Of a DNA stretch of 64,000 nucleotides, positions 1 through 64,000 are shown piece after piece. The position numbers were made by a program, and so were the translations under genes. The DNA is taken from NCBI RefSeq assembly GCF_001742145.1, contig NZ_CP015749.1:2542001-2606000 (forward strand). The letters run 5' to 3'. Positions within the stretch are counted from its first letter, which is position 1. Every line of letters starts with the position of its first letter. The DNA is from Pectobacterium parmentieri. Its GTDB lineage: Bacteria > Pseudomonadota > Gammaproteobacteria > Enterobacterales > Enterobacteriaceae. The notes beneath the pieces are model-generated. The model saw only the letters and a list, made by a program, of their open reading frames with translations, was not told the origin of the DNA and did not search any database.

Positions 1-326
1 CCAACAGCGGGAGCAGCGGGATTACCGTCAGTTGTCCTGTCGGCTTATCAGCAGCATTGAAGATAGGTCAAGGTGGGAACCCACTCAACTCGCTACGCAG
101 GCTCACTCCGAGTACGGGAACCTATAATGTGCCTTACCGTTTATACAGTGACTCAACACGCTCGACAGAAATTCCACTCATAGACGCTACGGGTATTGCT
201 ATTCCTGCAACAGGCAACCCACAGTTGATCCCGATTTATGCACGCATCGCCCCAGCAGACCAAACCGTTATGTCGCCTGCCGCTGGAGCGTATACCGACA
301 CCATCACTGCCACTATCGAATGGTAA
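1..326 (+). CDS. Csu-type spore coat U (SCPU) fimbrial subunit, 5' end missing
   Basis: The reading frame is open from base 3, so this is the C-terminal part (about 107 residues) of a gene that begins before the window. It ends with the SCPU-type signature GAYTDTITATIEW, the last beta-strand of a pilin-like subunit. Subunits of this family are exported to the periplasm and polymerised through the outer membrane by the chaperone and usher encoded just downstream. The order subunit, subunit, chaperone, usher, tip protein matches archaic Csu-type operons. Family assignment is firm; the exact subunit (CsuA/B, A or B) cannot be told from a fragment. Confidence 0.8.
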   Translation, partial: NSGSSGITVSCPVGLSAALKIGQGGNPLNSLRRLTPSTGTYNVPYRLYSDSTRSTEIPLIDATGIAIPATGNPQLIPIYARIAPADQTVMSPAAGAYTDTITATIEW

Positions 327-394
327 TTTTTACAGGCTGACATGCTTACATGTCGGCCTTTTAGGGTCATTGCCCCACAAAGAAAGGAACGGCT

Positions 395-487
395 ATGTCA
401 CCACATTTTATACACGCGGCCGCGTTTACTGCTTACGCCCCGCAGTCGACTTCCGACATTTTCCGTCTCGCCATTCAGGCTAAGTAA
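395..487 (+). CDS. Possible 30-residue leader ORF ahead of the second SCPU gene
   Basis: An ATG follows a good ribosome binding site (AGAAAGGAA, 381-389) and opens a 30-codon frame that stops at 485-487, about 14 bases before the SCPU start. The SCPU gene itself has no clear Shine-Dalgarno sequence. The peptide is not a signal peptide and resembles nothing I recognise. It could act by translational coupling, or it may be a relic of an older start. Purely positional evidence. Confidence 0.3.
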   Translation: MSPHFIHAAAFTAYAPQSTSDIFRLAIQAK

Positions 488-501
488 CCATCGGTATCGT
501 G

Positions 502-1038
502 ATGCGTTTCCCTCCGGCATTGATTTCGTCACTTCTGCTGTTTGGCCCTCTTGTCCCTACGGTGACAATGGCGCTCACGGTTAGCAGCACCTTTGACGTC
601 GACGCAACCATACAAAAGGGCTGTATTTTTGGCACCAGTACAGCAAATAGCCAGCCCAATATGGGCCCACTTAATTTCGGGACTCGCAGTTCTACAGCGA
701 CCAACGTGGATGTTGCCAGCACGGACGGAGGCGGATCGATTATCGCCACCTGCACACCGGGCACTAACGCCATTATTGAACTGGACTACGGCACCAATGG
801 CGGCAGCAGTACGCAGCGTTATCTGATAAATGCAGCAGGAACGCGCCTGCTGGCGTATCAGCTTTATCGCGATGCTGCACGCACGCAGGTATGGGGGACG
901 GGAGGTCTGGCACTTAGCATTGTCTCTTTTCCTACCACAACCCAGACCTACACGGTTTATGCCCGCTACTTTGGCGGCACACCTCTGCCTCCCGCAGGGG
1001 TTTATACCGATAACGTGACCGTCAGCCTGACTTATTAA
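502..1038 (+). CDS. Csu-type spore coat U domain fimbrial subunit
   Basis: A 178-residue secreted protein. Residues 1-23 form a signal peptide ending ..TVTMA before LTVSST. The mature part has the SCPU layout: a first Cys in KGCIFG, a second in TCTPG, and the closing strand PAGVYTDNVTVSLTY. It should be a pilus subunit handled by the chaperone at 1062. An in-frame GTG at 499 is an alternative start; an in-frame stop at 481-483 rules out a longer N-terminus. Neither start has a strong ribosome site, see the small ORF just upstream. It lies in the same operon as the genes on both sides. Confidence 0.85.
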   Translation: MRFPPALISSLLLFGPLVPTVTMALTVSSTFDVDATIQKGCIFGTSTANSQPNMGPLNFGTRSSTATNVDVASTDGGGSIIATCTPGTNAIIELDYGTNGGSSTQRYLINAAGTRLLAYQLYRDAARTQVWGTGGLALSIVSFPTTTQTYTVYARYFGGTPLPPAGVYTDNVTVSLTY

Positions 1039-1061
1039 AAATAAAACAGGGTAAATACAGA

Positions 1062-1844
1062 ATGAAAAGGAAAATGACGTTTTTTATTCGGGTAATGGTT
1101 TTTTTGTTAAGCAGTATCAGCTTATCTTGCTTCGCCGCCAGTTCTATCCTCGTTTGGCCAATTTATCAGGTCATTGAATCAGATGAGAGCAGTTCGGCGC
1201 TGTGGCTGGAAAACAAAGGCAATGCGCCCGTCGGTTTACAAATTCGCATCGTGTCCTGGAAGCAAATCGACTTTCAGGATCGTTATGCAGAACAACGTAG
1301 CGTGATTGCCACCCCGCCGTTCATGACGCTGGAGCCGGGTAAGCGCAATATGGTGCGTCTGATTCGTGTCAACCCAGCCCCCGCCAATACCGAGCAGGCT
1401 TACCGTGTCATCATTGATGAAATCTCTACGCCCTACCAACAAGATGCACCGCAGATGGGGCTGCAATTCCAGATGCGCTATCTGCTGCCTCTGTTTCTTG
1501 ATGGTGAAGGGATCTGGACACATGTTCGCCCAGATAAACGACGTGCCAGCACTGAGCCTACGCGGCCAGTGCTCAGTTGGCGAGTCCGCACGGCAGAGGG
1601 GAAAAACTATCTTTATGTCCGCAACCGAGGCGTAGTACATGCCCGCCTGAGCAACGTCTATTGGTCCACCGCCCAGAACAAAGGGAGTCGGACAACGTTA
1701 ACCGACGGCTTTTTGGGCTATGTGCTACCGGGACAAGAGATGCGCTGGCCGCTGCCTGCCGGCGTACCCACACCGAGTGCGGCGATGCAACTCTTTACCC
1801 AACTGATCGACACCTCCGATCCCATCTTGATTAAACGCGAATGA
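1062..1844 (+). CDS. Csu-type periplasmic fimbrial chaperone
   Basis: 260 residues. A signal peptide with hydrophobic core FFIRVMVFLLSSISLSCFA ends before ASSILVWPIYQVIE. The PapD-like N-terminal Ig domain follows, including the conserved stretch PFMTLEPGKRNMVRLIRV used to donate a strand to subunits. The longer GK.NMVRLIR variant and the SCPU neighbours place it with archaic (Csu/FGL-type) chaperones rather than the FimC type. It stabilises unfolded subunits in the periplasm and delivers them to the usher encoded 58 bases downstream. Length is normal for the family. Confidence 0.9.
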   Translation: MKRKMTFFIRVMVFLLSSISLSCFAASSILVWPIYQVIESDESSSALWLENKGNAPVGLQIRIVSWKQIDFQDRYAEQRSVIATPPFMTLEPGKRNMVRLIRVNPAPANTEQAYRVIIDEISTPYQQDAPQMGLQFQMRYLLPLFLDGEGIWTHVRPDKRRASTEPTRPVLSWRVRTAEGKNYLYVRNRGVVHARLSNVYWSTAQNKGSRTTLTDGFLGYVLPGQEMRWPLPAGVPTPSAAMQLFTQLIDTSDPILIKRE

Positions 1845-1902
1845 TGGAACGGTTAACGACAGAGGTGCGTTTATTGCCTGTGCAGCCAGGGTGAGGTCAG
1901 GT

Positions 1903-4272
1903 ATGAGGATCATCAATACAGGTCTCTTCCCCTTACTCATGTATGCCCCGTTTGCGCTGTTTTATTCTGCGATGGTTCTCGCGGAAGAGTACACCGATCT
2001 TCCGGCCCCCCCTCGTGCCATGCCCTCACTCAGCGAATCCGTTTATTACTTAACGCTTTCCGTTAACGGACAGAGCGATAACACCGTGGTGCCCGTCACG
2101 TATCGTGCTGGAAATTATTATGTGGATGCCGAGGTGCTGCGGCAGAATCACGTTCGCCTGCCGCAGCAAAGCACGGGGCTCGTCAATGTCAGCACGCTGC
2201 CAGACGTCACCGCCGATTACGATCAGGCCATACAGCAGCTACAGATCACCGTACCCACGCTCTGGCTACCCGAACAATCCGTTGAAGGTGGAGGACAAGA
2301 CATGGCGCGCCTCCCCGCTCGCAGCAGCCCCGGTTTACTGTTCAACTATAATCTGTATTACACCGCCCCCCGCAGCAATTCGGATTCACTCAGCAGTTGG
2401 ATGGAACAGCGTTTTTTTAGCCCCTATGGCACCTTATCCAATTCGGGGATCTACAATTTTATTTCGGGCAGTAATAACACGCAGCAAGGTGGTTATCGGC
2501 GTTTTGATACCTATTGGCGCTATAACGATAGCGAACGTATGATCACCTACCAGGTTGGCGACCTGATTAGCAACGCCTTGACGTGGAGCAATTCAGTACG
2601 TATGGGCGGCCTACGTGTCGCCCGTAATTTCGGCCTTCGCCCGGATATCGTAACCTATCCGATGCTGCAATATACCGGTACTGCCGCCGTACCCAGCACG
2701 CTTGATCTGTTTATCAACGGCTATAAAGCCAACAGCACTAGCCTGAATGCAGGCCCTTTCACCCTAACCAATACGCCTTACCTGAACGGTGCAGGGGAAG
2801 CAACCGTGATTACGACGGACGCTCAGGGGAGGCAAGTCTCTACCACGATCCCTTTTTACGTCTCCAACGTATTGCTGAGAGAGGGGTTAAGCGATTTCGA
2901 TCTGTCGGTTGGCGTTTTGCGTCAGAACTATGGCGTACAAAATAATGCCTATACTGACGATCCTGCCATCAGCGGCATCTATCGATATGGGTTGGCCAAT
3001 AAACTGACAGTTTCAGCGCATGGTGAAGCGGTAAAAGATCTGTATCTGCTCGGCGCAGGAGCCGACTTTACCCTTGGCCGCTGGGGAACGTTGAGTTCGT
3101 CCTACAGTCAGAGCGAAAAGGACGCGACCGGGCACCAATACACCGCAGGCTACTCCTATTACACCTCCGCATTTGGCCTGAGCGTTCAACATGCCAAACG
3201 CAGTGAAGAATACCGTGATTTAACGGCTGTGCTCACGGAAGGTCGCCTCAGCCGAGAAAGCAACCAGGCAACGCTCAGCAGCCAAATTTTCGGTAAAGGC
3301 AATGGCTCGTTTGGCGTGGGTTATTTCGATATCCGTGCCTACGATTCAACCCGCACCCGCCTGCTGAATCTCTCTTTCAGCCGCCAGATCTGGCAAGGCA
3401 GCTCCATCTACCTCGCCGTTAACAAAGCGCTAGGGGAAAACGGCTACAGCGCCCAACTTCAGTTCATGATGCCTTTTGGTAACAACAGCAGCGTCAATGC
3501 TGGGATTCAGCGCGACAACAATGGCGATTATTCACCGCGCGTAGGAGTGAACCGTACCGCGCCGACAGAAGGTGGCTTTGGCTGGAACGCGGCGTATGGT
3601 GCGGGCAGAAATCCTTATCATCAAGGTGCACTAAATTGGCGCGGCCCGTATGCCATGCTGGCTGGCGGGGCGTATGGCAATGAAGGAAATACCACACAGT
3701 GGGGGGAACTGAGCGGTTCTCTGATCTACATGAACGGAGGGCTTTTTCCCAGTAACCGCATCAACGACGCCTTTATTGTTGTCGATACCGAGGGATACCC
3801 CGACGTCCCGGTGAAATATGAAAACCAGTTGGTGGGGAAAACCAATAAACGCGGCCATTTACTCGTACCGTGGGTCGTATCCAATTACCCCGCAAAAGTG
3901 GAAATTGATACGTTACAACTGCCAGCCAACGTCACTACCCCACAGGTGGAGTCACGCGTGTCGGTAAAAGAAGGCAGCGGCACCGTCGTGACGTTCCCCG
4001 TTCATGTCGTGCGCTCAGCCAACATTATGCTGCGCAATACAGACGGTAATCCTCTCACCATCGGCACCTGGATAACAGACGAAGCCAGCGGCAACACCAC
4101 GATCAGCGGCTATGACGGTCTGGCCTACTTCGCCAATCTGGGGACATCGACTCGCTTGCGCTTTAAACAAGAAGATGGACGGCTTTGCCGTGTGGCGTTC
4201 TCACTACCGGAATCACAGACCATGATGGCAACCATCGGCCCGCTTACCTGCCAGACTGACCCAAAAGGATAA
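1903..4272 (+). CDS. Csu-type outer membrane fimbrial usher
   Basis: 789 residues, a FimD/PapC-type usher: N-terminal signal, periplasmic N-domain (about 40-150), a long strand-rich barrel region with many alternating aromatic and polar residues, a plug region with DLFINGYKANSTSLNAGPF, and C-terminal periplasmic domains ending in ..MATIGPLTCQTD. It forms the outer-membrane pore that assembles subunits supplied by the chaperone. I chose ATG 1903 because GAGGTCAGG sits directly upstream; an in-frame GTG at 1891 would add four residues. The stop overlaps the ribosome site of the next gene, so the two are translationally linked. Confidence 0.92.
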   Translation: MRIINTGLFPLLMYAPFALFYSAMVLAEEYTDLPAPPRAMPSLSESVYYLTLSVNGQSDNTVVPVTYRAGNYYVDAEVLRQNHVRLPQQSTGLVNVSTLPDVTADYDQAIQQLQITVPTLWLPEQSVEGGGQDMARLPARSSPGLLFNYNLYYTAPRSNSDSLSSWMEQRFFSPYGTLSNSGIYNFISGSNNTQQGGYRRFDTYWRYNDSERMITYQVGDLISNALTWSNSVRMGGLRVARNFGLRPDIVTYPMLQYTGTAAVPSTLDLFINGYKANSTSLNAGPFTLTNTPYLNGAGEATVITTDAQGRQVSTTIPFYVSNVLLREGLSDFDLSVGVLRQNYGVQNNAYTDDPAISGIYRYGLANKLTVSAHGEAVKDLYLLGAGADFTLGRWGTLSSSYSQSEKDATGHQYTAGYSYYTSAFGLSVQHAKRSEEYRDLTAVLTEGRLSRESNQATLSSQIFGKGNGSFGVGYFDIRAYDSTRTRLLNLSFSRQIWQGSSIYLAVNKALGENGYSAQLQFMMPFGNNSSVNAGIQRDNNGDYSPRVGVNRTAPTEGGFGWNAAYGAGRNPYHQGALNWRGPYAMLAGGAYGNEGNTTQWGELSGSLIYMNGGLFPSNRINDAFIVVDTEGYPDVPVKYENQLVGKTNKRGHLLVPWVVSNYPAKVEIDTLQLPANVTTPQVESRVSVKEGSGTVVTFPVHVVRSANIMLRNTDGNPLTIGTWITDEASGNTTISGYDGLAYFANLGTSTRLRFKQEDGRLCRVAFSLPESQTMMATIGPLTCQTDPKG

Positions 4273-4273
4273 A

Positions 4274-5290
4274 ATGATGCTGACCCCGATACCGCAGATC
4301 CATCGCCGTCCTTCCGTCAACCGGCAAGCTTCCCGTTTGCTGCGGCTGGCTTTCCTGCTGGTGGCGCTGTATTACGCGCCTTTTAGCTACGCCGCTTGTA
4401 CTACGCCCCCCAGCACCACCACGCTGGGGCCTTATGCTTCTTCCGTAGTCGGTGTTAACGGTACACCGCAGGTCGTGGCATCGGGAAGTGGGTTTCGCTG
4501 CTCAGGAGGGGTATTGAATGTGGGGACAACAAATACCATTGACGCCACGATACTGAATGATAGCAACCCCAGCGGCACTACCATGCGGATGCGCAGAGGG
4601 ACAAGCACAGACTACGTTCCTTATAGCCTTTGCATGACTTCTGCCTGCAATCCTCCCTATTACACCATTGGCTCGACCAACCGCTGGACCCAAACAACCG
4701 TACTGGGCATACTCGGCTTGTTCAATTCATCGGATGGCACCATGCCAATTTATATCCGCACCAGCATCGGCAACAATATTGCCGCGGGTACCTATACCGA
4801 TGTGGTAACCATTAAATGGGATTACAATATTTGTTCTCTGGGGGTTCTGTTCGCCTGTATTCCTGATCGAGGAACGACGACGTCAACCCTCAATATCACT
4901 ATGACCATCACCAATGATTGCCAGATTACCAGCGCACCGAACATCAGCTTTGGTATTGCGGCGTTTCCCGCTGATTTCGTAGCGGTCAATAACAACCTCG
5001 GCGTTAACTGTACGCAACTGGGTGCGTATACCGTCAAGCTCATCAGTACCCATCCTGACGATGCCAACTGGCGCAGAATGACCGCAACCGTCGGTGGAAC
5101 GCCTCACTACCTGCAATATCAACTCTATCGCACCGGAAACATCGCCTGGACCGAGACGAACGACCATAGCGGGACGGGAACGGGAATGACACAGAATATC
5201 CCCTACACTGCCCGCATTAACGCCAGCCAAGCCAATAAACCAGAGGGAACATATAAAGACACCGTCACGATTAACGTCACGATCAACTAG
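4274..5290 (+). CDS. Csu-type fimbrial tip adhesin with two SCPU domains
   Basis: 338 residues. The signal peptide ends ..APFSYA before ACTTPPS. Two SCPU domains follow, roughly residues 40-185 and 195-338. The first closes with [14 protein letters not shown] and the second with [14 protein letters not shown], so the protein is a duplicated subunit as expected for the CsuE-type tip. It starts one base after the usher stop. Its stop region overlaps the 3' end of fadJ by 8 bp, so the two transcripts converge without a terminator between them. Confidence 0.85.
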
Positions 5291-7466
5291 CGCGGCTGTC
5301 TTCATCGGCTGGCGGATAGAACGTCCGCTGGCCTTCCCGCATCGCGAGTAAACGTTCACAGGGCGCGAACCGATCGCCATACTGTTGTTGCAGCACCAGC
5401 AGCGTTTTCACGACCGTTTCCATCCCAAGGCGATCCATATAGTGGAATGGGCCACCAAGGAAAGGGGGGAAACCAATGCCAAATACCGCGCCAATATCGC
5501 CGTCACGGGCGCATTGAATCACCCCTTCATCCAGACAACGTGCCGCCTCATTCAACATCATCATCACGGCACGCTGGCTGATTAACGCAGGATCGATATG
5601 CGCCTTCGGCGTGACATCCAGCAGCGGGTAAACCGAACTATCGACCTCTTTTCCCGCGTGCCAGAAGCGATGCGTTTTACTGTACCGATAGAACCCTTTG
5701 CCATTCTTGCGCCCTTTGCGCCCATCTTTCAGGATCGCATCAAACGCGGGCGGGGAGGTAAAGCGATCGCCGAGTGCTTCACTCAGCACTGGTACGATCT
5801 TGGTTGCAACATCAATACCGACTTCATCAAGCAGTGCGAGCGGGCCGACAGGGAAACCAAAACGCACCAGCGCATGGTCAATCGATTCAACCGGCTCCCC
5901 TTCCAGCAGGCAGTACGCGGCTTCGTTGATGTAAGGTGCCAATATGCGGTTTACATAAAAACCGGCGCTATCACCGACAACAATCGCTATTTTTCCCTGC
6001 TTTCTCGCCAGAGCAACCGTCGTCGTGACCGTCTCTGCGCTAGTGTGTGCATGGGGAATGACCTCAACCAGTGGCATTTTATCTACCGGGCTAAAATAGT
6101 GCAGACCAACAACCTGCTGTGGACGTCGCGCACCTTCTGCGATTTGATGGATCGGCAACGATGAGGTGTTTGATGCAAAAATCGTGTGCGGCGCGGCATG
6201 CTCCTCAATCTCCGCCACCATTTGCCGCTTCAGCGCCAAATCTTCGAAGACCGCCTCAATGACGATATCCGCATGCTCAAAACCACGATAGTCCGTACTG
6301 CCGGAAATCAACGTCATCACACGCTGGCACTCTGTCGGTTTCATTCGCTTACGCTCGACGCGCTTGGTCAGCAGTTGCCAGTTGTACTTCAATGCATGGT
6401 TGATGCCCTGCTCATTGATATCTTTAATGCGCACCGGCAACTGCCCGCGCATCGCCGTGACACTGGCGATCCCTCCCCCCATCAATCCGCCGCCGAGAAT
6501 GCCGACGCGATGGATTGGCTTTGCGTCAGAGGCCGCACCTGCGCTTTTCTTTAACGCATTCGAGGCGAAAAACAGATGGCGCAGTGCAGCAGACTCCGGC
6601 GTCATCACCAGCTTGCCGAACGCTCGCGCCTCCTGCCGATATCCTTCTTCACGGCCTTTTTCTATTCCCCGTCGCACCACCTGAATAATCTTTTCAGTGG
6701 CTGGGTAGTTGCCGTGTGTTTTCGCGCGAGTCTTGCGTTTCACCATTTTGAAAAGCAAATGACGAACACCCAGGCTGCTTAGCAGACGCGAACGCCAGTT
6801 CAACGGGAGCGTCTTCCTTTTGCCTTTTTTGAGGATCTCGACCGCCGTATCCAGCAGGATATCGTGCGGCACCGCCTCATCTACCAGCCCTTGCCGCAGC
6901 GCCTGGCTCGCGCGGAGATGGCGACCTGTCAGTATGAGATCCAATGCGCTATCCAGACCAATCAAGCGTGGCAAGCGCTGCGTTCCACCCGAACCGGGAA
7001 GAAGGCCAAGCTGGACTTCTGGAAGCCCCAGCACCGTCTTTTCATCCAGCGAGCAAACGCGATAGTCGCAGGCTAATGCCAGTTCTAACCCACCGCCCAG
7101 ACAGGCACCGTGAATGGCAGCCACCACGGGGAAAGGTAGCGCGGCAATTTGATCGAACGTCTCCTGCCCCTGTTTCGCCAGATTTTCTGCCTGTTCGGCG
7201 CTGCTGCACTGGTTCAACATGGTGATATCCGCTCCGGCAATAAACGAATCAGGCTTGGCGGAAATAAAAATGAGTCCTCGGAGCGTCGCATGCTGTCGCG
7301 CCAACTCGAAGACCGAGATAATCTGTTCTGCAAATTCGCGCTTTAAGGTGTTCACTTTCTCACCGGGGATATCAATGCTGATCACACCGATATTATCCGG
7401 CCGAATGGTGAAGGAAAAAGCAGAGGGGCTTTCCGTTGCCGCGAGGAAAGGCTGTTGATCGTTCAT
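5283..7466 (-). CDS. fadJ: FadJ, anaerobic fatty acid oxidation multifunctional alpha subunit
   Basis: 727 residues (E. coli FadJ is 714). The N-terminal crotonase domain has the oxyanion/active-site stretches [17 protein letters not shown] and [19 protein letters not shown] with both catalytic Glu. From about residue 320 a Rossmann motif [15 protein letters not shown] opens the 3-hydroxyacyl-CoA dehydrogenase, with [10 protein letters not shown] and [17 protein letters not shown]. It carries enoyl-CoA hydratase, 3-hydroxyacyl-CoA dehydrogenase and epimerase activities of cytosolic beta-oxidation, in a complex with FadI. Its ATG overlaps the fadI stop (ATGA), so the two are one operon reading right to left. 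Confidence 0.97.
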
Positions 7467-8776
7467 GGCGTCACCTCCAGTACCATTGCCGCACCCAGCC
7501 CGCCCGCCGCGCAGGCGGTGGTTAATCCCAGTCCGCCCCCGCGCCGACGCAGTTCATTCAGCGTTTGCGTGATCATCCTCGCACCAGTGGCAGCAAAAGG
7601 GTGTCCATAGGCAATAGAACCCCCCAATACGTTGAACTTAGCGCGATCCACTTCGCCCAGTGCGGCGTTTCTGCCCAATTGGCTTCGGGCGAACTCATCG
7701 CTGGCAAACAGCTTCAGATTTGCCAACGTCTGGGCGGCAAAGGCTTCGTGCATATCAATGAGCGTCAGGTCGGCCAGTGCTACACCCGCCCTTGCCAGCG
7801 CAAGCGGGGACGCATAAGCCGGCCCCAACAACATATCACGCTGCACGCCGATGGCGCTGAATGCATAGCTGCGCAGGTAGCCTAACGGCGTAAGTCCCAG
7901 GCTTTTAGCCTTAGATTCACTCATCATCAAAACCGCCGCCGCACCATCCGTTAGTGGCGTACTGTTCGCTGCCGTCACCGTGCCATGCCGACGATCGAAC
8001 GCCGGACGTAAACGCGAATACTGCTCTAAGGCCGAATCGTGGCGCACGTTGTTGTCTTCACTCAGTGCTTTCTCATAAGGAGGGACATACGCCGTCATCA
8101 CTTCGTCCCGCAGCACACCCGATTCCCAAGCCTGTGCTGCCAGCTTGTGCGAGCGGTGCGCCAACTCATCCTGCTCTTCACGTGTGATGCCGTAGGTTTT
8201 TGCCATCTGTTCAGCGGTATCGCCCATGCGCAACCCGGTGGAATACTCCGCCACGGCGGGCGCAACCGGCAGCAAGTCTTTCGGACGCAGGCCACTTAAT
8301 AGCTTCAACTTCTGGCCCAGCGTTCGGGCCTTGTTCATATCCACCAGTGTTCTGGCCAAAGCTTTGCTGACACCAATGGGCAGTACGGAAGAGGAGTCCG
8401 CCCCCCCGGCAATACCGACTTCCACCGTGCCTGCCATAATACTTTCCGCTACATTGGCGACGGCCTGAAAGCTGGTGGCACAGGCGCGTGAAACGCTATA
8501 CGCATCGGTATGCACGCTCATACCCGTACCGAGCACAATCTCTCTGGCGATATTCGGCGCTTCAGGCATTTGGACCACCTGTCCGAACACCAATAACTCG
8601 ATCAGTTCAGGATCGATACCCGTTCGAACCAGTAATTCACTGGTGACGAGTTTGCCTAACTCAATGGCAGGTACGCCATGATAGGCCGTTGCCTGCCGGG
8701 CAAATGGGGTGCGTAATCCGCTCACGAACGCAATGCGATCGCCACGGCGGGTTATCAGAGGTAATACCTCGCTCAT
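7463..8776 (-). CDS. fadI: FadI, 3-ketoacyl-CoA thiolase
   Basis: 437 residues; E. coli FadI has 436. I chose the start [20 protein letters not shown], which matches the family N-terminus and follows AACAGGAGCG; a longer frame upstream lacks support. The nucleophilic Cys lies in [13 protein letters not shown], the catalytic His in [16 protein letters not shown], and the second Cys in [11 protein letters not shown]. It cleaves 3-ketoacyl-CoA in the last step of beta-oxidation and pairs with FadJ encoded immediately downstream with a 4-base overlap. A FadR-type operator lies upstream at 8813-8829, so repression in the absence of fatty acids is likely. Confidence 0.97.
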
Positions 8777-8812
8777 AAACGCTCCTGTTAACCGAAAGTA
8801 GAGTACGCGCAC

Positions 8813-8829
8813 AACAGGTCTGACCTGAT
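8813..8829 (-). promoter_or_regulatory. FadR operator upstream of fadI
   Basis: Read on the minus strand the site is ATCAGGTCAGACCTGTT, differing at two or three positions from the FadR consensus AACTGGTCNGACCTGTT. It lies 37 bp upstream of the fadI start. FadR represses fad genes and is released by long-chain acyl-CoA. Placement and match are strong; binding is inferred. Confidence 0.8.
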
Positions 8830-8986
8830 TTCATTGTTAACCAGATAGTTACATTACGCAAAGCTGCGCAACATAAAAGTGTGAAGAACATGCACGTCGC
8901 TGCGAACAAAGATGAATAAATGGCAAAAAGCGGAGGGGAAAAACAGGGGTCAGGCGATTTGTTAGGGCAAGACAAGAAACAGCCAA

Positions 8987-9009
8987 CAGGAGCCAGGAAA
9001 AGGCTCCTG
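8987..9009 (-). terminator. Hairpin terminator after yfcZ
   Basis: Perfect 8-bp inverted repeat CAGGAGCC/GGCTCCTG with a 7-base loop, 13 bases past the yfcZ stop on the minus strand. It is followed by a T-rich but interrupted tract (TTGGCTGTTTCTT), so termination may be partial. Confidence 0.55.
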
Positions 9010-9021
9010 CCAACACAAAAA

Positions 9022-9318
9022 TTAACGCAGGCCGAGCTGGAAAATCATCGTTTCAGCCTGACAACTAAATGTAAAATCGATGTCCAGTTTCACACCGCCG
9101 TCTACCTCTTCCAGCGTACTGGTGATGTCGCAAGGTTCGGATTCTACCGCGCGCGCTTTTGCCGTCAGAGCAGTGAGTGCCACCTCTGCATCAGAACGAT
9201 CGCCGAACACTTTACTGTAAGACGCCGTGCAATCCGTATTATCCATGATGGTGCCGACATCGACACAACAGCAGGCTGCGGTTTCTTCAGCACTGCATTT
9301 ATTGATTACGTTCGTCAT
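9022..9318 (-). CDS. yfcZ: YfcZ/YiiS family protein (DUF406)
   Basis: 98 residues, colinear with E. coli YfcZ: an N-terminal cysteine-rich patch CCCVDVGTIMDN followed by DCTASYSKVFGDRSDAE and the C-terminus DIDFTFSCQAETMIFQLGLR. The molecular role is unknown. Its place between fadI and fadL, divergent from fadL, is the same as in E. coli. The cluster of three adjacent Cys and further Cys residues suggests metal binding, but that is inference only. Start and length match the family. Confidence 0.9.
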   Translation of the reverse strand: MTNVINKCSAEETAACCCVDVGTIMDNTDCTASYSKVFGDRSDAEVALTALTAKARAVESEPCDITSTLEEVDGGVKLDIDFTFSCQAETMIFQLGLR

Positions 9319-9434
9319 GATGCTTTCCTCTTAAGACGCGGGAGATTTGATCCAGTTCAAATATTTCTATCTTCCTTATATTTTACTCCTTCATGCTAAA
9401 GCAGTACCAGCACTTCATGCCAGCCAGTAATTTT

Positions 9435-9450
9435 AGTGATATCAGTCACA
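9435..9450. promoter_or_regulatory. Candidate CRP site
   Basis: AGTGA-TATCAG-TCACA matches the CRP consensus TGTGA-N6-TCACA except for the first base. It lies 250 bp upstream of fadL and closer to the yfcZ start. CRP control of fad genes is known in E. coli; binding here is inferred. Confidence 0.55.
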
Positions 9451-9597
9451 TTAAAGTGTTATTAGGCAGTAAAGATCGCGTAATACTTCCTCACACAAAT
9501 TAACCAAAACGTTAAGTAGATCTAATTACTGCATCATTTTGGAAATATTTAGAACACACAAATGCAACATTATCGTATTCCCAACTTATACTTTGGC

Positions 9598-9614
9598 AAC
9601 TGGTCTGATTTGTC
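9598..9614 (+). promoter_or_regulatory. FadR operator upstream of fadL
   Basis: AACTGGTCTGATTTGTC matches the FadR consensus AACTGGTCNGACCTGTT at nearly every conserved position. It lies 86 bp before the fadL start, as expected for an operator overlapping the transcription start. Binding is inferred. Confidence 0.82.
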
Positions 9615-9699
9615 AGGCTGAGTGCGCCCCCTACAATGCGCGTCCCTTGTTACCCCGTGTAACAACGTTAAATAACAAGCATATAAAGAGGTTTTGGTC

Positions 9700-11031
9700 A
9701 TGAGCCAGAAAAACCTGTTCAAACAATCCACAATTGCTGTTGCGGTGGCCCTGTTTTCAGCAAATGTGTCCGCGGCTGGTTTCCAGCTTAATGAATATTC
9801 ATCATCGGGTCTGGGACGCGCGTTTTCTGGTGAAGGTGCCGTAGCCGACAATGCGACCTCTGGCAGCCGTAACCCGGCAACCATGACCATGTTTGACCGC
9901 CCTTCATTCTCCGGTGGCGTCACTTATATCAACCCGGATATTGATGTTCAGGGGAAAAACTCCCAAGTCCCAGGGCAGAACACCAGCGCCAAAAACATCG
10001 CACCACATGCCTGGGTACCTAACCTGCATTTCATCATGCCGCTTAACGAACAGTGGGCGATTGGTGCTTCCGCCACCACTAACTATGGTCTGGCGACTAA
10101 ATTTAATGATAACTATGCAGCAGGTTCTATCGGCGGAGAGACCGACCTGTTGACATCAAACCTGAACCTGAGCGCTGCATATCGCCTGAATCAACATTTC
10201 AGCTTTGGTCTGGGCCTCAATGCGGTCTATGCCGATGCTAAGATTGTTCGTCGCGCTGGTGAACTGGCAAACATTCCTCCCGTCATTAACGGAGTACCGT
10301 CTGGTGGTTTGCAAGGCGTAGTCGCAGGCCCATCTTCAGAACTGGTTCACATGGAAGGTAAAGAGTGGGGCTACGGCTGGAATGCCGGTATCCTGTATGA
10401 AGTGGATGAAAACAATCGCTTCGGCCTGACCTACCGTTCCAAAGTCGACATCGACTTCGATGGTGATTACCGCAGTAATATCCCTGCGGGCCTCCCAGGA
10501 ACACCTGTCGGGACAGGGGGGGCAACAATTCCCGGTAAGCTGACGCTGAACCTGCCGGAAATGTGGGAAGCCTCCGCCTACCACCGAGTAGCACCTAAAT
10601 GGGCGGTGCATTACAGCCTGACCTACACCAGTTGGAGCCATTTCCAGGAACTGAAAGCGACAGGTAGCAATGGTAATACGCTGTTCCAGAAAGAGGAAGG
10701 CTTCCGTGATGCCTACCGTATCGCACTCGGCACCACCTACTATCATGACGATAACTGGACGTTCCGTAGCGGTATCGCATTTGATGACAGCCCTGTTCCG
10801 GCAGATAAACGTTCCATTTCCATCCCCGATCAAGACCGTTTCTGGTTAAGCGCAGGTACGACCTATGCATTTAACAAAGACGCGTCTGTTGATGTTGGCG
10901 TGTCTTATATGCACGGTAAGCAAGTTGATATTAGCGAACCTATCTCTGATAGAGCAGGTTCTCCAAGTTACAACTTCAGCTCCAAAGGTAAAGCCTGGCT
11001 GTACGGCGTGAACTTCAACTATGCGTTCTAA
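9700..11031 (+). CDS. fadL: FadL, long-chain fatty acid outer membrane transporter
   Basis: 443 residues. The signal peptide ends ..[16 protein letters not shown]; the mature N-terminus [26 protein letters not shown] is the FadL hatch-domain start that plugs the barrel. NPATM and the terminal aromatic strand YGVNFNYAF are family features of this 14-strand barrel. It imports long-chain fatty acids across the outer membrane for FadI/FadJ. ATG 9700 is preferred, with AAAGAGG at 9685-9691. A FadR operator lies upstream and a strong terminator downstream, so it is probably a single-gene transcript. Confidence 0.96.
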
Positions 11032-11070
11032 ATAGAGCACGCGTCCTATTTGTTACCAGTCAACGTGATA

Positions 11071-11101
11071 AAGCAGGTAAGGCAACTTACCTGCTTTTTT
11101 T
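11071..11101 (+). terminator. Rho-independent terminator of fadL
   Basis: Perfect 11-bp stem AAGCAGGTAAG/CTTACCTGCTT with a GCAA tetraloop, followed by a run of T. It lies 40 bases past the fadL stop. Confidence 0.9.
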
Positions 11102-11247
11102 GCTCATCACAAAGCGCTTATCTCTTGCTTTCTTACACGGGGATCCGCGATCACAACATGAAGCAAAGCGAGATTCAAAAGAGCATAAGGGCGATACACC
11201 TTGTGATTGGATGTAAGCCCTTTATTCAGAATAACTATCATGCCGGA

Positions 11248-12000
11248 TTAGTCATTCAACAGGCGCCCGCCATCTACGACGATCTCACTACCGATTGTCC
11301 ATCGGGACTCATCTGAAGCCAGGTACAACACAGCCTTGGCAATCTCCTCCGCCGTGCCGAAACGGCCTGAAGGGATGCTCTTGACGATCTCCTCATTGAC
11401 TTGTTTACGATAGCTTTCGGGAATGCCGAGTTTGTCATACAGCGGGGTATCTATAGGACCAGGACTAACCGCATTGATGCGAATACCACGTTCCATCAGT
11501 TCGCTAGACAGCGTCTTTGACAGGCTAAGGAAAGCCGCTTTGGTCGCAGAATAAACGGAGGCGCGACTCGATCCTACATGCGAACTAATCGACGTGTTGA
11601 GCACGATTGAAGCGGGATTGGCAAACACAGGCAATAGCGACTGGATCAGAAAATAGGGCCCCTTGACGTTAATATCGAAGGAGCGATCAAACATTTCCTC
11701 CGTCCATTCTTCCAGCGGTTGCCAAACAGAAACACCAGCGTTGAGAAAGACAACGTCAACCTTTCCGTAATGTGCCTCCACGGCTTGAGCCAGTTCATTC
11801 TGCGCACTCACGCTGGCCGAGTCGGCACGCAGCACCAGCACTTCGCTGCCAAGCTCGGATTTTGCCGCAGCAATAGAATCGGGGTTGACCCCGGTGACGA
11901 TGACGCGAGCCCCCTCAGCGAGAAACTGCTTTGCGGTTTCCAACCCAATTCCGGAGGTGCCGCCGGTGATAAGGGTACGTTTATTGTGTAATCGAGACAT
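11248..12000 (-). CDS. SDR family oxidoreductase
   Basis: 250 residues, classical short-chain dehydrogenase. The nucleotide motif TGGTSGIG is at residues 12-19, NAG lies in VFLNAGVSV, the catalytic Ser is in LNTSISSHVGSS, and the YxxxK pair is in YSATKAAF. The end VVDGGRLLND is typical of the family. It should reduce or oxidise a small carbonyl or alcohol with NAD(P)H; the substrate cannot be told. It is divergent from a LysR regulator 142 bp away, an arrangement that usually means the regulator controls it. Confidence 0.88.
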   Translation of the reverse strand: MSRLHNKRTLITGGTSGIGLETAKQFLAEGARVIVTGVNPDSIAAAKSELGSEVLVLRADSASVSAQNELAQAVEAHYGKVDVVFLNAGVSVWQPLEEWTEEMFDRSFDINVKGPYFLIQSLLPVFANPASIVLNTSISSHVGSSRASVYSATKAAFLSLSKTLSSELMERGIRINAVSPGPIDTPLYDKLGIPESYRKQVNEEIVKSIPSGRFGTAEEIAKAVLYLASDESRWTIGSEIVVDGGRLLND

Positions 12001-12142
12001 TAAGAACTCCTGATCATAATAGCCGGATGCAGCAATTTGCTGCTTGGGACAGCGCTAATCATATTTGTATGCATAAATAATGATAAGATTCTTATTTCGC
12101 ATATAATTTATTCCATTTTTGCATGAATAAAGGAGCCTTCAC
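12001..12142. promoter_or_regulatory. Divergent SDR/LysR promoter region with candidate LysR operator
   Basis: The gap contains ATAAGA-T-TCTTAT (12083-12095), a perfect interrupted palindrome of the T-N11-A kind bound by LysR-type regulators. It lies about midway between the two divergent starts, in AT-rich DNA. The operator role is inferred from shape and position. Confidence 0.55.
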
Positions 12143-13045
12143 GTGGATCGTTTTCTGCTCATGACCTGTTTTAAACGAACTGTCGAAACGGGTAGTTTCT
12201 CTGCGGCAGCACGTGACCTGAATATGGGGCAACCCAACGTAAGCCGATACGTTGCCGCCTTAGAAGAGCATCTGGGAGTAAGACTACTTCAGCGCACAAC
12301 ACGCCAACTTGTGCTGACGCCCGAAGGTGAGCGGTACTACGCAGATGTAAGCCGAATTCTCGATGCAGTTGCAGAATCAGAGTCATCCTTGAGCGATGAG
12401 ACGGAACCCACGGGACTTCTGCGAGTGGCCTGCCCAACGGCAATGGCCCATAGCTTCCTGGTACCACAAATCCCCGCTTTTCTGGCACGCTACCCCGGCT
12501 TGTCGCTGGATTTGCAACTTAGCGATCGTTTCGTCGATCTAGTGGAAGAAGGTGCCGAATTGGCGATCCGAATAGGCCATCCCACCGACAGCGCACTCCG
12601 CGCACGCCGGATTGGTCTTTTCACTCGCGTGTATGTCGCCTCTACAGACTATCTAAGCCGTCGCGGTATACCGCAAACACCGGAAGATCTGCGCGATCAT
12701 GACTGTATTCTGTATTCGCTGTTAAACACGGGTAATACCTGGCATTTTCGAGATACCGAAATCAACGTTTCGGGGCGATTCCGAGTCAACTCACCACAGG
12801 CCATACAGGAAGCCGTCATAGCCGGCCTTGGGATCGCGAATGGGCCAGCATGGTTATACGAGGATGGATTGAAGAGCGGCAGGCTGTGTCAGGTGCTTTG
12901 TGACTATGAAGCGCCGCCAGTGCCAATTCAATTTCTCTATGTTGCCAATCGGCTGCTACCGAAGCGAGCAATGGTATTCATGGACTTCATTGCAGAAGCG
13001 TTTTCCAGAATTCCTGGACTCAACACCGGCCATCATTACCGCTAG
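12143..13045 (+). CDS. LysR family transcriptional regulator
   Basis: 300 residues with a GTG start preceded by AAAGGAG (12129-12135). The N-terminal helix-turn-helix is clear: FKRTVETGSFSAAARDLNMGQPNVSRYVAALEE then LGVRLLQRTTRQLVLTPEG. Residues 90-295 form the co-inducer domain. It resembles the CrgA/YafC-type subgroup that regulates a divergent SDR or quinone reductase. The likely target is the SDR gene at 11248-12000, through the palindrome between them. The inducer is unknown. Confidence 0.9.
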   Translation: MDRFLLMTCFKRTVETGSFSAAARDLNMGQPNVSRYVAALEEHLGVRLLQRTTRQLVLTPEGERYYADVSRILDAVAESESSLSDETEPTGLLRVACPTAMAHSFLVPQIPAFLARYPGLSLDLQLSDRFVDLVEEGAELAIRIGHPTDSALRARRIGLFTRVYVASTDYLSRRGIPQTPEDLRDHDCILYSLLNTGNTWHFRDTEINVSGRFRVNSPQAIQEAVIAGLGIANGPAWLYEDGLKSGRLCQVLCDYEAPPVPIQFLYVANRLLPKRAMVFMDFIAEAFSRIPGLNTGHHYR

Positions 13046-13175
13046 CGCGCATTGCTCTCGATTGCAGTGACTTGCTTAACCCAATCGATATTGGTACTCA
13101 ATTGCAAATGTAGTATTCCACTTTAGCAAAGTGCAGCCCCCCTTTTCTCACCCGATTTACCGAGTCAGAGAGACG

Positions 13176-13198
13176 AAAAAGGCCGCTTTCGCGGCCTT
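13176..13198 (-). terminator. Rho-independent terminator of mqo
   Basis: On the minus strand AAGGCCGC-GAAA-GCGGCCTT, a perfect 8-bp GC-rich stem with a tetraloop, followed by TTT. It lies 26 bases past the mqo stop. Confidence 0.88.
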
Positions 13199-13223
13199 AC
13201 GTCGTGACTCCCAGCTAACCCAA

Positions 13224-14807
13224 TTACTCAGGCTTAACCTCAATATAATCCAGATCCAGCGTACTGCTGGTGTAGCGGCGGATTTTATTGGTCATTTCAA
13301 TATTACCATCCAGCTTCTGACCATAAGACGGAACAATCTCTTTCAGCTTGCTCTGCCATTCCGGCGTCGCCACTTTATCTTTAAATACTTTTTCCAACAG
13401 GCTCAGCATAATCGGCGCGGCGGTAGACGCGCCCGGAGAAGCACCCAGCAGTGCGGCAATCGAGCCATCCTGCGAGCTGACGATCTCAGTCCCCAACTTC
13501 AACACGCCGCCTTTATCATCATCTTTTTTGATAACCTGAACACGTTGGCCAGCGATTGCTAATCGCCAGTCTTCTTTCTTCGCGTTCGGGAAGTATTCCT
13601 GTAATGAAGCGAAGCGGTCATCATCATCCATCATGACCTGACCGACCAGATATTTCACCAGATCGAAGTTATCCAGACCGACATGCGTCATCGGCATCAC
13701 GTTGGAGAAGGTCACTGAACCTATCAGATCCCACAGCGAACCGTTTTTCAGGAACTTACTGGAGAAGGTGGCAAATGGCCCGAACAGCAGGACTGGCTTG
13801 CCGTCAAAAATACGCGTATCCAGATGAGGAACCGACATCGGTGGCGCGCCTACCGAGGCTTTACCGTACACTTTTGCCATGTGGCGTTTCACGATTTCCG
13901 GGTTTTCTGTCACCAGGAATTCGCCACCGACCGGGAAACCACCGTATAGATCGGCCTCAGGAATACCGGATTTCTGCAATAGTTGTAATGCCGCCCCACC
14001 TGCACCGATAAAGACGAATTTCGCCTTAATTACACTCTCTTTCTCGCCGTTCTTCAGATCGACGTAAGTCACGCTCCAGGTGTTGTCTGCATTGCGCTTG
14101 ATATCGCGCACTTCTGAATTCAGGTGCAACGCAAAGTTGGACTTGGTTTTCATCGCGCCAACCAACTGACGTGTGATTTCGCCGTAGTTCACGTCAGTAC
14201 CGATAGGCATACGGGTTGCTGCAATTTTCTGAGCCGGATCGCGACCTTCCATCACCAATGGAACCCACTCTTTGATCGTATTGGGATCGTCAGAGAACGC
14301 CATGCCTCGGTACAACGTGCTGTGCTGCATCGCATCATAGCGGTGTTTCAGGAAGGCGGTATTTTCATCGCCCCAGACAAAACTGATATGCGGCACACTG
14401 TTAATGAAAGAGTGCGGATTATTCAGCACGCCGTTTTTCACCTGATAGGACCAAAACTGGCGCGAGATTTCAAATGCTTCAGTGATTTCCAGCGCTTTGC
14501 TGATATTGATTGGGCCGTCGGGATTATCCGGCGTGTAGTTGAGCTCCATGAAGGCCGAGTGACCCGTACCGGCATTATTCCAGCCGTTAGAGCTCTCTTC
14601 CGCCACGTTATCCATACGCTCAACCATATCAATAGACCAATCTGGCTGTAGCTCCTGTAGATACACACCCAGCGTAGAGCTCATAATGCCCCCGCCGATC
14701 AGTACCACATCCGTTGTCTTCTCTGTCGTTTTAGCATCTTCAGCCATCGCCAGTGGGGTGCTAACCACCACGCTCAGGCAAAAGAACATAGCAAGTAGTT
14801 TTTTCAT
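13224..14807 (-). CDS. mqo: Mqo, malate:quinone oxidoreductase
   Basis: 527 residues, strongly matching E. coli Mqo along its length. The FAD-binding Rossmann motif is [16 protein letters not shown] near residue 35. Other family blocks are [56 protein letters not shown] and [15 protein letters not shown]. It oxidises malate to oxaloacetate and passes electrons to quinones at the inner membrane. The start MKKLLAMFF gives a hydrophobic N-terminus resembling an uncleaved or cleaved signal (..PLAMAED), as in E. coli. It is a single-gene unit with its own terminator. Confidence 0.96.
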
Positions 14808-15122
14808 GCTTATATCTCTATTTTTATAAGTGCAGGTAAATAGAATTTCAGGCATTCATTAACATGCGGGCGCACGACTATGAGTAAAAAGCATAGTTGT
14901 TATGACCTTTTTGTTAATCACTTTGCTAACAAAAAAATCAGCACGCTGACACATTTCAGCCACGATGAGCATCCGTAGCGGTTAATGACGTTACATTATT
15001 GTTATCTGACAGGAGGAAATAAATTTTAGTAAGTAAATAAATGCACAACAAAGTAATAACTTTTAAGAAACAAACCACAGAATCAGTAGGGGAAAAACAC
15101 GTTTAGCCGTATTTTATAAAAG
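14808..15122. other. Intergenic region upstream of mqo
   Basis: About 315 bp without a gene, AT-rich. It holds two inverted repeats: ACTATG..CATAGT around 14878-14897, and a 9-bp pair TTTTTGTTA (14908-14916) / TAACAAAAA (14927-14935) about 100 bp upstream of the mqo start. The latter could be an operator. No coding region is visible. Confidence 0.4.
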
Positions 15123-15150
15123 AAAAAGGCACCCACAGACAGGTGCCTTT
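15123..15150 (-). terminator. Rho-independent terminator of mlaA
   Basis: On the minus strand AAAGGCACC..GGTGCCTTT, a perfect 9-bp stem with an 8-base loop and a T-run, 35 bases past the mlaA stop. Confidence 0.88.
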
Positions 15151-15185
15151 GAAATGAGCGAGGCTATATAGCACCACTTGTAGCG

Positions 15186-15947
15186 CTACTTCGCTGAATC
15201 GATCTCGTCGAGCGAGTCTTCAATCGCGGCGGCATTTGGGTTCTGCTGAGGGGTGATTTGCCCATCACTGGCAAGGAAATCATGCCGTTGGAAGTAGGCT
15301 TCACGCATCATCAGGTACGGATCGGAAGAATTACGCAGCAAACCATCGGAATCCAACAGTTGCGCTCGCGTTTCTAGTCCCTCGATAGCCCACTTGCCCG
15401 CAGACATCCAAAACGTCAGATAGCTCAGCATCGGATACAGCGTATCCACGACATCACCGCCATCTTCACGCAGGGTAGCACTGCCGTAGCCCGGCACGAC
15501 CAGATAAGGTCCATAGCCCATGCCATAGTTACCCAATGTGCTACCAAAGCGGCGAGACTCTTCTTTTGCCAGTTTAGGATTAGCCATCGATGCGACATCA
15601 ATCAGACCGCCCATCCCAAGCAAGCTGTTCAGGAAAAAGCGGTTAAAGTGAATCATCGCTTTATACGGTTTACCTTCAACGAAGTAGTTTACCATCGTCG
15701 CAGGCTCTTCCAGGTTGCTGAAGAAATTCCCCAGCCCGTTACGCGCAGGCGTCGGCACATAATCGCGCCAGGCAACAGCGACCGGACGAACCAGATAAGG
15801 ATCCAGAACGTCGTAATTGAAGTTGAACATGGTACGGTTAAAGCCTTCAAGCGGATCTGAACGTCCTTCTTGAGCGCGATCCCCGGAACTGGCGCAGCCG
15901 ATCAGTAACACGCTGGCAAACACCACCCCACTCAGGCGGTAATTCAT
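15186..15947 (-). CDS. mlaA: MlaA (VacJ), phospholipid-trafficking outer membrane lipoprotein
   Basis: 253 residues. The lipobox LIGC is at residues 15-18, so the mature protein begins CASSGDRAQ. The family block DPLEGFNRTMFNFNYDVLDPYLVRPVAVAWRDYVP follows. MlaA removes misplaced phospholipids from the outer leaflet of the outer membrane and hands them to the Mla pathway. Length (E. coli 251) and context near fadL and argW match E. coli. It has its own terminator and reads away from the yfdC relic. Confidence 0.96.
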   Translation of the reverse strand: MNYRLSGVVFASVLLIGCASSGDRAQEGRSDPLEGFNRTMFNFNYDVLDPYLVRPVAVAWRDYVPTPARNGLGNFFSNLEEPATMVNYFVEGKPYKAMIHFNRFFLNSLLGMGGLIDVASMANPKLAKEESRRFGSTLGNYGMGYGPYLVVPGYGSATLREDGGDVVDTLYPMLSYLTFWMSAGKWAIEGLETRAQLLDSDGLLRNSSDPYLMMREAYFQRHDFLASDGQITPQQNPNAAAIEDSLDEIDSAK

Positions 15948-16477
15948 ATCTGTTCTCCCTGATTTATAGTGTGCTATACCTGTAATACTTCAAGCCGCAT
16001 GTGCGTTGGCTGCGTTCATTCACCCGAATCACTTACCAGAGTAAGCTCATTGGGATTCCCTCTCTTGCCGCCTTCCTGCAACTCGAATTATTGGAGGTAT
16101 ATACCCGCGACCGAAAATGGGTATTCCCACGATCGGCCCTAACCTATCAGGTTGGACCGATAAGGACGGGATATCGGCCAACAGTGTAACATTTTATTGA
16201 TCTATCGCTACGCTGGCTTACGTATTACTGCCTTTTCAGAGGGTTGCCATTTTTTTTATCAGGACAACATACGCTATCGTGACAACGCGCTCCCCTACGT
16301 GGACGACAACACGATAGTTCGTTGTTCCGCTCAAAGCATAGCACTGCCAACCTAAATCAGTGAGACATAACGCGGCATCCCGCGTTGTAAAAAAGACTAC
16401 GCTTACCCTCAGGGTTACCGCTACTCACGTCAGTACCGCTAGCCAAGTATCAACGGGTTCAGCACTGGGGGATTACT
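15948..16477. other. Gene-free gap between mlaA and the yfdC relic
   Basis: 530 bp with no gene. It contains the MITE-like repeat (15975-16101) and an imperfect inverted repeat ATCGGCCCTAACCT..AGGTTGGACCGAT (16132-16161). It also has a spaced inverted pair CTATCGTG (16274-16281)/CACGATAG (16310-16317) and a TTACCC-TCA-GGGTTA motif at 16403-16417. Confidence 0.5.
15975..16101. repeat. MITE-like intergenic repeat, copy 1
   Basis: 127 bp ending in imperfect 20-bp inverted repeats: TATACCTGTAATACTTCAAG at the left, and at the right the reverse complement of TATACCTCCAATAATTCGAG. The interior has ACCCGAATCACTTACCAGAG and GTAAGCTCATTGGGATTC. A diverged copy of the interior occurs inverted at 62339-62407 and a 25-bp piece at 39435-39459. 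It contains no gene. Confidence 0.7.
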
Positions 16478-16564
16478 ATGAATACATCCTCAGAATCCAA
16501 ACATACCCGGCAAGAGAGAAAGAAGGACGTAGAGGTAGAAAACGAGGAAAAAGAACCGTCATAA
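16478..16564 (+). pseudogene. yfdC: 5' relic of yfdC
   Basis: A 28-codon frame starting after GGGGGAT ends at TAA. Its peptide contains DVEVENEEKEPS, close to DEIEVESEEKE in the N-terminus of E. coli YfdC (a formate/nitrite-channel-like membrane protein of about 300 residues). In E. coli yfdC lies between mlaA and argW in this same orientation. Only the acidic N-terminus remains; the membrane part is absent before argW. The similarity is short, so the call rests on synteny plus this match. Confidence 0.5.
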
Positions 16565-16629
16565 AACGCTAATTGCCGACACTTTGAGCAAACGAACCGT
16601 TAAGTGCTTATTCTCAGAGCAAAAATGCG

Positions 16630-16635
16630 TATAAT
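16630..16635 (+). promoter_or_regulatory. -10 box of argW
   Basis: A perfect TATAAT 13 bases before the tRNA 5' end. I see no good -35 hexamer at 16-18 bp spacing. Confidence 0.5.
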
Positions 16636-16648
16636 AGCCAAGCTTTAT

Positions 16649-16723
16649 GTCCCCGTAGTTAAACGGATATAACAAGCCCCTCCTAAGGGCTAGTTACTGG
16701 TTCGATTCCAGTCGGGGACACCA
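16649..16723 (+). tRNA. argW: tRNA-Arg (CCU)
   Basis: 75 nt with acceptor stem GTCCCCG/CGGGGAC, discriminator A and encoded CCA. The D-arm region is GTAGTTAAACGGATATAAC. The anticodon loop CTCCTAA gives anticodon CCU, reading AGG. The T-loop is TTCGATT. Sequence and synteny match E. coli argW, a known prophage attachment site. The 3' end is duplicated at 34684-34713, and the tRNA is left intact by the insertion. Confidence 0.97.
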
Positions 16724-16736
16724 TTCACACTTCTCA
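16707..16736 (+). repeat. attL: 30-bp direct repeat within the argW 3' end
   Basis: The repeat starts TCCAGTCGGGGACACCA and ends TTCTCA. Its first 17 bases are the 3' end of argW including CCA. It is identical to 34684-34713 over 30 bp, and the flanks differ on both sides. Confidence 0.93.
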
Positions 16737-16837
16737 CAACGTCTACTCAAGTCAATAAAACCCAGTCATACCAAGCCCTAACGCTAAATGTCATTATCTC
16801 AACGTCTACTACAATCTATTGCAATCAACACATTTTA

Positions 16838-16887
16838 GGGGGTACATTTGGGGGTATTCCGTGTTCGGTCTAAAAGAGATACCCCCA
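16838..16887. promoter_or_regulatory. Candidate integrase arm sites, left end
   Basis: GGGGGTA at 16838 and TGGGGGTAT at 16849-16857 lie in direct repeat with 12-bp spacing. An inverted copy, ATACCCCC, lies at 16880-16887 directly before the integrase start. The same 12-bp-spaced pair recurs at the right end (34604-34624). Two copies of AACGTCTACT also lie nearby, at about 16739 and 16800. The arm-site role is inferred. Confidence 0.6.
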
Positions 16888-16888
16888 G

Positions 16889-18103
16889 ATGAAGTTAAAC
16901 GCTCGTCAAGTCGATACAGCCAAACCCAAAGATAAGCCCTATAAGCTGGCTGACGGTGGCGGTTTATATCTGCTGGTCAATACCAACGGTTCGCGATATT
17001 GGCGGCTAAAGTATCGGATTGCAGGTAAAGAAAAGTTGTTGGCGGTGGGGGTATACCCAGATGTCTCTTTGGCTGATGCCAGATCAGCGCGAGATAAAGC
17101 AAAAAAAACGCTGGCCGCTGGTGGTGATCCATCTGAAAACAAAAAAGATGAAAAAGAGTCACTCAAGACACAGATAAAGAACACGTTTAAAGAGATCGCT
17201 TTGGAATGGATCGCCAGTAAAGAAAAAAAATGGTCTGCTGGATATGCCAGTGAAAACGTCGTGTTACTAACTAATAATGTTTTTCCCAAACTGGGAGATC
17301 GCCCGATAGCGGAGATTAAACCGCTGGAGCTATTGGAAATCCTCAAACGGATAGAAAACCGTGGCGCAACTGAGCAAGCCAGAAAGGTGCGCATGCGGTG
17401 TTCTGAAGTTTTCCGCTATGCGATCGTTACTGGACGGGCGAGTTATAACCCAGCCCCTGACCTAATCAGTGCGATGCAAGGGCACGAGTCAAAGCATCAC
17501 CCCTTCTTGATAACAAAAGAACTGCCTGCTTTCTTCACCGCGTTATCTGAGTATTCAGGTAGTGCGCTGGTGGTACTCTCTGCCCACCTTCTCATTCTTA
17601 CTGGCCTGCGTAATGGCGAACTGCGCGGTGCCTTATGGCAAGAAATTGATACCGAAAACGCTCTATGGGAGATCCCCACCGAACGCATGAAGATGCGCCG
17701 CCCTCACCTTGTGCCATTGTCCAGCCAGGCACTGAGCCTCATAGAGCAAATCAGGGAAATAACGGGTAACTACCCTCTGATGTTCCCTGGCAGAAATGAT
17801 TCTCGTAAAACCATGAGCGAAGCCAGTATCAACCAGGTGTTTAAGCGAATTGGATATACCGGCAAAGTCACCAGTCACGGCTTTCGCCACACCATGAGTA
17901 CCATTCTGCACGAACAGGGTTACAACACTGCATGGATTGAAACCCAGCTCGCCCATGTCGATAAAAACTCTATCCGTGGCACCTATAACCACGCTCAGTA
18001 TCTGGATGGACGCAGGGAAATGCTTCAGTGGTATGCCGACTATATGGAAGCATTGGAGAACGGCGGTAATGTGGTTCATGGCTCGTTTGGGAAACGTGCA
18101 TAA
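16889..18103 (+). CDS. P4-type tyrosine recombinase integrase
   Basis: 404 residues. The N-terminal DUF4102-type arm-binding domain begins MKLNARQVDTAKPKDKPYKLADGGG. The core-binding domain spans about 95-195 and the catalytic domain about 205-385. Catalytic residues are visible: Arg in LTGLRNGELRG, Lys in ERMKMRRPHLVPL, HxxR in SHGFRHTMST, and His/Tyr in LAHVDKNSIRGTYNHAQYL. It should recombine the 30-bp repeat in argW. It lies 165 bp from the tRNA, reading inward. An inverted arm-type site abuts its start, so integrase may repress its own promoter. Confidence 0.96.
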   Translation: MKLNARQVDTAKPKDKPYKLADGGGLYLLVNTNGSRYWRLKYRIAGKEKLLAVGVYPDVSLADARSARDKAKKTLAAGGDPSENKKDEKESLKTQIKNTFKEIALEWIASKEKKWSAGYASENVVLLTNNVFPKLGDRPIAEIKPLELLEILKRIENRGATEQARKVRMRCSEVFRYAIVTGRASYNPAPDLISAMQGHESKHHPFLITKELPAFFTALSEYSGSALVVLSAHLLILTGLRNGELRGALWQEIDTENALWEIPTERMKMRRPHLVPLSSQALSLIEQIREITGNYPLMFPGRNDSRKTMSEASINQVFKRIGYTGKVTSHGFRHTMSTILHEQGYNTAWIETQLAHVDKNSIRGTYNHAQYLDGRREMLQWYADYMEALENGGNVVHGSFGKRA

Positions 18104-18162
18104 CTGGATGGATAGACAGTTATAAAATACCTTAGTAGACTACTGTAGACGAATAAAGAATA

Positions 18163-18218
18163 GGCTATGTCTAGGTTGATCACCGAAAACCCGCACACCT
18201 CTGTGGGCTGGCATAGCC
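18163..18218. other. Structured intergenic segment after int
   Basis: GGCTATG (18163-18169) pairs with CATAGCC (18212-18218). Inside it CCCGCACA pairs imperfectly with TGTGGG around a short loop. No T-run follows, so it is not an obvious terminator. It may be a structured RNA or a DNA site in the int-18248 gap. Confidence 0.35.
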
Positions 18219-18247
18219 GCCGAAATTAGAGGGCGTGAGGTGGCGTT

Positions 18248-18577
18248 ATGCTAGACATCGCTGAAGTACTTAAAGCGCGAGAAAGTGAGTTTGTTAGTTT
18301 GAGAGAGTTAGTTACACGTATTCGTTTGCAACAGCCACATGTCAGTGAATCCCAAATTGCAGATTTTCTTTATATAGAAAATTCTAATGGTGATCTTCCT
18401 GAATGGGTTCAACAAGGTATAGCGGGTACTATTGAGCCTACATACACTGATAATGATTATGATGGGGATCCTTCTTTAATATCGCTTCTCAAGGCCATTC
18501 GCGAGGAAGGATATATGCCAGAAGTTACGCCACCACCTGAACCGCCAATGGATTTCGACGACGATATTCCATTTTAA
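18248..18577 (+). CDS. Small protein ending in an SSB C-terminal tip (SSB-Ct mimic)
   Basis: 109 residues, not recognised as a whole. Residues 1-60 look helical (SLRELVTRIRLQQP, SESQIADFLYI), possibly winged-helix-like. The last residues, PPEPPMDFDDDIPF, include MDFDDDIPF, identical to the terminal nine residues of E. coli SSB. That tail is the docking site for PriA, RecO, RecQ, exonuclease I, HolC and others. There is no OB fold, so this is not SSB. The tail implies contact with host replication or repair proteins. It lies just upstream of a gene with a coiled coil, in the element's early region. The function is inference; the tail identity is seen directly. Confidence 0.75.
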   Translation: MLDIAEVLKARESEFVSLRELVTRIRLQQPHVSESQIADFLYIENSNGDLPEWVQQGIAGTIEPTYTDNDYDGDPSLISLLKAIREEGYMPEVTPPPEPPMDFDDDIPF

Positions 18578-18591
18578 CGGAGATAAAAATA

Positions 18592-19056
18592 ATGAACGGA
18601 TGGGGAAAACCAAATCAAGATCATTGGTCCGCTCCGCATTTTGATGCGTACGGTTTCAGGCGTTCTGAGTTAAAGGAATTGGCAGATAAACTCAGTATGG
18701 ATTTATCCACCCCTCTAGAGGAGGTGACTCCAACTACTTTCAATAGCGCTGAAAGTATTAAACCCATGAGTGATGCTGATATTGAAATGCTCCGTATGGA
18801 GATTGATTCACTTAGGAGGCAAATCCGTAAACTTGAAAACGAACGTCCAATTTTGATTAAAAAATATAGGGACGATGATCCCCTTTATCTTGCTATTCAG
18901 ATAAGGAATCAGGAGTGGGCTAAATACGACACCGAAAATGACAGAGCAACAAGAGGGAACCAAGTAGCAATAATCCAAACTCTAGAGGGAAAAGGATTTT
19001 CAAATGCTCAAGCAAAATCTATCGAAATGGTTGCATGTCCTATAAAACGTGGGTAA
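18592..19056 (+). CDS. Hypothetical protein with central coiled coil
   Basis: 154 residues with no named family recognised. Residues 58-85 (SDADIEMLRMEIDSLRRQIRK) form a probable coiled coil. The C-terminal part, DPLYLAIQIRNQEWAKYDTE to VACPIKRG, resembles a segment common in prophage early proteins. It starts after TTAACGGAGAT, 14 bases from the upstream stop, so the two are probably co-transcribed. Followed by a palindrome-rich gap. Confidence 0.65.
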   Translation: MNGWGKPNQDHWSAPHFDAYGFRRSELKELADKLSMDLSTPLEEVTPTTFNSAESIKPMSDADIEMLRMEIDSLRRQIRKLENERPILIKKYRDDDPLYLAIQIRNQEWAKYDTENDRATRGNQVAIIQTLEGKGFSNAQAKSIEMVACPIKRG

Positions 19057-19094
19057 CAACCATTACCCTAATGGTTTTATTTACGATATCACTG

Positions 19095-19175
19095 TTACCC
19101 CTGAGGGTAATAGATAGCTACCCTCAGGGTAGTTATCTATAAAAAATGGTCTATTACCCTTACCCCTCAGGGTAA
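19095..19175. promoter_or_regulatory. Cluster of three TTACCC..GGGTAA palindromes upstream of alpA
   Basis: TTACCC-CTGA-GGGTAA (19095-19110), CTACCC-TCA-GGGTAG (19118-19132, within a longer hairpin 19111-19139 with arms TAGATAG/TTATCTA) and TTACCC-CTCA-GGGTAA (19160-19175). They sit 100-180 bp before alpA. They look like three operators of one dimeric regulator. A related motif lies outside the element at 16403-16417. Confidence 0.7.
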
Positions 19176-19274
19176 TCCCCCCAGAAAATACCATCATGCC
19201 TTATGGTATGAAAAATAACTTAATTTACATGTAATGATTATCTCGTAAACCGCAATAGACGTTACGAGGTAAAT

Positions 19275-19472
19275 ATGGCTCAGTCATTAATAAGATTCGC
19301 TGAAGTACAAAAACGCACTGGCTACAGTAAGGCATGGTTATACCGCCTTATGAAAGAACAGCGCTTCCCCACCGCTATTAAGATTGGTTCTCGTTCGATT
19401 GCTTTCGTTGAAAGTGAAGTTGATGAATGGATTAATCAGCGCATCGCAGAGTCTCGCGGGGAGGTTGCATAA
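19275..19472 (+). CDS. AlpA family transcriptional regulator / excisionase
   Basis: 65 residues, full-length AlpA: LIRFAEVQKRTGYSKAWLYRLMKEQRFPTAIKIGSRSIAFVESEVDEWI, a MerR-like winged helix. In P4-like elements AlpA/Vis proteins activate or repress early promoters and assist excision. It follows GTTACGAGGTAAAT and overlaps the next gene by one base (TAATG). The upstream palindromes make it a candidate regulator of its own operon, or a target of another regulator. Confidence 0.92.
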   Translation: MAQSLIRFAEVQKRTGYSKAWLYRLMKEQRFPTAIKIGSRSIAFVESEVDEWINQRIAESRGEVA

Positions 19473-19915
19473 TGCAAATAAAAAACGCCCGTGCTACCGA
19501 GCGTCAACTTGAACAAATAAAACCTGCTGCGCAAACTAATATTGCTGGTGGACATAATAGCCAGCCAGAGCGGATAAGGCCAGTCCCTAAGAAGCACCGC
19601 GCACGAATTTTCATGCTGCGTTCCGGTACTGGCGGCTTTACTGAGAATGACATTCTCCTACATTGCCGACTTTCTTCTGGGAGGAACTATCCGTCAGAAT
19701 TAGAAAGACTGCTTGATATTCGGTTAGAGCGAATTGACGAGCCAAACACGGACGGGATCGGCAGTCACTATCGTTATCGGTTTGCAAAGCGCGATGATAT
19801 TTCTCGCGTCATTCAACTGGTAAATGCCAATGCCGATATTAACGGCCACCAGCCGCTTACCCAGCAAGAAATTAACCATATCATTAGCCTGTACCCGGAT
19901 TACGCCGCCAGCTAA
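19472..19915 (+). CDS. Hypothetical protein, possible winged-helix DNA-binding
   Basis: 147 residues, translationally coupled to alpA. After a polar N-terminus, residues 45-105 (RARIFMLRSGTGGFTENDILLHCRLSSGRNYPSELERLLDIRLE) look like a winged helix typical of small phage regulators, followed by HYRYRFAKRDD. I recognise no named family. Its place between alpA and the antirepressor-like gene suggests an early regulatory role. Confidence 0.7.
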   Translation: MQIKNARATERQLEQIKPAAQTNIAGGHNSQPERIRPVPKKHRARIFMLRSGTGGFTENDILLHCRLSSGRNYPSELERLLDIRLERIDEPNTDGIGSHYRYRFAKRDDISRVIQLVNANADINGHQPLTQQEINHIISLYPDYAAS

Positions 19916-19928
19916 CGGAGCCTGATTT

Positions 19929-20726
19929 ATGAAATCAAAAAATAATGACCTCAACGGTCAGGGATTCGCTCACCCTGAAAACAGCCAGAGCGATATTTAC
20001 AGCAATGACTTTGCCGCGATTGTCCCTGTTATTTCTGGTCGAATTTGTGGGCGTGAAAATAATATTGTTAGCGCCAAATCATTGCACACAGCGCTAGGCG
20101 CAGGGCGTGTATTTTCCAGTTGGTTTAATGGCCGAGTTTCTCAGTATGGTTTTGTGAAAGGAACAGATTTTGACCAATTAACACCGGAACGGGTGGAAAT
20201 TACCGGAGCTGGTCGCCCTGAGGTTGATTACGCCATCACTTTGGATATGGCAAAAGAATTGGCAATGGTTGAGCGCAACGAGAAAGGCCGCGCTGTTCGT
20301 CGTTACTTTATCCAGTGCGAAGAAGCCCTACAGCGTAGCGTGCCGGAAGTGGCCGCACGTTTCAGACGCCAGCTAAAAGCCCGATTGACCGCTGCGAATT
20401 ACTTCAAGCCGATGTGTGCCGCATTGGAAATCGCCCGCTCTGAACTGGGCAAGAAAACGCTACCGCACCACTACACCACCGAGAGCAACATGATCGCCCG
20501 CCTGGTATTGGGTGGCCTAACGGCAAAGGATTGGGCGCGGGTTAATGGTATTGCAGGAGAGCCACGCGACAGCATGAGCGCGGATCAGTTGGAATACCTT
20601 TCCTACCTTGAACAGACCAACATCACGCTGATCGAACTGGGGCAGGATTATCACCAGCGAAAAGCTGAGTTAACCCGACTGTCTCAACGCTGGATGGCAA
20701 AACGTTTGGGGGGGAACCATGCGTAA
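19929..20726 (+). CDS. AntA/AntB-type antirepressor family protein
   Basis: 265 residues. Residues 28-135 match the AntA/AntB domain: SAKSLHTALGAGRVFSSWFNGRVSQYGFVKGTDF, DYAITLDMAKELAMVERNEKGRAVRRYF and CEEAL. In phage P1 this domain antagonises a repressor. The C-terminal half (about 140-265) is a separate helical domain with ARLVLGGLTAKDWARVNGI, not recognised. It starts after CGGAGCC. As satellites often use antirepressors to respond to helper phage, this is a candidate induction factor; the target is unknown. Confidence 0.87.
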   Translation: MKSKNNDLNGQGFAHPENSQSDIYSNDFAAIVPVISGRICGRENNIVSAKSLHTALGAGRVFSSWFNGRVSQYGFVKGTDFDQLTPERVEITGAGRPEVDYAITLDMAKELAMVERNEKGRAVRRYFIQCEEALQRSVPEVAARFRRQLKARLTAANYFKPMCAALEIARSELGKKTLPHHYTTESNMIARLVLGGLTAKDWARVNGIAGEPRDSMSADQLEYLSYLEQTNITLIELGQDYHQRKAELTRLSQRWMAKRLGGNHA

Positions 20727-20816
20727 TGCTTCCACGTGGTTAATGAACAATGCGCCGGCTGTATACGAAAAGCACCCACATCATTTCGCCGACGCAATTG
20801 TGCGTGCGCTGGCTGG

Positions 20817-20990
20817 CTATTCTTTTGACTTCTTGCGTTGCCGGTATTTCACCTCACGCTGTAAAGCAGAAACAACGAATTGCCCAGTTGTTTCACCCTC
20901 TTCCTTCAGTGCTTCAACCTCTTTAACCACTTCATGTGGAACACGGGCGGCAATAGTTTGCGACCGGCCATTAACTGCTTTTGTTGCCAT
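20817..20990 (-). CDS. Ribbon-helix-helix protein, YlcI/YnfO type
   Basis: 57 residues: MATKAVNGRSQTIAARVPHEVVKEVEALKEEGETTGQFVVSALQREVKYRQRKKSKE. The layout beta-strand (QTIAARVP), helix, turn (GETTGQFVVSAL), helix is that of Arc/CopG-type dimeric repressors. It is the only minus-strand gene in the early block and therefore a plausible maintenance repressor. Three near-palindromes GGTGTTCAACACC lie just upstream (21011-21093) and are its likely operators. A longer N-terminal frame through those sites is not credible. Confidence 0.75.
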   Translation of the reverse strand: MATKAVNGRSQTIAARVPHEVVKEVEALKEEGETTGQFVVSALQREVKYRQRKKSKE

Positions 20991-21010
20991 ATCAGTGTTT
21001 CTCCGTTTTA

Positions 21011-21093
21011 GGTGTTCAACAGTATGGCATGAAAAAAGTGATTGTAAACGCTTGACGTGTTCAACACCTTGCAATAGGCTGGTGTTCAACACC
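21011..21093. promoter_or_regulatory. Three GGTGTTCAACACC near-palindromic operators
   Basis: Copies at 21011-21021 (3' arm degenerate), 21057-21068 and 21081-21093, with a half site GGTGTT at 21103. They fill the gap between the minus-strand RHH gene and the plus-strand Icd-like gene, so one regulator could govern both directions. The second to third copies are 24 bp apart start to start. Confidence 0.65.
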
Positions 21094-21119
21094 TTATCCA
21101 CAGGTGTTACACAAATAAC

Positions 21120-21154
21120 GAAGCCCAGCAGTGCGGGAACACTTACTGGGCTTC
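21120..21154. other. Inverted repeat in the leader of the Icd-like gene
   Basis: Perfect 9-bp inverted repeat GAAGCCCAG/CTGGGCTTC with a 17-base loop, about 30 bases before the Icd-like start. No T-run follows. It may act as a transcript hairpin, comparable in position to P4 immunity RNA elements, though I see no direct homology. Confidence 0.4.
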
Positions 21155-21182
21155 TCACCACACCGTTATTAGGAGTAACGCT

Positions 21183-21374
21183 ATGGCTGATTCACAGTCT
21201 ACCCAAACTCACCCCAAATTTATATGGCGCTTTCTGGCGCTGGGCATGTCGTCTCGCCGCATTATTCGCATTGTTGCCACTACCGAACGCGAAGCACGGG
21301 AAAAATCCCCATCTGGCTGTGTCATGGTTTTCGCTGGCCGCCTACCCGTTCAGGAGGTGCGCTATGTTCGATAA
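21183..21374 (+). CDS. Icd-like (Ash family) host cell division inhibitor-like protein
   Basis: 63 residues after a strong AGGAG. The pattern THPKFIWRFLALGMSSRRIIRIVATTEREAREKSP..CVMVFAGRLPVQEVR is that of the Icd-like/Ash proteins common in P4-like elements and P1. Icd of P1 blocks cell division; most homologues are untested. It opens a chain of five small overlapping genes leading to the primase. It overlaps the next gene by 11 bases. Confidence 0.8.
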   Translation: MADSQSTQTHPKFIWRFLALGMSSRRIIRIVATTEREAREKSPSGCVMVFAGRLPVQEVRYVR

Positions 21375-21549
21375 CACCCCGTTAGCACTGGAAGAAATCA
21401 TCGACCAATGCCGCGCACTGGCCTACGCCGCTGTTAACACCGATGAGCCGCAAGCGCGTGAAATCCTGTTATTCATCCTGCAAGAGCGCATCGATCACCT
21501 GTCCCACACCAGCCAGATAGAAACGGATGAGGTGGGACATGGCGCATAA
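21364..21549 (+). CDS. Small hypothetical protein
   Basis: 61 residues beginning MFDNTPLALEEIIDQCRALA after GGAGGTGCGCT. Helical and acidic, with no recognised family. It overlaps both neighbours, as typical of compact phage early operons. A longer upstream in-frame extension runs through the antisense RHH gene and is rejected. Confidence 0.65.
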   Translation: MFDNTPLALEEIIDQCRALAYAAVNTDEPQAREILLFILQERIDHLSHTSQIETDEVGHGA

Positions 21550-21739
21550 CCATTCACTGACACAAGCAGCCCAGCAAGCCGATAAGTTGGGCGTTCTGCT
21601 GATGATGCTGGAAATGACACACAGAGAGCTGGATGACGGCGATTTATCGACAGCGTTAGCACTGGCATGCGATTTATCCGGCACCTCATCCTCATGGCTA
21701 CTGGAAGAGCAAAAACAGCGAGGTCAAGACCATGAATAA
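21539..21739 (+). CDS. Small hypothetical protein
   Basis: 66 residues: MAHNHSLTQAAQQADKLGVL.., with helical LLMMLEMTHRELDDGDLSTALALACDLSG. ATG 21539 follows GAGGTGGGAC; an ATG at 21527 would add four residues. It overlaps the genes on both sides by 11 and 8 bases. It resembles small prophage proteins next to primases but I recognise no function. Confidence 0.65.
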   Translation: MAHNHSLTQAAQQADKLGVLLMMLEMTHRELDDGDLSTALALACDLSGTSSSWLLEEQKQRGQDHE

Positions 21740-21917
21740 CGCTATTCCGCTGGATTTGGCCGCATTCCGCGCTGGACAGATTTCCATCCTGTTTCACGTC
21801 ATTCAGGAAATGGTGGAGAAAGAACACCTTTCCCCTCAGCTATCCGGCCTTATCGGGATCGCCAGCGATATGCACGCCGAAGTCCGCGAATCACTGGAAC
21901 AGGAGACGGGAGAATGA
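21732..21917 (+). CDS. Small hypothetical protein
   Basis: 61 residues, MNNAIPLDLAAFRAGQISIL.., largely helical (ILFHVIQEMVEKEH, IGIASDMHAEVRESLEQ). It follows GCGAGGTC and overlaps the next gene by an ATGA junction. No recognised family. Confidence 0.65.
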   Translation: MNNAIPLDLAAFRAGQISILFHVIQEMVEKEHLSPQLSGLIGIASDMHAEVRESLEQETGE

Positions 21918-22114
21918 AGGGTGGGATTGAAACAAAACTGACCATGCTCAGGGGCATTCTTGACCTGATGACCTGCTGCGACGATTCAACCGAACTTGAC
22001 ACACTCCGCAATGTCGCCTTAACCGCGCTGGTGGTGGTCGCTGAAATCAATGATGAGTATTGCCGTGCGCATTGCGGTGATAAACGTAACAAAGCCAAGA
22101 GAACCGCAGCATGA
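21914..22114 (+). CDS. Small hypothetical protein
   Basis: 66 residues, MKGGIETKLTMLRGILDLMT.., with two adjacent Cys (TCCDD) and a basic tail DKRNKAKRTAA. It is joined to both neighbours by 4-base overlaps (ATGA), so it belongs to the primase operon. No recognised family. Confidence 0.65.
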   Translation: MKGGIETKLTMLRGILDLMTCCDDSTELDTLRNVALTALVVVAEINDEYCRAHCGDKRNKAKRTAA

Positions 22115-22740
22115 ACAACATCATTTCTTTACCCCTGTCACTGGAACAGGAACGCGCCCCGTATATCGATGTTTCCCCTGATGGTGTCTGCCTGATGGCG
22201 CTGGACGGTGAAGGCGAATACGAAGTAGCAACGAGCCACCCGTTTGATTATGCCCTTTCCAGCCTGAATCGCGGCCATTATGACCATGACCCGTTAAATG
22301 GGGTGCGAGTGATCCATGCGCTGGCACAGGCTCAGGAAAAGGGCTATTTCCAGCCTGATGATCAGCAAAATTTGGAGATGTGGCGCTGGCTGGTGGCTTA
22401 CGAATTCATGAAAGAGCAGCAGCGCAACGGTGCGCAAAGTACCACAGAGAACAGCGGCCATAGTGAGGTTATCTACCGAGGAAAACACGGCACAATGCGC
22501 ATTTATCCCGATACGGAACGTTTTGCAATGGCGAACAATATCGAAGGCGCATTGATTGGGAAATTTGGCCGTGAACAAGGCACACGTAATGCCATTTTGT
22601 TTTATCAGGGAATGCTCGATCATCAAAGCACAGTGCCTGGACTGTCCGAGATGGGGCGGCAAACGCTGGCAGATATGCACGATGAATTTATTCAGATGTG
22701 TAATGCCAATGAATTACCACCCACACCAACGGCGCACTGA
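22111..22740 (+). CDS. Hypothetical protein upstream of the primase
   Basis: 209 residues, cytosolic, no recognised family. The middle (MWRWLVAYEFMKEQQRNG) is helical. The C-terminal half (GKFGREQGTRNAILFYQGML, LADMHDEFIQMCNAN) is also helical. It overlaps the preceding gene by 4 bases and ends 10 bases before the primase start. An auxiliary role in replication is possible from position only. Confidence 0.65.
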   Translation: MNNIISLPLSLEQERAPYIDVSPDGVCLMALDGEGEYEVATSHPFDYALSSLNRGHYDHDPLNGVRVIHALAQAQEKGYFQPDDQQNLEMWRWLVAYEFMKEQQRNGAQSTTENSGHSEVIYRGKHGTMRIYPDTERFAMANNIEGALIGKFGREQGTRNAILFYQGMLDHQSTVPGLSEMGRQTLADMHDEFIQMCNANELPPTPTAH

Positions 22741-22750
22741 GGGCAAGTGA

Positions 22751-25453
22751 ATGCGTAATATCGATTTTATCCGCAAGGTATCCGCCGTTGCTACTGGTCG
22801 CTGGCCTGATGTACTTTCTCAATTGGGGATCGAGGTTCCCCATCATCCAACAACGCTTACCCCTTGCCCGGCCTGCGGCGGTACCGATCGCTTTCAGTTC
22901 GATAATCTGGAAGGGCGCGGGACATGGCATTGCCGCCACTGTGAGCCGGAAGCCGGTGACGGGCTGGCGCTGGTGATGAACGTTCGCCAGTGTGCCGCAA
23001 TGGATGCGGCGCAACTGGTGGCAGAGGTGTTGGGTATCGATGCCCGAACATGGGAACAACCCACCCGCCAGAGTGAACCGCCAGCGGAAAATAACGGGCG
23101 CTCTCCTTCCGTTGACGAAAAAGCCCAACGCTTTACCCCGCGTCTGGCGAAGCTAACCACGCAGGCACAGCCGGGAGAGTCTGCATATCTGGAAGGAAAA
23201 GGGTTAACGGGGTTTTCGTATCCGCTGCTGTCTGATGGCACTCTGCTGCTGGCGCTACAGGACGCGAACAGCACCACTACCGCCGCGCAGACGATAAAAC
23301 CCGATGGTACTAAGCGACTGGTGACCGATTCCGCCAAACGTGGTGCGTATCACATTGTTAACGCCTCAGAACAGCCCGACACGGTGATTATCGGTGAAGG
23401 GCTGGCAACGGCGTTAAGCACTCACCTGATGCGTCCTGAGGCGCTGACCATCGCGGCTATCGATGCGGGCAACATGGTGCCGGTGGCAAAGGCGATGCGT
23501 GCTCTGTATCCCAATGCGCAAATCATCCTTGCTGCGGATAACGACATCGTGGCAGGTAAACCGAACGGCGGGAAGGACTGGGCAGAGAAAGCCGCCCGTA
23601 AGGTGAGCGGCTGGGTAGCCCTGCCGCCTACCGATGAAAAAGCAGACTGGGACGATTACCGCCAGCAATTCGGATTGGATGCCGCTACACAGGCGTTTAC
23701 TGAATCGCTGTATCAGCTACAGGCCGATGTGCCGGCTGACGAAAAACAGAGTTGTGATGACCCGCTGAAGCCGCGTGTAGAAAGCCGCAAAGATGGCGTT
23801 TTCTGGATCACGCCCAAAGTGGATAAGGTCAGCGGTGAGGTGATCAACAACGAAAGCTGGCTATGCTCACCGCTAGACGTGATCGGCAGTGGCCGTGACG
23901 ACAGCGATCAGTTTTTGATACTGCGTTGGCATGTTGCTGGGCGTAAAACGCCTGTCACCGCTGGGTTACCACTGGCCGATGTTGGTGAGCGGGAAGGATG
24001 GCGCACACTGAAAGCCGGTGGCGTGACCGTGACAACAAAAACCTTTCTACGCGCCATTCTGGCCGACTGGCTACAGAATCAGGGGAAAGCCGAACTCTGG
24101 CAGATCAGCCACACCACTGGCTGGCAATGTGGCGCTTACATCATGCCAGATGGGGATATTATCGGTTCACCGCTTCAACCCGTCTTGTTTCGGGGGCGCA
24201 GTGCTGCTGCTGGCGGCTATGCGGTTAAAGGATCGGCGGCAAGCTGGCAGGACGGCGTAGCCAAACTCGCACAGGGTAACCCCTCCATGATGACCGCGAT
24301 CGCCGCCGCCTTAGCCGCCCCCCTAATCGGCCTGTCTGAATCAGACGGTTTCGGCCTGCATTTCTATGAACAATCCAGCGCAGGGAAAACGACTACCGCC
24401 AATGTCGCTACCAGCCTTTACGGTGATCCCGATGTGTTAAAACTCACCTGGTACGGCACAGCGTTGGGGATTGCTAACGAAGCCGAAGCGCACAATGACG
24501 GCCTGCTGCCACTCGATGAGGTGGGACAAGGCAGTGATGCGCGTTCTGTCTCCACCTCAGCCTATACACTGTTTAACGGTGTCGGGAAGTTGCAAGGCGC
24601 ACGGGATGGCGGCAACCGTGAGCTAAAACGCTGGCGCACCGTGGCGATCAGCACTGGTGAAATGGACATGGAAACCTTTCTGACCAGTGCAGGCATAAAA
24701 TCCAAAGCCGGTCAGTTGGTGCGCTTGCTTAATTTACCACTGGAAAAAGCGCAACAGTTCCACGGATATAAAAGCGGTAAAGATCATGCCGATGCGCTGA
24801 AAGCAGCGTATCGTGTCAATCATGGCGCGGCTGGCCGTGAATGGATACGTTACCTTGCGCATCACCAGAAAGAGGCGATTCAGGCTGTCAGAGAAGCTGA
24901 AAGCCGCTGGCGATCGCTTATCCCTTCCAACTACGGTGAACAGGTTCACCGTGTAGCAGAGCGTTTCGCCATTCTGGAAGCGGCATTGCTGGTGGGGAGA
25001 ACGATCACGGGATGGAATGAGCAGGAATGTCGTGATGCCATACAACACTCCTTTAATGCCTGGTTGCGGGAGTTTGGCACAGGCAACAAAGAGCATCGGC
25101 AAATTGTCGAACAGTGTGAAGCGTTCCTGAATGCACATGGCCGGAGTCGGTTCGCCCCATACCCTTACGACCCTACCAGCCTGCCTATTCGGGATTTGGC
25201 CGGATACCGTGACGACAGAGGCAAGCACGATGATGCGCCGATGATTTTCTATACCTTCCCTGCGGCATTTGAGGGCGAGATCGCCAAAGGGTTTAATGCG
25301 AAGCAATTTGCGGAGGTATTAAAAACCACGGGGATGTTGACCCCGCCCACCAGCGGCAGAGGGTTTCAGCGTAAATCCCCCCGCATTGATGGACGACAGT
25401 TTAACGTGTACGTGATCCACTACATGCCAGAGGAAGAAGCCACGCAGGAATAA
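22751..25453 (+). CDS. P4 alpha-like primase-helicase (zinc finger, TOPRIM, DUF927)
   Basis: 900 residues. The N-terminal primase zinc finger is CPACGGTDRFQFDN..GTWHCRHC (residues 37-65). TOPRIM-type blocks are VIIGEGLATALSTHL and AQIILAADNDI (about 215-265). A DUF927 helicase domain spans about 350-700 with Walker A EQSSAGKTTTANVATSL and Walker-B-like DGLLPLDEVGQG. P4 alpha both primes and unwinds at its own origin. Here an iteron cluster lies directly downstream (25476-25735), so the protein probably recognises those repeats. It is the longest gene of the early operon. Confidence 0.93.
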   Translation: MRNIDFIRKVSAVATGRWPDVLSQLGIEVPHHPTTLTPCPACGGTDRFQFDNLEGRGTWHCRHCEPEAGDGLALVMNVRQCAAMDAAQLVAEVLGIDARTWEQPTRQSEPPAENNGRSPSVDEKAQRFTPRLAKLTTQAQPGESAYLEGKGLTGFSYPLLSDGTLLLALQDANSTTTAAQTIKPDGTKRLVTDSAKRGAYHIVNASEQPDTVIIGEGLATALSTHLMRPEALTIAAIDAGNMVPVAKAMRALYPNAQIILAADNDIVAGKPNGGKDWAEKAARKVSGWVALPPTDEKADWDDYRQQFGLDAATQAFTESLYQLQADVPADEKQSCDDPLKPRVESRKDGVFWITPKVDKVSGEVINNESWLCSPLDVIGSGRDDSDQFLILRWHVAGRKTPVTAGLPLADVGEREGWRTLKAGGVTVTTKTFLRAILADWLQNQGKAELWQISHTTGWQCGAYIMPDGDIIGSPLQPVLFRGRSAAAGGYAVKGSAASWQDGVAKLAQGNPSMMTAIAAALAAPLIGLSESDGFGLHFYEQSSAGKTTTANVATSLYGDPDVLKLTWYGTALGIANEAEAHNDGLLPLDEVGQGSDARSVSTSAYTLFNGVGKLQGARDGGNRELKRWRTVAISTGEMDMETFLTSAGIKSKAGQLVRLLNLPLEKAQQFHGYKSGKDHADALKAAYRVNHGAAGREWIRYLAHHQKEAIQAVREAESRWRSLIPSNYGEQVHRVAERFAILEAALLVGRTITGWNEQECRDAIQHSFNAWLREFGTGNKEHRQIVEQCEAFLNAHGRSRFAPYPYDPTSLPIRDLAGYRDDRGKHDDAPMIFYTFPAAFEGEIAKGFNAKQFAEVLKTTGMLTPPTSGRGFQRKSPRIDGRQFNVYVIHYMPEEEATQE

Positions 25454-25865
25454 TCCCCTACGTGCGAGAAAGTATGTTGGTTCAGTCAGTTCAGTTGGTT
25501 CAATCTGTTAGATTCTTTGTTTTATAAGGGAAATATTTTCTTTTTTGAACCAACACTGAACCAACAAACGGGCAATTTGAACCAACACGGCGATTATCCG
25601 ATAATTTTCTGGCTGGATGCGTGAACCAACAACAATCACGGCTGAACCAACGTAATAAGGGCTATGTTGGTTCATATAAATCCAGCACTGGCGCGGCTTA
25701 GAAGCCCGTGAACCAACTGAACCAACCGAACTAACACCTTTCTGCTGATCTATAGAGATTCTTTCGGTAGAGTGTTTGAAGAAAACATATGTCATTAACT
25801 GAGTAGCTATTATTAATAAATATAAATTGGCTTTTAAAATTCATCATTAAAAAAAGGAAATCAGC
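25454..25865. other. Candidate replication origin: ten TGAACCAAC iterons
   Basis: Ten perfect copies of TGAACCAAC or its complement GTTGGTTCA. Plus-sense copies start at 25546, 25557, 25578, 25622, 25643, 25709 and 25718; inverted copies start at 25476, 25494 and 25666. A degenerate copy, CGAACTAAC, is at 25727. Copies 25557/25578 and 25622/25643 both lie 21 bp apart. An AT-rich stretch (25505-25546) lies among them. The block sits directly after the primase-helicase gene, as iteron origins do in P4-like elements. No gene fits in this 412-bp gap. Confidence 0.75.
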
Positions 25866-26681
25866 ATGGCAATTATTTATCATTATTGTAGCCCTGAGAC
25901 ATTTCATAAGATTATTGAAAATAAAACCCTATGGCTGTCCGCAACTAATAACATGAATGATTTTTCTGAAGGTAAATGGGTTGAGAATGTGCTTGCTAAG
26001 GTTCTGAATGATAATCATACAGATGATAATCATGAATGGTGCAATAATCTATGGAGAACAGTGGTCAGTAATAACCAAATAGCTTATGTAAGCTGCTTTT
26101 CAAAGGAAGGCGACACGCTAAGTCAATGGCGGGCTTACGCTCAGGATGGGGAAGGTGTTGCTATCGGATTTGATGAGGATAAGCTAGGATTAGGTTCGGG
26201 CATGCCAATTTGGCACGCTGCGGGGGGCGTTCATTCAATAAAACTAAATGAGATTGAATACATTGATACTCATGAATTACAAAGAGAAATAAAATCGATT
26301 ATATTCAAAAAAGGAGGGCAATACATTAACAATGTAAATCACCTCTTTGAAATAACCGCAAAAATAAATCATTTATCCATGACGATTAAAAACCCCGCAT
26401 TTGAAGAAGAAAAAGAAAAACGAATAATATACAAAGCACTCATAATGACAGACAAAGAAAACAGAACAACTCAAGCATTCCCAAGCATTGGGGATGTAAA
26501 ATATAGAATATCAAATGGTTATTTGACTTCGTATTTTGATTTTAAATTTAATTCCAATGTTATTAAGGAAATAGTTTTAGGCCCGAAAAATAAATTTTCC
26601 CAGTATGATATAGAAACATTCCTTAGCATTAATGGACTAACAAAGGCTAACGTTGGAAGAAGTACAGCAACCTACAGGTAG
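25866..26681 (+). CDS. DUF2971 domain protein, probable cargo
   Basis: 271 residues. The N-terminus IIYHYCSPETFHKIIENKTLWLSATNNMNDFSEGKW followed by AYVSCFSKEGDTLSQWRAYAQDGEGVAIGFD is the DUF2971 pattern. The role is not established; such genes are frequent in mobile elements and near defence genes. Its AT-rich composition differs from the GC-richer primase operon before it, and it has its own AAAGGA site and a downstream terminator. That marks it as an exchangeable cargo gene. A phage-defence role is a hypothesis. Confidence 0.8.
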   Translation: MAIIYHYCSPETFHKIIENKTLWLSATNNMNDFSEGKWVENVLAKVLNDNHTDDNHEWCNNLWRTVVSNNQIAYVSCFSKEGDTLSQWRAYAQDGEGVAIGFDEDKLGLGSGMPIWHAAGGVHSIKLNEIEYIDTHELQREIKSIIFKKGGQYINNVNHLFEITAKINHLSMTIKNPAFEEEKEKRIIYKALIMTDKENRTTQAFPSIGDVKYRISNGYLTSYFDFKFNSNVIKEIVLGPKNKFSQYDIETFLSINGLTKANVGRSTATYR

Positions 26682-26721
26682 CCGTTGCCTTCTATAAAAA
26701 CATGCGCTAATTTACCGAAAG

Positions 26722-26761
26722 ATACCGGAATATGGCTTAAAAACCACTCCGGTATTTTTTT
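26722..26761 (+). terminator. Rho-independent terminator after the DUF2971 gene
   Basis: ATACCGGA/TCCGGTAT form an 8-bp stem with an 18-base loop, followed by a T-run (26755-26761). It separates the cargo gene from the late-type cassette. Confidence 0.75.
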
Positions 26762-26829
26762 GCCTAAAATCTGCCTAACTCCTAAGCCTGTATGGTTCGC
26801 CCAGCAGGCTTTTTTCATGGATACATACG

Positions 26830-27354
26830 ATGGAAGCTCACGAATTAGTTGAAGCATTGCGCGAAGAAGAAAAGCACCAGGAAGAACAAGAAACCACGTT
26901 TGGCGGCACTGACCTGAGAATTGTCTACATCGGTGATAAGCCGGAAAAACGCATTGATTACAAGGGGCGTAAGTTTCTGTTTCGCCAGTCTACCCCTTCC
27001 GATGTTCCCCCCGTTGTTGCTGGATATTTGCTGGATAACTTTCCCCAAATGTTTGCCACACCGGAAAACGCCAAACGCAAGGCCGTACAGGTGGAAGAAG
27101 CCGAACGCCAGCGGCAGATTATTGCCGACTATCGCCGCCAGCAAGCGCTGGCACAAGAGCAGGCCGACGCCGTAGCAAACAGCTTTGTGGTGAAAATCGG
27201 TAATGATGCTATCGATTTGGCAAAGCTCACCAGCCACCAGTTACGTGAATTAGCGGAAGAAAATGGCGTAAATCCTTACTCACTCCCCCCGAATCCCAAC
27301 GATATGCGGCGCTATCTGGTCGATCACTTCAATCAACGGAAGGTGCAGGCATGA
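26830..27354 (+). CDS. Phage structural-like protein
   Basis: 174 residues. The segment LRIVYIGDKPEKRIDYKGRKFLFRQSTPSDVPPVVAGYLLDNFPQMF resembles short virion proteins found beside capsid genes in podovirus-like clusters, where ..DVP..VA..LL..P.. recurs. A charged helix (AERQRQIIADYRRQQALAQEQ) follows. The C-terminus (LTSHQLRELAEENGVNPY) looks like a SAP/HeH-type helical motif. There is no clear Shine-Dalgarno. Its stop overlaps the next start (ATGA). The structural assignment is tentative; only this fragment of a head module is present. Confidence 0.55.
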   Translation: MEAHELVEALREEEKHQEEQETTFGGTDLRIVYIGDKPEKRIDYKGRKFLFRQSTPSDVPPVVAGYLLDNFPQMFATPENAKRKAVQVEEAERQRQIIADYRRQQALAQEQADAVANSFVVKIGNDAIDLAKLTSHQLRELAEENGVNPYSLPPNPNDMRRYLVDHFNQRKVQA

Positions 27355-27635
27355 GCGAGAAAGTATTACGTGAGAAAGCGGTGTGTGAAAAGGTTGGCAT
27401 TAACAGGATTACGCTACGGCACATGTGGGAAAGCGACCAATTCCCCGCACCGTTCAGCCTTACCGGAAGTCGTGCCATTGGCTGGCGCGAAGCTGATATC
27501 GACGGGTGGATCGTCAAACAGTCCAGAGCGAAACGCCGTGCGGCCGTTATCGCTCGTCAAGTTTGGGGAAAACCAGAGCCGACCATGCCAGAAGCAATCA
27601 GCATGTTGGCACAACCTCTTTTTGAGCAGGAGTAA
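27351..27635 (+). CDS. Second AlpA/Nu1-like winged-helix protein
   Basis: 94 residues: VLREKAVCEKVGINRITLRHMWESDQFPAPFSLTGSRAIGWREADIDGWI is an AlpA/MerR-like winged helix. It is only loosely similar to the AlpA at 19275. It lies inside the virion-like cassette with a 4-base overlap to the upstream gene. Lambda Nu1, the small terminase DNA-binding domain, has the same fold, so a packaging-recognition role is as possible as activation of the late cassette. The C-terminal 30 residues are not recognised. Confidence 0.75.
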   Translation: MSEKVLREKAVCEKVGINRITLRHMWESDQFPAPFSLTGSRAIGWREADIDGWIVKQSRAKRRAAVIARQVWGKPEPTMPEAISMLAQPLFEQE

Positions 27636-27640
27636 ACACG

Positions 27641-27937
27641 ATGTCATACGGTTTAATTGATATTGCGGCGCAGACGCGACAGCAAGGGTTACAAGGTATG
27701 CAACAGGCGGCAGAGCTGGAGCAGCAGCGCGAATCCGCTAATGAGCAATTAAAGGCACAGCAGAAAATGGCAGCCAACCAGATGAAAGGCACGATGGCGG
27801 GAATGGGCGCGGCTGGCGGTGCGGCTATTGGTGCCTCATCTGCCGCGATGGGCGCAACGTATGGCTCATGGGCTGGTCCGGTTGGCATGGGCGTAGGCGC
27901 AGCAGTTGGCTTGATTGCTGGCTCACTATTTTCATAA
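27641..27937 (+). CDS. Glycine-rich membrane protein, ejection-type
   Basis: 98 residues. A glutamine-rich helix (residues 10-45, DIAAQTRQQGLQGMQQAAELEQQ..) is followed by a Gly/Ala-rich hydrophobic hairpin (about 50-98) with repeated GxxxG spacing, GMGAAGGAAIGASS and GVGAAVGLIAGSLF. This resembles small podovirus proteins released first to form the membrane channel for DNA. It lies 14 bases before the large ejection-like gene, which supports that reading. The function is inferred. Confidence 0.65.
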   Translation: MSYGLIDIAAQTRQQGLQGMQQAAELEQQRESANEQLKAQQKMAANQMKGTMAGMGAAGGAAIGASSAAMGATYGSWAGPVGMGVGAAVGLIAGSLFS

Positions 27938-27950
27938 TTTGGGGATTATT

Positions 27951-30900
27951 ATGGCTGATGTAAGAGGATTAGCGGACGGCTTCCTTGCCGGATTCAATAC
28001 GATGGATAACGCGCTACAGCGTCGGGAAGAATCGGAGCTACGGCGCTTTATGTTGGATCAGCAGCAGAAAAATGCCGACAGAAACTATGACATGGCGGTC
28101 AACACCCAGAACTGGCAGAAGTCTACCGATGAGCGCGATTACAATAATCGGGTTCAACAACAGAAAATCGGGCAGGAAAACAAGGTTCAGGATCTCGCAC
28201 TGGACAAACGCCGCGTCGATATCTCAGCGGGGAGTCTGGCCGTTTCTCAGGCGAGTGAGAAACGACAGCAGCGGCAGCAGCAACTACAGGAGATGACCAC
28301 GCGCTACGGGAATCTGGTTGAGGGTATTACGCTCTCTGCCCGTGCCGGAGACAAAGACGGCGCAACTCATCTGTGGTCACAACTTCCCCCTGACGCACAG
28401 CAATTTTATACAGCGCTAAATCCTGACTTCCTGACCAACTCCAACGCCGCACAGAGCGCCCTATACCTTAAATCACGCGCTCCGGCGCTCATGTCTGGGC
28501 AAATCAATCCTGATGACCCGAAAGTGATCGCAGCCACAAACAGTATTCTCCAGCCTGAATTATCGATTCGCACTGGCGAACTGGCCGACGATGGCAAGCC
28601 AATGAAAGCGCGGGAACTAACGCATATCATGCCCGATCCGCGCGGTGGCGATAACTTTTACTTTGGCGTGACCGTGACGCGAGAAGATGGCTCTACGTAT
28701 CAAGCTCCGATCACACGTAACCGCTCTACCGATCCCAATGACCCACCGTTGCCGCTATCCAGCGAACAAATTATGAGGACGCTAGCACAGCGCTCCCATT
28801 TGCTGGGGATGGCGCACCCCAACCTTGAAGATGCTGATCCGTATGCCGACCCAGATCCGAACGCGCCTTTTATGCCCGTACAGGATTACATGCAGGTGCC
28901 GCAGCATGTCCGTGTTCAGCAGATTACCGCAGGAAAAACGCCCGCCGATATTGTTAATGACTACAACGCTTCAGGTATGGAGCGGCAAAAATACTTGGGC
29001 GAAATGAAAAAACAGCAACAAGTGTCTACAGATGGCAAGTTGCAAAGGCAGGACGTGATTGAAACGTATGACCAGCAAATCAAGACCATTGACGGTCTGC
29101 TTACCGATCCGGGATTTAGCACCTCTGTAGGCGCTGGATTAGGTGTAGTGACCAAGCATATTCCAGGCACTGACGCAGCCAGTTGGGATACTCGCTTTAA
29201 GCAATTTGGAGGACAGAACTTCCTTAGTGCGATTCAGGCATTGCGTGGCATGGGGGCGCTGTCTAACGCTGAAGGGGAACAAGCCCGTATTGCCGTGTCG
29301 GGATTAAGTGCTAGCCAGTCCGAAGAAGAATTTATCCGCCGTGCCAATGACCTAAAAACCTTTCTGACGGATAAACGAGATCGTTATGCGACGGCTTACG
29401 GGATGAACACCCATCAAGGGCAGGAGCAAGGCGAGCTGAAAACATTCGGCGGCAAACCCTTTTCTAATGAGCGTGTGGCCAACGCCAGCAAATGGGCGAA
29501 AATGCCAGGCGCGACGGTGGAAAAAGTGGAAGGTGGTTATGCTGTTCGCCTGCGGTCTGCTGGTGGTCAACACCAGCCTATTCCACCAAACCAGCCTGAT
29601 AACACAACGGTAGCAGGCGCATCTGCACAACCCAACAATCCAGCAATACCGCAAACGGCGATCGACATGCTGCGCCAGCGACCAGATACCGCCCACCTGT
29701 TCGATCAGACCTTTGGACAAGGTGCCAGTCAGCACTATCTTGGAGGGCAACCTTCCCCAAAAGATGAAGGGCTGATCGGTGGTGGTCAGCCCGAACTTGC
29801 CCCAGACGTGCCGCAATATGCCCAGAGTATGAAGAAATCCCCCCAACAACCCACTCCTGCCACCGTAGAGCCGACCATTCAGGAACGCATCATGACGCAG
29901 GTCAGACAGTTGGGCATTCATCCTGAAATGGGCGCGGCCAGAGAATTCAGCACAGTGGACTGGAATTCGATGAAATCCAATCTGAAACACCTGAAGCCGG
30001 AACAGCAGCAGCAGATCGCCCAACAGATAGCGAACAAATTTGGCGGCAGCACCAGACAGGACGAGCAAGGGCGGCTCTTTGTGACTGTCCCTAGCGGGGA
30101 ATACCTGCTTAACGGCGACGGTATGACGAGGGAAGCCGTAGAAGGGTTCGCCAGCACGTTACAGCCACAGCCACAGCCACAGCCACAGCCACAGCCACAG
30201 CCACAGCCACAGCCAGCGAGTGTTGGCGCTCCAGCAGAGGAAGCCAACCCTTACGCACAGTTTGTTACCCCTTCTTCTCCGCAAGACATACCAACCACCA
30301 GCCAAGAGGAAAATCCCTACGCGCAGTTTGTCCAGCAGACGCCAGAACCACGCAGCTTACTGCAAGAGGGCTTACTTGGTGTGTCTGAAGCGGGTGGCGC
30401 GATTGCACAGGCGGCGGTAGATACGGTTAATATCATCCCGATGATGGCTGATTCGTTCGCCAGTAGCGGGGCATGGATCGGTAGTAAGCTGGGGCTTGGT
30501 GATGGAACCTATGCGCCGTCACCTCGCTTGTCATTGCCAGATGGTGTCGGCCCACAGACGCAAGGCGGGCAGATTGCCGCTGATGTCTTGCCATTCTTGA
30601 TCAACCCGGCATCACGCGCCGCCCCCACTGTTGGCAACCTAGCCGAACGTGTGGCTAATCTGGCTGCACGATTAGGTGCTGAAAGCGCTATCGGCTCAGC
30701 GGCACAGAATAGCGGAAATCAGAACATCGAGCAGGCAACCAACGAAACACTACAAGATTTAGCGGTTAACGCGGGGATCGGTGGTGTTGTGCGTGGTGCT
30801 GGCAATGTCATTGGTGCAGGTTATCGCGCCGCACGTGGAACAATCGCCCCAGAAGCACAAGCGGCTATCGATTATACGAAGCAAAATAACGCCCCGCTGA

Positions 30901-32096
30901 TGACCAGCGACATGATGCCGCCGCAAACCTTTGTCGGTCGCTCAATTCAGGCCAACGCAGAAAAAATCCCAGCCGTGGGTACGGGACAAATGCGTGCGGA
31001 TCAGCAAATGGCACGCTCCCGACTGGTGGATGAATTTTCACAGCGATACGGTGTTTACTCCGCTGCTGATGTGGTTCAGAGCATCGATAGGCAGAACTCA
31101 GCCGTTAAAAGCGCGGCTAAAAAACGCTTTAATGAAATTAAAGACAAAATGGATGCAAGAGGAGTAATTGACACCACGCGTTCTGTTTCTGTTATTGATG
31201 AAGAAATTGCCCGCCTATCAAGCTATGGTGGTACAAAAGATAAAACCACCATCAATAGGTTAACAGAATATCGGGATGAACTGGCAACGGGAAAACTCCA
31301 TTTTAGTTTACTGGATGGACAGCGAACCCAATTCCGCACAGCCGTAAAAGATCAACGAATAGATATGTTACCCGCCTCTACACTTGCAGTGAATCGTATT
31401 TATACTGCTATGACCAAAGATTTAAACCGAGCGATAAGCAAAGAATTTGGCGAAAAAGAGGCACTCCGCTGGATGCACGCTAAAGCTATCTGGGCTGGAG
31501 AAGCTGATAAAGTTCAACATACCAAAATAAAGAAAATTCTGGAAAGCGGCCATATTACGCCGGAAAGCGTCAATGCTATGTTGTTCGATACTAAAAAAAG
31601 CCAGGTGGAGATATTATATAATTCCTTGGATAATAGAGGCCGCCAGTCCGCCCGCGCCGGATTAATTGCTAAAGCGCTGGAGGGCGAGGCTTCTCCTGAT
31701 CGTTTCTTGCTAAGGCTTAACAAATACTCCGCGAATACAGGCATATTCTTTAAAGGTGAAGAGCGGCAATATCTTACTGGCTTGCAACGTTATTTGGAGA
31801 GTACACAACGTGCTTCTCAGGCGTCAGTGACCTTGCCTAATGGGCAGGTGGTGGCACAAGCTGGTTCCGTTATGGGACCGGGGTTAGCGGGTGTGTTTGG
31901 TGGTCCCGTACTCGCCGCAAAGGTAATCGGCACAATGGGAGCCTATGGCGCGGTTGGGCGAATATACGAAAGCCAACCGGTACGGGATGCGCTGCTAAGA
32001 CTGGCGAACACACCCAAAGGAAGCACGGTATTTGAACGTCACCTTGAAGCGGTAAACCGTGCGATTACGGCTACCGCTCAAGGGATGGTGGAATAA
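27951..32096 (+). CDS. Large DNA-ejection / internal virion-like protein
   Basis: 1381 residues. The start ATG 27951 follows GGGGATT. The N-terminal 120 residues are a Gln/Arg-rich coiled coil. Residues about 150-300 hold a phage domain with VTVTREDGSTYQAPITRNRS. Residues about 370-490 match a block common in virion proteins (RFKQFGGQNFLSAIQALRG..LSNAEGEQARIA). A low-complexity linker follows with nine Gln-Pro repeats and two ENPYAQFV/ANPYAQFV motifs. A hydrophobic Gly/Ala-rich segment and a helical C-terminus complete it. Size and architecture fit a protein carried in a capsid and ejected with DNA. No capsid, portal or terminase gene accompanies it. Confidence 0.72.
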   Translation: MADVRGLADGFLAGFNTMDNALQRREESELRRFMLDQQQKNADRNYDMAVNTQNWQKSTDERDYNNRVQQQKIGQENKVQDLALDKRRVDISAGSLAVSQASEKRQQRQQQLQEMTTRYGNLVEGITLSARAGDKDGATHLWSQLPPDAQQFYTALNPDFLTNSNAAQSALYLKSRAPALMSGQINPDDPKVIAATNSILQPELSIRTGELADDGKPMKARELTHIMPDPRGGDNFYFGVTVTREDGSTYQAPITRNRSTDPNDPPLPLSSEQIMRTLAQRSHLLGMAHPNLEDADPYADPDPNAPFMPVQDYMQVPQHVRVQQITAGKTPADIVNDYNASGMERQKYLGEMKKQQQVSTDGKLQRQDVIETYDQQIKTIDGLLTDPGFSTSVGAGLGVVTKHIPGTDAASWDTRFKQFGGQNFLSAIQALRGMGALSNAEGEQARIAVSGLSASQSEEEFIRRANDLKTFLTDKRDRYATAYGMNTHQGQEQGELKTFGGKPFSNERVANASKWAKMPGATVEKVEGGYAVRLRSAGGQHQPIPPNQPDNTTVAGASAQPNNPAIPQTAIDMLRQRPDTAHLFDQTFGQGASQHYLGGQPSPKDEGLIGGGQPELAPDVPQYAQSMKKSPQQPTPATVEPTIQERIMTQVRQLGIHPEMGAAREFSTVDWNSMKSNLKHLKPEQQQQIAQQIANKFGGSTRQDEQGRLFVTVPSGEYLLNGDGMTREAVEGFASTLQPQPQPQPQPQPQPQPQPASVGAPAEEANPYAQFVTPSSPQDIPTTSQEENPYAQFVQQTPEPRSLLQEGLLGVSEAGGAIAQAAVDTVNIIPMMADSFASSGAWIGSKLGLGDGTYAPSPRLSLPDGVGPQTQGGQIAADVLPFLINPASRAAPTVGNLAERVANLAARLGAESAIGSAAQNSGNQNIEQATNETLQDLAVNAGIGGVVRGAGNVIGAGYRAARGTIAPEAQAAIDYTKQNNAPLMTSDMMPPQTFVGRSIQANAEKIPAVGTGQMRADQQMARSRLVDEFSQRYGVYSAADVVQSIDRQNSAVKSAAKKRFNEIKDKMDARGVIDTTRSVSVIDEEIARLSSYGGTKDKTTINRLTEYRDELATGKLHFSLLDGQRTQFRTAVKDQRIDMLPASTLAVNRIYTAMTKDLNRAISKEFGEKEALRWMHAKAIWAGEADKVQHTKIKKILESGHITPESVNAMLFDTKKSQVEILYNSLDNRGRQSARAGLIAKALEGEASPDRFLLRLNKYSANTGIFFKGEERQYLTGLQRYLESTQRASQASVTLPNGQVVAQAGSVMGPGLAGVFGGPVLAAKVIGTMGAYGAVGRIYESQPVRDALLRLANTPKGSTVFERHLEAVNRAITATAQGMVE
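30162..30215 (+). repeat. CAGCCA hexanucleotide microsatellite (9 copies)
   Basis: Nine perfect tandem copies of CAGCCA inside the large ejection-like gene encode a Gln-Pro linker. Slippage would change linker length by two residues per unit without breaking the frame. Confidence 0.95.
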
Positions 32097-32117
32097 CGGT
32101 TACAAGCCACGGATGGC

Positions 32118-32960
32118 TCAGAATATCGTTTTAAGGGAAAAACCAACTATGCAGGCGGCTATTATAGTCAATGCGGTTAATATCTTCTTTGATAACTCTG
32201 TTAATTCGTTCAGTTTCTTGTCTGTTTCAGTGGGTTCGGCTTCATCATCAAACTCTGTAGGTGTATCGTCTATAACCTCAACCGATTCAATGGTGAAATT
32301 CTTTTTCTCTATATTCAGAGAAGAAATAAACGAAAATCTTTTTACTTCACTGTTTGGATTAACAATGATGTCAGGCAACTCACTATACATCTCAGAGTAG
32401 CCTGGTATCCATAGATTGACAATTGCAGAATTATATCCCTTATCGACTTTATTAATAAGAAGGGTAAAATCTTCTTCTGGAATGTAAAAATTAAACCCGA
32501 GTATGATGGGGTTTTCTGTGGGGGAGTCTGCATAAATCATGGGTCGGAAATAGCCAGAAAATTCCTTGAAGTAACCCATCTCATCGCTGGGGTATAGGTT
32601 AATCTCTATCTTTTTAATGAGTTGCACGGCGAATCTATCTTCAAGATCAAGGCTATCTAGGTTATCAGTATAGACATAACGGTTAAAGCTCTCACTATCT
32701 GCTTCTATTTTTATACAATGATTGCTTTCTTTCTTTAGTTCTACTAGGTCATTGGGTCTTTCGCCAGAATCTAAATTTAACGTTTTTATTATTTTATTGT
32801 CTTTATATGCTGAATAACTCGAAATGGCTGTTAATTTCGACGATGTTAATCGTAAGTGAGATAATTCATATCTATGGGAAATGCCTTTACCATCTTGTTC
32901 TGTAGTTATAATTGAGGCTGTTTTTCTATAAAAAACGTCTCCATTGAAAATCATTTTCAT
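32118..32960 (-). CDS. C-terminally membrane-anchored protein, probable cargo
   Basis: 280 residues, no family recognised. The N-terminal 220 residues look like a soluble beta-rich domain. Residues 225-255 are acidic (DDTPTEFDDEAEPTETD), and the tail LSKKILTALTIIAACIVGFSLKTIF is one transmembrane segment. It starts after AAGGA and is the only long minus-strand gene in the late half of the element. It is strikingly AT-rich and inserted between two virion/late-regulation genes, like a moron cargo gene. Exclusion or defence is plausible but unsupported by any motif. Confidence 0.75.
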   Translation of the reverse strand: MKMIFNGDVFYRKTASIITTEQDGKGISHRYELSHLRLTSSKLTAISSYSAYKDNKIIKTLNLDSGERPNDLVELKKESNHCIKIEADSESFNRYVYTDNLDSLDLEDRFAVQLIKKIEINLYPSDEMGYFKEFSGYFRPMIYADSPTENPIILGFNFYIPEEDFTLLINKVDKGYNSAIVNLWIPGYSEMYSELPDIIVNPNSEVKRFSFISSLNIEKKNFTIESVEVIDDTPTEFDDEAEPTETDKKLNELTELSKKILTALTIIAACIVGFSLKTIF

Positions 32961-33002
32961 TCCTTATTGTTGAATAATATATCCAATAAAAATGAGGTCT
33001 TA

Positions 33003-33797
33003 ATGTCCAGCATAATCGAACACACCTTACGTTTACACGAAGCCAGAAGCGCCAGCGCGTTTACCTCATCCTGCCGTGGTGGCGGTAAAATAGGCCGCGA
33101 TCAGTATCTGGGAGCGTTATCTACCGCCAGCTTACACTATCCCGTAGGCTATGACCTGTTCATGCTCCGATATAAATCTGATACCCCAGCCAATGAAAGA
33201 TTGCAAGCAGCGGTTAAAGAGTGGGTACATTTACAACGGAACACACCGGATCACGCTGTAGCAGCCTGCCTACTGGCTATCAATCTGGCAGTCTACCGCC
33301 CATTACCTCCACAACTTGCCCGACGCGCCAGCTTGTTACGCCGCTATGGTGCCAAGGCTGTTCGCACCAAGAACCTGATCAGCGGCCTCAATGCAGAGAA
33401 AAAACGCCTTGAGAACAAAACCAGCAGCAAGATAACGCAGGAACGCGCCGCCACGCTCGACAATCAGATAGTGTTGGAGAAGGCTTCACTCAGGCAGTGG
33501 TCAGAACAGGAAGCCGGTAATAGCGATGTATGCCCATGCTGTAAAGGTTCAGGTGAACAAATCAAAAAGTCTGGCAGCCATTGCCCTGAATGTGGTGGCG
33601 ATGGCCGACTGGTATCTACAATCGACGATATCAGAAAATCGCTATCTGCAACGGGCGTGAAAGTTAATGAAGAAAGCTGGCGGGTTGACTATGTGCCGTT
33701 GGTCAATAGCTGCCTTCACTGGCTGGATGTGGAATATCACCAGGCTATCGAACAGTTGAAGCGAAAAATCCGACAAGAAGAAAATGCGCTGGTGTAA
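33003..33797 (+). CDS. Phage antitermination protein Q-like
   Basis: 264 residues from ATG 33003 (GAGG upstream). A longer TTG-started frame would add 12 residues. The central zinc finger CPCCKGSG..CPECGGDGRL (about residues 178-205) and the helical flanks match lambdoid/P22-type Q antiterminators. Those load on RNA polymerase at the late promoter and allow read-through of late genes. In this element no lysis or morphogenesis block follows, only one zinc-ribbon gene. It may act in trans on a helper phage or on a short late transcript. Family call moderately sure. Confidence 0.72.
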   Translation: MSSIIEHTLRLHEARSASAFTSSCRGGGKIGRDQYLGALSTASLHYPVGYDLFMLRYKSDTPANERLQAAVKEWVHLQRNTPDHAVAACLLAINLAVYRPLPPQLARRASLLRRYGAKAVRTKNLISGLNAEKKRLENKTSSKITQERAATLDNQIVLEKASLRQWSEQEAGNSDVCPCCKGSGEQIKKSGSHCPECGGDGRLVSTIDDIRKSLSATGVKVNEESWRVDYVPLVNSCLHWLDVEYHQAIEQLKRKIRQEENALV

Positions 33798-33965
33798 CTG
33801 CGAAAAAAACTTGCGCAGATCTGCGAATTCTACGGTTCGCAAAACGAAACGTACTGGAATTCGCAAACGGCCTGCAACCCTTGCCATGTCTGCATCTATC
33901 CATAACGTGCAATTCGCCGTTGCGTAGGCGTTCGCAGATCTTTTCGTATTGATCATGGGGGAAAA
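33798..33965. other. TTCGCA-rich repeat region between Q-like and zinc-ribbon genes
   Basis: 168 bp with repeated TTCGCA/TGCGAA: TGCGAA near 33800 and 33823; TTCGCA near 33836, 33859 and 33930. It includes the palindrome CGCAGATCTGCG (33816-33827) and paired TGCGAATTC / GAATTCGCA. In lambdoid phages the DNA next to Q holds the late promoter, and satellites may keep packaging sites near an end. Which applies is unknown. Confidence 0.5.
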
Positions 33966-34511
33966 TTGCGCAATCGAACACGGCGTTACACCACATCACT
34001 TTCTTTCATTGGGCTGGATGCCCTCACCCTCCTGAAAAACGTTTCCGTTAACCTTCACATACCCATCATCCCCGCAACCTTCACACGGTGTGATGACGGT
34101 TTTACTGTTACCCTCAACGGAAACACGTTTCCCCTCTTTCTCGTCACTACACAAGCGAGTTACGGCACACGCTATTGGTATCAATGCCCCCAATGCGGAA
34201 AGCGTTCGACCAAGCTGTACGTTGATTTAGATAGGCTCACCTGCCGAACGTGCTCCGGCCTTTGCTATGCCAGCCAAAGTGAAAGCCAGTTAAAACGTTG
34301 GCGGCGGTTGGTACACATGGAAAATATGGCAAAGTTGGAACTGTGGCCGGATTACTGGAATCAGATAGCGCGGGTGGGGTTTAGCATGTCCAGACTTCCA
34401 AAACCCGCAGGTATCCGAGGCGACACGTTCCGCAGGAAATATCTGGAACTGATTCGGCTCAGGGTTAAATGTCTGCAAGCCCACCAGCTTTTAGTCAATG
34501 GAAAGCGCTGA
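33966..34511 (+). CDS. Zinc-ribbon protein at the element's right end
   Basis: 181 residues from a TTG start with GGGGGAAAA just before it. The zinc ribbon CPQCGKRSTKLYVDLDRLTCRTCSGLCY lies at about residues 75-102, followed by a basic helical region ESQLKRWRRLVH. Such proteins occur near phage late regulators, but I recognise no defined function. It is the last gene before attR. Start choice is uncertain because no ATG fits the upstream part. Confidence 0.65.
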   Translation: MRNRTRRYTTSLSFIGLDALTLLKNVSVNLHIPIIPATFTRCDDGFTVTLNGNTFPLFLVTTQASYGTRYWYQCPQCGKRSTKLYVDLDRLTCRTCSGLCYASQSESQLKRWRRLVHMENMAKLELWPDYWNQIARVGFSMSRLPKPAGIRGDTFRRKYLELIRLRVKCLQAHQLLVNGKR

Positions 34512-34603
34512 TGATGTGTAGTTTTTCTGTTTTGTGGGCTACTTTGTGCATTGGCTCTTTTGCGAATAAAAAACAACCAAAAACACCGCACACAAAACAA
34601 CAT

Positions 34604-34624
34604 GGGGGTATCATTGGGGGTATA
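34604..34624 (+). promoter_or_regulatory. Candidate integrase arm sites, right end
   Basis: GGGGGTA at 34604 and TGGGGGTAT at 34615-34623 have the same 12-bp spacing and connecting CATT as the pair at 16838-16857. The matching pair at both ends of the element supports an integrase-binding role. Confidence 0.6.
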
Positions 34625-34683
34625 TATAAAAACACAATAAAAATAAAATATTAATAATCAAATAATTAAAAATCACGTCACAC

Positions 34684-34713
34684 TCCAGTCGGGGACACCA
34701 TTCACACTTCTCA
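34684..34713 (+). repeat. attR: second copy of the 30-bp argW repeat
   Basis: Identical to 16707-16736 over 30 bp. Only the last 17 bases of the tRNA are represented, so no second tRNA gene is present. It marks the right boundary of the element. Confidence 0.93.
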
Positions 34714-35042
34714 AAGCGCGTCGTAAACTCCACTTTTCCTTGTAAATTCATAAAATTAAGTCATGTACATCGTTAGCTGCACACAGCAATCTTGTACCCA
34801 CGCCTAAATAAAAACAGCGCTCACTATCGACTTCGGCCAGGAAGATTATCGACGAGTCTACTTTTGAGGTCAGGGCGAGCGCTATATTGTTCTGATAGGG
34901 TCTGAACATGATGAAACGTAGCAGACGCCCCCATAAAGCATTGATAGTGGCTTGAATAACAAAGAATATATACTTGCAGCCATGAATATCCTTATAATAT
35001 CCATAGGATTTATTCACTATTTGTAAGGAATGTGTGTTTATT

Positions 35043-35669
35043 ATGAAACGGGGTTATATAAAAAGCGGCATTTTACCTTTTCTTTTTCTTTCTCTCTCTA
35101 TCGGGGCGCATGCGCAAGACTTCCCCACGTTTGTTACAGACTTCACCAGTGTGTTGCAAAAGAGTAAATTATCACAAAAAGACTATAACCAATTTATTGA
35201 ACTCACTGACTCCTATTTTGTTCCAGCTAACTATGGTGTAAGCATAGCGAAAAAAGATAAAGTCAGTTATAAAAATAACGAAATAATGCCAAAACTTGAA
35301 TCTGACTTCAGCTTTATCTTCAATGGTTCAAATGGAAAATCAGCTTTTATTTCATTTCTACAAGAAATAAAAAACCTACCGCCGTCAGAAAAATATTTTG
35401 AAAAATCCTACACGGATGCAGGATCGGTCTTCGTCATGAATTACTATATGCTGTCATCAGGTATCATTAATATCCAGATGGACATCGTTTCTCCTCCAGG
35501 CCTCAAAGGGATTGTTATTAATCTGCTTAACGAAAGGGAATCTGAACTTAGACAAGAAGCAGGCGAAAGGGCTTATATCTATCAATTCAAAAAAACAAAT
35601 GAGACCTATAAGATGGTCAGCGCCAACGCCTATTCATCTTCAGATAAACGAATCTGCATGTCCTGCTAA
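35043..35669 (+). CDS. Secreted hypothetical protein
   Basis: 208 residues from ATG 35043. The signal peptide MKRGYIKSGILPFLFLSLSIG..AHA ends before QDFPTFVTDF. The mature protein has no recognised family and ends with a Cys pair (ICMSC) that may form a disulfide. A possible upstream start at 35034 would add three residues. It is AT-rich, unlike the core genes, and directly precedes two related secreted-protein genes in the same direction. The three are probably one transcript. Confidence 0.7.
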   Translation: MKRGYIKSGILPFLFLSLSIGAHAQDFPTFVTDFTSVLQKSKLSQKDYNQFIELTDSYFVPANYGVSIAKKDKVSYKNNEIMPKLESDFSFIFNGSNGKSAFISFLQEIKNLPPSEKYFEKSYTDAGSVFVMNYYMLSSGIINIQMDIVSPPGLKGIVINLLNERESELRQEAGERAYIYQFKKTNETYKMVSANAYSSSDKRICMSC

Positions 35670-35691
35670 CGTGATTTCAATGGAATTGAAA

Positions 35692-36489
35692 ATGATAAAA
35701 ATCATAATAAAATCCCTATTATTGATAATACTTTCATCACACTATGTTAATGCAAATAATCTGGTGTGTCGTAGTCCTCTCGTCATTCAGTCGTTGATCA
35801 AAGAAGATCAAGAGAAAGCACAACCCATCAGCGATCGCGTATCCTTAGAGACAATTAAAAAAATTGAGTTTGAATATGACATCATTATCACAAAACTTAA
35901 AACAAAGAATAACCTAAGCTGCTTTGGCAAAGCCAAGATAAAAATCCCCTCCGAGGTGTTAAATTTTTTAAAATACTATCCCCTTATGGATAATGGAGAT
36001 CCTAAAGCAAAAAGCATTTACCGCTCCAATCTCTATCTTCATAAAAAAGGGGATGGATATATTGTATCGGATCGTGTCTATTATAATGTTCATATTGCTG
36101 ATAATCAGCAAGAAACCAATATTATGTATCCACATGATGAGTCAGTCTCGCGCACACTTTACGGCCTGGCCTGGTTACAAGAAAATGCAGCAAGGCTGGA
36201 AGAACAATCGCCACGATTTAAGTATAATAAAGCAATTGTCGAGTTCAGAGAGGCTGATAGTGAGTTAAATACTTACTGGAGTAGTCTACCTGATTATATT
36301 AAAGGGCAACTGAAAGGGGATGCACGGCAGTGGATAAAAAATAAAAATAAAAAATGCGGTGCAATAGAAACTATAGCGAATAAACCTCGTTCGATGGAAG
36401 AACATGCAAAAATTTATACCTGTCAACAGCAGATGACCAAGGAAAGGCTGACGCAACTTGGGTTGATTAAAAACAAGGAAAAAAAATGA
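35692..36489 (+). CDS. Secreted LprI-like protein, paralogue 1
   Basis: 265 residues. I chose ATG 35692 (GGAATTGAAA upstream) over ATG 35680. The signal peptide ends ..SHYVNA before NNLVCRSPLV. The C-terminal part, RQWIKNKNKKCGAIET..AKIYTCQQQMTKERLTQL, has the W..KK-C..YxC..R pattern of the lysozyme-inhibitor LprI-like domain. It shares layout with the next gene: a Cys near the mature N-terminus, LYGLAWLQENA matching IYAVAWLSENA, and the same C-terminal Cys pair. Periplasmic or secreted; the function is not shown. Confidence 0.7.
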   Translation: MIKIIIKSLLLIILSSHYVNANNLVCRSPLVIQSLIKEDQEKAQPISDRVSLETIKKIEFEYDIIITKLKTKNNLSCFGKAKIKIPSEVLNFLKYYPLMDNGDPKAKSIYRSNLYLHKKGDGYIVSDRVYYNVHIADNQQETNIMYPHDESVSRTLYGLAWLQENAARLEEQSPRFKYNKAIVEFREADSELNTYWSSLPDYIKGQLKGDARQWIKNKNKKCGAIETIANKPRSMEEHAKIYTCQQQMTKERLTQLGLIKNKEKK

Positions 36490-37289
36490 AAAATATCCTT
36501 TACGCCATAATTGCGATTATCTTTTCTGCTACTTTAGCGTATGCAAAGAATGATTTTCAATGCAGCAATTCCAAAGCGGTTGAGGTCGTTAAAAAAACGT
36601 TTTCCGACCGCGCAAAATCCATGTTTTTTAAGTCTCCCTCTCAATCGGTTGATACTGTAAACGTTATTTACTCTAAAATCTCGACACAACCACGCTGGGG
36701 AGAAGCATTCTCATGCAGCCTTAGGGTTGAAATCCCAGTTAGTCAGGAGGTTGTCGATATCATTCTTAATGAAGATGATCTTTTGTACACAAAAGATCAG
36801 ATGTATAAGATCGAAAAGGACATTTTCACTAAAACAGGTGAAAGCAGAGATAATAGACTCACCGATAACAAGATCGTCATTCCGTCCTTTGCCTACGACC
36901 TTAGCGTTCTTGATAATGGCAAGGAAATAAAAGTAGAAAAAGACACTTATGATGCGCTATCCAGAGCGATTTATGCCGTGGCCTGGCTCAGTGAAAACGC
37001 AGAAAAAATAACAAAAACCGCGCAAGATAAAAAACTTGCAAGCGAAAAGGACGAGTATCTTTTCTTTTTCACTGACGTATATGGAATATTGGAAGACGCC
37101 CCCGAAGACATAAAGAGAAAATTCCACGCATCTCAAGAAGTATGGGTTAAGGACAGAATTAAAAAATGCGGAAATATCGAATCGTTAGAGGCGAGTAATC
37201 TTTCAATCAAAGAACAAATTAATGCTTATCACTGCCATAATGTAACGATGAGTGAACAAGTATCGAGTTTAAATCCAAGCGAGGATTGA
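36486..37289 (+). CDS. Secreted LprI-like protein, paralogue 2
   Basis: 267 residues with signal peptide ending ..ATLAYA before KNDFQCSNSKAVEVV. It overlaps the previous gene by 4 bases (ATGA). It aligns with that protein through AISRAIYAVAWLSENAEK-type and VWVKDRIKKCGNIE..INAYHCHNVTMSEQ segments, the latter LprI-like. The pair looks like a tandem duplication that has diverged. Unusually AT-rich. A role against lysozyme or envelope stress is only suggested by the C-terminal domain. Confidence 0.7.
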   Translation: MKNILYAIIAIIFSATLAYAKNDFQCSNSKAVEVVKKTFSDRAKSMFFKSPSQSVDTVNVIYSKISTQPRWGEAFSCSLRVEIPVSQEVVDIILNEDDLLYTKDQMYKIEKDIFTKTGESRDNRLTDNKIVIPSFAYDLSVLDNGKEIKVEKDTYDALSRAIYAVAWLSENAEKITKTAQDKKLASEKDEYLFFFTDVYGILEDAPEDIKRKFHASQEVWVKDRIKKCGNIESLEASNLSIKEQINAYHCHNVTMSEQVSSLNPSED

Positions 37290-37311
37290 TAATAACACCA
37301 ATATGGATTCA

Positions 37312-37340
37312 GGCTATTGCTTCGTATTTTAGCAATAGCC
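37312..37340 (+). terminator. Hairpin after the secreted-protein operon
   Basis: GGCTATTGC/GCAATAGCC, a perfect 9-bp stem (11 bp with flanking CA/TG), 23 bases past the last gene. No T-run follows, so termination is uncertain. Confidence 0.4.
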
Positions 37341-37510
37341 TGGATATAAACCTCTCATCCTATTAGCTCAGCCATAACGAGCAACTAATCAGCTATCGCT
37401 CGACTGGACAGAGCGCTCAAAACAGGTCGACAGAGCAATATACCTATTCATTATTCAGAGATATGTTATTTCGAAAAAAAATTCACCTTGCTGAAAAATG
37501 CAACGATAGG

Positions 37511-37536
37511 GAGAGGTATGTTTGCTCACACCTCTC
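37511..37536 (-). terminator. Hairpin after nip
   Basis: GAGAGGT/ACCTCTC, a 7-bp stem with a 12-base loop, 10 bases past the nip stop on the minus strand. It lacks a T-run, so this is a weak terminator candidate. Confidence 0.4.
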
Positions 37537-37545
37537 TTATCATGA

Positions 37546-38337
37546 TTATTTCGATGTCGTTAGACTGGCAGCCGTGAATTCTGGATAGCCTGCCGGACGA
37601 CCATTATTTAGGTTAGTCAGAAAATTGTTGTCCTTGAGAGGAATCGAGGCCGACCCATAGTCGAATGCGTTTAATCGGTTTCGCAGTTCCTGATTATTAA
37701 TGCCATCACCAAACATGGTGTACCAACTGATGATGTCTGGCGTTACAAATTTTTTATACGGATTTTCCGCATTTTCATTCGTTTTAGAGAAACGAAAGGC
37801 ATGGGTTAATGCCCCATCTTTGTGATAAACAAATTTCAGATGACCATCCTGTTTATCGATGCTCGCCGCATCTTTAGTCGTCAATTTTCCATGCGCACTG
37901 TAGCTACCATGCGTTACCACACCATTTTTAGTCCAGATTGCAACATGTTCCCAATCATGGCGGTGGCCTGAATTTACTCCATTCAGTATCTGATCTTTTA
38001 AAAAATAGAGTGAATAGAAACTACCACAATAGCGAGCACCACTAGAATTAACACAGGCGTACCGGTGCAGCGTATTTGACGAGTCAAGAAAGTTACTCCA
38101 TCGGCACCCACCTGTTATATTGCCCGATGGTTTCAGCCCGCCGTTTTGCACACCACTACGGCTCACTCCGGCGCTGGGAAAGCAGCCATCAGAATCAAAA
38201 TCAAATACTGGTGCAATCTCCCGCGCATCAATTCCGGATGGCAAGGATTGGTTTAATTTTGGGAAAGTATCTGCATGTGAAGAAAACGTAGTGAACAGTA
38301 TTGAGAAGGCTAGCGCTCTTTTTTTTCCTAAAAGCAT
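37546..38337 (-). CDS. nip: Nip, necrosis-inducing NLP family protein
   Basis: 263 residues. The start MLLGKKRALAFSILFTTFSSHA follows AAGGAG and gives a signal peptide ending before DTFPKL. The NPP1/NLP signature GHRHDWEHVAIWT is intact, including the His and acidic residues that bind a metal and membrane sphingolipids. NLPs are secreted toxins that kill dicot cells. In Pectobacterium Nip is exported by the type II (Out) system, whose genes lie 10 kb away here. Cys pairs are present (GCFPS, GGCRW, ACVNS, YCGSF). Confidence 0.92.
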   Translation of the reverse strand: MLLGKKRALAFSILFTTFSSHADTFPKLNQSLPSGIDAREIAPVFDFDSDGCFPSAGVSRSGVQNGGLKPSGNITGGCRWSNFLDSSNTLHRYACVNSSGARYCGSFYSLYFLKDQILNGVNSGHRHDWEHVAIWTKNGVVTHGSYSAHGKLTTKDAASIDKQDGHLKFVYHKDGALTHAFRFSKTNENAENPYKKFVTPDIISWYTMFGDGINNQELRNRLNAFDYGSASIPLKDNNFLTNLNNGRPAGYPEFTAASLTTSK

Positions 38338-38650
38338 ATTAACTCCTTGAATAAATGGTAGTCCTTTTAAAACCAACACTATCAATAGTCACAAAAATGT
38401 AACCATGATGAAAGTATGGAAAGATTACTTTTAGCAAGAAAGAAGAGGAAATAAAAATCATTTATTTACAACAATGAACACGAATATATTTAGCCTGCAA
38501 AATAATATATTATTTTATCATTCATACTTATTAATTCGAATTTCAGGAAAAAAGGGGGGGAAGTCGTCGAAAACGAATTTCCCCACCAATGTACATGTCA
38601 TTCGAAGTATGATGAATATAGAGAGAATCAAACTTGACACGTCAGGATCT
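38338..38650. other. Intergenic region upstream of nip
   Basis: 313 bp, AT-rich, between nip (reading away) and the end of the next minus-strand gene. It should hold the nip promoter. I see no gene and no clear operator. Confidence 0.4.
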
Positions 38651-39412
38651 TTACTCGTCACTCACCTTATAACGCTGGCTTTCAGCATCAAAACGATACT
38701 CCAGTAGAATATCGCCACCGCCGTGGGAATAACAGTTCAGCGTGATACTGCGGTTATCCACACCATTCTCAATATTCATATAAACTGGAGTCATGAAGAA
38801 GCCAAACTGGCATTGCTGAAAATCAGGCTTAAGAAGCTGATCGACATTCCCGCTTTTCTTATTAATAGCCTTGATCCCCTCAACAACCATGCCTGCATCA
38901 CTGTTTTGGTACACTCCAACGAAGCTGTGAGTCGCCGTTTGTCCCCAGAAAGGAATATCGACCTGCCCTTCTACCTTTGCGTGCGGCTCACTATCATCAA
39001 AGGATGAGACACGCCGTAAGCTAACATCATAACGTGCTTTCCCATTTGACCACTCGCCATGAAGTTCTTCCCCTACTTCCGTTAATTTAAACGGGCAATG
39101 TGTCATATCCATGTCAGACTTAACGCCCTGAACGATATATTTATCATAATCCTGAGGAGTATGAATTTCACAGATCTCAAGCGACGTTTCTGAGATCCGC
39201 CCATACAGAGGGATCGGTGCCCGGTATTTATCGTAAAAGTAGCTTCCCAAAAGGTTCTTATCTTGGTCAATACTGTATTTCTGCAATGAAAAATGCACCG
39301 GATAAGGCCCAATATAGCCTTCGTAATTGCTCACGACATACCAACCGGCATGCACTTCCCATGTTGCCGTCCACAGTCCACAGGCTATTAAGGCTGATAC
39401 TGCTAATCTCAT
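38651..39412 (-). CDS. Secreted hypothetical protein
   Basis: 253 residues. ATG 39412 (AAGGTGAATGT upstream) gives a signal peptide MRLAVSALIACGLWTATWEVHA ending before GWYVVSNYEG. The mature protein is beta-rich, with blocks YPVHFSLQKYSI, DMTHCPFKLTEVGEELHGEW and NCYSHGGGDILLEYRF. No family is recognised. It lies alone between nip and a small unknown gene, both minus strand. A periplasmic or secreted location is inferred from the signal peptide. Confidence 0.65.
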   Translation of the reverse strand: MRLAVSALIACGLWTATWEVHAGWYVVSNYEGYIGPYPVHFSLQKYSIDQDKNLLGSYFYDKYRAPIPLYGRISETSLEICEIHTPQDYDKYIVQGVKSDMDMTHCPFKLTEVGEELHGEWSNGKARYDVSLRRVSSFDDSEPHAKVEGQVDIPFWGQTATHSFVGVYQNSDAGMVVEGIKAINKKSGNVDQLLKPDFQQCQFGFFMTPVYMNIENGVDNRSITLNCYSHGGGDILLEYRFDAESQRYKVSDE

Positions 39413-39434
39413 ACATTCACCTTGTTTACCCGCC

Positions 39435-39459
39435 ATACTTTAGCCGCATGTGCGTTGGT
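39435..39459 (+). repeat. Fragment of the MITE-like repeat, copy 3
   Basis: ATACTTTAGCCGCATGTGCG and the next five bases match the left part of the repeat at 15975-16101 with one indel. The similarity then stops. A residual end of the element is likely. Confidence 0.5.
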
Positions 39460-39540
39460 TTTTCCGTAACTCACGTTATTTAGTGTGTCAGTCATGAAGC
39501 ACCGTCGTTCAAAAATGACGAACAGTTTCAGCGCATCAAT

Positions 39541-39807
39541 CTAATCATGGTGGCAGCAGGGGCAGATTTCCACCTCAGAAACCGTCATAGCTGTTGTTCC
39601 CTGGCAATCCCATTCGACACGTACAGGCTGCGCCTCTGGCTTCGAGTGATGCAAATATTTATTAACCGGGCTTTCCGTCATACCGGTAATCACCTCAGTA
39701 GCGATAAGCTCATCACCGACAAAAACACGCGCTGTCGCCTGTGATGCTTCTCGCGTTTCACCGGATTGCCGATACAAATAGTTAACCGTGAGTTTAATGC
39801 TAGACAT
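39541..39807 (-). CDS. Small hypothetical protein
   Basis: 88 residues, beta-rich with no signal peptide: MSSIKLTVNYLYRQSGETRE.., ending EVEICPCCHHD. The terminal CPCCHHD could bind a metal. The genes around it are on the minus strand too but far apart. No family recognised. Confidence 0.55.
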   Translation of the reverse strand: MSSIKLTVNYLYRQSGETREASQATARVFVGDELIATEVITGMTESPVNKYLHHSKPEAQPVRVEWDCQGTTAMTVSEVEICPCCHHD

Positions 39808-40332
39808 AACGCTTCTTAACAGGGAAAAGACCAGGAAAACAGTGTATCGCGTTCACCTGCGCTTGTAGAGCACATCCGCTGCAAGCGCTATCGCAGGATG
39901 ATGTTAATACCATGATAGTTTTAAATTTTTTAAAAATGGAAAGATTTAGTCACATAGAATCGCATGATTGGTAATCAAAAAGTTAAATCTTATATCTTTT
40001 GGGTATTAATGAAGCATAAAAAACAGCCGATATCTTTTCTGATAGGGTGTTTTTTAATGCAATTGCATTTTTCATAAATAGTGTTTGGTATAAATACCGT
40101 TTTATATTAACCGTGTTCTGACTGAACCATTTCATTAGCGTCATCGTGTTGAAGAATAGGAAATTATACTCAGCAGATTGGTGCCTCTTCCAAGGAAGAT
40201 AATTAACCTGCTGGTGTTGGTGGCACGAATCTCAACAATGGTGGCATTACTGTATGTGGTTTTAACACACTGAAGTAACTCACTGGTAAACCCCATTACC
40301 AGCATTAAATAGATATAAGAAGGAGTTATACT
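39808..40332. other. Gene-free intergenic region
   Basis: 525 bp, strongly AT-rich. It contains a hairpin CTGGTAA/TTACCAG (40283-40302) shortly before the ribosome site of the next gene. No coding region is convincing. It should hold divergent promoters for the flanking genes. Confidence 0.4.
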
Positions 40333-40863
40333 GTGGTGATTCCAGATATTCAAATCGTGAGTACAACAACCCCGGCCACCATGCCTCCTATTGGTGCTGC
40401 TGCCAATCCAACGGTTGTCGCCGCTATCAGCCCGGGGAATAAAACCGACACATCAGCAAACTCCGACTCTCAAAATATGCCAAGTTCGAACGAAAGTACG
40501 AAAGTTACGCTGTCGTCTCAAAAGAAACGTGCCACTGAAGAGAAAGATACCTCACAACCCGAACAGATTAAGGCACAGCAGAAAGCCGCTACTGAATACT
40601 CTCTGGCGATGACCAGTATTCCTTTATACAACGGTAAGCTCATTTCAGTGGTTAAATACCCAGATGGTAATTCTGAAATGTTTGATGCCTTTACAGGACA
40701 GCGCATCACACAAGAAGACTTGGCACTCATGGGTGCACTTCATGGTTCTGATGGCGAACAGGTATTACATTTTGAGAGTAAAACGTCATACAGCAATTTG
40801 TCTGCAGCCGAAGTTTATCAGCAAATTCAGGAAATGCTGCACGGTTCAGGCGATCAAGAATAA
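40333..40863 (+). CDS. Hypothetical protein with disordered Ser/Thr-rich N-terminus
   Basis: 176 residues with a GTG start 7 bases after AAGGAG. Residues 1-90 are Ser/Thr/Pro/Asn-rich and charged, with no signal peptide; residues 90-176 look folded (SIPLYNGKLISVVKYPDGNSEMFDAFTGQRITQEDLALMG). A disordered N-terminus is seen in some proteins exported without a Sec signal, but I recognise no family. A second GTG directly follows the first. Confidence 0.55.
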   Translation: MVIPDIQIVSTTTPATMPPIGAAANPTVVAAISPGNKTDTSANSDSQNMPSSNESTKVTLSSQKKRATEEKDTSQPEQIKAQQKAATEYSLAMTSIPLYNGKLISVVKYPDGNSEMFDAFTGQRITQEDLALMGALHGSDGEQVLHFESKTSYSNLSAAEVYQQIQEMLHGSGDQE

Positions 40864-40882
40864 CGGTCTTAGTAACAACGAG

Positions 40883-40915
40883 ATGCCAAGACAAATAAAC
40901 ACATTGCCTTGGCAT
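40883..40915 (+). terminator. Hairpin after the 40333 gene
   Basis: ATGCCAAG/CTTGGCAT, a perfect 8-bp stem with a 17-base loop, 20 bases past the stop. A-rich rather than T-rich sequence follows, so it is a weak terminator candidate. Confidence 0.3.
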
Positions 40916-40954
40916 TAAAGAAAAATATAACGTTACCTTAATACTATAAGATAG

Positions 40955-41542
40955 CTACTTGATAGCAACCGGTCGATTAGCAATGAGTGCTTGCGCAAAC
41001 TCAGCTAATCTTGTCAGGCCATATTCCCAGGGACCAAACCCCGCTTCTGCATTAATATGCCCTGCATCGCCCACATCAATCAGTTCACTGTCCCACGCCT
41101 GCGCCCAGTATTGGGCGCGAGTAAAACGCATTAACGGATCGTTATGGCTGGCAAATGTCAACGCCGGAACCGACAGCGGTGCAGCCTGAATGCGATCGTC
41201 GATTTCAAAACGCAGGGGCTCGGCAGGAGCCACCAGTATCACACCCGCGATCCCTTCCTGACCCTGTTGCACAATATGGCAGGAAGCCAGTGCGCCAAAG
41301 CTGTGACCGATCAGAATCACAGGCTGTGTACAGACGCTGAGCTCACGGCGGATCGCCAACACCCATCGATCCAGATCGGCCTGATACCATTCCCGCTGAC
41401 GTACACGGTGCCAGTCAGGAAAACGCCGCTCCCAATGGCTTTGCCAGTGTTCATGATCGCTGTCTCGCAATCCCGGCACCAGCACCATCGTTAGCTGCTG
41501 GCCCACTTCCGTCAGCCGCCGATCGATTTCTGTTGTCTGCAT
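40955..41542 (-). CDS. Alpha/beta hydrolase, RBBP9/YdeN family
   Basis: 195 residues. The catalytic triad of the family is visible: Ser in LIGHSFGALASC, Asp in FASHNDPLM, His in GDAGHINAEAGFGPW, the last being the diagnostic RBBP9/YdeN block. The N-terminus MVLVPGLRDSDHEHWQSHWE is also typical. A cytosolic serine hydrolase of unknown substrate. It lies 38 bp downstream of dbpA on the same strand and may be co-transcribed. Confidence 0.87.
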   Translation of the reverse strand: MQTTEIDRRLTEVGQQLTMVLVPGLRDSDHEHWQSHWERRFPDWHRVRQREWYQADLDRWVLAIRRELSVCTQPVILIGHSFGALASCHIVQQGQEGIAGVILVAPAEPLRFEIDDRIQAAPLSVPALTFASHNDPLMRFTRAQYWAQAWDSELIDVGDAGHINAEAGFGPWEYGLTRLAEFAQALIANRPVAIK

Positions 41543-41580
41543 CCGCCCTTAACACTCCTGTCTGATCTATCAGACACGGG

Positions 41581-42963
41581 CTACTTTAACAATCTGGCCT
41601 TACAACTTTTCCCTTTGATTTTACCTTTCTGGAACTGCTGCAGCGCACGTTTAGCGCTGTCTTTACGGATAGCCACATAAGCATGCAGAGGGAACATATC
41701 AATCTTCCCAACTTCCGCTGCCGTTAATCCCGCATCACCCGTTAACGCGCCGAGGATATCGCCGGGACGGATTTTGGCTTTTCTGCCACCATCGATGCAT
41801 AGCGTCATCATCTCAGGTTCGAGCGCGACCTCACCACTGCGGCTAATTTCATCCGCCGATGTCCATTTAATTCGCATACCGAGATAATCTTCAATCAGAT
41901 TAGCGCGATTCATTTCCTGTGGCGTACACAGGCTTACAGCCAGCCCCTGCGTACCCGCGCGGCCTGTTCTGCCAATGCGGTGTACGTGAACTTCAGGATC
42001 GAAAGCCAGCTCAAAATTCACCACCAGCGCCAGCTCCTTGATATCGAGACCGCGAGCCGCAACATCGGTTGCGACCAGCACACGACAGCTACGATTAGCA
42101 AAGCGTACCAGAACCTGATCGCGGTCGCGCTGTTCCAGATCGCCATGCAGCGCCGAGACGCTAATTCCACGCATGTCTAGTGCGTCAAATACGCTCTGGC
42201 AATCACGCTTCGTGTTGCAGAACACCACGCAGGAGGCTGGTTGATAATGGCTCAGAATGGCAATCAACAGCGGCAGGCGTTGCTCTTTCGTCGTCTCGTA
42301 GAAACGTTGCTCAATAGCTGACTCTTCGACGTTATCTGCAATCTCGAAACGCTGCGGCTGGCGCTGAACGCGTGCGCTGATCTGTTCGATCTCTTCGGGA
42401 TAGGTAGCAGAAAATAGTAACGTTTGACGATCGGACGGCGTATAGGAAATGACATCATCAATGGCGTCAGTAAAACCCATGTCCAGCATGCGATCCGCTT
42501 CATCCAACACCAGCACTTTCAGGCTATCCAAGGACAGTGATCGCTTGCGTAAATGATCCTGAATACGTCCCGGCGTCCCAACAACAATATGCGGTGCGTG
42601 AACCAGTGAATCGAGCTGCTGCCCCATCGGCTGACCGCCGCACAGTGTCAGAATCTTAATGTTTTGTGCAAAACGCGCCAGACGACGCAGCTCTTTGCTC
42701 ACCTGATCGGCCAGTTCACGCGTCGGGCACAGCACCAACGCCTGTGTCGTAAAGTCGCTCACGACAATACGATCCAGTAGCCCAATGCCAAATGCCGCCG
42801 TTTTGCCGCTACCGGTTTTCGCCTTGGCCCGCACGTCCGCGCCACTCAGAACAGCGGGCAACGTCGCCGCCTGGACTGGCGTCATGTCGGTATAGCCCAG
42901 TTCATTAAGATTGGATAACTGCTCTGCTGGCAGCGCGAGGGAAGAAAAAGAGGTTGTACTCAC
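41581..42963 (-). CDS. dbpA: DbpA, ATP-dependent DEAD-box RNA helicase
   Basis: 460 residues from a GTG start giving VSTTSFSSLALPAEQLSNLNELGY, which aligns with E. coli DbpA (457). An upstream in-frame ATG would add 30 residues that are not family-like. Helicase motifs are intact: AKTGSGKT, LVLDEADRML, FSATYP, ATDVAARGLD and HRIGRTGRAG. The C-terminal 75 residues form the RNA-binding domain that recognises hairpin 92 of 23S rRNA (KIRPGDILGALTGDAGL..). It acts in 50S ribosome assembly. Confidence 0.95.
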   Translation of the reverse strand: MSTTSFSSLALPAEQLSNLNELGYTDMTPVQAATLPAVLSGADVRAKAKTGSGKTAAFGIGLLDRIVVSDFTTQALVLCPTRELADQVSKELRRLARFAQNIKILTLCGGQPMGQQLDSLVHAPHIVVGTPGRIQDHLRKRSLSLDSLKVLVLDEADRMLDMGFTDAIDDVISYTPSDRQTLLFSATYPEEIEQISARVQRQPQRFEIADNVEESAIEQRFYETTKEQRLPLLIAILSHYQPASCVVFCNTKRDCQSVFDALDMRGISVSALHGDLEQRDRDQVLVRFANRSCRVLVATDVAARGLDIKELALVVNFELAFDPEVHVHRIGRTGRAGTQGLAVSLCTPQEMNRANLIEDYLGMRIKWTSADEISRSGEVALEPEMMTLCIDGGRKAKIRPGDILGALTGDAGLTAAEVGKIDMFPLHAYVAIRKDSAKRALQQFQKGKIKGKSCKARLLK

Positions 42964-43082
42964 AGTGATTACTCTACCAAGGACGAGATAACGAAGGTGA
43001 CGCCGAGTCAAAGAGCGGCGCAGATATGCCGCAATCATAGCAGAGTTCGCCATCGTTGGCCGATTTACCTCCCGTTAGGCTA

Positions 43083-43817
43083 TTAAAACAGCGAGGCGAA
43101 TCCTTTATTCACCAAAAAGCCCTGACCTTCGGGTGATAAAAGGTAGTTCGCCAACAGTCGTGCCTCACGTCGAACCGGCTTCATGATGGCCAACATGTAC
43201 TCGGCATCAATACGATAGGGATCGGGTAAATGAACCACGTGCAGATCCGGTTGGTTGAGCAGCAACGGCAGATAGCTGGCATAGCCAATGTGCATATCAC
43301 TCTGTCCGTTACGGATCAGGTAACTGCCCGCCGTCATACCGGCTGGAATGGCATGGTCTAGCCCCCCGCCTACCAACGGTTTCGCCTTGTCCCGCAGTTG
43401 ATTTCCCCATCCACGATGCAGACGTTCGATGCGATCAAAGAGTTGAAGAGCATAATCCCCGCCGGGATCACTGCCGGGCGTTGAGGTAGAAAGCACAAAG
43501 CGTGGGTCAAGCAGCGCCATCAGCCAGGATTGCGTGGTGAGTTCAGGCACATTACGCATGACGATACAAAGATGGTTGCGCGTAAACACGGAGGTTTCCT
43601 CCGCCAGTCCCAGTGCCTTCAAGCGTAAAGGGTGCGCACAGTTTGCCGATGCAAAAATATCCGCCGCGTCACCGTGCAGCACCTTTTCACTCAGTAGTCC
43701 CGCGGGGCCGAAAGTCGGTATCACCTCCACCGCGTAACGTTCACTGAATGTCGTCAGCAAAGGCGCAAACGCGAGGCGCAGGCTGCCAGCCGCATACAGG
43801 TGCAGAGGGTTGGTCAC
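43083..43817 (-). CDS. ModA-like molybdate-binding protein without signal peptide
   Basis: 244 residues. The GTG start overlaps the stop of the upstream ABC ATPase gene (GTGA). The sequence begins directly with the binding-protein fold LHLYAAGSLRLAFAPLLTTFSERY, then FGPAGLLSEKVLHGDAADIFASAN, typical of COG0725/ModA-like proteins. No signal peptide is present, so it should be cytosolic. It is the last gene of a four-gene MolABC-like operon that has a ModE-type box. It may sense or buffer oxyanion inside the cell. Substrate is inferred from family and context. Confidence 0.8.
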   Translation of the reverse strand: MTNPLHLYAAGSLRLAFAPLLTTFSERYAVEVIPTFGPAGLLSEKVLHGDAADIFASANCAHPLRLKALGLAEETSVFTRNHLCIVMRNVPELTTQSWLMALLDPRFVLSTSTPGSDPGGDYALQLFDRIERLHRGWGNQLRDKAKPLVGGGLDHAIPAGMTAGSYLIRNGQSDMHIGYASYLPLLLNQPDLHVVHLPDPYRIDAEYMLAIMKPVRREARLLANYLLSPEGQGFLVNKGFASLF

Positions 43818-44584
43818 GGACGCTCCGTCATGGTTAATATCGGTATCAACGCGCGATACGGCTGCGGTGCGATTTCCACACAAACCTGCCGTATCGGGAT
43901 GCCGTACAAACGCGACAAATTGGCCTCCGTCAAAACCTCATCACAGCGACCATAAAGATAATGCTGATTATCCATCAGGAGCAGCGCCTGCTCTGCAATG
44001 GCTAATGCGTGGGAAGGGTCGTGCGTAGTCAGCAGGATACTTAGATGCTGCGTTCTAGCCAGATCCGCCAATAGCCGCAGCACCTGCGCCTGATTTTGAA
44101 CATCAAGCGCCGCCATCGGCTCATCCAGAATCAGCGTCTGACACTCCGACGCCAATGCCCGCGCGATTAACACGAGCTGTCGCTGTCCACCGGACAACGT
44201 GCTAAATTCATACTCGGCAAGCGAGGCGATACCCAGCAGGGTCAGCGCGTTCTGAGCCACGCGGATATCATGGGCGGAGGGCATCGCAAACAGCCGAACA
44301 CGCGCCGCACGCCCCATCAGTACCATATCCAGAACGCTATAGGAAAACGGTGGAGTAAATATCTGTGGCACAAAACCAATACGTCCTTCGCGCTGGATCG
44401 TCCCAGAGAGCGGCGATAAGTGGCCCAGTAAGGTATTCAGAAGCGTGGTTTTCCCTCTACCATTCGCTCCCAGAATTGCCGTCACCTCACCTTCCCTACA
44501 GCACAGGTTCAACGGTGAAAAAAAGCCCCGTCCCTGTTGGTAGCCATACACAAGCTCTTCTGTCGACAACCTGATGAGAGACAT
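43814..44584 (-). CDS. ABC transporter ATPase, MolC/FecE-type
   Basis: 256 residues from ATG 44584 (GGAGGGCGC upstream). Walker A GANGRGKTT is around residue 38, signature LSGGQRQ, Walker B TLILDEPMAALD, and the H-loop is in LLTTHDPSHALA. Related to ATPases of the BtuD/FepC group that serve metal-chelate and MolBC-type transporters. It energises the permease encoded one base upstream. The 3' end overlaps the ModA-like gene start. Confidence 0.92.
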   Translation of the reverse strand: MSLIRLSTEELVYGYQQGRGFFSPLNLCCREGEVTAILGANGRGKTTLLNTLLGHLSPLSGTIQREGRIGFVPQIFTPPFSYSVLDMVLMGRAARVRLFAMPSAHDIRVAQNALTLLGIASLAEYEFSTLSGGQRQLVLIARALASECQTLILDEPMAALDVQNQAQVLRLLADLARTQHLSILLTTHDPSHALAIAEQALLLMDNQHYLYGRCDEVLTEANLSRLYGIPIRQVCVEIAPQPYRALIPILTMTERP

Positions 44585-44585
44585 G

Positions 44586-45605
44586 CTAGCGCCCTCCAGC
44601 CTGTCGCTGTGTTTTATACAGCAGCACAGCAAAAAGTGGTGCACCGAGTAGCGCCGTCAGAATCCCCAATGGAATTTCAGCTTCGCTGAGATTGCGCGCC
44701 AGATCGTCTACCAGCACCATAAAACCCCCTCCAAGCCACAGCGACACCGGCAGCAGGCGACGGTGATCTGCCCCCACCAACCTACGTGCGATATGGGGGA
44801 TCACCAGCCCTATCCAACCGATGCTGCCACTGACCGCCACCTGAGCAGCCACGATGGCGGCACACAGACTCAAAATCAGCCAGCGCAAGGGTTGTACGGC
44901 GACACCCAGCGCACGTGCGTCCTGCTCTCCCATCGACAACACGTTTACGTGCCAGCGCAGCCGCAGCAGCAATCCCCCCGCAAGCGCTAATGGCACCGCC
45001 AGCGTCATCAGCGAGTTCCAGTGTGCGGTGGCAAAACTACCCAGCAGCCAGAACACAATACTCGGTAGCTTCTCTTCGGTATCTGCCAGATATTGCATCA
45101 AGCTGACCAGCGCCCCAAAGAAGCCACTGAGGATGACACCTGCCAGAATCAGGATCAGTACGTTCTGCTTACCGAATACGGCGGCCATCATGAAAATCAG
45201 CAGGAGCGCCAACATGCCGAACGTAAACGCAGACAGCAGCAAAAGCAGCGGCGTCCAGCTTAATAAAATTGCCAGCGTGCCGCCGAAGGCGGCACCAGCG
45301 GAAACGCCGATAATATGCGGATCCACCAGCGGATTACGAAAAACGCCCTGCAGCGTGGCCCCACTCAGCGCCAGTGCCGCACCTGCACACCAGGCCAATA
45401 GCACGCGGGGTAAGCGTACACTCCACACCACCTGCCGCTCGATATCACCAAGTAAAGGATTGCCATCAGACAGTGGTTCGATAAGGATCTGGATGATGCG
45501 CCACGGGGATAAGCTAAAACGCCCTATCCCCAGCGAGCAAACGGCAATCAACAACGTGGACACCACCACCGTCAGCAGTGTGATCCGGTAGGTGCGATAA
45601 CTCAT
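44586..45605 (-). CDS. FecCD/BtuC-type ABC permease (MolB-like)
   Basis: 339 residues with about ten membrane helices. Family blocks are LPRVLLAWCAGAALALSGATLQGVFRNPLVDPHIIGVSAGAAFGG, SGSIGWIGLVIPHIARRLVGADHRRLLP and EIPLGILTALLGAPLFAVLLYK. It is the inner-membrane channel for the binding protein encoded upstream, with an ATGA overlap. The family serves iron-siderophore, cobalamin and, in the MolBCA branch, molybdate or tungstate. The ModE-like site favours the last. Confidence 0.92.
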   Translation of the reverse strand: MSYRTYRITLLTVVVSTLLIAVCSLGIGRFSLSPWRIIQILIEPLSDGNPLLGDIERQVVWSVRLPRVLLAWCAGAALALSGATLQGVFRNPLVDPHIIGVSAGAAFGGTLAILLSWTPLLLLLSAFTFGMLALLLIFMMAAVFGKQNVLILILAGVILSGFFGALVSLMQYLADTEEKLPSIVFWLLGSFATAHWNSLMTLAVPLALAGGLLLRLRWHVNVLSMGEQDARALGVAVQPLRWLILSLCAAIVAAQVAVSGSIGWIGLVIPHIARRLVGADHRRLLPVSLWLGGGFMVLVDDLARNLSEAEIPLGILTALLGAPLFAVLLYKTQRQAGGR

Positions 45606-46666
45606 TGCGCCGCAGAGGCTTCTGCACGGTAATCCATGCGATAGAAGCGCTGGTAATACTCATCAGCAGCTTTTTGCATATCGATATCAGCGAAGCGTTC
45701 GGGATACAGCTTTTTCGCCATCCACAATTCGCCAATCGCTAACGCTTCCGGCATCGGATAACCCCAGGCTTTGGCGTATTCCGGCATCAGATACACGCGA
45801 TGCTGTTTCACCGCATCAATCGCCTGCCAGGCGGGATCGTTGACGATCTGCTTCACAACATCCGGGTAGCGATCCTGCACAAAAATCACCTGTGGGTTCC
45901 AGGCCAGTACATTTTCAATCGATACCTGTTTGAAGCCTTTTATCGAGGCTGCAGCCACGTTCAACGCTCCTGCATGCGACATCATCAGGCCGGTATATTT
46001 TCCTGAACCGTAGGTTGTCAGATCTGGGTTGGCCATATACACGCGGATTCGCTTTTCCTCTGGGATAGGCTCCAACCGTGCGCTAACGTTCTGCCGCTGC
46101 GTAAAGGTATAGTCAATCAGCGCTTCCGCCTGTTTTTGACGTTCAACCACTTCACCAATCAGCCGAATTCCTGCCTTGAGCCCTTCGTTATACGCAGTGT
46201 TTTCATCACCCATCGTAGGATTGATCTTGTCGGCTTCTCCCGGTTGATCCTGACGTAACGAGATCGCCACAACAGAGATCCCCGTCCGCTCAATCTGTGA
46301 AATCATTTCCGGCGGTGCATAGTTAGCTACAAAAACCACCTGCGGCGACAGCTTCAGCAAACTTTCAATATTGACCTGCGTGAGGTCTCCCGGCATCGGT
46401 AGATCCGCTAGACGCGGTGCCAAGCGCAAATAATGCTCACCCAACTGTTTCTTCCAACTGGACAGCACCCCAACGACGCTCTCCTGCGCATCCAACTGCA
46501 CCAACAAATTTAGTGTTTGGTGCTGCAACACCACCACACGATTAACATGGTCTGGGATCGTCACATCGCGCCCCAGTTGATCGGTGACCTGACGCGCCGC
46601 CCAGGCGTTGGAAAACACCAAAAACAGCCCGGTAAACCACAGCGTGTAGCCAAATTTCTTTATCAT
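45602..46666 (-). CDS. Periplasmic binding protein of a MolABC-like transporter
   Basis: 354 residues. The signal peptide MIKKFGYTLWFTGLFLVFSNAWA ends before ARQVTDQLGRDVTIPDHVNRVVV, the typical opening of cluster A-II (BtuF/FhuD/MolA) binding proteins. GKYTGLMMSHAGALNVAA and VLAWNPQVIFVQDRY follow. It captures the ligand in the periplasm. It is the first gene of the operon, with a ModE-type box 17 bases before its start. Iron-chelate binding is the alternative assignment. Confidence 0.88.
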   Translation of the reverse strand: MIKKFGYTLWFTGLFLVFSNAWAARQVTDQLGRDVTIPDHVNRVVVLQHQTLNLLVQLDAQESVVGVLSSWKKQLGEHYLRLAPRLADLPMPGDLTQVNIESLLKLSPQVVFVANYAPPEMISQIERTGISVVAISLRQDQPGEADKINPTMGDENTAYNEGLKAGIRLIGEVVERQKQAEALIDYTFTQRQNVSARLEPIPEEKRIRVYMANPDLTTYGSGKYTGLMMSHAGALNVAAASIKGFKQVSIENVLAWNPQVIFVQDRYPDVVKQIVNDPAWQAIDAVKQHRVYLMPEYAKAWGYPMPEALAIGELWMAKKLYPERFADIDMQKAADEYYQRFYRMDYRAEASAAQ

Positions 46667-46682
46667 GTTCGTATCCTAGTTT

Positions 46683-46709
46683 TCGTTATGTATAAAATGA
46701 TACAGCGAT
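46683..46709 (-). promoter_or_regulatory. ModE-type operator
   Basis: On the minus strand ATCGCTGTATC, six bases, then TACATAACGA fits the ModE consensus ATCGnTATATA-N6-TATATAACGAT with few mismatches. It lies 17 bases upstream of the binding-protein start, where molybdate-bound ModE would repress. Binding is inferred. Confidence 0.68.
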
Positions 46710-47017
46710 AAGGAAAAAGAAAATACTGATCTCACTCATAATAATATTTAGATACCAATTTTGGGGTAGATAAACAGGGGCGCATAATTCCCTAAATAAC
46801 AAAGGCGCTATTTACACGAGCAACGTCAGAAATCATCTCCCAAAAGGATTATTTATTCTGCTAACGCTTGGTCAGATAAACTGAATTATTACGTTAAAAA
46901 AATGATATTTATTCTCACTATTAATCGCGTAAAGTGTTCCCATTACTGAATTTGTAGCACCTTGCTGTGCAGGGCGAACGTGCTAAATATTTGTCTGAAT
47001 ATAAGGATAAATACCCT
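46710..47017. other. Divergent intergenic region upstream of the monooxygenase gene
   Basis: 308 bp, AT-rich, holding the promoters of the molybdate-type operon (minus) and of the monooxygenase (plus). No gene or further clear operator seen. Confidence 0.4.
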
Positions 47018-48043
47018 ATGAAGAAGATTGGCTTTTTATCATTTGGCCACTGGACACCATCGCAGCAGTCCGGCACACGTTCAGCAGCAGATGCATTACT
47101 GCAATCCATCGATCTTGCTGTCGCTGCAGAAGAGTTGGGCGCTGATGGCGCTTATTTCAGGGTGCATCATTTTGCCCGCCAACTGGGCTCACCTTTTCCA
47201 CTGCTGTCGGCGATTGGCGCGAAAACCCGCAGTATTGAAATTGGTACTGGCGTCATCGACATGCGCTACGAAAACCCACTGTATATGGCTGAAAACGCCA
47301 GTGCCGCCGATTTGATATCTGGGGGACGCTTACAGCTCGGCATCAGCCGGGGTTCCCCTGAGCAGGTGATCGATGGCTGGCGCTATTTTGGTTATCAGCC
47401 TACAGAAGGTCAGTCTGAAGCCGATATGGCACGGCATCATACCGAGGCACTGCTGGATGTGCTGCGTGGAGAAGGGTTTGCAAAACCGAATCCGCAGCCC
47501 ATGTTCCCGAATCCACCGGGCCTGTTGCGTCTGGAACCCTATTCTGAAGGGTTACGCGAACGAATCTGGTGGGGTGCTGGCTCGAATGCCACGGCAGTAT
47601 GGGCAGCAAAACTGGGAATGAATTTGCAAAGCTCTACGCTGAAGGATGATGAAACCGGCGAACCTTTTCATATTCAACAAGCACAGCAAATTCGCGCATA
47701 CCGGGCAGCCTGGGCTGAAGCCGGACATACACGCACACCTCGCGTCTCCGTCAGCCGTAGTATTTTTGCACTGATGGATCAGCGCGATCGTGCCTATTTC
47801 GGCGGAAGCAGTAACGATAGCGATAAAGTCGGTTTTCTCGATGAGAAAACGCGCGCGATTTTCGGACGCAGTTATGCTGCCGAACCAGAAGCACTCATCC
47901 AACAGTTAAAACAGGATGAAGCAATTGCCGAAGCAGATACAATATTGCTGACTGTGCCGAATCAACTCGGTGTTGATTACAATGCGCATGTTATCGAGGC
48001 AATTCTGAAGCATGTCGCGCCTGCGATGGGGTGGAGAGATTAG
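47018..48043 (+). CDS. LLM class (luciferase-like) flavin-dependent oxidoreductase
   Basis: 341 residues from ATG 47018, after AAGGATAAA. The luciferase-like fold is clear: MKKIGFLSFGHW, LDLAVAAEELGADGAYFRVHHF, SIEIGTGVIDMRYENPLYMAE and LISGGRLQLGISRGSPEQV. Such enzymes use reduced flavin and oxygen on small or sulfonated substrates; the actual substrate is unknown. A longer frame adds 17 residues without a ribosome site. It is divergent from the molybdate-type operon and has its own terminator. Confidence 0.88.
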   Translation: MKKIGFLSFGHWTPSQQSGTRSAADALLQSIDLAVAAEELGADGAYFRVHHFARQLGSPFPLLSAIGAKTRSIEIGTGVIDMRYENPLYMAENASAADLISGGRLQLGISRGSPEQVIDGWRYFGYQPTEGQSEADMARHHTEALLDVLRGEGFAKPNPQPMFPNPPGLLRLEPYSEGLRERIWWGAGSNATAVWAAKLGMNLQSSTLKDDETGEPFHIQQAQQIRAYRAAWAEAGHTRTPRVSVSRSIFALMDQRDRAYFGGSSNDSDKVGFLDEKTRAIFGRSYAAEPEALIQQLKQDEAIAEADTILLTVPNQLGVDYNAHVIEAILKHVAPAMGWRD

Positions 48044-48111
48044 CCTCATCACCTATAATGATGGGCTCGTAACCATACCGTCACACGAGCCGTTAACGCC
48101 GCCAAGAATCA

Positions 48112-48154
48112 GGGGAATAAGGTACGATTTTTACCGTAATTCCCCCGGTTTTTT
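48112..48154 (+). terminator. Rho-independent terminator of the monooxygenase gene
   Basis: GGGGAAT..ATTCCCC stem extended by GGTA/TACC, then a GG and six T. It lies 69 bases past the stop. Confidence 0.65.
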
Positions 48155-48525
48155 CTACCGCTGAAACGACGCAACGCTTTTTAATGCTATTTTGAAAATA
48201 TAGTGTCTGGACCTCTTGAATTCCCCCCCTCACTCGGCGTAAATTTAGCGCCGATCCCGTCATAACTAGTGTGATTCTGGTGATGACAACGGAAAAGATT
48301 ACCCTTCGGTGATATAACCAACAGCGTAATTACTTCCTTCCATAATAAAACGCACAATCGGGATCGTTGCTGGCGTGGTTTCTGCTGGAGAATAAATCGG
48401 TGAAGTATTTTTTTATGGGTATCTCATTCTGCTTAGTCGTTTGGGTGAGTACCTTTATGCTGATGGTAGAATAACCTGTCATTTGCCCGGCAAAGATGTA
48501 TTCGCTGAAGGGCACACACAGAGAT

Positions 48526-48565
48526 AAAAAAGGCTGATGGTATTTATACCCTCAGCCTATTTTTA
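48526..48565. terminator. Bidirectional terminator, end of the out operon
   Basis: AGGCTGA/TCAGCCT stem (48531-48537, 48552-48558) flanked by A-run on the left and T-run on the right, so it works on either strand. It lies 51 bases past the outO stop. Confidence 0.75.
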
Positions 48566-48615
48566 TACCCTTAATCCGCCGTCGAATAATGATGTAGCCA
48601 TGTCTGTGCCATTAT

Positions 48616-49464
48616 CTACAAATTGACGCCGTTCATTATTACACTGAACACACCGCCGATTGCCAGCCAGGGGCCAAAAGCCAGCGGTTTGTTCGTCTCT
48701 TCTTTGCGCAATCCACGCCAGACCAGAGTCACAACCAACCCGCTCAACGCCGCCACCAAGACGAGATTCGGCAATGCCCGCCAGCCTAGCCAGGCACCCA
48801 GCGCAGCCAGTAACTTAAAATCACCGTACCCTAGCGCCTCTTTGCCTGTGGCATATTTAAATACCCAGTAGAGTAGCCACAGTGACAAATAACCAGCCAT
48901 TGCACCTACCACCGCATCGCCCAATGGGACAAACGTTTCCGACAGATTAAACAATAACCCCACCCATAAGAGCGATAGCGTAAGTACATCCGGCAGCAGC
49001 AGCGTTTTTATATCAATAACGGTCAATACCAACAGGAAAGACAGCAGAATCAACGCTCCACACAGCGCCATACCGGGCGTCCATAGCAAACCCGCCGTTA
49101 GAAAAACCAGCAGGGTGATAGCCTCCACCAGCGGATATTGCACAGACACAGGTTGATGACAGCAGCGGGAGCGACCGCGTAGCCACAACCAACTGAACAG
49201 CGGGATGTTATCTTTCACCGCAATAGCGTGCTGGCAATGTGGACAAGCCGAAGGCGGCCACCACAGGTTATAGCGCGTACTATCACAATTGGAATCCGTT
49301 ATTCCCGCCTGAATATCAGTGTCCTGCAGCCAATGTCGTTCCAGCATAATTGGCAGGCGATAAATCACGACATTCAGAAAACTACCAATAATCAGCCCCA
49401 ACACGCCTAGCGTACAGAACCACCATGCTGGAAAAACCAGTGCAAATTCCCTCAAATCGTCCAC
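48616..49464 (-). CDS. outO: OutO, prepilin peptidase / N-methyltransferase
   Basis: 282 residues with eight membrane helices. The two catalytic Asp are in TVIDIKTLLLPD and GYGDFKLLAALGAWLGW. The first Cys pair of the cytoplasmic zinc loop is CPHC; the second is degenerate, reading SRCCHQ where the family has CxxC. It cleaves and methylates the pseudopilins OutG-K at the inner membrane. It is the last gene of the operon, 63 bases after outM. No outN gene lies between them. Confidence 0.95.
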   Translation of the reverse strand: MDDLREFALVFPAWWFCTLGVLGLIIGSFLNVVIYRLPIMLERHWLQDTDIQAGITDSNCDSTRYNLWWPPSACPHCQHAIAVKDNIPLFSWLWLRGRSRCCHQPVSVQYPLVEAITLLVFLTAGLLWTPGMALCGALILLSFLLVLTVIDIKTLLLPDVLTLSLLWVGLLFNLSETFVPLGDAVVGAMAGYLSLWLLYWVFKYATGKEALGYGDFKLLAALGAWLGWRALPNLVLVAALSGLVVTLVWRGLRKEETNKPLAFGPWLAIGGVFSVIMNGVNL

Positions 49465-49527
49465 GTTAGTCCCTGATTATTGATAAAGAAGCGGCGTAGG
49501 TGAGCGTTTCATTCTTTAATACCTGAC

Positions 49528-50022
49528 TTAGCCTTCATCCGCCCGTTCTAACATCAACCGGGTGACATCCACCATCCCCGGACTTTGCTCGACGGCATTC
49601 ACATCCAGCGACACAACTCGCACGCCGTTTTGCTGTTCCAACTCGCTAAGCCAACGCAGCAGACTATTGAAATCGCTCTGAGCGAGCGTCACCGACGCCT
49701 GATTGCCCTGCGGCTGCAAGCGTGCAACGGTCAGTCCATAACGCTGGGTACTTTGCGAAATCAAAATAGGCAGACTGGCTTCCCTCTGACTATTTTCCCC
49801 CTGCGCCTGATTTCCCTGCGGAATCGATGGGGCCTGTTTCTGCATCCAGTTGACAGTCTGTTGCTCACGGGAAATTGTACGTTCCCACAGTTCTTCCCGC
49901 TCCAGCCAAGGCTGGAGGATAGCGTAATACACCAGACAGAGCAGAAGCACCGCCGCGCACACGACCATAAGCTGACGCTCGCGTGGGCTCATCGCCTGCC
50001 AGCGCTGTCGTAATTCATTCAT
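49528..50022 (-). CDS. outM: OutM, type II secretion inner membrane platform protein
   Basis: 164 residues. A short cytoplasmic part MNELRQRWQAMSPRERQLM is followed by one transmembrane helix (about 18-38) and a periplasmic ferredoxin-like domain, as in GspM. It binds OutL and helps assemble the inner-membrane platform. It overlaps outL by 4 bases. Length is normal. Confidence 0.95.
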   Translation of the reverse strand: MNELRQRWQAMSPRERQLMVVCAAVLLLCLVYYAILQPWLEREELWERTISREQQTVNWMQKQAPSIPQGNQAQGENSQREASLPILISQSTQRYGLTVARLQPQGNQASVTLAQSDFNSLLRWLSELEQQNGVRVVSLDVNAVEQSPGMVDVTRLMLERADEG

Positions 50023-51292
50023 TGCTGGCTCCTTAATGTTAACCGGCCTTCAACCCGATCGTTTTCCTGCCGCATCTCTCCTGCCTGCACCTGATAATAG
50101 GTAGCCGCCTGCTGCTGAAACTGCTCTAACTCCTGATAAGACGAACCCTGCAACGCCAACCGGAATTCACCAGCAGAACCGTCGTAAGACAGAGACTGAA
50201 TTTTGATCGCGCTATTTTGCGTCATGAGTTGTTGCAAAGGGTTCAATTGCTCCAGTAGCCCCTTCCCTGCGCCCCCGGCCGCGGTACGTTGCAGATGCTG
50301 CTGCATCTGTGCTCGCGGGTTAACGACATTCGTCTCGGAAGGGAAAATTTGCCGATAGACACGCACGCTCTCCTGCCGCCAATGCTCAGCCTGTTGATAA
50401 AGCTGATAGTGCGCCCAACCCGCATCCGCCACGACCAGCAGAAGGTAGCAGGCAAAAGCGATTCCAACGCTACGCCACGGCCGCAGAGTGTTTTGCCACG
50501 CTTTCTCCGCCGCATAATCGCCTTGCCGCAAATCAACCGAGGCAGATAGGGACGTTGTTGCTGCCAGTGTGAAGAGATCCGTTTCCGGCTGCGCTTTCCA
50601 CTCGCCCTCTTCCTGCCATTCGTACTGTGACAGCTCACCACCGACCGATGCAGCGCTATAGCTGTATATCGCAGGCAACGGCATAGATGCCTTCAGCAGG
50701 TCGCCACACCAAGACGATTCTGCCGCCATGGCATGGCCCGTAGGCTGACGGAACAGCCACATGCCATCATGTTCCAACGCGCTCCACCCATCCAAATGTT
50801 TTGGCAATACGCGAGCATCAGGCAATAGAGCATCAACGTGGAGACCCAACGCATCACACTGCGCCAGCCACTGCTGCATTCGCCTTTTCTCCACCACTGC
50901 GATCGTACCGTCATCGCCATGAATTTCCAGCACGGCAAAATGCAACTTTTCAATATCCGTAGCCAGTTGATCTTCCAGCATAAATGGCACGACTTGCGTC
51001 AACTGACGCCGCGCCTGTCGGGGTAGCGTCAGGGCATAAAAGGTCACGTCAGTGGCCGGAACCAGGACGCGAGTAAACGTCACAGACGGGTAAGCCGCTA
51101 ACGCGGGACGAACCTGCTCTACGCTACCACGCCCCTGACTTAGTAAATTCTCCCCATTGGGTGAACGGACCTGCCATTCGATTTCGCCCTGTTCCTCTAC
51201 CGGAAGACGCACAATGAGGCACGGATGTCGAACCACCGAACCTCGATTTAATGGGACTTTCGCGGCTTTTTTCTTCCATTTTCCCGCTAATT

Positions 51293-51296
<4 letters not shown>
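50019..51296 (-). CDS. outL: OutL, type II secretion inner membrane platform protein
   Basis: 425 residues. The N-terminal cytoplasmic actin-like domain (about 25-260) binds the ATPase OutE, with block VPFMLEDQLATDIEKLHFAVL. One transmembrane helix (SVGIAFACYLLLVVADAGWA, about 278-297) precedes a periplasmic domain that pairs with OutM. Both gene junctions are 4-base overlaps, so translation is coupled from outK to outM. Confidence 0.96.
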
Positions 51297-53287
<1,991 letters not shown>

Positions 53288-53291
<4 letters not shown>

Positions 53292-53854
53292 CGTTTCTTA
53301 CCCTGACTCATCGACGTCACAAACCGTCCGTTGGCATCGACCTGAAGCCAATTTGAGAGCGCTTTGTTTTCAGACTTAAAGGCCAGACGGAAAGGCGTGA
53401 TTTCACCACCGGGCAAAATCAGGATATCGGGGTCGTCACCGCTCTGTGTTTTATCCACTTTTCTCCCATCGGCCTGCAATAGCTCAAGCCGTAACGCATC
53501 GGGCAACGTCGCCGATGCCTTCACTCGATACGGTTGCCACGGTTGCCACTTATAACCCTGCCAGCGATCGCTACTCGGCACAGGTACGCCTTCCGCTGCA
53601 GCAGGGCGCTGGAGTTGATAAAACTGCCAGCGATCGGGATAGATGCGAACACCCAGCATATATTCATTAACCTGACTGCTTTCAGCGGCAAATTCCAACT
53701 GCGCCTGAAAACGGGTCAACTGCCAGGCGCTATCATTCTGGCGCTCGGGAGGAAACGCCATGACCACCATGCTAGCTGCGATACCAGCCAACAATACAAC
53801 CAGCATCATTTCCAGCAGGGTAAAACCCTGCTGTTTCCTCATTGACCGCTTCAT
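53288..53854 (-). CDS. outH: OutH, minor pseudopilin
   Basis: 188 residues from ATG 53854; an in-frame ATG at 53842 (MRKQQG) is an alternative. The cleavage site [23 protein letters not shown] and a beta-rich C-terminal domain fit GspH. It links the major pilin stack to the I-J-K tip. It lies 99 bp downstream of outG and overlaps outI by 4 bases. Confidence 0.94.
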
Positions 53855-53953
53855 TACGCTTCTGCCGTCCTCTTCCGCCGTCATCGCTAGCGATTGCCGA
53901 CAACCATCGTCGGCAGCAATCTTCTATAAATACAGGCGTGCCGTCGCATACCT

Positions 53954-54394
53954 TTATTTTTTATCAAGATTCCAGTTGCCGATATCATCTTCCGTTCCCG
54001 GCATACCATCTGGCCCCAAGGAGAAGATATCTAACTTGCCGTGCTGACCCGGGTTTAACAGTTGGTAGTCTGTACCCCACGGATCCTGCGGCAGGCGGCG
54101 AATATAGCCATCGGCCGGGTAGTTACGCGGTTCCGGTTGTACCGTCGGCTTCGTCACCAACGCTTTCAGCCCCTGCTCTGTGGACGGATAACGGTTGTTA
54201 TCCAGCTTGTACATATCGAGTGCGCTTTCCAGAGAGACAATATCGCTGACGGCTTTTTGTCGATCCGCCTTTTCTTTATTCCCCATCAGATTGGGCACCA
54301 CCAAACTCGCCAGCACGCCGAGAATGACAATCACCACCATAATTTCCAACAGGGTAAAACCACGCTGACTATGACCACGTTGATACTGTTGCAT
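53954..54394 (-). CDS. outG: OutG, major pseudopilin
   Basis: 146 residues. The leader MQQYQRGHSQRG precedes FTLLEIMVVIVILGVLASLVVP. The C-terminal part has family marks: NRYPSTEQGLKALVTKP, LPQDPWGTDYQLLNPG and the calcium-site loop SLGPDGMPGTEDDIGNW. It polymerises into the pseudopilus that drives substrates through OutD. It is preceded by outF with a 32-bp gap and followed by a 99-bp gap, which may allow separate expression of this abundant subunit. Confidence 0.97.
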   Translation of the reverse strand: MQQYQRGHSQRGFTLLEIMVVIVILGVLASLVVPNLMGNKEKADRQKAVSDIVSLESALDMYKLDNNRYPSTEQGLKALVTKPTVQPEPRNYPADGYIRRLPQDPWGTDYQLLNPGQHGKLDIFSLGPDGMPGTEDDIGNWNLDKK

Positions 54395-54426
54395 CCTTAC
54401 TTTTCCTTGTTCAATTGTTGGTTCTC

Positions 54427-55653
54427 TTACGAACTCATTAACGTATTCAGTTGCAGAATCGGTTGTAAAATCGCCAATACGATAAACAACACCACTGCCG
54501 CCATGCTGACCACCAGCAGAGGTTCAAATAACCCCAGCGCCAGCGTCATCTGCGAACTGAATTCACGATCCTGATTATCCGCTGCCCGTTCCAGCATGCT
54601 GTCCAACTCGCCGCTGCGCTCACCGCTGGCAATCATATGGCGCATCATCGGGGGAAAGAGCGCCGTCTGTTCCAGCGCCTTGTGCAGACTGACGCCCTCT
54701 CGCACCGCATCCGTTGCCATCGAGAGCCGATGGCGGGCGTAATCATTGCTCATTACATCACCACTAATGCGCATCGCCTGTAACAGCGGCACGGCACTGG
54801 CGTTGAGAATGCTGAGCGTCCGCGCGTAGCGTGCTGTATTCAAGCCGCGAGCGATACGCCCAAGCAACGGTAAATGCAGCAGGTGTCGATGAAAATTAAC
54901 GCGCCGCTTTTCCTGCCGCAGCATCACCCGCAGCGCCATAAATCCAGCCAGCAATGCCAATAGAAACCACGGCCCAAACGTGCGCACGGCATCGCTCATC
55001 CCCATCAAAACTCGGGTAGAAAGTGGCAACGCCTGCTTCATGTGAATAAATTGCTCGACGACCTTCGGCACCACGACGGACAGCAAAATACTGACCACCG
55101 CAATCGCGACCACGGTTAACACACAGGGGTAGATCATTGCCTGCTGTATGCGGCTACGCATCTGTTGTCGCTGCTCGGTGTAGTCCGCCAGCCGATTCAA
55201 CACGGCATCAAGGTGACCGGACGTCTCGCCTGCTGCGACCATTGCGCAATACAGCCGTTCAAAGCTACTGGGAAAACACTTCATGGCATCGGCCAACGAG
55301 TGGCCTTCCATCACCTTGCTGCGTACCGCCGCCATCAACTGGCTCAGATGCGGCTTTTCACTCTGCTTCGCCACCGCATCCAGCGCTTCTTCCAGCGGCA
55401 GCGATGCCGCCACCAGCGTGGCTAACTGGCGCGTCAACAGCGCTAAATCTGAGGTACTAATACGAATTTTTCGGCGTAGGGAGAATCCCGTAGAACGGGT
55501 TTTCTGCTGGTCGCCTCGGCTTTCATCAACCGACAACGGCACCAGTCCACGTTCCCGCAATAGCTGGCGCGCCTGTCTGGCGGAGTCCGCCTCCTGACTG
55601 CCACGGCATTTTTTCCCCTGCGCATCCAGCGCTTGATATTGGTACTGTGCCAT
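54427..55653 (-). CDS. outF: OutF, type II secretion inner membrane protein
   Basis: 408 residues. Two homologous T2SSF domains (about 70-195 and 275-400) carry the three membrane helices, near 170-192, 220-240 and 375-400. Blocks [24 protein letters not shown] and [20 protein letters not shown] are typical. It is the central platform protein that contacts OutE, OutL and the pseudopilus. It starts one base after the outE stop. Confidence 0.97.
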
Positions 55654-55654
55654 A

Positions 55655-57151
55655 TCATTCCTCTTTGGTTACGCGGATCACTTCTTCCCAGGTTGTGAGC
55701 CCCGCCAGTACCTTCTCCAACCCGTCCTGACGGATTGTCGTTCGGCTCTCCCCCAAAATCTGCGCAATCGCCATTTCCCCCTCACTACGGTGGATCGCCG
55801 TGCGGACATCGTCATTGATCAACACCAGCTCATGAATGCCGATACGTCCGCGGTAGCCGGTGAAGCTACACTGCGGGCAGCCAACGGGGTTGTGCAGCAG
55901 CGTATCCGGCGCGATCCCCATCTGTTTCGCCTGAACCGGATCGACAGGCTGCGGCTGACTACAGTCAGAACATAACGTTCTAACCAGACGCTGTGCGAGT
56001 ACGCCCAACAAAGAGGTTGATAGCAGGAAAGGTTCTACACCCATATCCTGCAAACGAGACAGCGCGCCCAGCGCACTATTGGTATGCAATGTGGAGAGTA
56101 CAAGGTGGCCAGTCAGCGATGCCTGCACGGCAATCTGCGCGGTTTCACCATCGCGAACCTCCCCTACCAGCACCACGTCCGGATCCTGACGCAAAATGGC
56201 ACGCAGCCCACGGGCAAACGTCATGTCCACTTTGGTATTGACCTGCGTTTGCCCGATGCCTTCCAGCTCATATTCGATGGGATCTTCCACCGTCATGATG
56301 TTACGTTCCGAAGCATTCAGGCGGCTAAGCGCGGCATAAAGCGTGGTACTTTTCCCCGACCCCGTCGGGCCGGTGACGAGAATAATACCGTGTGGGCGAT
56401 GGATCAGGCTGTCCAGCAGTTGTCGATTGCGTTCCGACATACCCAGCAATTCAAGATCGAGCTTAACGCTGTTTTTATCCAGCAAACGCAGCACGACACG
56501 CTCACCGTAATTCGACGGCAGAGTGGAGACACGCACGTCAACCGCCCGTCCTCCCACCCTCAGCGCCATGCGCCCATCCTGCGGGATACGCTTTTCCGCA
56601 ATATCCAGCTTTGCCATGACTTTGATACGCGACACCAGCAGCGAAGCCAGCTTACGCTGTGGACGCAAAATCTCACGCAATACGCCGTCAACCCGGAAAC
56701 GGATCAGCAAATAACGCTCATAGGTTTCGATATGAATATCCGACGCCTTATTCTTAATCGCTTCGGTTAACATGGCATTGATGAGGCGGATAATCGGCGC
56801 GTCATCATCGGCATCGAGCAAATCATCACTATCTGGCAGTTCTTCCACCAACGTATAGAAGTCCATCTCATTACCGATGTCCTCCATCAGACGGCGCGCT
56901 TCTTCCGAATCGCGCTGATAGCTAATGACTAACTGTCGTTCAAACTCGTCTTCCGTCACCCGCTCAATCCTGAGCGGGCAGCCTGCAACCCGACGCGCCT
57001 CTAACAGCGCTGCCGCTGGCGTCTGCGCAACACAGATCGTCTGAAGGCTTGCATCATTATCCCCCTGCAACAGCAGAATTTGCTGCGATCGCGCATACGC
57101 GAAAGGCAATATGGGACGTAATTCTATAATCGAAGAGGCAACGTCGCTCAT
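55655..57151 (-). CDS. outE: OutE, type II secretion ATPase
   Basis: 498 residues. The N-terminal domain binds OutL. Motifs: Walker [16 protein letters not shown], Asp box TVEDPIEYE, Walker [17 protein letters not shown], His box [12 protein letters not shown]. The zinc-binding loop keeps two CxxC pairs (CSDC and CPQC). It is a cytoplasmic hexameric motor powering pseudopilus growth. The start overlaps the outD stop by 4 bases. Confidence 0.97.
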
Positions 57152-59202
57152 TTCCCGCCTGCCGGGTAAAATGCCACGATAGAGGACTGAACCTGACGGA
57201 ACGTATGGGCGTTCCCCCCCTCAGGTAAGCGCAGCAAGTCGTTATCCAGCAGCCCTCCCTCACCGTTACTCACATTTCGCTGCTTCTCTTCTTCATTGTT
57301 GAATGAGCGATACTTACTGGCAGAGGCGCTCTGGTATTCGCTACGATCGCGGATAATGGAAGGACGGATAAACAGCATCAGATTACGCTTTGACGTTTCC
57401 TGACTGTTGGATCGGAACAAGTGCCCCAGAATCGGAATATCCCCCAATAGGGGGACTTTACTGGCAGACTCACGCGTACTTTTATCCAACAACCCCCCCA
57501 CCACAACGGTTTCGCCACTGCTGACCAACACTGCGTTATTAACAGTGCGCGTATTGAATGTTGCGCCCAGTTCAGCACTGCTGCTGGAGGCGGCATCTGC
57601 TACGCTGGAGACTTCCTGCTCGATTTCCAGTAGAACGGAGTCGCCTTCGTTGATTTGGGGTTTCACCTTCAGTTTGATACCGACCGTTTTACGTTCCACC
57701 GTTTGGAAAACGTTGTCGCCGGATGTCGTTTGCGAACCCGCTAATACAGGCACTTCCTGGCCGACGTTAAACGTCGCTTCCATATTGTCCAGCGTTACAA
57801 TGCTCGGGGTTGCCAGAATATCGTTCTTACTGTTGCTGGACAGCGCCGTCATCAGCATGCTCCAGTTCCCCTGATAGAAACCGGCGGCAATCCCGTTGAA
57901 ACTGCCAAGTGCACTCGTCGCTGCCGTGCTAAGCGTCCCATTACGCCGAAACTGGTCCGCTCCCGCCATCATGGTCGTGATCGGTAACCCGGTATTCGTG
58001 AATTGCGTCGTCCCGGCATTTTTATTAGCCCACTGCACGCCCAGATTCATCCCATCGGCATCTTGTACTTCCGCGATGATCGCTTCGACTAATACCTGCG
58101 GACGACGGATATCCAACTGTGCAATCACCTGTTCCAGATCGCGCATAATGTCAGGCGCGGCATTCACAATCAGCGAGTTGGTTTGCTCATGCGCCTTAAT
58201 CGAAATGTCTTTACGCAGCGCGGGCAACGCATTCTGTTGATCAGTTTGGATACTGTCACCTACGCCCGTAAGCACTTCGACCAAATCGGCGGCCTTGGCG
58301 TATTTGAGATAGATGACTTTAGTATTGCCCTGCACCGCCTGCTGGCGATCGAGCTGCTTGACCATATCGATAACGCGCTGGCGTGAATTCGGTTCGCCAC
58401 GTACCAGCACGGAGTTGGTTCGTTCGTCGGCCACCACATTCGCGGTCAACATCCCCGGCAAGGCAGATTTCTCATCCATCTTGTTCAGTTCGTTCACCAT
58501 CTTCACCACTTCCGTCGAGGACGCGTAAGACAGTGGGATACTGGTGACATTCCGATCGCCCGTCTGATCAACCCGTTCGACGATCGTCATCAGCCGCTTG
58601 ATGACACCCGCGCGCCCAGTCATCAGCAACACGTTCGAGGGTTCGTAATGCACCACACTCCCGGCACCCGCGTTGTCGTTCAACTGGCGCAGCAGCGGTG
58701 CCAAATCGCGTGCCGCTACATTGTTAACTGGCACGACGCGCGTAACGACTTCATCGCCGATACCCGGCTGCTCATCGCTCGCCAGCGGCATAGATGTCGA
58801 TTTCGCATCTTTTGAGCGAATAATCTTCAATACATTGTTATCCATAGGAATAACAGTAAATCCGTAGACATCCAACACGCTAAGGAAGAACTGGTAATAC
58901 TGCTCTTCGTTCATCATGTCATAGCTGCGAACGGTAATCGTTCCGCTGACCGACGGATCGATAATAACGGTCTTATTCAGATTCTTACTGACGGTATTGA
59001 TAAACTCCTGAATATCCGTACCTTTGAAGCTGGCGGAGAACTCAGCGCTCCACGCTAACGATGACGCCATCAGCAAAACACTCCCGCCAAGCAATAACAT
59101 GCTCTTGCGGCGTACATGACCAAGCCATTGGTTTTTATATTTCGAAAAAACCTGACGCTTAAAAAATCCCTGTCCCTTGCTAAACAAATTAGTGGTCTCC
59201 AT
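57148..59202 (-). CDS. outD: OutD, secretin
   Basis: 684 residues from METTNLFSK, whose ATG lies inside the end of outC (14-base overlap). The hydrophobic signal ([20 protein letters not shown]) starts about 45 residues in, an unusually long N-region, so a later start is possible. The N0 domain begins [31 protein letters not shown]1-N3 follow, then the secretin barrel with [24 protein letters not shown] and [25 protein letters not shown]. The C-terminal S-domain should bind the pilotin OutS. The Ser-rich loop known in Dickeya OutD is absent. Confidence 0.95.
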
Positions 59203-60061
59203 CCAGTGCCAGATATATATCTTGCTGTTGACCATCACGCTCGACGGTCAAATTAAATTTGCTCATCCCTGCCAGTTGCGCCATCGCCTGCTGTGCCTGA
59301 TCCGTATCGCGTAAATCCATGCCGTTTAATGACACAGCGAGATCGTTATCCTGCAAGCCTGCGCGGTAGAAAAGATCGGGGTTTTTGCCGGGGTTTAACT
59401 GATATCCTTTCAGTACTTCTTCTTCCGTGACGGGGGAAATGGTGAGGTAATCCTGCGCCGTAAAGGGATCTTTTTGTATCTCGCCCTTCACCTGACTAAA
59501 AGCACCAGGAGACGGCAGCGCATCAGCAGCGTGTTCTTCCTGATACAAATTCAGCGCCTCATATCGCCCCTGATACTGGAGCACGACACGATCGGCAGAG
59601 ATAGTCACAATTTTGGCTTCATAGCCGGGAATGGCATCGCCGACGTTGCGACTGTATTGCTGACTATCTTTAGCGATAATGGCAATCGAACGTTTGGCGT
59701 CTCCACTCGCCAGCACCCCAGTCAGACTGATATTTAACGATGTCAGCGGGATATCACCGGATAACGCAGCATCGTTAACCACAGGCGCATCGGGGGCATG
59801 GCCGAATAAGGTAAAATCGCCAAGCGTAGCGGGCTTTTCTTTCGCCTGGGCAGGCGTAACAGACACGCCAACAACGCGTGAGTCTTCAGGCAGGAGAAAA
59901 TGCCAAGCCAGTACGGCCAACTGCTGACAAATCAGCAGCAAAATCACCCCCAACACGATGCGTCGAATCAGAGGAGTTGGCAGTGACCGAAGAGTGGCAA
60001 CCAACGAATTAAAAGACGGTTCTTTGAAAGCTTGCAATCGTGCCATAGAGTAATCATCCAT
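59189..60061 (-). CDS. outC: OutC, type II secretion coupling protein
   Basis: 290 residues from ATG 60061, with GGGGAG just before it. One transmembrane helix (about residues 35-55), a Pro-rich link, the HR domain (about 75-165) that binds OutD, and a C-terminal PDZ domain (GYQLNPGKNPDLFYRAGLQDNDLAVSLNGMDLRD). It connects the inner platform with the secretin and helps choose substrates. It is the first out gene of the operon, only 36 bp after pehX, with a hairpin overlapping its ribosome site. Confidence 0.96.
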   Translation of the reverse strand: MDDYSMARLQAFKEPSFNSLVATLRSLPTPLIRRIVLGVILLLICQQLAVLAWHFLLPEDSRVVGVSVTPAQAKEKPATLGDFTLFGHAPDAPVVNDAALSGDIPLTSLNISLTGVLASGDAKRSIAIIAKDSQQYSRNVGDAIPGYEAKIVTISADRVVLQYQGRYEALNLYQEEHAADALPSPGAFSQVKGEIQKDPFTAQDYLTISPVTEEEVLKGYQLNPGKNPDLFYRAGLQDNDLAVSLNGMDLRDTDQAQQAMAQLAGMSKFNLTVERDGQQQDIYLALDGDH

Positions 60062-60066
60062 AATAC

Positions 60067-60090
60067 TCCCCACGCCCAGCGACGTGGGGA
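60067..60090 (-). promoter_or_regulatory. Hairpin overlapping the outC ribosome binding site
   Basis: On the minus strand TCCCCACG-TCGCTGGG-CGTGGGGA, a perfect 8-bp stem in the 36-bp pehX-outC gap. The 3' arm contains the GGGGA of the outC Shine-Dalgarno sequence. No T-run follows, so it is not a terminator. It could limit outC translation unless ribosomes finishing pehX open it. Confidence 0.6.
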
Positions 60091-60097
60091 AAATGCC

Positions 60098-62077
60098 TTA
60101 TTCCGTTGCGGCTTCCCGGCTGATGGTCTCATCATCGCGGGTCGTCAGCGCGGCATCATTATTTACACGGTCTTTGAGCCCGATATTTTCAATATGGCCG
60201 AAATTCCAGGCTCCCGGTACATTCTCAAAAACGACATTCTTAAATTCACTGTTCTTCAGGAACGTGATATCAGTGGCTTTTACATTTTTGAATTTTACAT
60301 TCTCAAAATGCAGGCCTTGGTGATAAGCATCACGCCCAAAAGAGAACTTATACGCATCAGCCATCTCAGCGATGGTCATCCCATCGACCATGATGCTGTT
60401 TTTCTTCGCTGAACCATCAACCGTGACGTTGGAAACGGTCACATCGCGGAACTGTGCGGGTTCTGCCGCTGGCTGGGTATCGTTCACGTCCGCTTTATAT
60501 TTGATAGTGAACACGAACGGTTCCTTGACAATATCACGCATCGCGTTATTACGGAATACCACGTCACGCGAGCCGCCACCATAATAGGGACGACTCTTCA
60601 TGCGCAAGCCAACATCCGTCTTATTCATTACGTTATCTTCAGCAACAATTTTCTCGATCCAGGCACCAGTATGGCTACCCGTGACCACCGCACCATGCCC
60701 GCGACGGAAGTAGTTATTGAAGATCCAAGCGCCGCTCTGCGCTTTTTGCCCCAGCGTCACCACTTCGGCACCATACCCCGCGGCAAAGTTTACGCTGTCA
60801 TCTCCTGTATCAAAAAAGTTATTGAATACCATGACATTCTGGCTATTTCCGAATTCAATACCATCCGCATTATTAGCATCATACGTCGTGTGTACCAGCG
60901 CATTCATCGCCACATTTTCGGATTCCAGTACCATCACACCGTGGTATGCAGGATTCAGAATTGTCAGCCCTTCCAGATACATATTGCTCACACCGCGCAA
61001 GGTCATCAGGCTGGAGCGGCGGTTTTTATACGCCTCATCCAGTAGCATTCCTTCAGCAACGGCTTTTGCCGTTTGGTCTTTTGCCAGAATACCGTCACTG
61101 CCAACATTAGTCGCTTTGCTCGCACGGTAGAGCGGCAACTCATTCTTTAATTCATCAATTTCAGTAATGTTTTTATCGCTGGCTTTAATGCCACGCATCC
61201 AGCCATTACCATCAATCGTGCCCTGCCCGACGATACGAATATTTTTAAAGGTGCCAGCATGACTGCTACCCTGATCGTCCGCTTCCAATACGTTAATCAG
61301 TGAGGGTGGGCGCTTAGGCAATTTAGGTGCACTGTACGGGTAGAGATAGTAGCCACGCGCGAGCGGGTAATCGTCACCGTTTGCCGACCCTAGCAACGTA
61401 GCACCTTTCGCAACTTCAAACGTCATATCGCTATGCAGGAACAGCGCTCCGGTTTTAAACGTGCCACCTTCAACCACGACTTTACAGCCTTTCGGATACG
61501 CGGCTGGCGTACAGTCATCAATCGCTTTCTGAATCGCCAGCGTATCGTTTGCTATCCCGTCCCCTTTCGCACCGTAGTTAGTCACGTTCAGTGAGGCTGG
61601 CGTAGCAGTCGTTTTCTGCACAACCGCTTCACTATCAACAGATTCTTTGCCATCGTCATAAAGCGCGCGCACCGTGAAACGGTACTCAGTTTCAGGCGAC
61701 AGGTTAGCCACCTTGAAATTATGGAAACTGACGCGGACGTGCCAGTTGGTGGTATCGATCGAGTTATAGAAATTATCGATATATGGCTTAGCTGGCGAAT
61801 GCGCGTTCTGGTTATCAATGGTTCCGCCCAACAAGGTTCCATTCATATAGACACGATAATCTTTAATGTCTGCGGCAGGTTTAGTCGGTTTTTCCCAGGC
61901 TAGTACCACGCTGGTATCATCATAGGCTAGCGTCGGCACTTTAACATTCTGTGGCGCAGCGGAACGATCGACACCAACATCCGGCGTTGCGTCGCTATCG
62001 TTGCATCCGGCAATCAGGCCACTCAGGACTAAAGTCGCGCAAAACGTAAGGCGGGTACGAAGTAAAACAGAAGTCAT
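60098..62077 (-). CDS. pehX: PehX, exo-poly-alpha-D-galacturonosidase (GH28)
   Basis: 659 residues. The N-terminus has a lipobox LIAGC (residues 21-25), so the enzyme is probably lipid-anchored, with Asn at +2. A fibronectin type III domain spans about 40-150. The GH28 right-handed helix follows, with NADGIEFGNSQNVMVFNNFFDTGDDSVNF, GHGAVVTGSHTGAWI and a downstream R.K block (GLRMKSRP). It releases digalacturonate from the ends of pectate. It starts after AGGAAATGTT. It lies directly upstream of outC, on the same strand. Confidence 0.93.
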   Translation of the reverse strand: MTSVLLRTRLTFCATLVLSGLIAGCNDSDATPDVGVDRSAAPQNVKVPTLAYDDTSVVLAWEKPTKPAADIKDYRVYMNGTLLGGTIDNQNAHSPAKPYIDNFYNSIDTTNWHVRVSFHNFKVANLSPETEYRFTVRALYDDGKESVDSEAVVQKTTATPASLNVTNYGAKGDGIANDTLAIQKAIDDCTPAAYPKGCKVVVEGGTFKTGALFLHSDMTFEVAKGATLLGSANGDDYPLARGYYLYPYSAPKLPKRPPSLINVLEADDQGSSHAGTFKNIRIVGQGTIDGNGWMRGIKASDKNITEIDELKNELPLYRASKATNVGSDGILAKDQTAKAVAEGMLLDEAYKNRRSSLMTLRGVSNMYLEGLTILNPAYHGVMVLESENVAMNALVHTTYDANNADGIEFGNSQNVMVFNNFFDTGDDSVNFAAGYGAEVVTLGQKAQSGAWIFNNYFRRGHGAVVTGSHTGAWIEKIVAEDNVMNKTDVGLRMKSRPYYGGGSRDVVFRNNAMRDIVKEPFVFTIKYKADVNDTQPAAEPAQFRDVTVSNVTVDGSAKKNSIMVDGMTIAEMADAYKFSFGRDAYHQGLHFENVKFKNVKATDITFLKNSEFKNVVFENVPGAWNFGHIENIGLKDRVNNDAALTTRDDETISREAATE

Positions 62078-62338
62078 AACATTTCCTGTATTTTTACTAT
62101 TATTTCCCCGATATACCCCACCCTACAGCAGGTTCATTACTGCAGAATGATAGATATTGGGCTGAAGGATTACAGATAACTATTTCAATAAAAATAATGT
62201 ACTAATAGATAATTCCCTTCAATGGTGATCCAGCATTCCCCTTTTACCTCAACATTAAAAAAAACATATAGAAAATAAATCCACAGAAAACCCTGCAATA
62301 TTAATCACATATTTTAAAATTTTTCTTATACTCTAAAG

Positions 62339-62407
62339 AATTCGAACTCCAGGCAAGCGGCAAGTGAAGGCGTCCCAATGAGCTTACTCAGGTAAGTGAT
62401 TCAGGTG
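62339..62407 (-). repeat. MITE-like repeat, diverged inverted copy 2
   Basis: Matches the reverse complement of the 15975-16101 repeat over about 70 bp: AATTCGA, GCGGCAAG, then TCCCAATGAGCTTACTC and GGTAAGTGATTC with few changes. The similarity stops after GGTG, so the copy is truncated. Confidence 0.65.
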
Positions 62408-62582
62408 GCAAATCTGCCGGAAGCAGATTGATCGCGCCCTTGCCAATAAAAAACCAGCGAAATCTCTGTAGAAAAAAGCCACATAGCACTACAACCAATT
62501 AACACTCATCGCTGTTAATTAAATTATTATTTCCCTTCACATTTGCTGATTATCGAAAATCAAAAAACACTATACCAACAAT

Positions 62583-62600
62583 AATAAAACGCGATTTCAT
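62583..62600. promoter_or_regulatory. Candidate KdgR box
   Basis: AATAAAACGCGATTTCAT fits most of the KdgR consensus AATRAAAYRNYRTTTTATTT. KdgR represses pectinase and out genes in soft-rot bacteria and is released by the pectin breakdown product KDG. It lies 230 bp upstream of outB. Confidence 0.5.
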
Positions 62601-62829
62601 GAAAGCAAATTTACACGTTCTTTTTGCGACCCGCATCAAGATTCCGTCTGTGATTATTATGATTGTAATAGCTTTTAATCAAAATGGAGGCAGGCTCACA
62701 TAACAGAGAGATTCAGTTTTTAGCTCTTTCTATTTTTTAAAAAATAAGGCAGATAGCACCATCCGTTTGTTCAACTTTCGTTTATGATGTGATGCTACAC
62801 GGCCTAAGTAAATAATTAAGGATGAGCGC

Positions 62830-63393
62830 GTGGATAACGCACCGGACGCACCGATACCCCCACAGCCAGCGCTACTTGCCAGATACCCGATGCCCGGTTA
62901 TCTGATGGTTGTTTATGCTCTGCTTTTTATCGCGCTAGGCTGGTTCAGCCACCAGCGCTGGGGGAGTCCGACGACTTCCACACCGACCACTCTGGCCGCT
63001 ACCTTGCCTGCGGTTGAGGGACAAGCACCGACAACATCCGCGGCCACATCTCATCAAGGGGAGGTCCATGCTGATACACCTGCGCCCCCAGAGAAAAAGA
63101 CCACGCTGCCGTTACCTGCTATCAGCAATGGTGAAATTCCGCCGCTGACCTACAGCGCACATGTTTATACGTCCGATGAAACCAAGCGCAGTATCACACT
63201 CAACGGTCTGCAATTCCGCGAAGGCGATTCACCAGTGGAAGGGCTAACCATAGAACAAATCCAGCAAGATATGACCATTTTTAGCGTAGAAGGCGAAGTG
63301 TTTATTCTGGAGGCACTGGAGGACTGGCCGGGCGGAAAATTCAACGAGAATGAACGTTCCGCCGACAATGAACGTGGAAGTGCTGCGTCTTAG
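62830..63393 (+). CDS. outB: OutB (GspB), secretin-associated inner membrane protein
   Basis: 187 residues from a GTG start after AAGGATGAG. One transmembrane helix (about residues 23-42, GYLMVVYALLFIALGWFSH). A Thr/Pro-rich periplasmic linker follows, then the GspB C-terminal domain (PPLTYSAHVYTSDETKRSITLNG..FILEALEDWPGG). In Dickeya OutB interacts with OutD and aids its assembly or stability. It converges on outS, with a 4-bp overlap of their stops, so the two mRNAs are complementary at their 3' ends. Confidence 0.9.
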   Translation: MDNAPDAPIPPQPALLARYPMPGYLMVVYALLFIALGWFSHQRWGSPTTSTPTTLAATLPAVEGQAPTTSAATSHQGEVHADTPAPPEKKTTLPLPAISNGEIPPLTYSAHVYTSDETKRSITLNGLQFREGDSPVEGLTIEQIQQDMTIFSVEGEVFILEALEDWPGGKFNENERSADNERGSAAS

Positions 63394-63803
63394 CCGTGGT
63401 TGCGCATGGCATCAATAAACGGCGTCAGGGTACGGTTAAATTCCAAACACTGCGTCTCTTTTGGCGTGCTGTCTTTTAATAACCCTTGATACAAGCTTTC
63501 GCTGCGCTGCGGTAAAGCCTGATAGCTCGCAACATCCCAGCCTTTTTGCTTCGCCACCGCCAACGCGACATTAGTAATCGTCGCATCATCGGGGAGATCG
63601 CTGCGGCTACATTTCGATTTAAGGTAGCGGGTGGCCGCAACCAGTGACGACAACTGGTTCAGTTGATCGTTAGGAGAGACCGTTACCGCAGAAGACTGAC
63701 CTGCCACTGTTCCTTTGTGGGCAGACGTTCCTGTTTGTTGGCACCCGGCCAGCGTGACGCAAAGCAGCGCAAACGCAGAAAATTTAGACAGAGATAACGA
63801 CAT
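63390..63803 (-). CDS. outS: OutS, secretin pilotin lipoprotein
   Basis: 137 residues from MSLSLSKFSAFALLCVTLAGC; the lipobox LAGC gives a lipid-anchored mature protein starting CQQTGTS. The C-terminal helical domain with conserved Cys pair (SKCSRSD and TQCLEFN) matches OutS/PulS pilotins, which carry OutD to the outer membrane by binding its S-domain. A longer frame would add 12 residues ahead of the signal and is unlikely. Confidence 0.92.
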   Translation of the reverse strand: MSLSLSKFSAFALLCVTLAGCQQTGTSAHKGTVAGQSSAVTVSPNDQLNQLSSLVAATRYLKSKCSRSDLPDDATITNVALAVAKQKGWDVASYQALPQRSESLYQGLLKDSTPKETQCLEFNRTLTPFIDAMRNHG

Positions 63804-63911
63804 GACAAACTCATCCTGATTGAGATTAACGGTAGGCATTCTAGCAAATGATAAGCCGCTGTCACGGCATGTTTATGTTGCTCCCAGTCGGACGACTGGG
63901 AGCCGAGGATA

Positions 63912-64000
63912 TCAGGCAGCAGAGTCCTTTCCTGATAAGGGTTTAGTAGTCGGTAAGATACCATCAGCACGGAACATCGTCTTAATGCCACGCACCGCCT
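63912..64000 (-). CDS. Partial gene, C-terminal end only
   Basis: A minus-strand frame stays open to the window edge and ends at TGA (63912-63914), giving about 28 C-terminal residues (..GIKTMFRADGILPTTKPL..). Too little is visible to name it. It reads toward outS on the same strand. Confidence 0.4.
   Translation of the reverse strand, partial: AVRGIKTMFRADGILPTTKPLSGKDSAA

What the first reader, a model, noticed from the sequence alone, without database searches (positions are those of the whole stretch)
16707..34713. An argW-integrated satellite-like element that carries ejection proteins but no capsid, portal, terminase or lysis genes
Seen: a 30-bp att repeat at both ends, P4-type integrase, AlpA, antirepressor-type protein, P4-alpha-like primase, iterons, a virion-ejection-like pair (27641, 27951), a Q-like antiterminator. 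Known: P4-like satellites hijack a helper's capsid and normally encode capsid-size or packaging modifiers; capsid-forming satellites encode capsid genes. This one instead keeps only the proteins that travel inside a podovirus-like head. That suggests a satellite that packages itself in a helper's capsid but brings its own entry proteins, perhaps to widen or fix its host range. A decayed prophage is the alternative, though the early genes look intact and compact.
Basis: partly seen in the sequence, partly recalled or inferred. Interest (0 to 1): 0.82.

Follow-up and report, generated by a model that had tools for sequence, protein, structure and literature searches.

The report
Satellite carrying its own injection proteins
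An 18-kb phage satellite in an Enterobacterales genome (likely Pectobacterium) has no recognisable capsid gene but carries its own DNA-injection protein, whose first 32 amino acids are identical to those of a phage resident in the same genome, so it would likely travel in that phage's shell and deliver its DNA with its own machinery.

Summary
Confirmed: an 18.0-kb element lies in tRNA-Arg(CCT) (argW), bounded by a 30-bp direct repeat, with integrase, AlpA, AntA antirepressor, TOPRIM/DUF927 primase, ten iterons and virion-ejection genes; no capsid, portal, terminase or lysis match in the 20 ORFs scanned. A decayed prophage is unlikely: the same gene order sits at the same tRNA in another genus (G282), genes are under purifying selection, and the fused ejection protein recurs.

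It resembles Gram-negative PICIs: six chassis proteins are 40-77% identical to EcCIMP1, a PICI transduced by podophage Kapi1 (PMC11773190) that carries gp14-gp7-gp20-gp16.

Main finding: the ejection protein is a chimera. Residues 1-32 are identical to the ejection protein of a resident podovirus-like prophage (13 synonymous codon changes); residues 33-280 are only about 27% identical to it, and the rest is P22 gp20/gp16-like. Three PICI-like elements 97-98% identical to EcCIMP1 over 9.3-9.5 kb have gp20/gp16 replaced from codon 54 of gp20. Related elements carry tape-measure, baseplate-hub or other virion proteins. Inferred: a swappable injection module docked into a helper's virion. No experiment was done.

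The parts
16707..16736 (+). attL core, overlapping the 3' end of tRNA-Arg(CCT) 16649-16723
   Evidence: 30-bp exact direct repeat with 34684-34713; tRNA by ARAGORN
16889..18103 (+). tyrosine integrase, 77% identical to that of EcCIMP1
   Evidence: Pfam; blastp
18248..18577 (+). 109-aa protein with an acidic SSB-like C-terminal tail
   Evidence: phrog_7364, E 0.0076, last 14 residues only
19275..19472 (+). AlpA regulator, 71% identical to the AlpA of EcCIMP1
   Evidence: Pfam AlpA 8e-19
19472..19915 (+). 147-aa chassis protein, 65% identical to its EcCIMP1 counterpart over 105 aa
19929..20726 (+). AntA/AntB antirepressor, 59% identical to EcCIMP1's
   Evidence: Pfam AntA 1.3e-23
21183..21374 (+). 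63-aa protein matching phrog_1743 (transcriptional repressor); Icd-like by analogy with the EcCIMP1 annotation
   Evidence: phrog_1743 1.2e-22
22111..22740 (+). 209-aa chassis protein, 40% identical to its EcCIMP1 counterpart
   Evidence: phrog_1515
22751..25453 (+). primase/helicase: Zn ribbon, TOPRIM, DUF927; 65% identical to EcCIMP1's
   Evidence: Pfam, phrog_1139
25475..25736 (.). iteron array (10 TTGGTTCA counted on both strands), putative replication origin
   Evidence: inverted repeat
25866..26681 (+). DUF2971 protein, 50% identical to one inside the late operon of the resident prophage
   Evidence: Pfam, blastp
26704..26815 (+). block with two hairpin-and-T-run structures, shared with the prophage (about 0.4 kb behind its Q gene, and beside its DUF2971 gene) and with G282
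   Evidence: 78% DNA identity; alignment and fold
26830..27354 (+). phrog_482 protein; homologue of the gene next to the major capsid gene in the prophage (44% over 116 aa)
27351..27635 (+). second AlpA-like protein inside the ejection cassette
   Evidence: Pfam AlpA 5.7e-9
27641..27937 (+). phrog_594 small virion protein, 88% identical to that of the resident prophage (82% if its 7-residue gap is counted)
27951..28046 (+). first 32 codons of the ejection protein: likely helper-docking tag, 32/32 residues identical to the prophage protein
27951..32096 (+). fused ejection protein (1381 aa): phrog_601-like N-terminus, P22 gp20-like middle, P22 gp16-like C-terminus
   Evidence: homologue clusters; alignment
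32118..32960 (-). 280-aa protein with a hydrophobic C-terminus, opposite strand, no family above cut-off; absent from the G282 map
   Evidence: ORF list
33000..33797 (+). Q-like antiterminator, 35% identical to the prophage Q, 85% to the G282 one
   Evidence: phrog_127 4.7e-8
33966..34511 (+). 181-aa protein with CxxC motifs, 90% identical in G282
34684..34713 (+). attR core

Best explanation
This is a PICI-type phage satellite that carries its own DNA-injection module and would likely use it inside the virions of a podovirus helper, the resident prophage at G000:C1 about 1.755-1.808 Mb being the predicted helper type. Predicted sequence: (1) induction of the helper triggers AlpA, excision at argW and replication from the iteron origin (by analogy with EcCIMP1, where AlpA-dependent excision and transfer were shown by others). 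(2) The cassette phrog_482 / AlpA2 / phrog_594 / ejection protein is expressed together with the helper's late genes. (3) The first 32 residues of the ejection protein, identical to the helper's, and the similar 98-aa partner dock it into the helper's procapsid in place of the helper's own 446-aa ejection protein and 2435-aa internal protein. (4) After adsorption the satellite's gp20/gp16-like body, not the helper's, builds the conduit across periplasm and inner membrane. Most likely benefit: entering cells where the helper's conduit is blocked, above all lysogens of the helper, whose exclusion proteins may target these very proteins (P22 SieA acts through gp16/gp20). Shown here: anatomy, boundaries, recurrence, purifying selection, chimera, lineage-matched 32-residue tag, sharp module swap in E. 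coli-type PICIs. Inferred: virion incorporation, helper identity, conduit function, benefit.
For: Bounded element at argW; the same order with no room for head genes at the same tRNA in G282 (right repeat there only 11 bp). dN/dS 0.03-0.35 over 12 genes compared in 14 pieces; the two pieces of the ejection gene 0.056 and 0.163. Chassis: five of six proteins 59-77% identical to EcCIMP1, the sixth 40%. EcCIMP1 was transduced by podophage Kapi1 in others' hands (PMC11773190) and carries gp14-gp7-gp20-gp16; against Kapi1: gp14 84%, gp7 57%, gp20 26%, gp16 23%. Window against resident prophage: residues 1-32 of the ejection protein 32/32, with 13 synonymous codon differences; residues 33-280 about 27%. 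Five Pectobacterium/Dickeya satellite proteins match the two same-genus prophages at 29-32 of 32 (and G290 at 27-28); three others (two named Serratia) match the G176 prophage at 27-28 of 31, but the same-genus ones at only 18-19 of 31. In PICIs 97-98% identical to EcCIMP1 over 9.3-9.5 kb, identity ends at codon 54 of gp20 in three of three comparisons, and in two of three it returns 0.95 kb behind gp16. The chassis with gp14-gp7 is in 227 of 5426 E. coli genomes, EcCIMP1-type gp20/gp16 in 69. P22 hybrids with foreign ejection-protein sets are viable, and gp16/gp20 are the SieA target (PMC10883804). Of 53 mapped loci with this primase, 18 carry an injection-type component.
Against: No excision, packaging or virion composition was measured. 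The helper is inferred; for elements in G342, G316 and G304 no resident prophage with a matching cassette was seen (one query protein, only 31-34% alike in the last two, so a weak negative). phrog_594 is as close to the G282 satellite as to the prophage once gaps count (80 of 98 each). The G282 ejection gene is split into two ORFs, although an unsplit Dickeya copy exists (P0004); two of the E. coli PICIs carry an annotated frameshift in gp20 (L204) or gp16 (L205). The three swapped elements all hold the same alternative type, so two types are shown, not many. In EcCIMP1 the cassette has not been tested, its transduction rate is low, and its authors saw it as a possible packaging module. In the SieA study only one (HK620) of four foreign full sets escaped exclusion, so a foreign set does not by itself confer bypass. 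34 of the 53 loci were not shown to carry an injection or head component, so the module looks optional for the chassis. phrog_482, Q and DUF2971 could mean simple capture of a block of helper late genes.
Confidence: 0.7

Rival explanations
1. Interference: the satellite's ejection proteins enter helper virions and make them poor at injecting, or at injecting into satellite-bearing cells, so the cassette is a weapon or an immunity factor and not the satellite's own entry machine.
For: [quoted passage not shown] PLE11 (Rta) and Tai systems show that satellites attack tail assembly (PMC12987554, PMC11364771; passages). Retained docking segments fit a competitor.
Against: Large gp20/gp16 bodies under purifying selection are more than a decoy needs; gp20 and gp16 are swapped together, as P22 with Sf6 proteins requires for function.
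Confidence: 0.13
2. Packaging or capsid-shaping module: the cassette mainly directs satellite DNA into heads, phrog_482 being the working part.
For: The EcCIMP1 authors propose a packaging role for the equivalent genes; phrog_482 is a head-region gene; PHROGs files one C-terminal match of the ejection protein under head morphogenesis.
Against: gp20/gp16 families act in ejection; the module varies exactly there while gp14/gp7 stay within the 97-98% identical stretch. The fold search for phrog_482 gave no match below E 0.001.
Confidence: 0.1
3. Passive cargo: late phage genes captured by recombination at shared terminator blocks, without a role.
For: Shared block beside DUF2971 in both elements.
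Against: dN/dS far below 1, recurrence in eight homologue clusters, lineage-matched tag.
Confidence: 0.04
4. Decayed prophage: a deletion derivative of a podovirus prophage.
For: Late genes and the terminator block resemble the resident prophage.
Against: Same architecture at the same tRNA in another genus, purifying selection, PICI-type chassis shared with EcCIMP1, PICI-type origin, fused ejection protein not found in any phage record at 80% coverage.
Confidence: 0.03

Closest known systems
EcCIMP1, PICI of E. coli MP1, helper podophage Kapi1 (PMC11773190)
   Same: Same chassis and gene order; the integrase, AlpA, 147-aa, AntA, 209-aa and primase proteins are 77, 71, 65, 59, 40 and 65% identical; podophage ejection genes directly after the primase.
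   Different: EcCIMP1 has separate gp14, gp7, gp20 and gp16 of P22 type, at tRNA-Thr; the window has phrog_482, phrog_594 and one fused protein whose N-terminus matches another podovirus type, at argW, plus a Q. The paper proposes packaging for these genes and states that no structural genes were identified.
PLE of Vibrio cholerae with its own tape measure protein (PMC12987554)
   Same: A satellite replaces the part of the virion that leads DNA into the cell and so makes a chimeric particle.
   Different: PLE is an unrelated lineage with a contractile-tailed helper, and swaps TMP, chaperone and hub (shown by experiment); here podovirus ejection proteins are involved, with an N-terminal tag matched to the helper, and nothing is shown by experiment.
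Capsid-forming PICIs (cf-PICI)
   Same: Related chassis: one of 53 mapped loci (L147) has the DUF927 primase plus major head and portal genes; that this is a cf-PICI is inferred.
   Different: The window has no major head or portal match.
P4-like satellites
   Same: Integrase family, AlpA, primase-type replication.
   Different: No Psu, Sid or Delta family among the Pfam matches; primase of DUF927 type with only its N-terminal third like P4 alpha.
Satellite AH14b of Pseudomonas (PMC4936722)
   Same: A 16.8-kb satellite with a distantly related primase (29.6% identity over 84% of the query) thought to use a helper's capsid.
   Different: Its proteins were not detected in particles and no structural genes were named for it in the passages read.

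Membership tests
Gram-negative PICI | Unidirectional layout integrase - AlpA - replication gene | tested here: met
   features as in passages of PMC6092414. One 280-aa ORF runs the other way
Gram-negative PICI | Origin with iterons directly 3' of the replication gene | tested here: met
   10 iterons, conserved in G282 and L067; origin function not tested
Gram-negative PICI | Specific att site, size near 15 kb | tested here: met
   18.0 kb between repeats at argW. Not exclusive: Kapi1 is also reported at argW (start of abstract)
[quoted passage not shown]
   No lysis, capsid, portal or terminase match, but virion ejection proteins are present; the verified PICI EcCIMP1 breaks it too. Filed as PICI-like for this reason
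Gram-negative PICI | Helper-dependent induction and specific packaging | not testable with these tools
   needs induction and particle DNA
P4-like satellite | psu, sid, delta and full-length alpha primase (recalled) | tested here: not met
   no such Pfam match; P4 alpha aligns over 34% of the primase
cf-PICI | Own capsid, portal and packaging genes (recalled) | tested here: not met
   no major head, portal or terminase match
Satellite with chimeric virion (PLE type) | Satellite protein replaces the helper's DNA-delivery protein in the particle | not testable with these tools
   homology and matched tag only
Decayed prophage | Relaxed selection, no conserved architecture elsewhere | tested here: not met

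The most novel reading that the evidence does not exclude
Enterobacterales PICIs form one chassis with exchangeable genome-injection modules (ejection proteins for podovirus helpers, tape measure or baseplate hub proteins for tailed helpers). A short N-terminal tag tracks the local helper for assembly, while the membrane-crossing body is swapped, so the satellite decides how its DNA enters the next cell, above all to get past the helper's own superinfection exclusion and reach cells that already hold the helper.
Probability: 0.4. Interest if true: 0.9.

Novelty: new variant of a known kind. Interest (0 to 1): 0.78.

Why it matters
Satellites are known to steal capsids; an unrelated one (PLE) was shown in 2026 to supply its own tape measure. 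A podovirus counterpart with a helper-matched docking tag, plus a clean natural module swap in E. coli, would show that satellites control the entry step and not only packaging. It makes a concrete question testable in the laboratory pair Kapi1/EcCIMP1: do satellite ejection proteins replace the helper's, and do they decide which cells, lysogens included, the satellite can enter?

Tried and rejected
Decayed prophage: rejected on recurrence, selection and chassis. P4 family: rejected on primase type and missing psu/sid/delta matches. A fully separate class: dropped once EcCIMP1 proved to share the chassis. Fold of phrog_482: model pLDDT 82, pTM 0.41; best PDB match 2hjq at E 0.078, too weak to use. 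Scans of genome contigs and viral contigs for the fused protein: nothing, although relatives exist, so these negatives carry little weight. Plasmid collection: 18 records with partial matches, none covering 80%. DNA of the whole element in E. coli genomes: 722 of 5426 with some match, none covering 80%. A 46-aa stretch shared with the prophage's 2435-aa protein had no match in phage records. Look for helpers of three other podovirus-type elements with one query: none resident. Promoter and terminator scans: 11 promoter-like sites against a shuffle mean of 5.0 at 25400-27700, otherwise near or below shuffles; the two hairpins were not listed, as the scan takes loops of 3-8 bases only. att repeats were not recovered for many of the 53 loci, so their boundaries are not claimed. 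The genomic context of P0001-P0004 and P0006-P0008 was not examined; one search scored only the 7991 candidates sharing most words.

My first joint of L033 and L034 held one base too many, which split the G282 Q and shifted positions behind it by one; one search repeats it correctly: Q is intact (264 aa, 85%), the ejection gene is split also in the fetched stretch alone, the right repeat stands at 21085. On checking I lowered the novel-case odds from 0.45 to 0.4, because only one of four foreign full sets escaped SieA and because phrog_594 is no closer to the prophage than to G282 when gaps count.

Full report
What is there. The element runs from the 3' end of tRNA-Arg(CCT) (16649-16723) to 34713, bounded by a 30-bp exact repeat. 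Of the 20 ORFs that I scanned, all but one (32118-32960) lie on one strand. Pfam and PHROGs give integrase, AlpA, AntA antirepressor, a TOPRIM/DUF927 primase, DUF2971, a second AlpA, phrog_482, phrog_594, the ejection protein and a weak Q. Ten TTGGTTCA iterons lie just behind the primase, 12 in G282 and 10 in L067.

Satellite, not ruin. A search of 295 genomes of the family (23 with any match) found the ejection protein over its length, at 78-81% identity, in one other genus (G282). Its surroundings repeat the order int - alpA - 139 aa - ant - primase - phrog_482 - AlpA2 - phrog_594 - ejection - Q - 182 aa at the same tRNA-Arg, with no room for head genes; the right repeat there is 11 bp, placed just behind the 182-aa gene as in the window. 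DUF2971 and the minus-strand ORF are absent there. In G282 the ejection gene is split into 250- and 1091-aa ORFs; an unsplit 1359-aa Dickeya copy exists (P0004). dN/dS between the two elements is 0.03 to 0.35 for 12 genes compared in 14 pieces (dS is near saturation for some; Q was in two pieces only through a slip of mine). The search of 5.8 billion proteins, which scored only the 7991 candidates sharing most words, returned eight clusters: three named Pectobacterium, two Dickeya, two Serratia, one unnamed.

A relative that is known to move. EcCIMP1 (PMC11773190; section 16 read in full, the rest as search passages) is excised, circularised and transduced in the presence of podophage Kapi1, and depends on AlpA and its integrase. 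Its annotation shows the same chassis and, after the primase, DUF2824 (gp14), a gp7-like protein, 'phage DNA ejection protein' (gp20) and a lytic transglycosylase protein (gp16). The authors write that no structural genes were identified and suggest a packaging role. Compared with Kapi1, gp14 is 84%, gp7 57%, gp20 26% and gp16 23% identical.

Docking part kept, crossing part swapped. In the window genome one other locus has related ejection genes: a prophage at about 1.755-1.808 Mb. PHROGs support terminase, portal, major head protein, phrog_482, phrog_594, a 446-aa phrog_601 protein and a 2435-aa protein with methyltransferase and DarB-like matches; integrase, repressor and scaffold are read from position and sequence by eye, Q by its similarity to the satellite Q. 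Its ends were not determined. The satellite's phrog_594 is 88% identical to the prophage's (82% with its 7-residue gap; 82% to the G282 satellite either way). The first 32 residues of the ejection protein are identical to the prophage's although 13 of the 32 codons differ synonymously; each of the next eleven 32-residue windows holds 5 to 14 identities. Eight satellite proteins were compared with seven prophages. The five Pectobacterium/Dickeya satellites match the two same-genus prophages at 29-32 of 32, G290 at 27-28, and the other four prophages at 15-20. The other three satellites match G176 at 27-28 of 31, G086 at 23-26, and the rest at 18-21. Residues 33-280 are 19-30% identical in all pairs, without such pairing. 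This is what a helper-specific assembly tag would look like; that it is one is inferred.

The same in E. coli. In two of the three it returns about 0.95 kb behind gp16; L201 ends at the contig end. gp20 shares the first 54 residues; gp16 of the two types shows no similarity at E 0.001. The three hold one and the same alternative type (L203 and L201 gp20 99% identical; L204 has the same gp16 accession as L203). The stretch primase-gp14-gp7-gp20 start is present at 80% cover or more in 227 of 5426 genomes, the EcCIMP1-type gp20/gp16 in 69 of 5426, the other type in 295 of 5426, phage copies included. Overlap of these sets was not computed.

Wider family. The primase is found at E 1e-150 or better in 53 of 392 family genomes and, at E 0.001, in 21 of 25 genomes of the genus. 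I mapped 53 loci, chosen among the better hits. In 18 an injection-type component is supported by PHROGs or direct homology: P22-type ejection in 3 (window, G282, L115), other podovirus internal or structural proteins in 3 (L071, L072, L117), tape measure or lytic tail proteins in 9 (L068, L075, L122, L124, L128, L142, L145, L146, L149), baseplate hub alone in 3 (L070, L116, L143); one (L147) has major head and portal genes. In the remaining 34 most late genes were not scanned. L068 and L137 carry small-terminase matches.

Mechanism and motive. P22 virions accept whole foreign sets of ejection proteins; Sf6 gp16 and gp20 work only when exchanged together; and SieA, a prophage exclusion protein, acts through gp16 and gp20, while exclusion of some long-tailed phages is overcome by changes in tape measure proteins. 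Of four foreign full sets tested there, three stayed excluded and HK620's escaped (PMC10883804, passages read). PLE satellites of V. cholerae build tails with their own tape measure, chaperone and hub (PMC12987554, passages read). These published facts fit a satellite that replaces the helper's injection apparatus. The fusion of gp20- and gp16-like parts in one polypeptide fits their need to match. Entry into helper lysogens is the motive I think most likely, but nothing here tests it.

Shared control signals. A block of about 110 bp with two hairpins followed by T runs lies before the cassette in the window and in G282 and occurs in the prophage about 0.4 kb behind Q and beside its DUF2971 gene, with shorter copies elsewhere. 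The satellite Q is 35% identical to the prophage Q. This suggests late expression timed with the helper; inferred.

Novelty. Searches of the open library for satellites with ejection, tape measure or chimeric tail proteins found PLE tape measures, a figure legend on putative tmp genes in cf-PICIs, and EcCIMP1. In what I saw of the listed papers (titles, starts of abstracts, and passages of six papers) none describes a helper-matched docking tag or the gp20 codon-54 swap. Most subscription papers and bioRxiv preprints are not in that library.

Noticed in passing
G000:C1:1755095-1762402: The resident prophage encodes a 2435-aa internal protein with DNA methyltransferase and DarB-like antirestriction matches; a stretch of about 50 aa recurs in it twice and once in the satellite ejection protein (residues 490-544).
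   Followed up: partly
L201 (G383), L203, L204: PICIs 97-98% identical to EcCIMP1 over more than 9 kb but with gp20/gp16 replaced from codon 54 of gp20.
   Followed up: yes
window 32118-32960 (-): Opposite-strand gene with a hydrophobic C-terminus directly behind the ejection gene, absent in G282; could be an exclusion-type accessory gene.
   Followed up: no
window 25866-26681 and G000:C1:1779237-1780082: DUF2971 gene beside the same terminator block in satellite and prophage, like a shared accessory gene with its own boundary sequence.
   Followed up: partly
L071, L072, L117: Satellites on the same chassis with two or three large podovirus-type internal or structural proteins and no matching resident prophage for the one query tested.
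   Followed up: partly
window 27351-27635: Second AlpA-like gene inside the ejection cassette; EcCIMP1 also has a second AlpA, at its far end, reported to stand in for the helper's excisionase.
   Followed up: no
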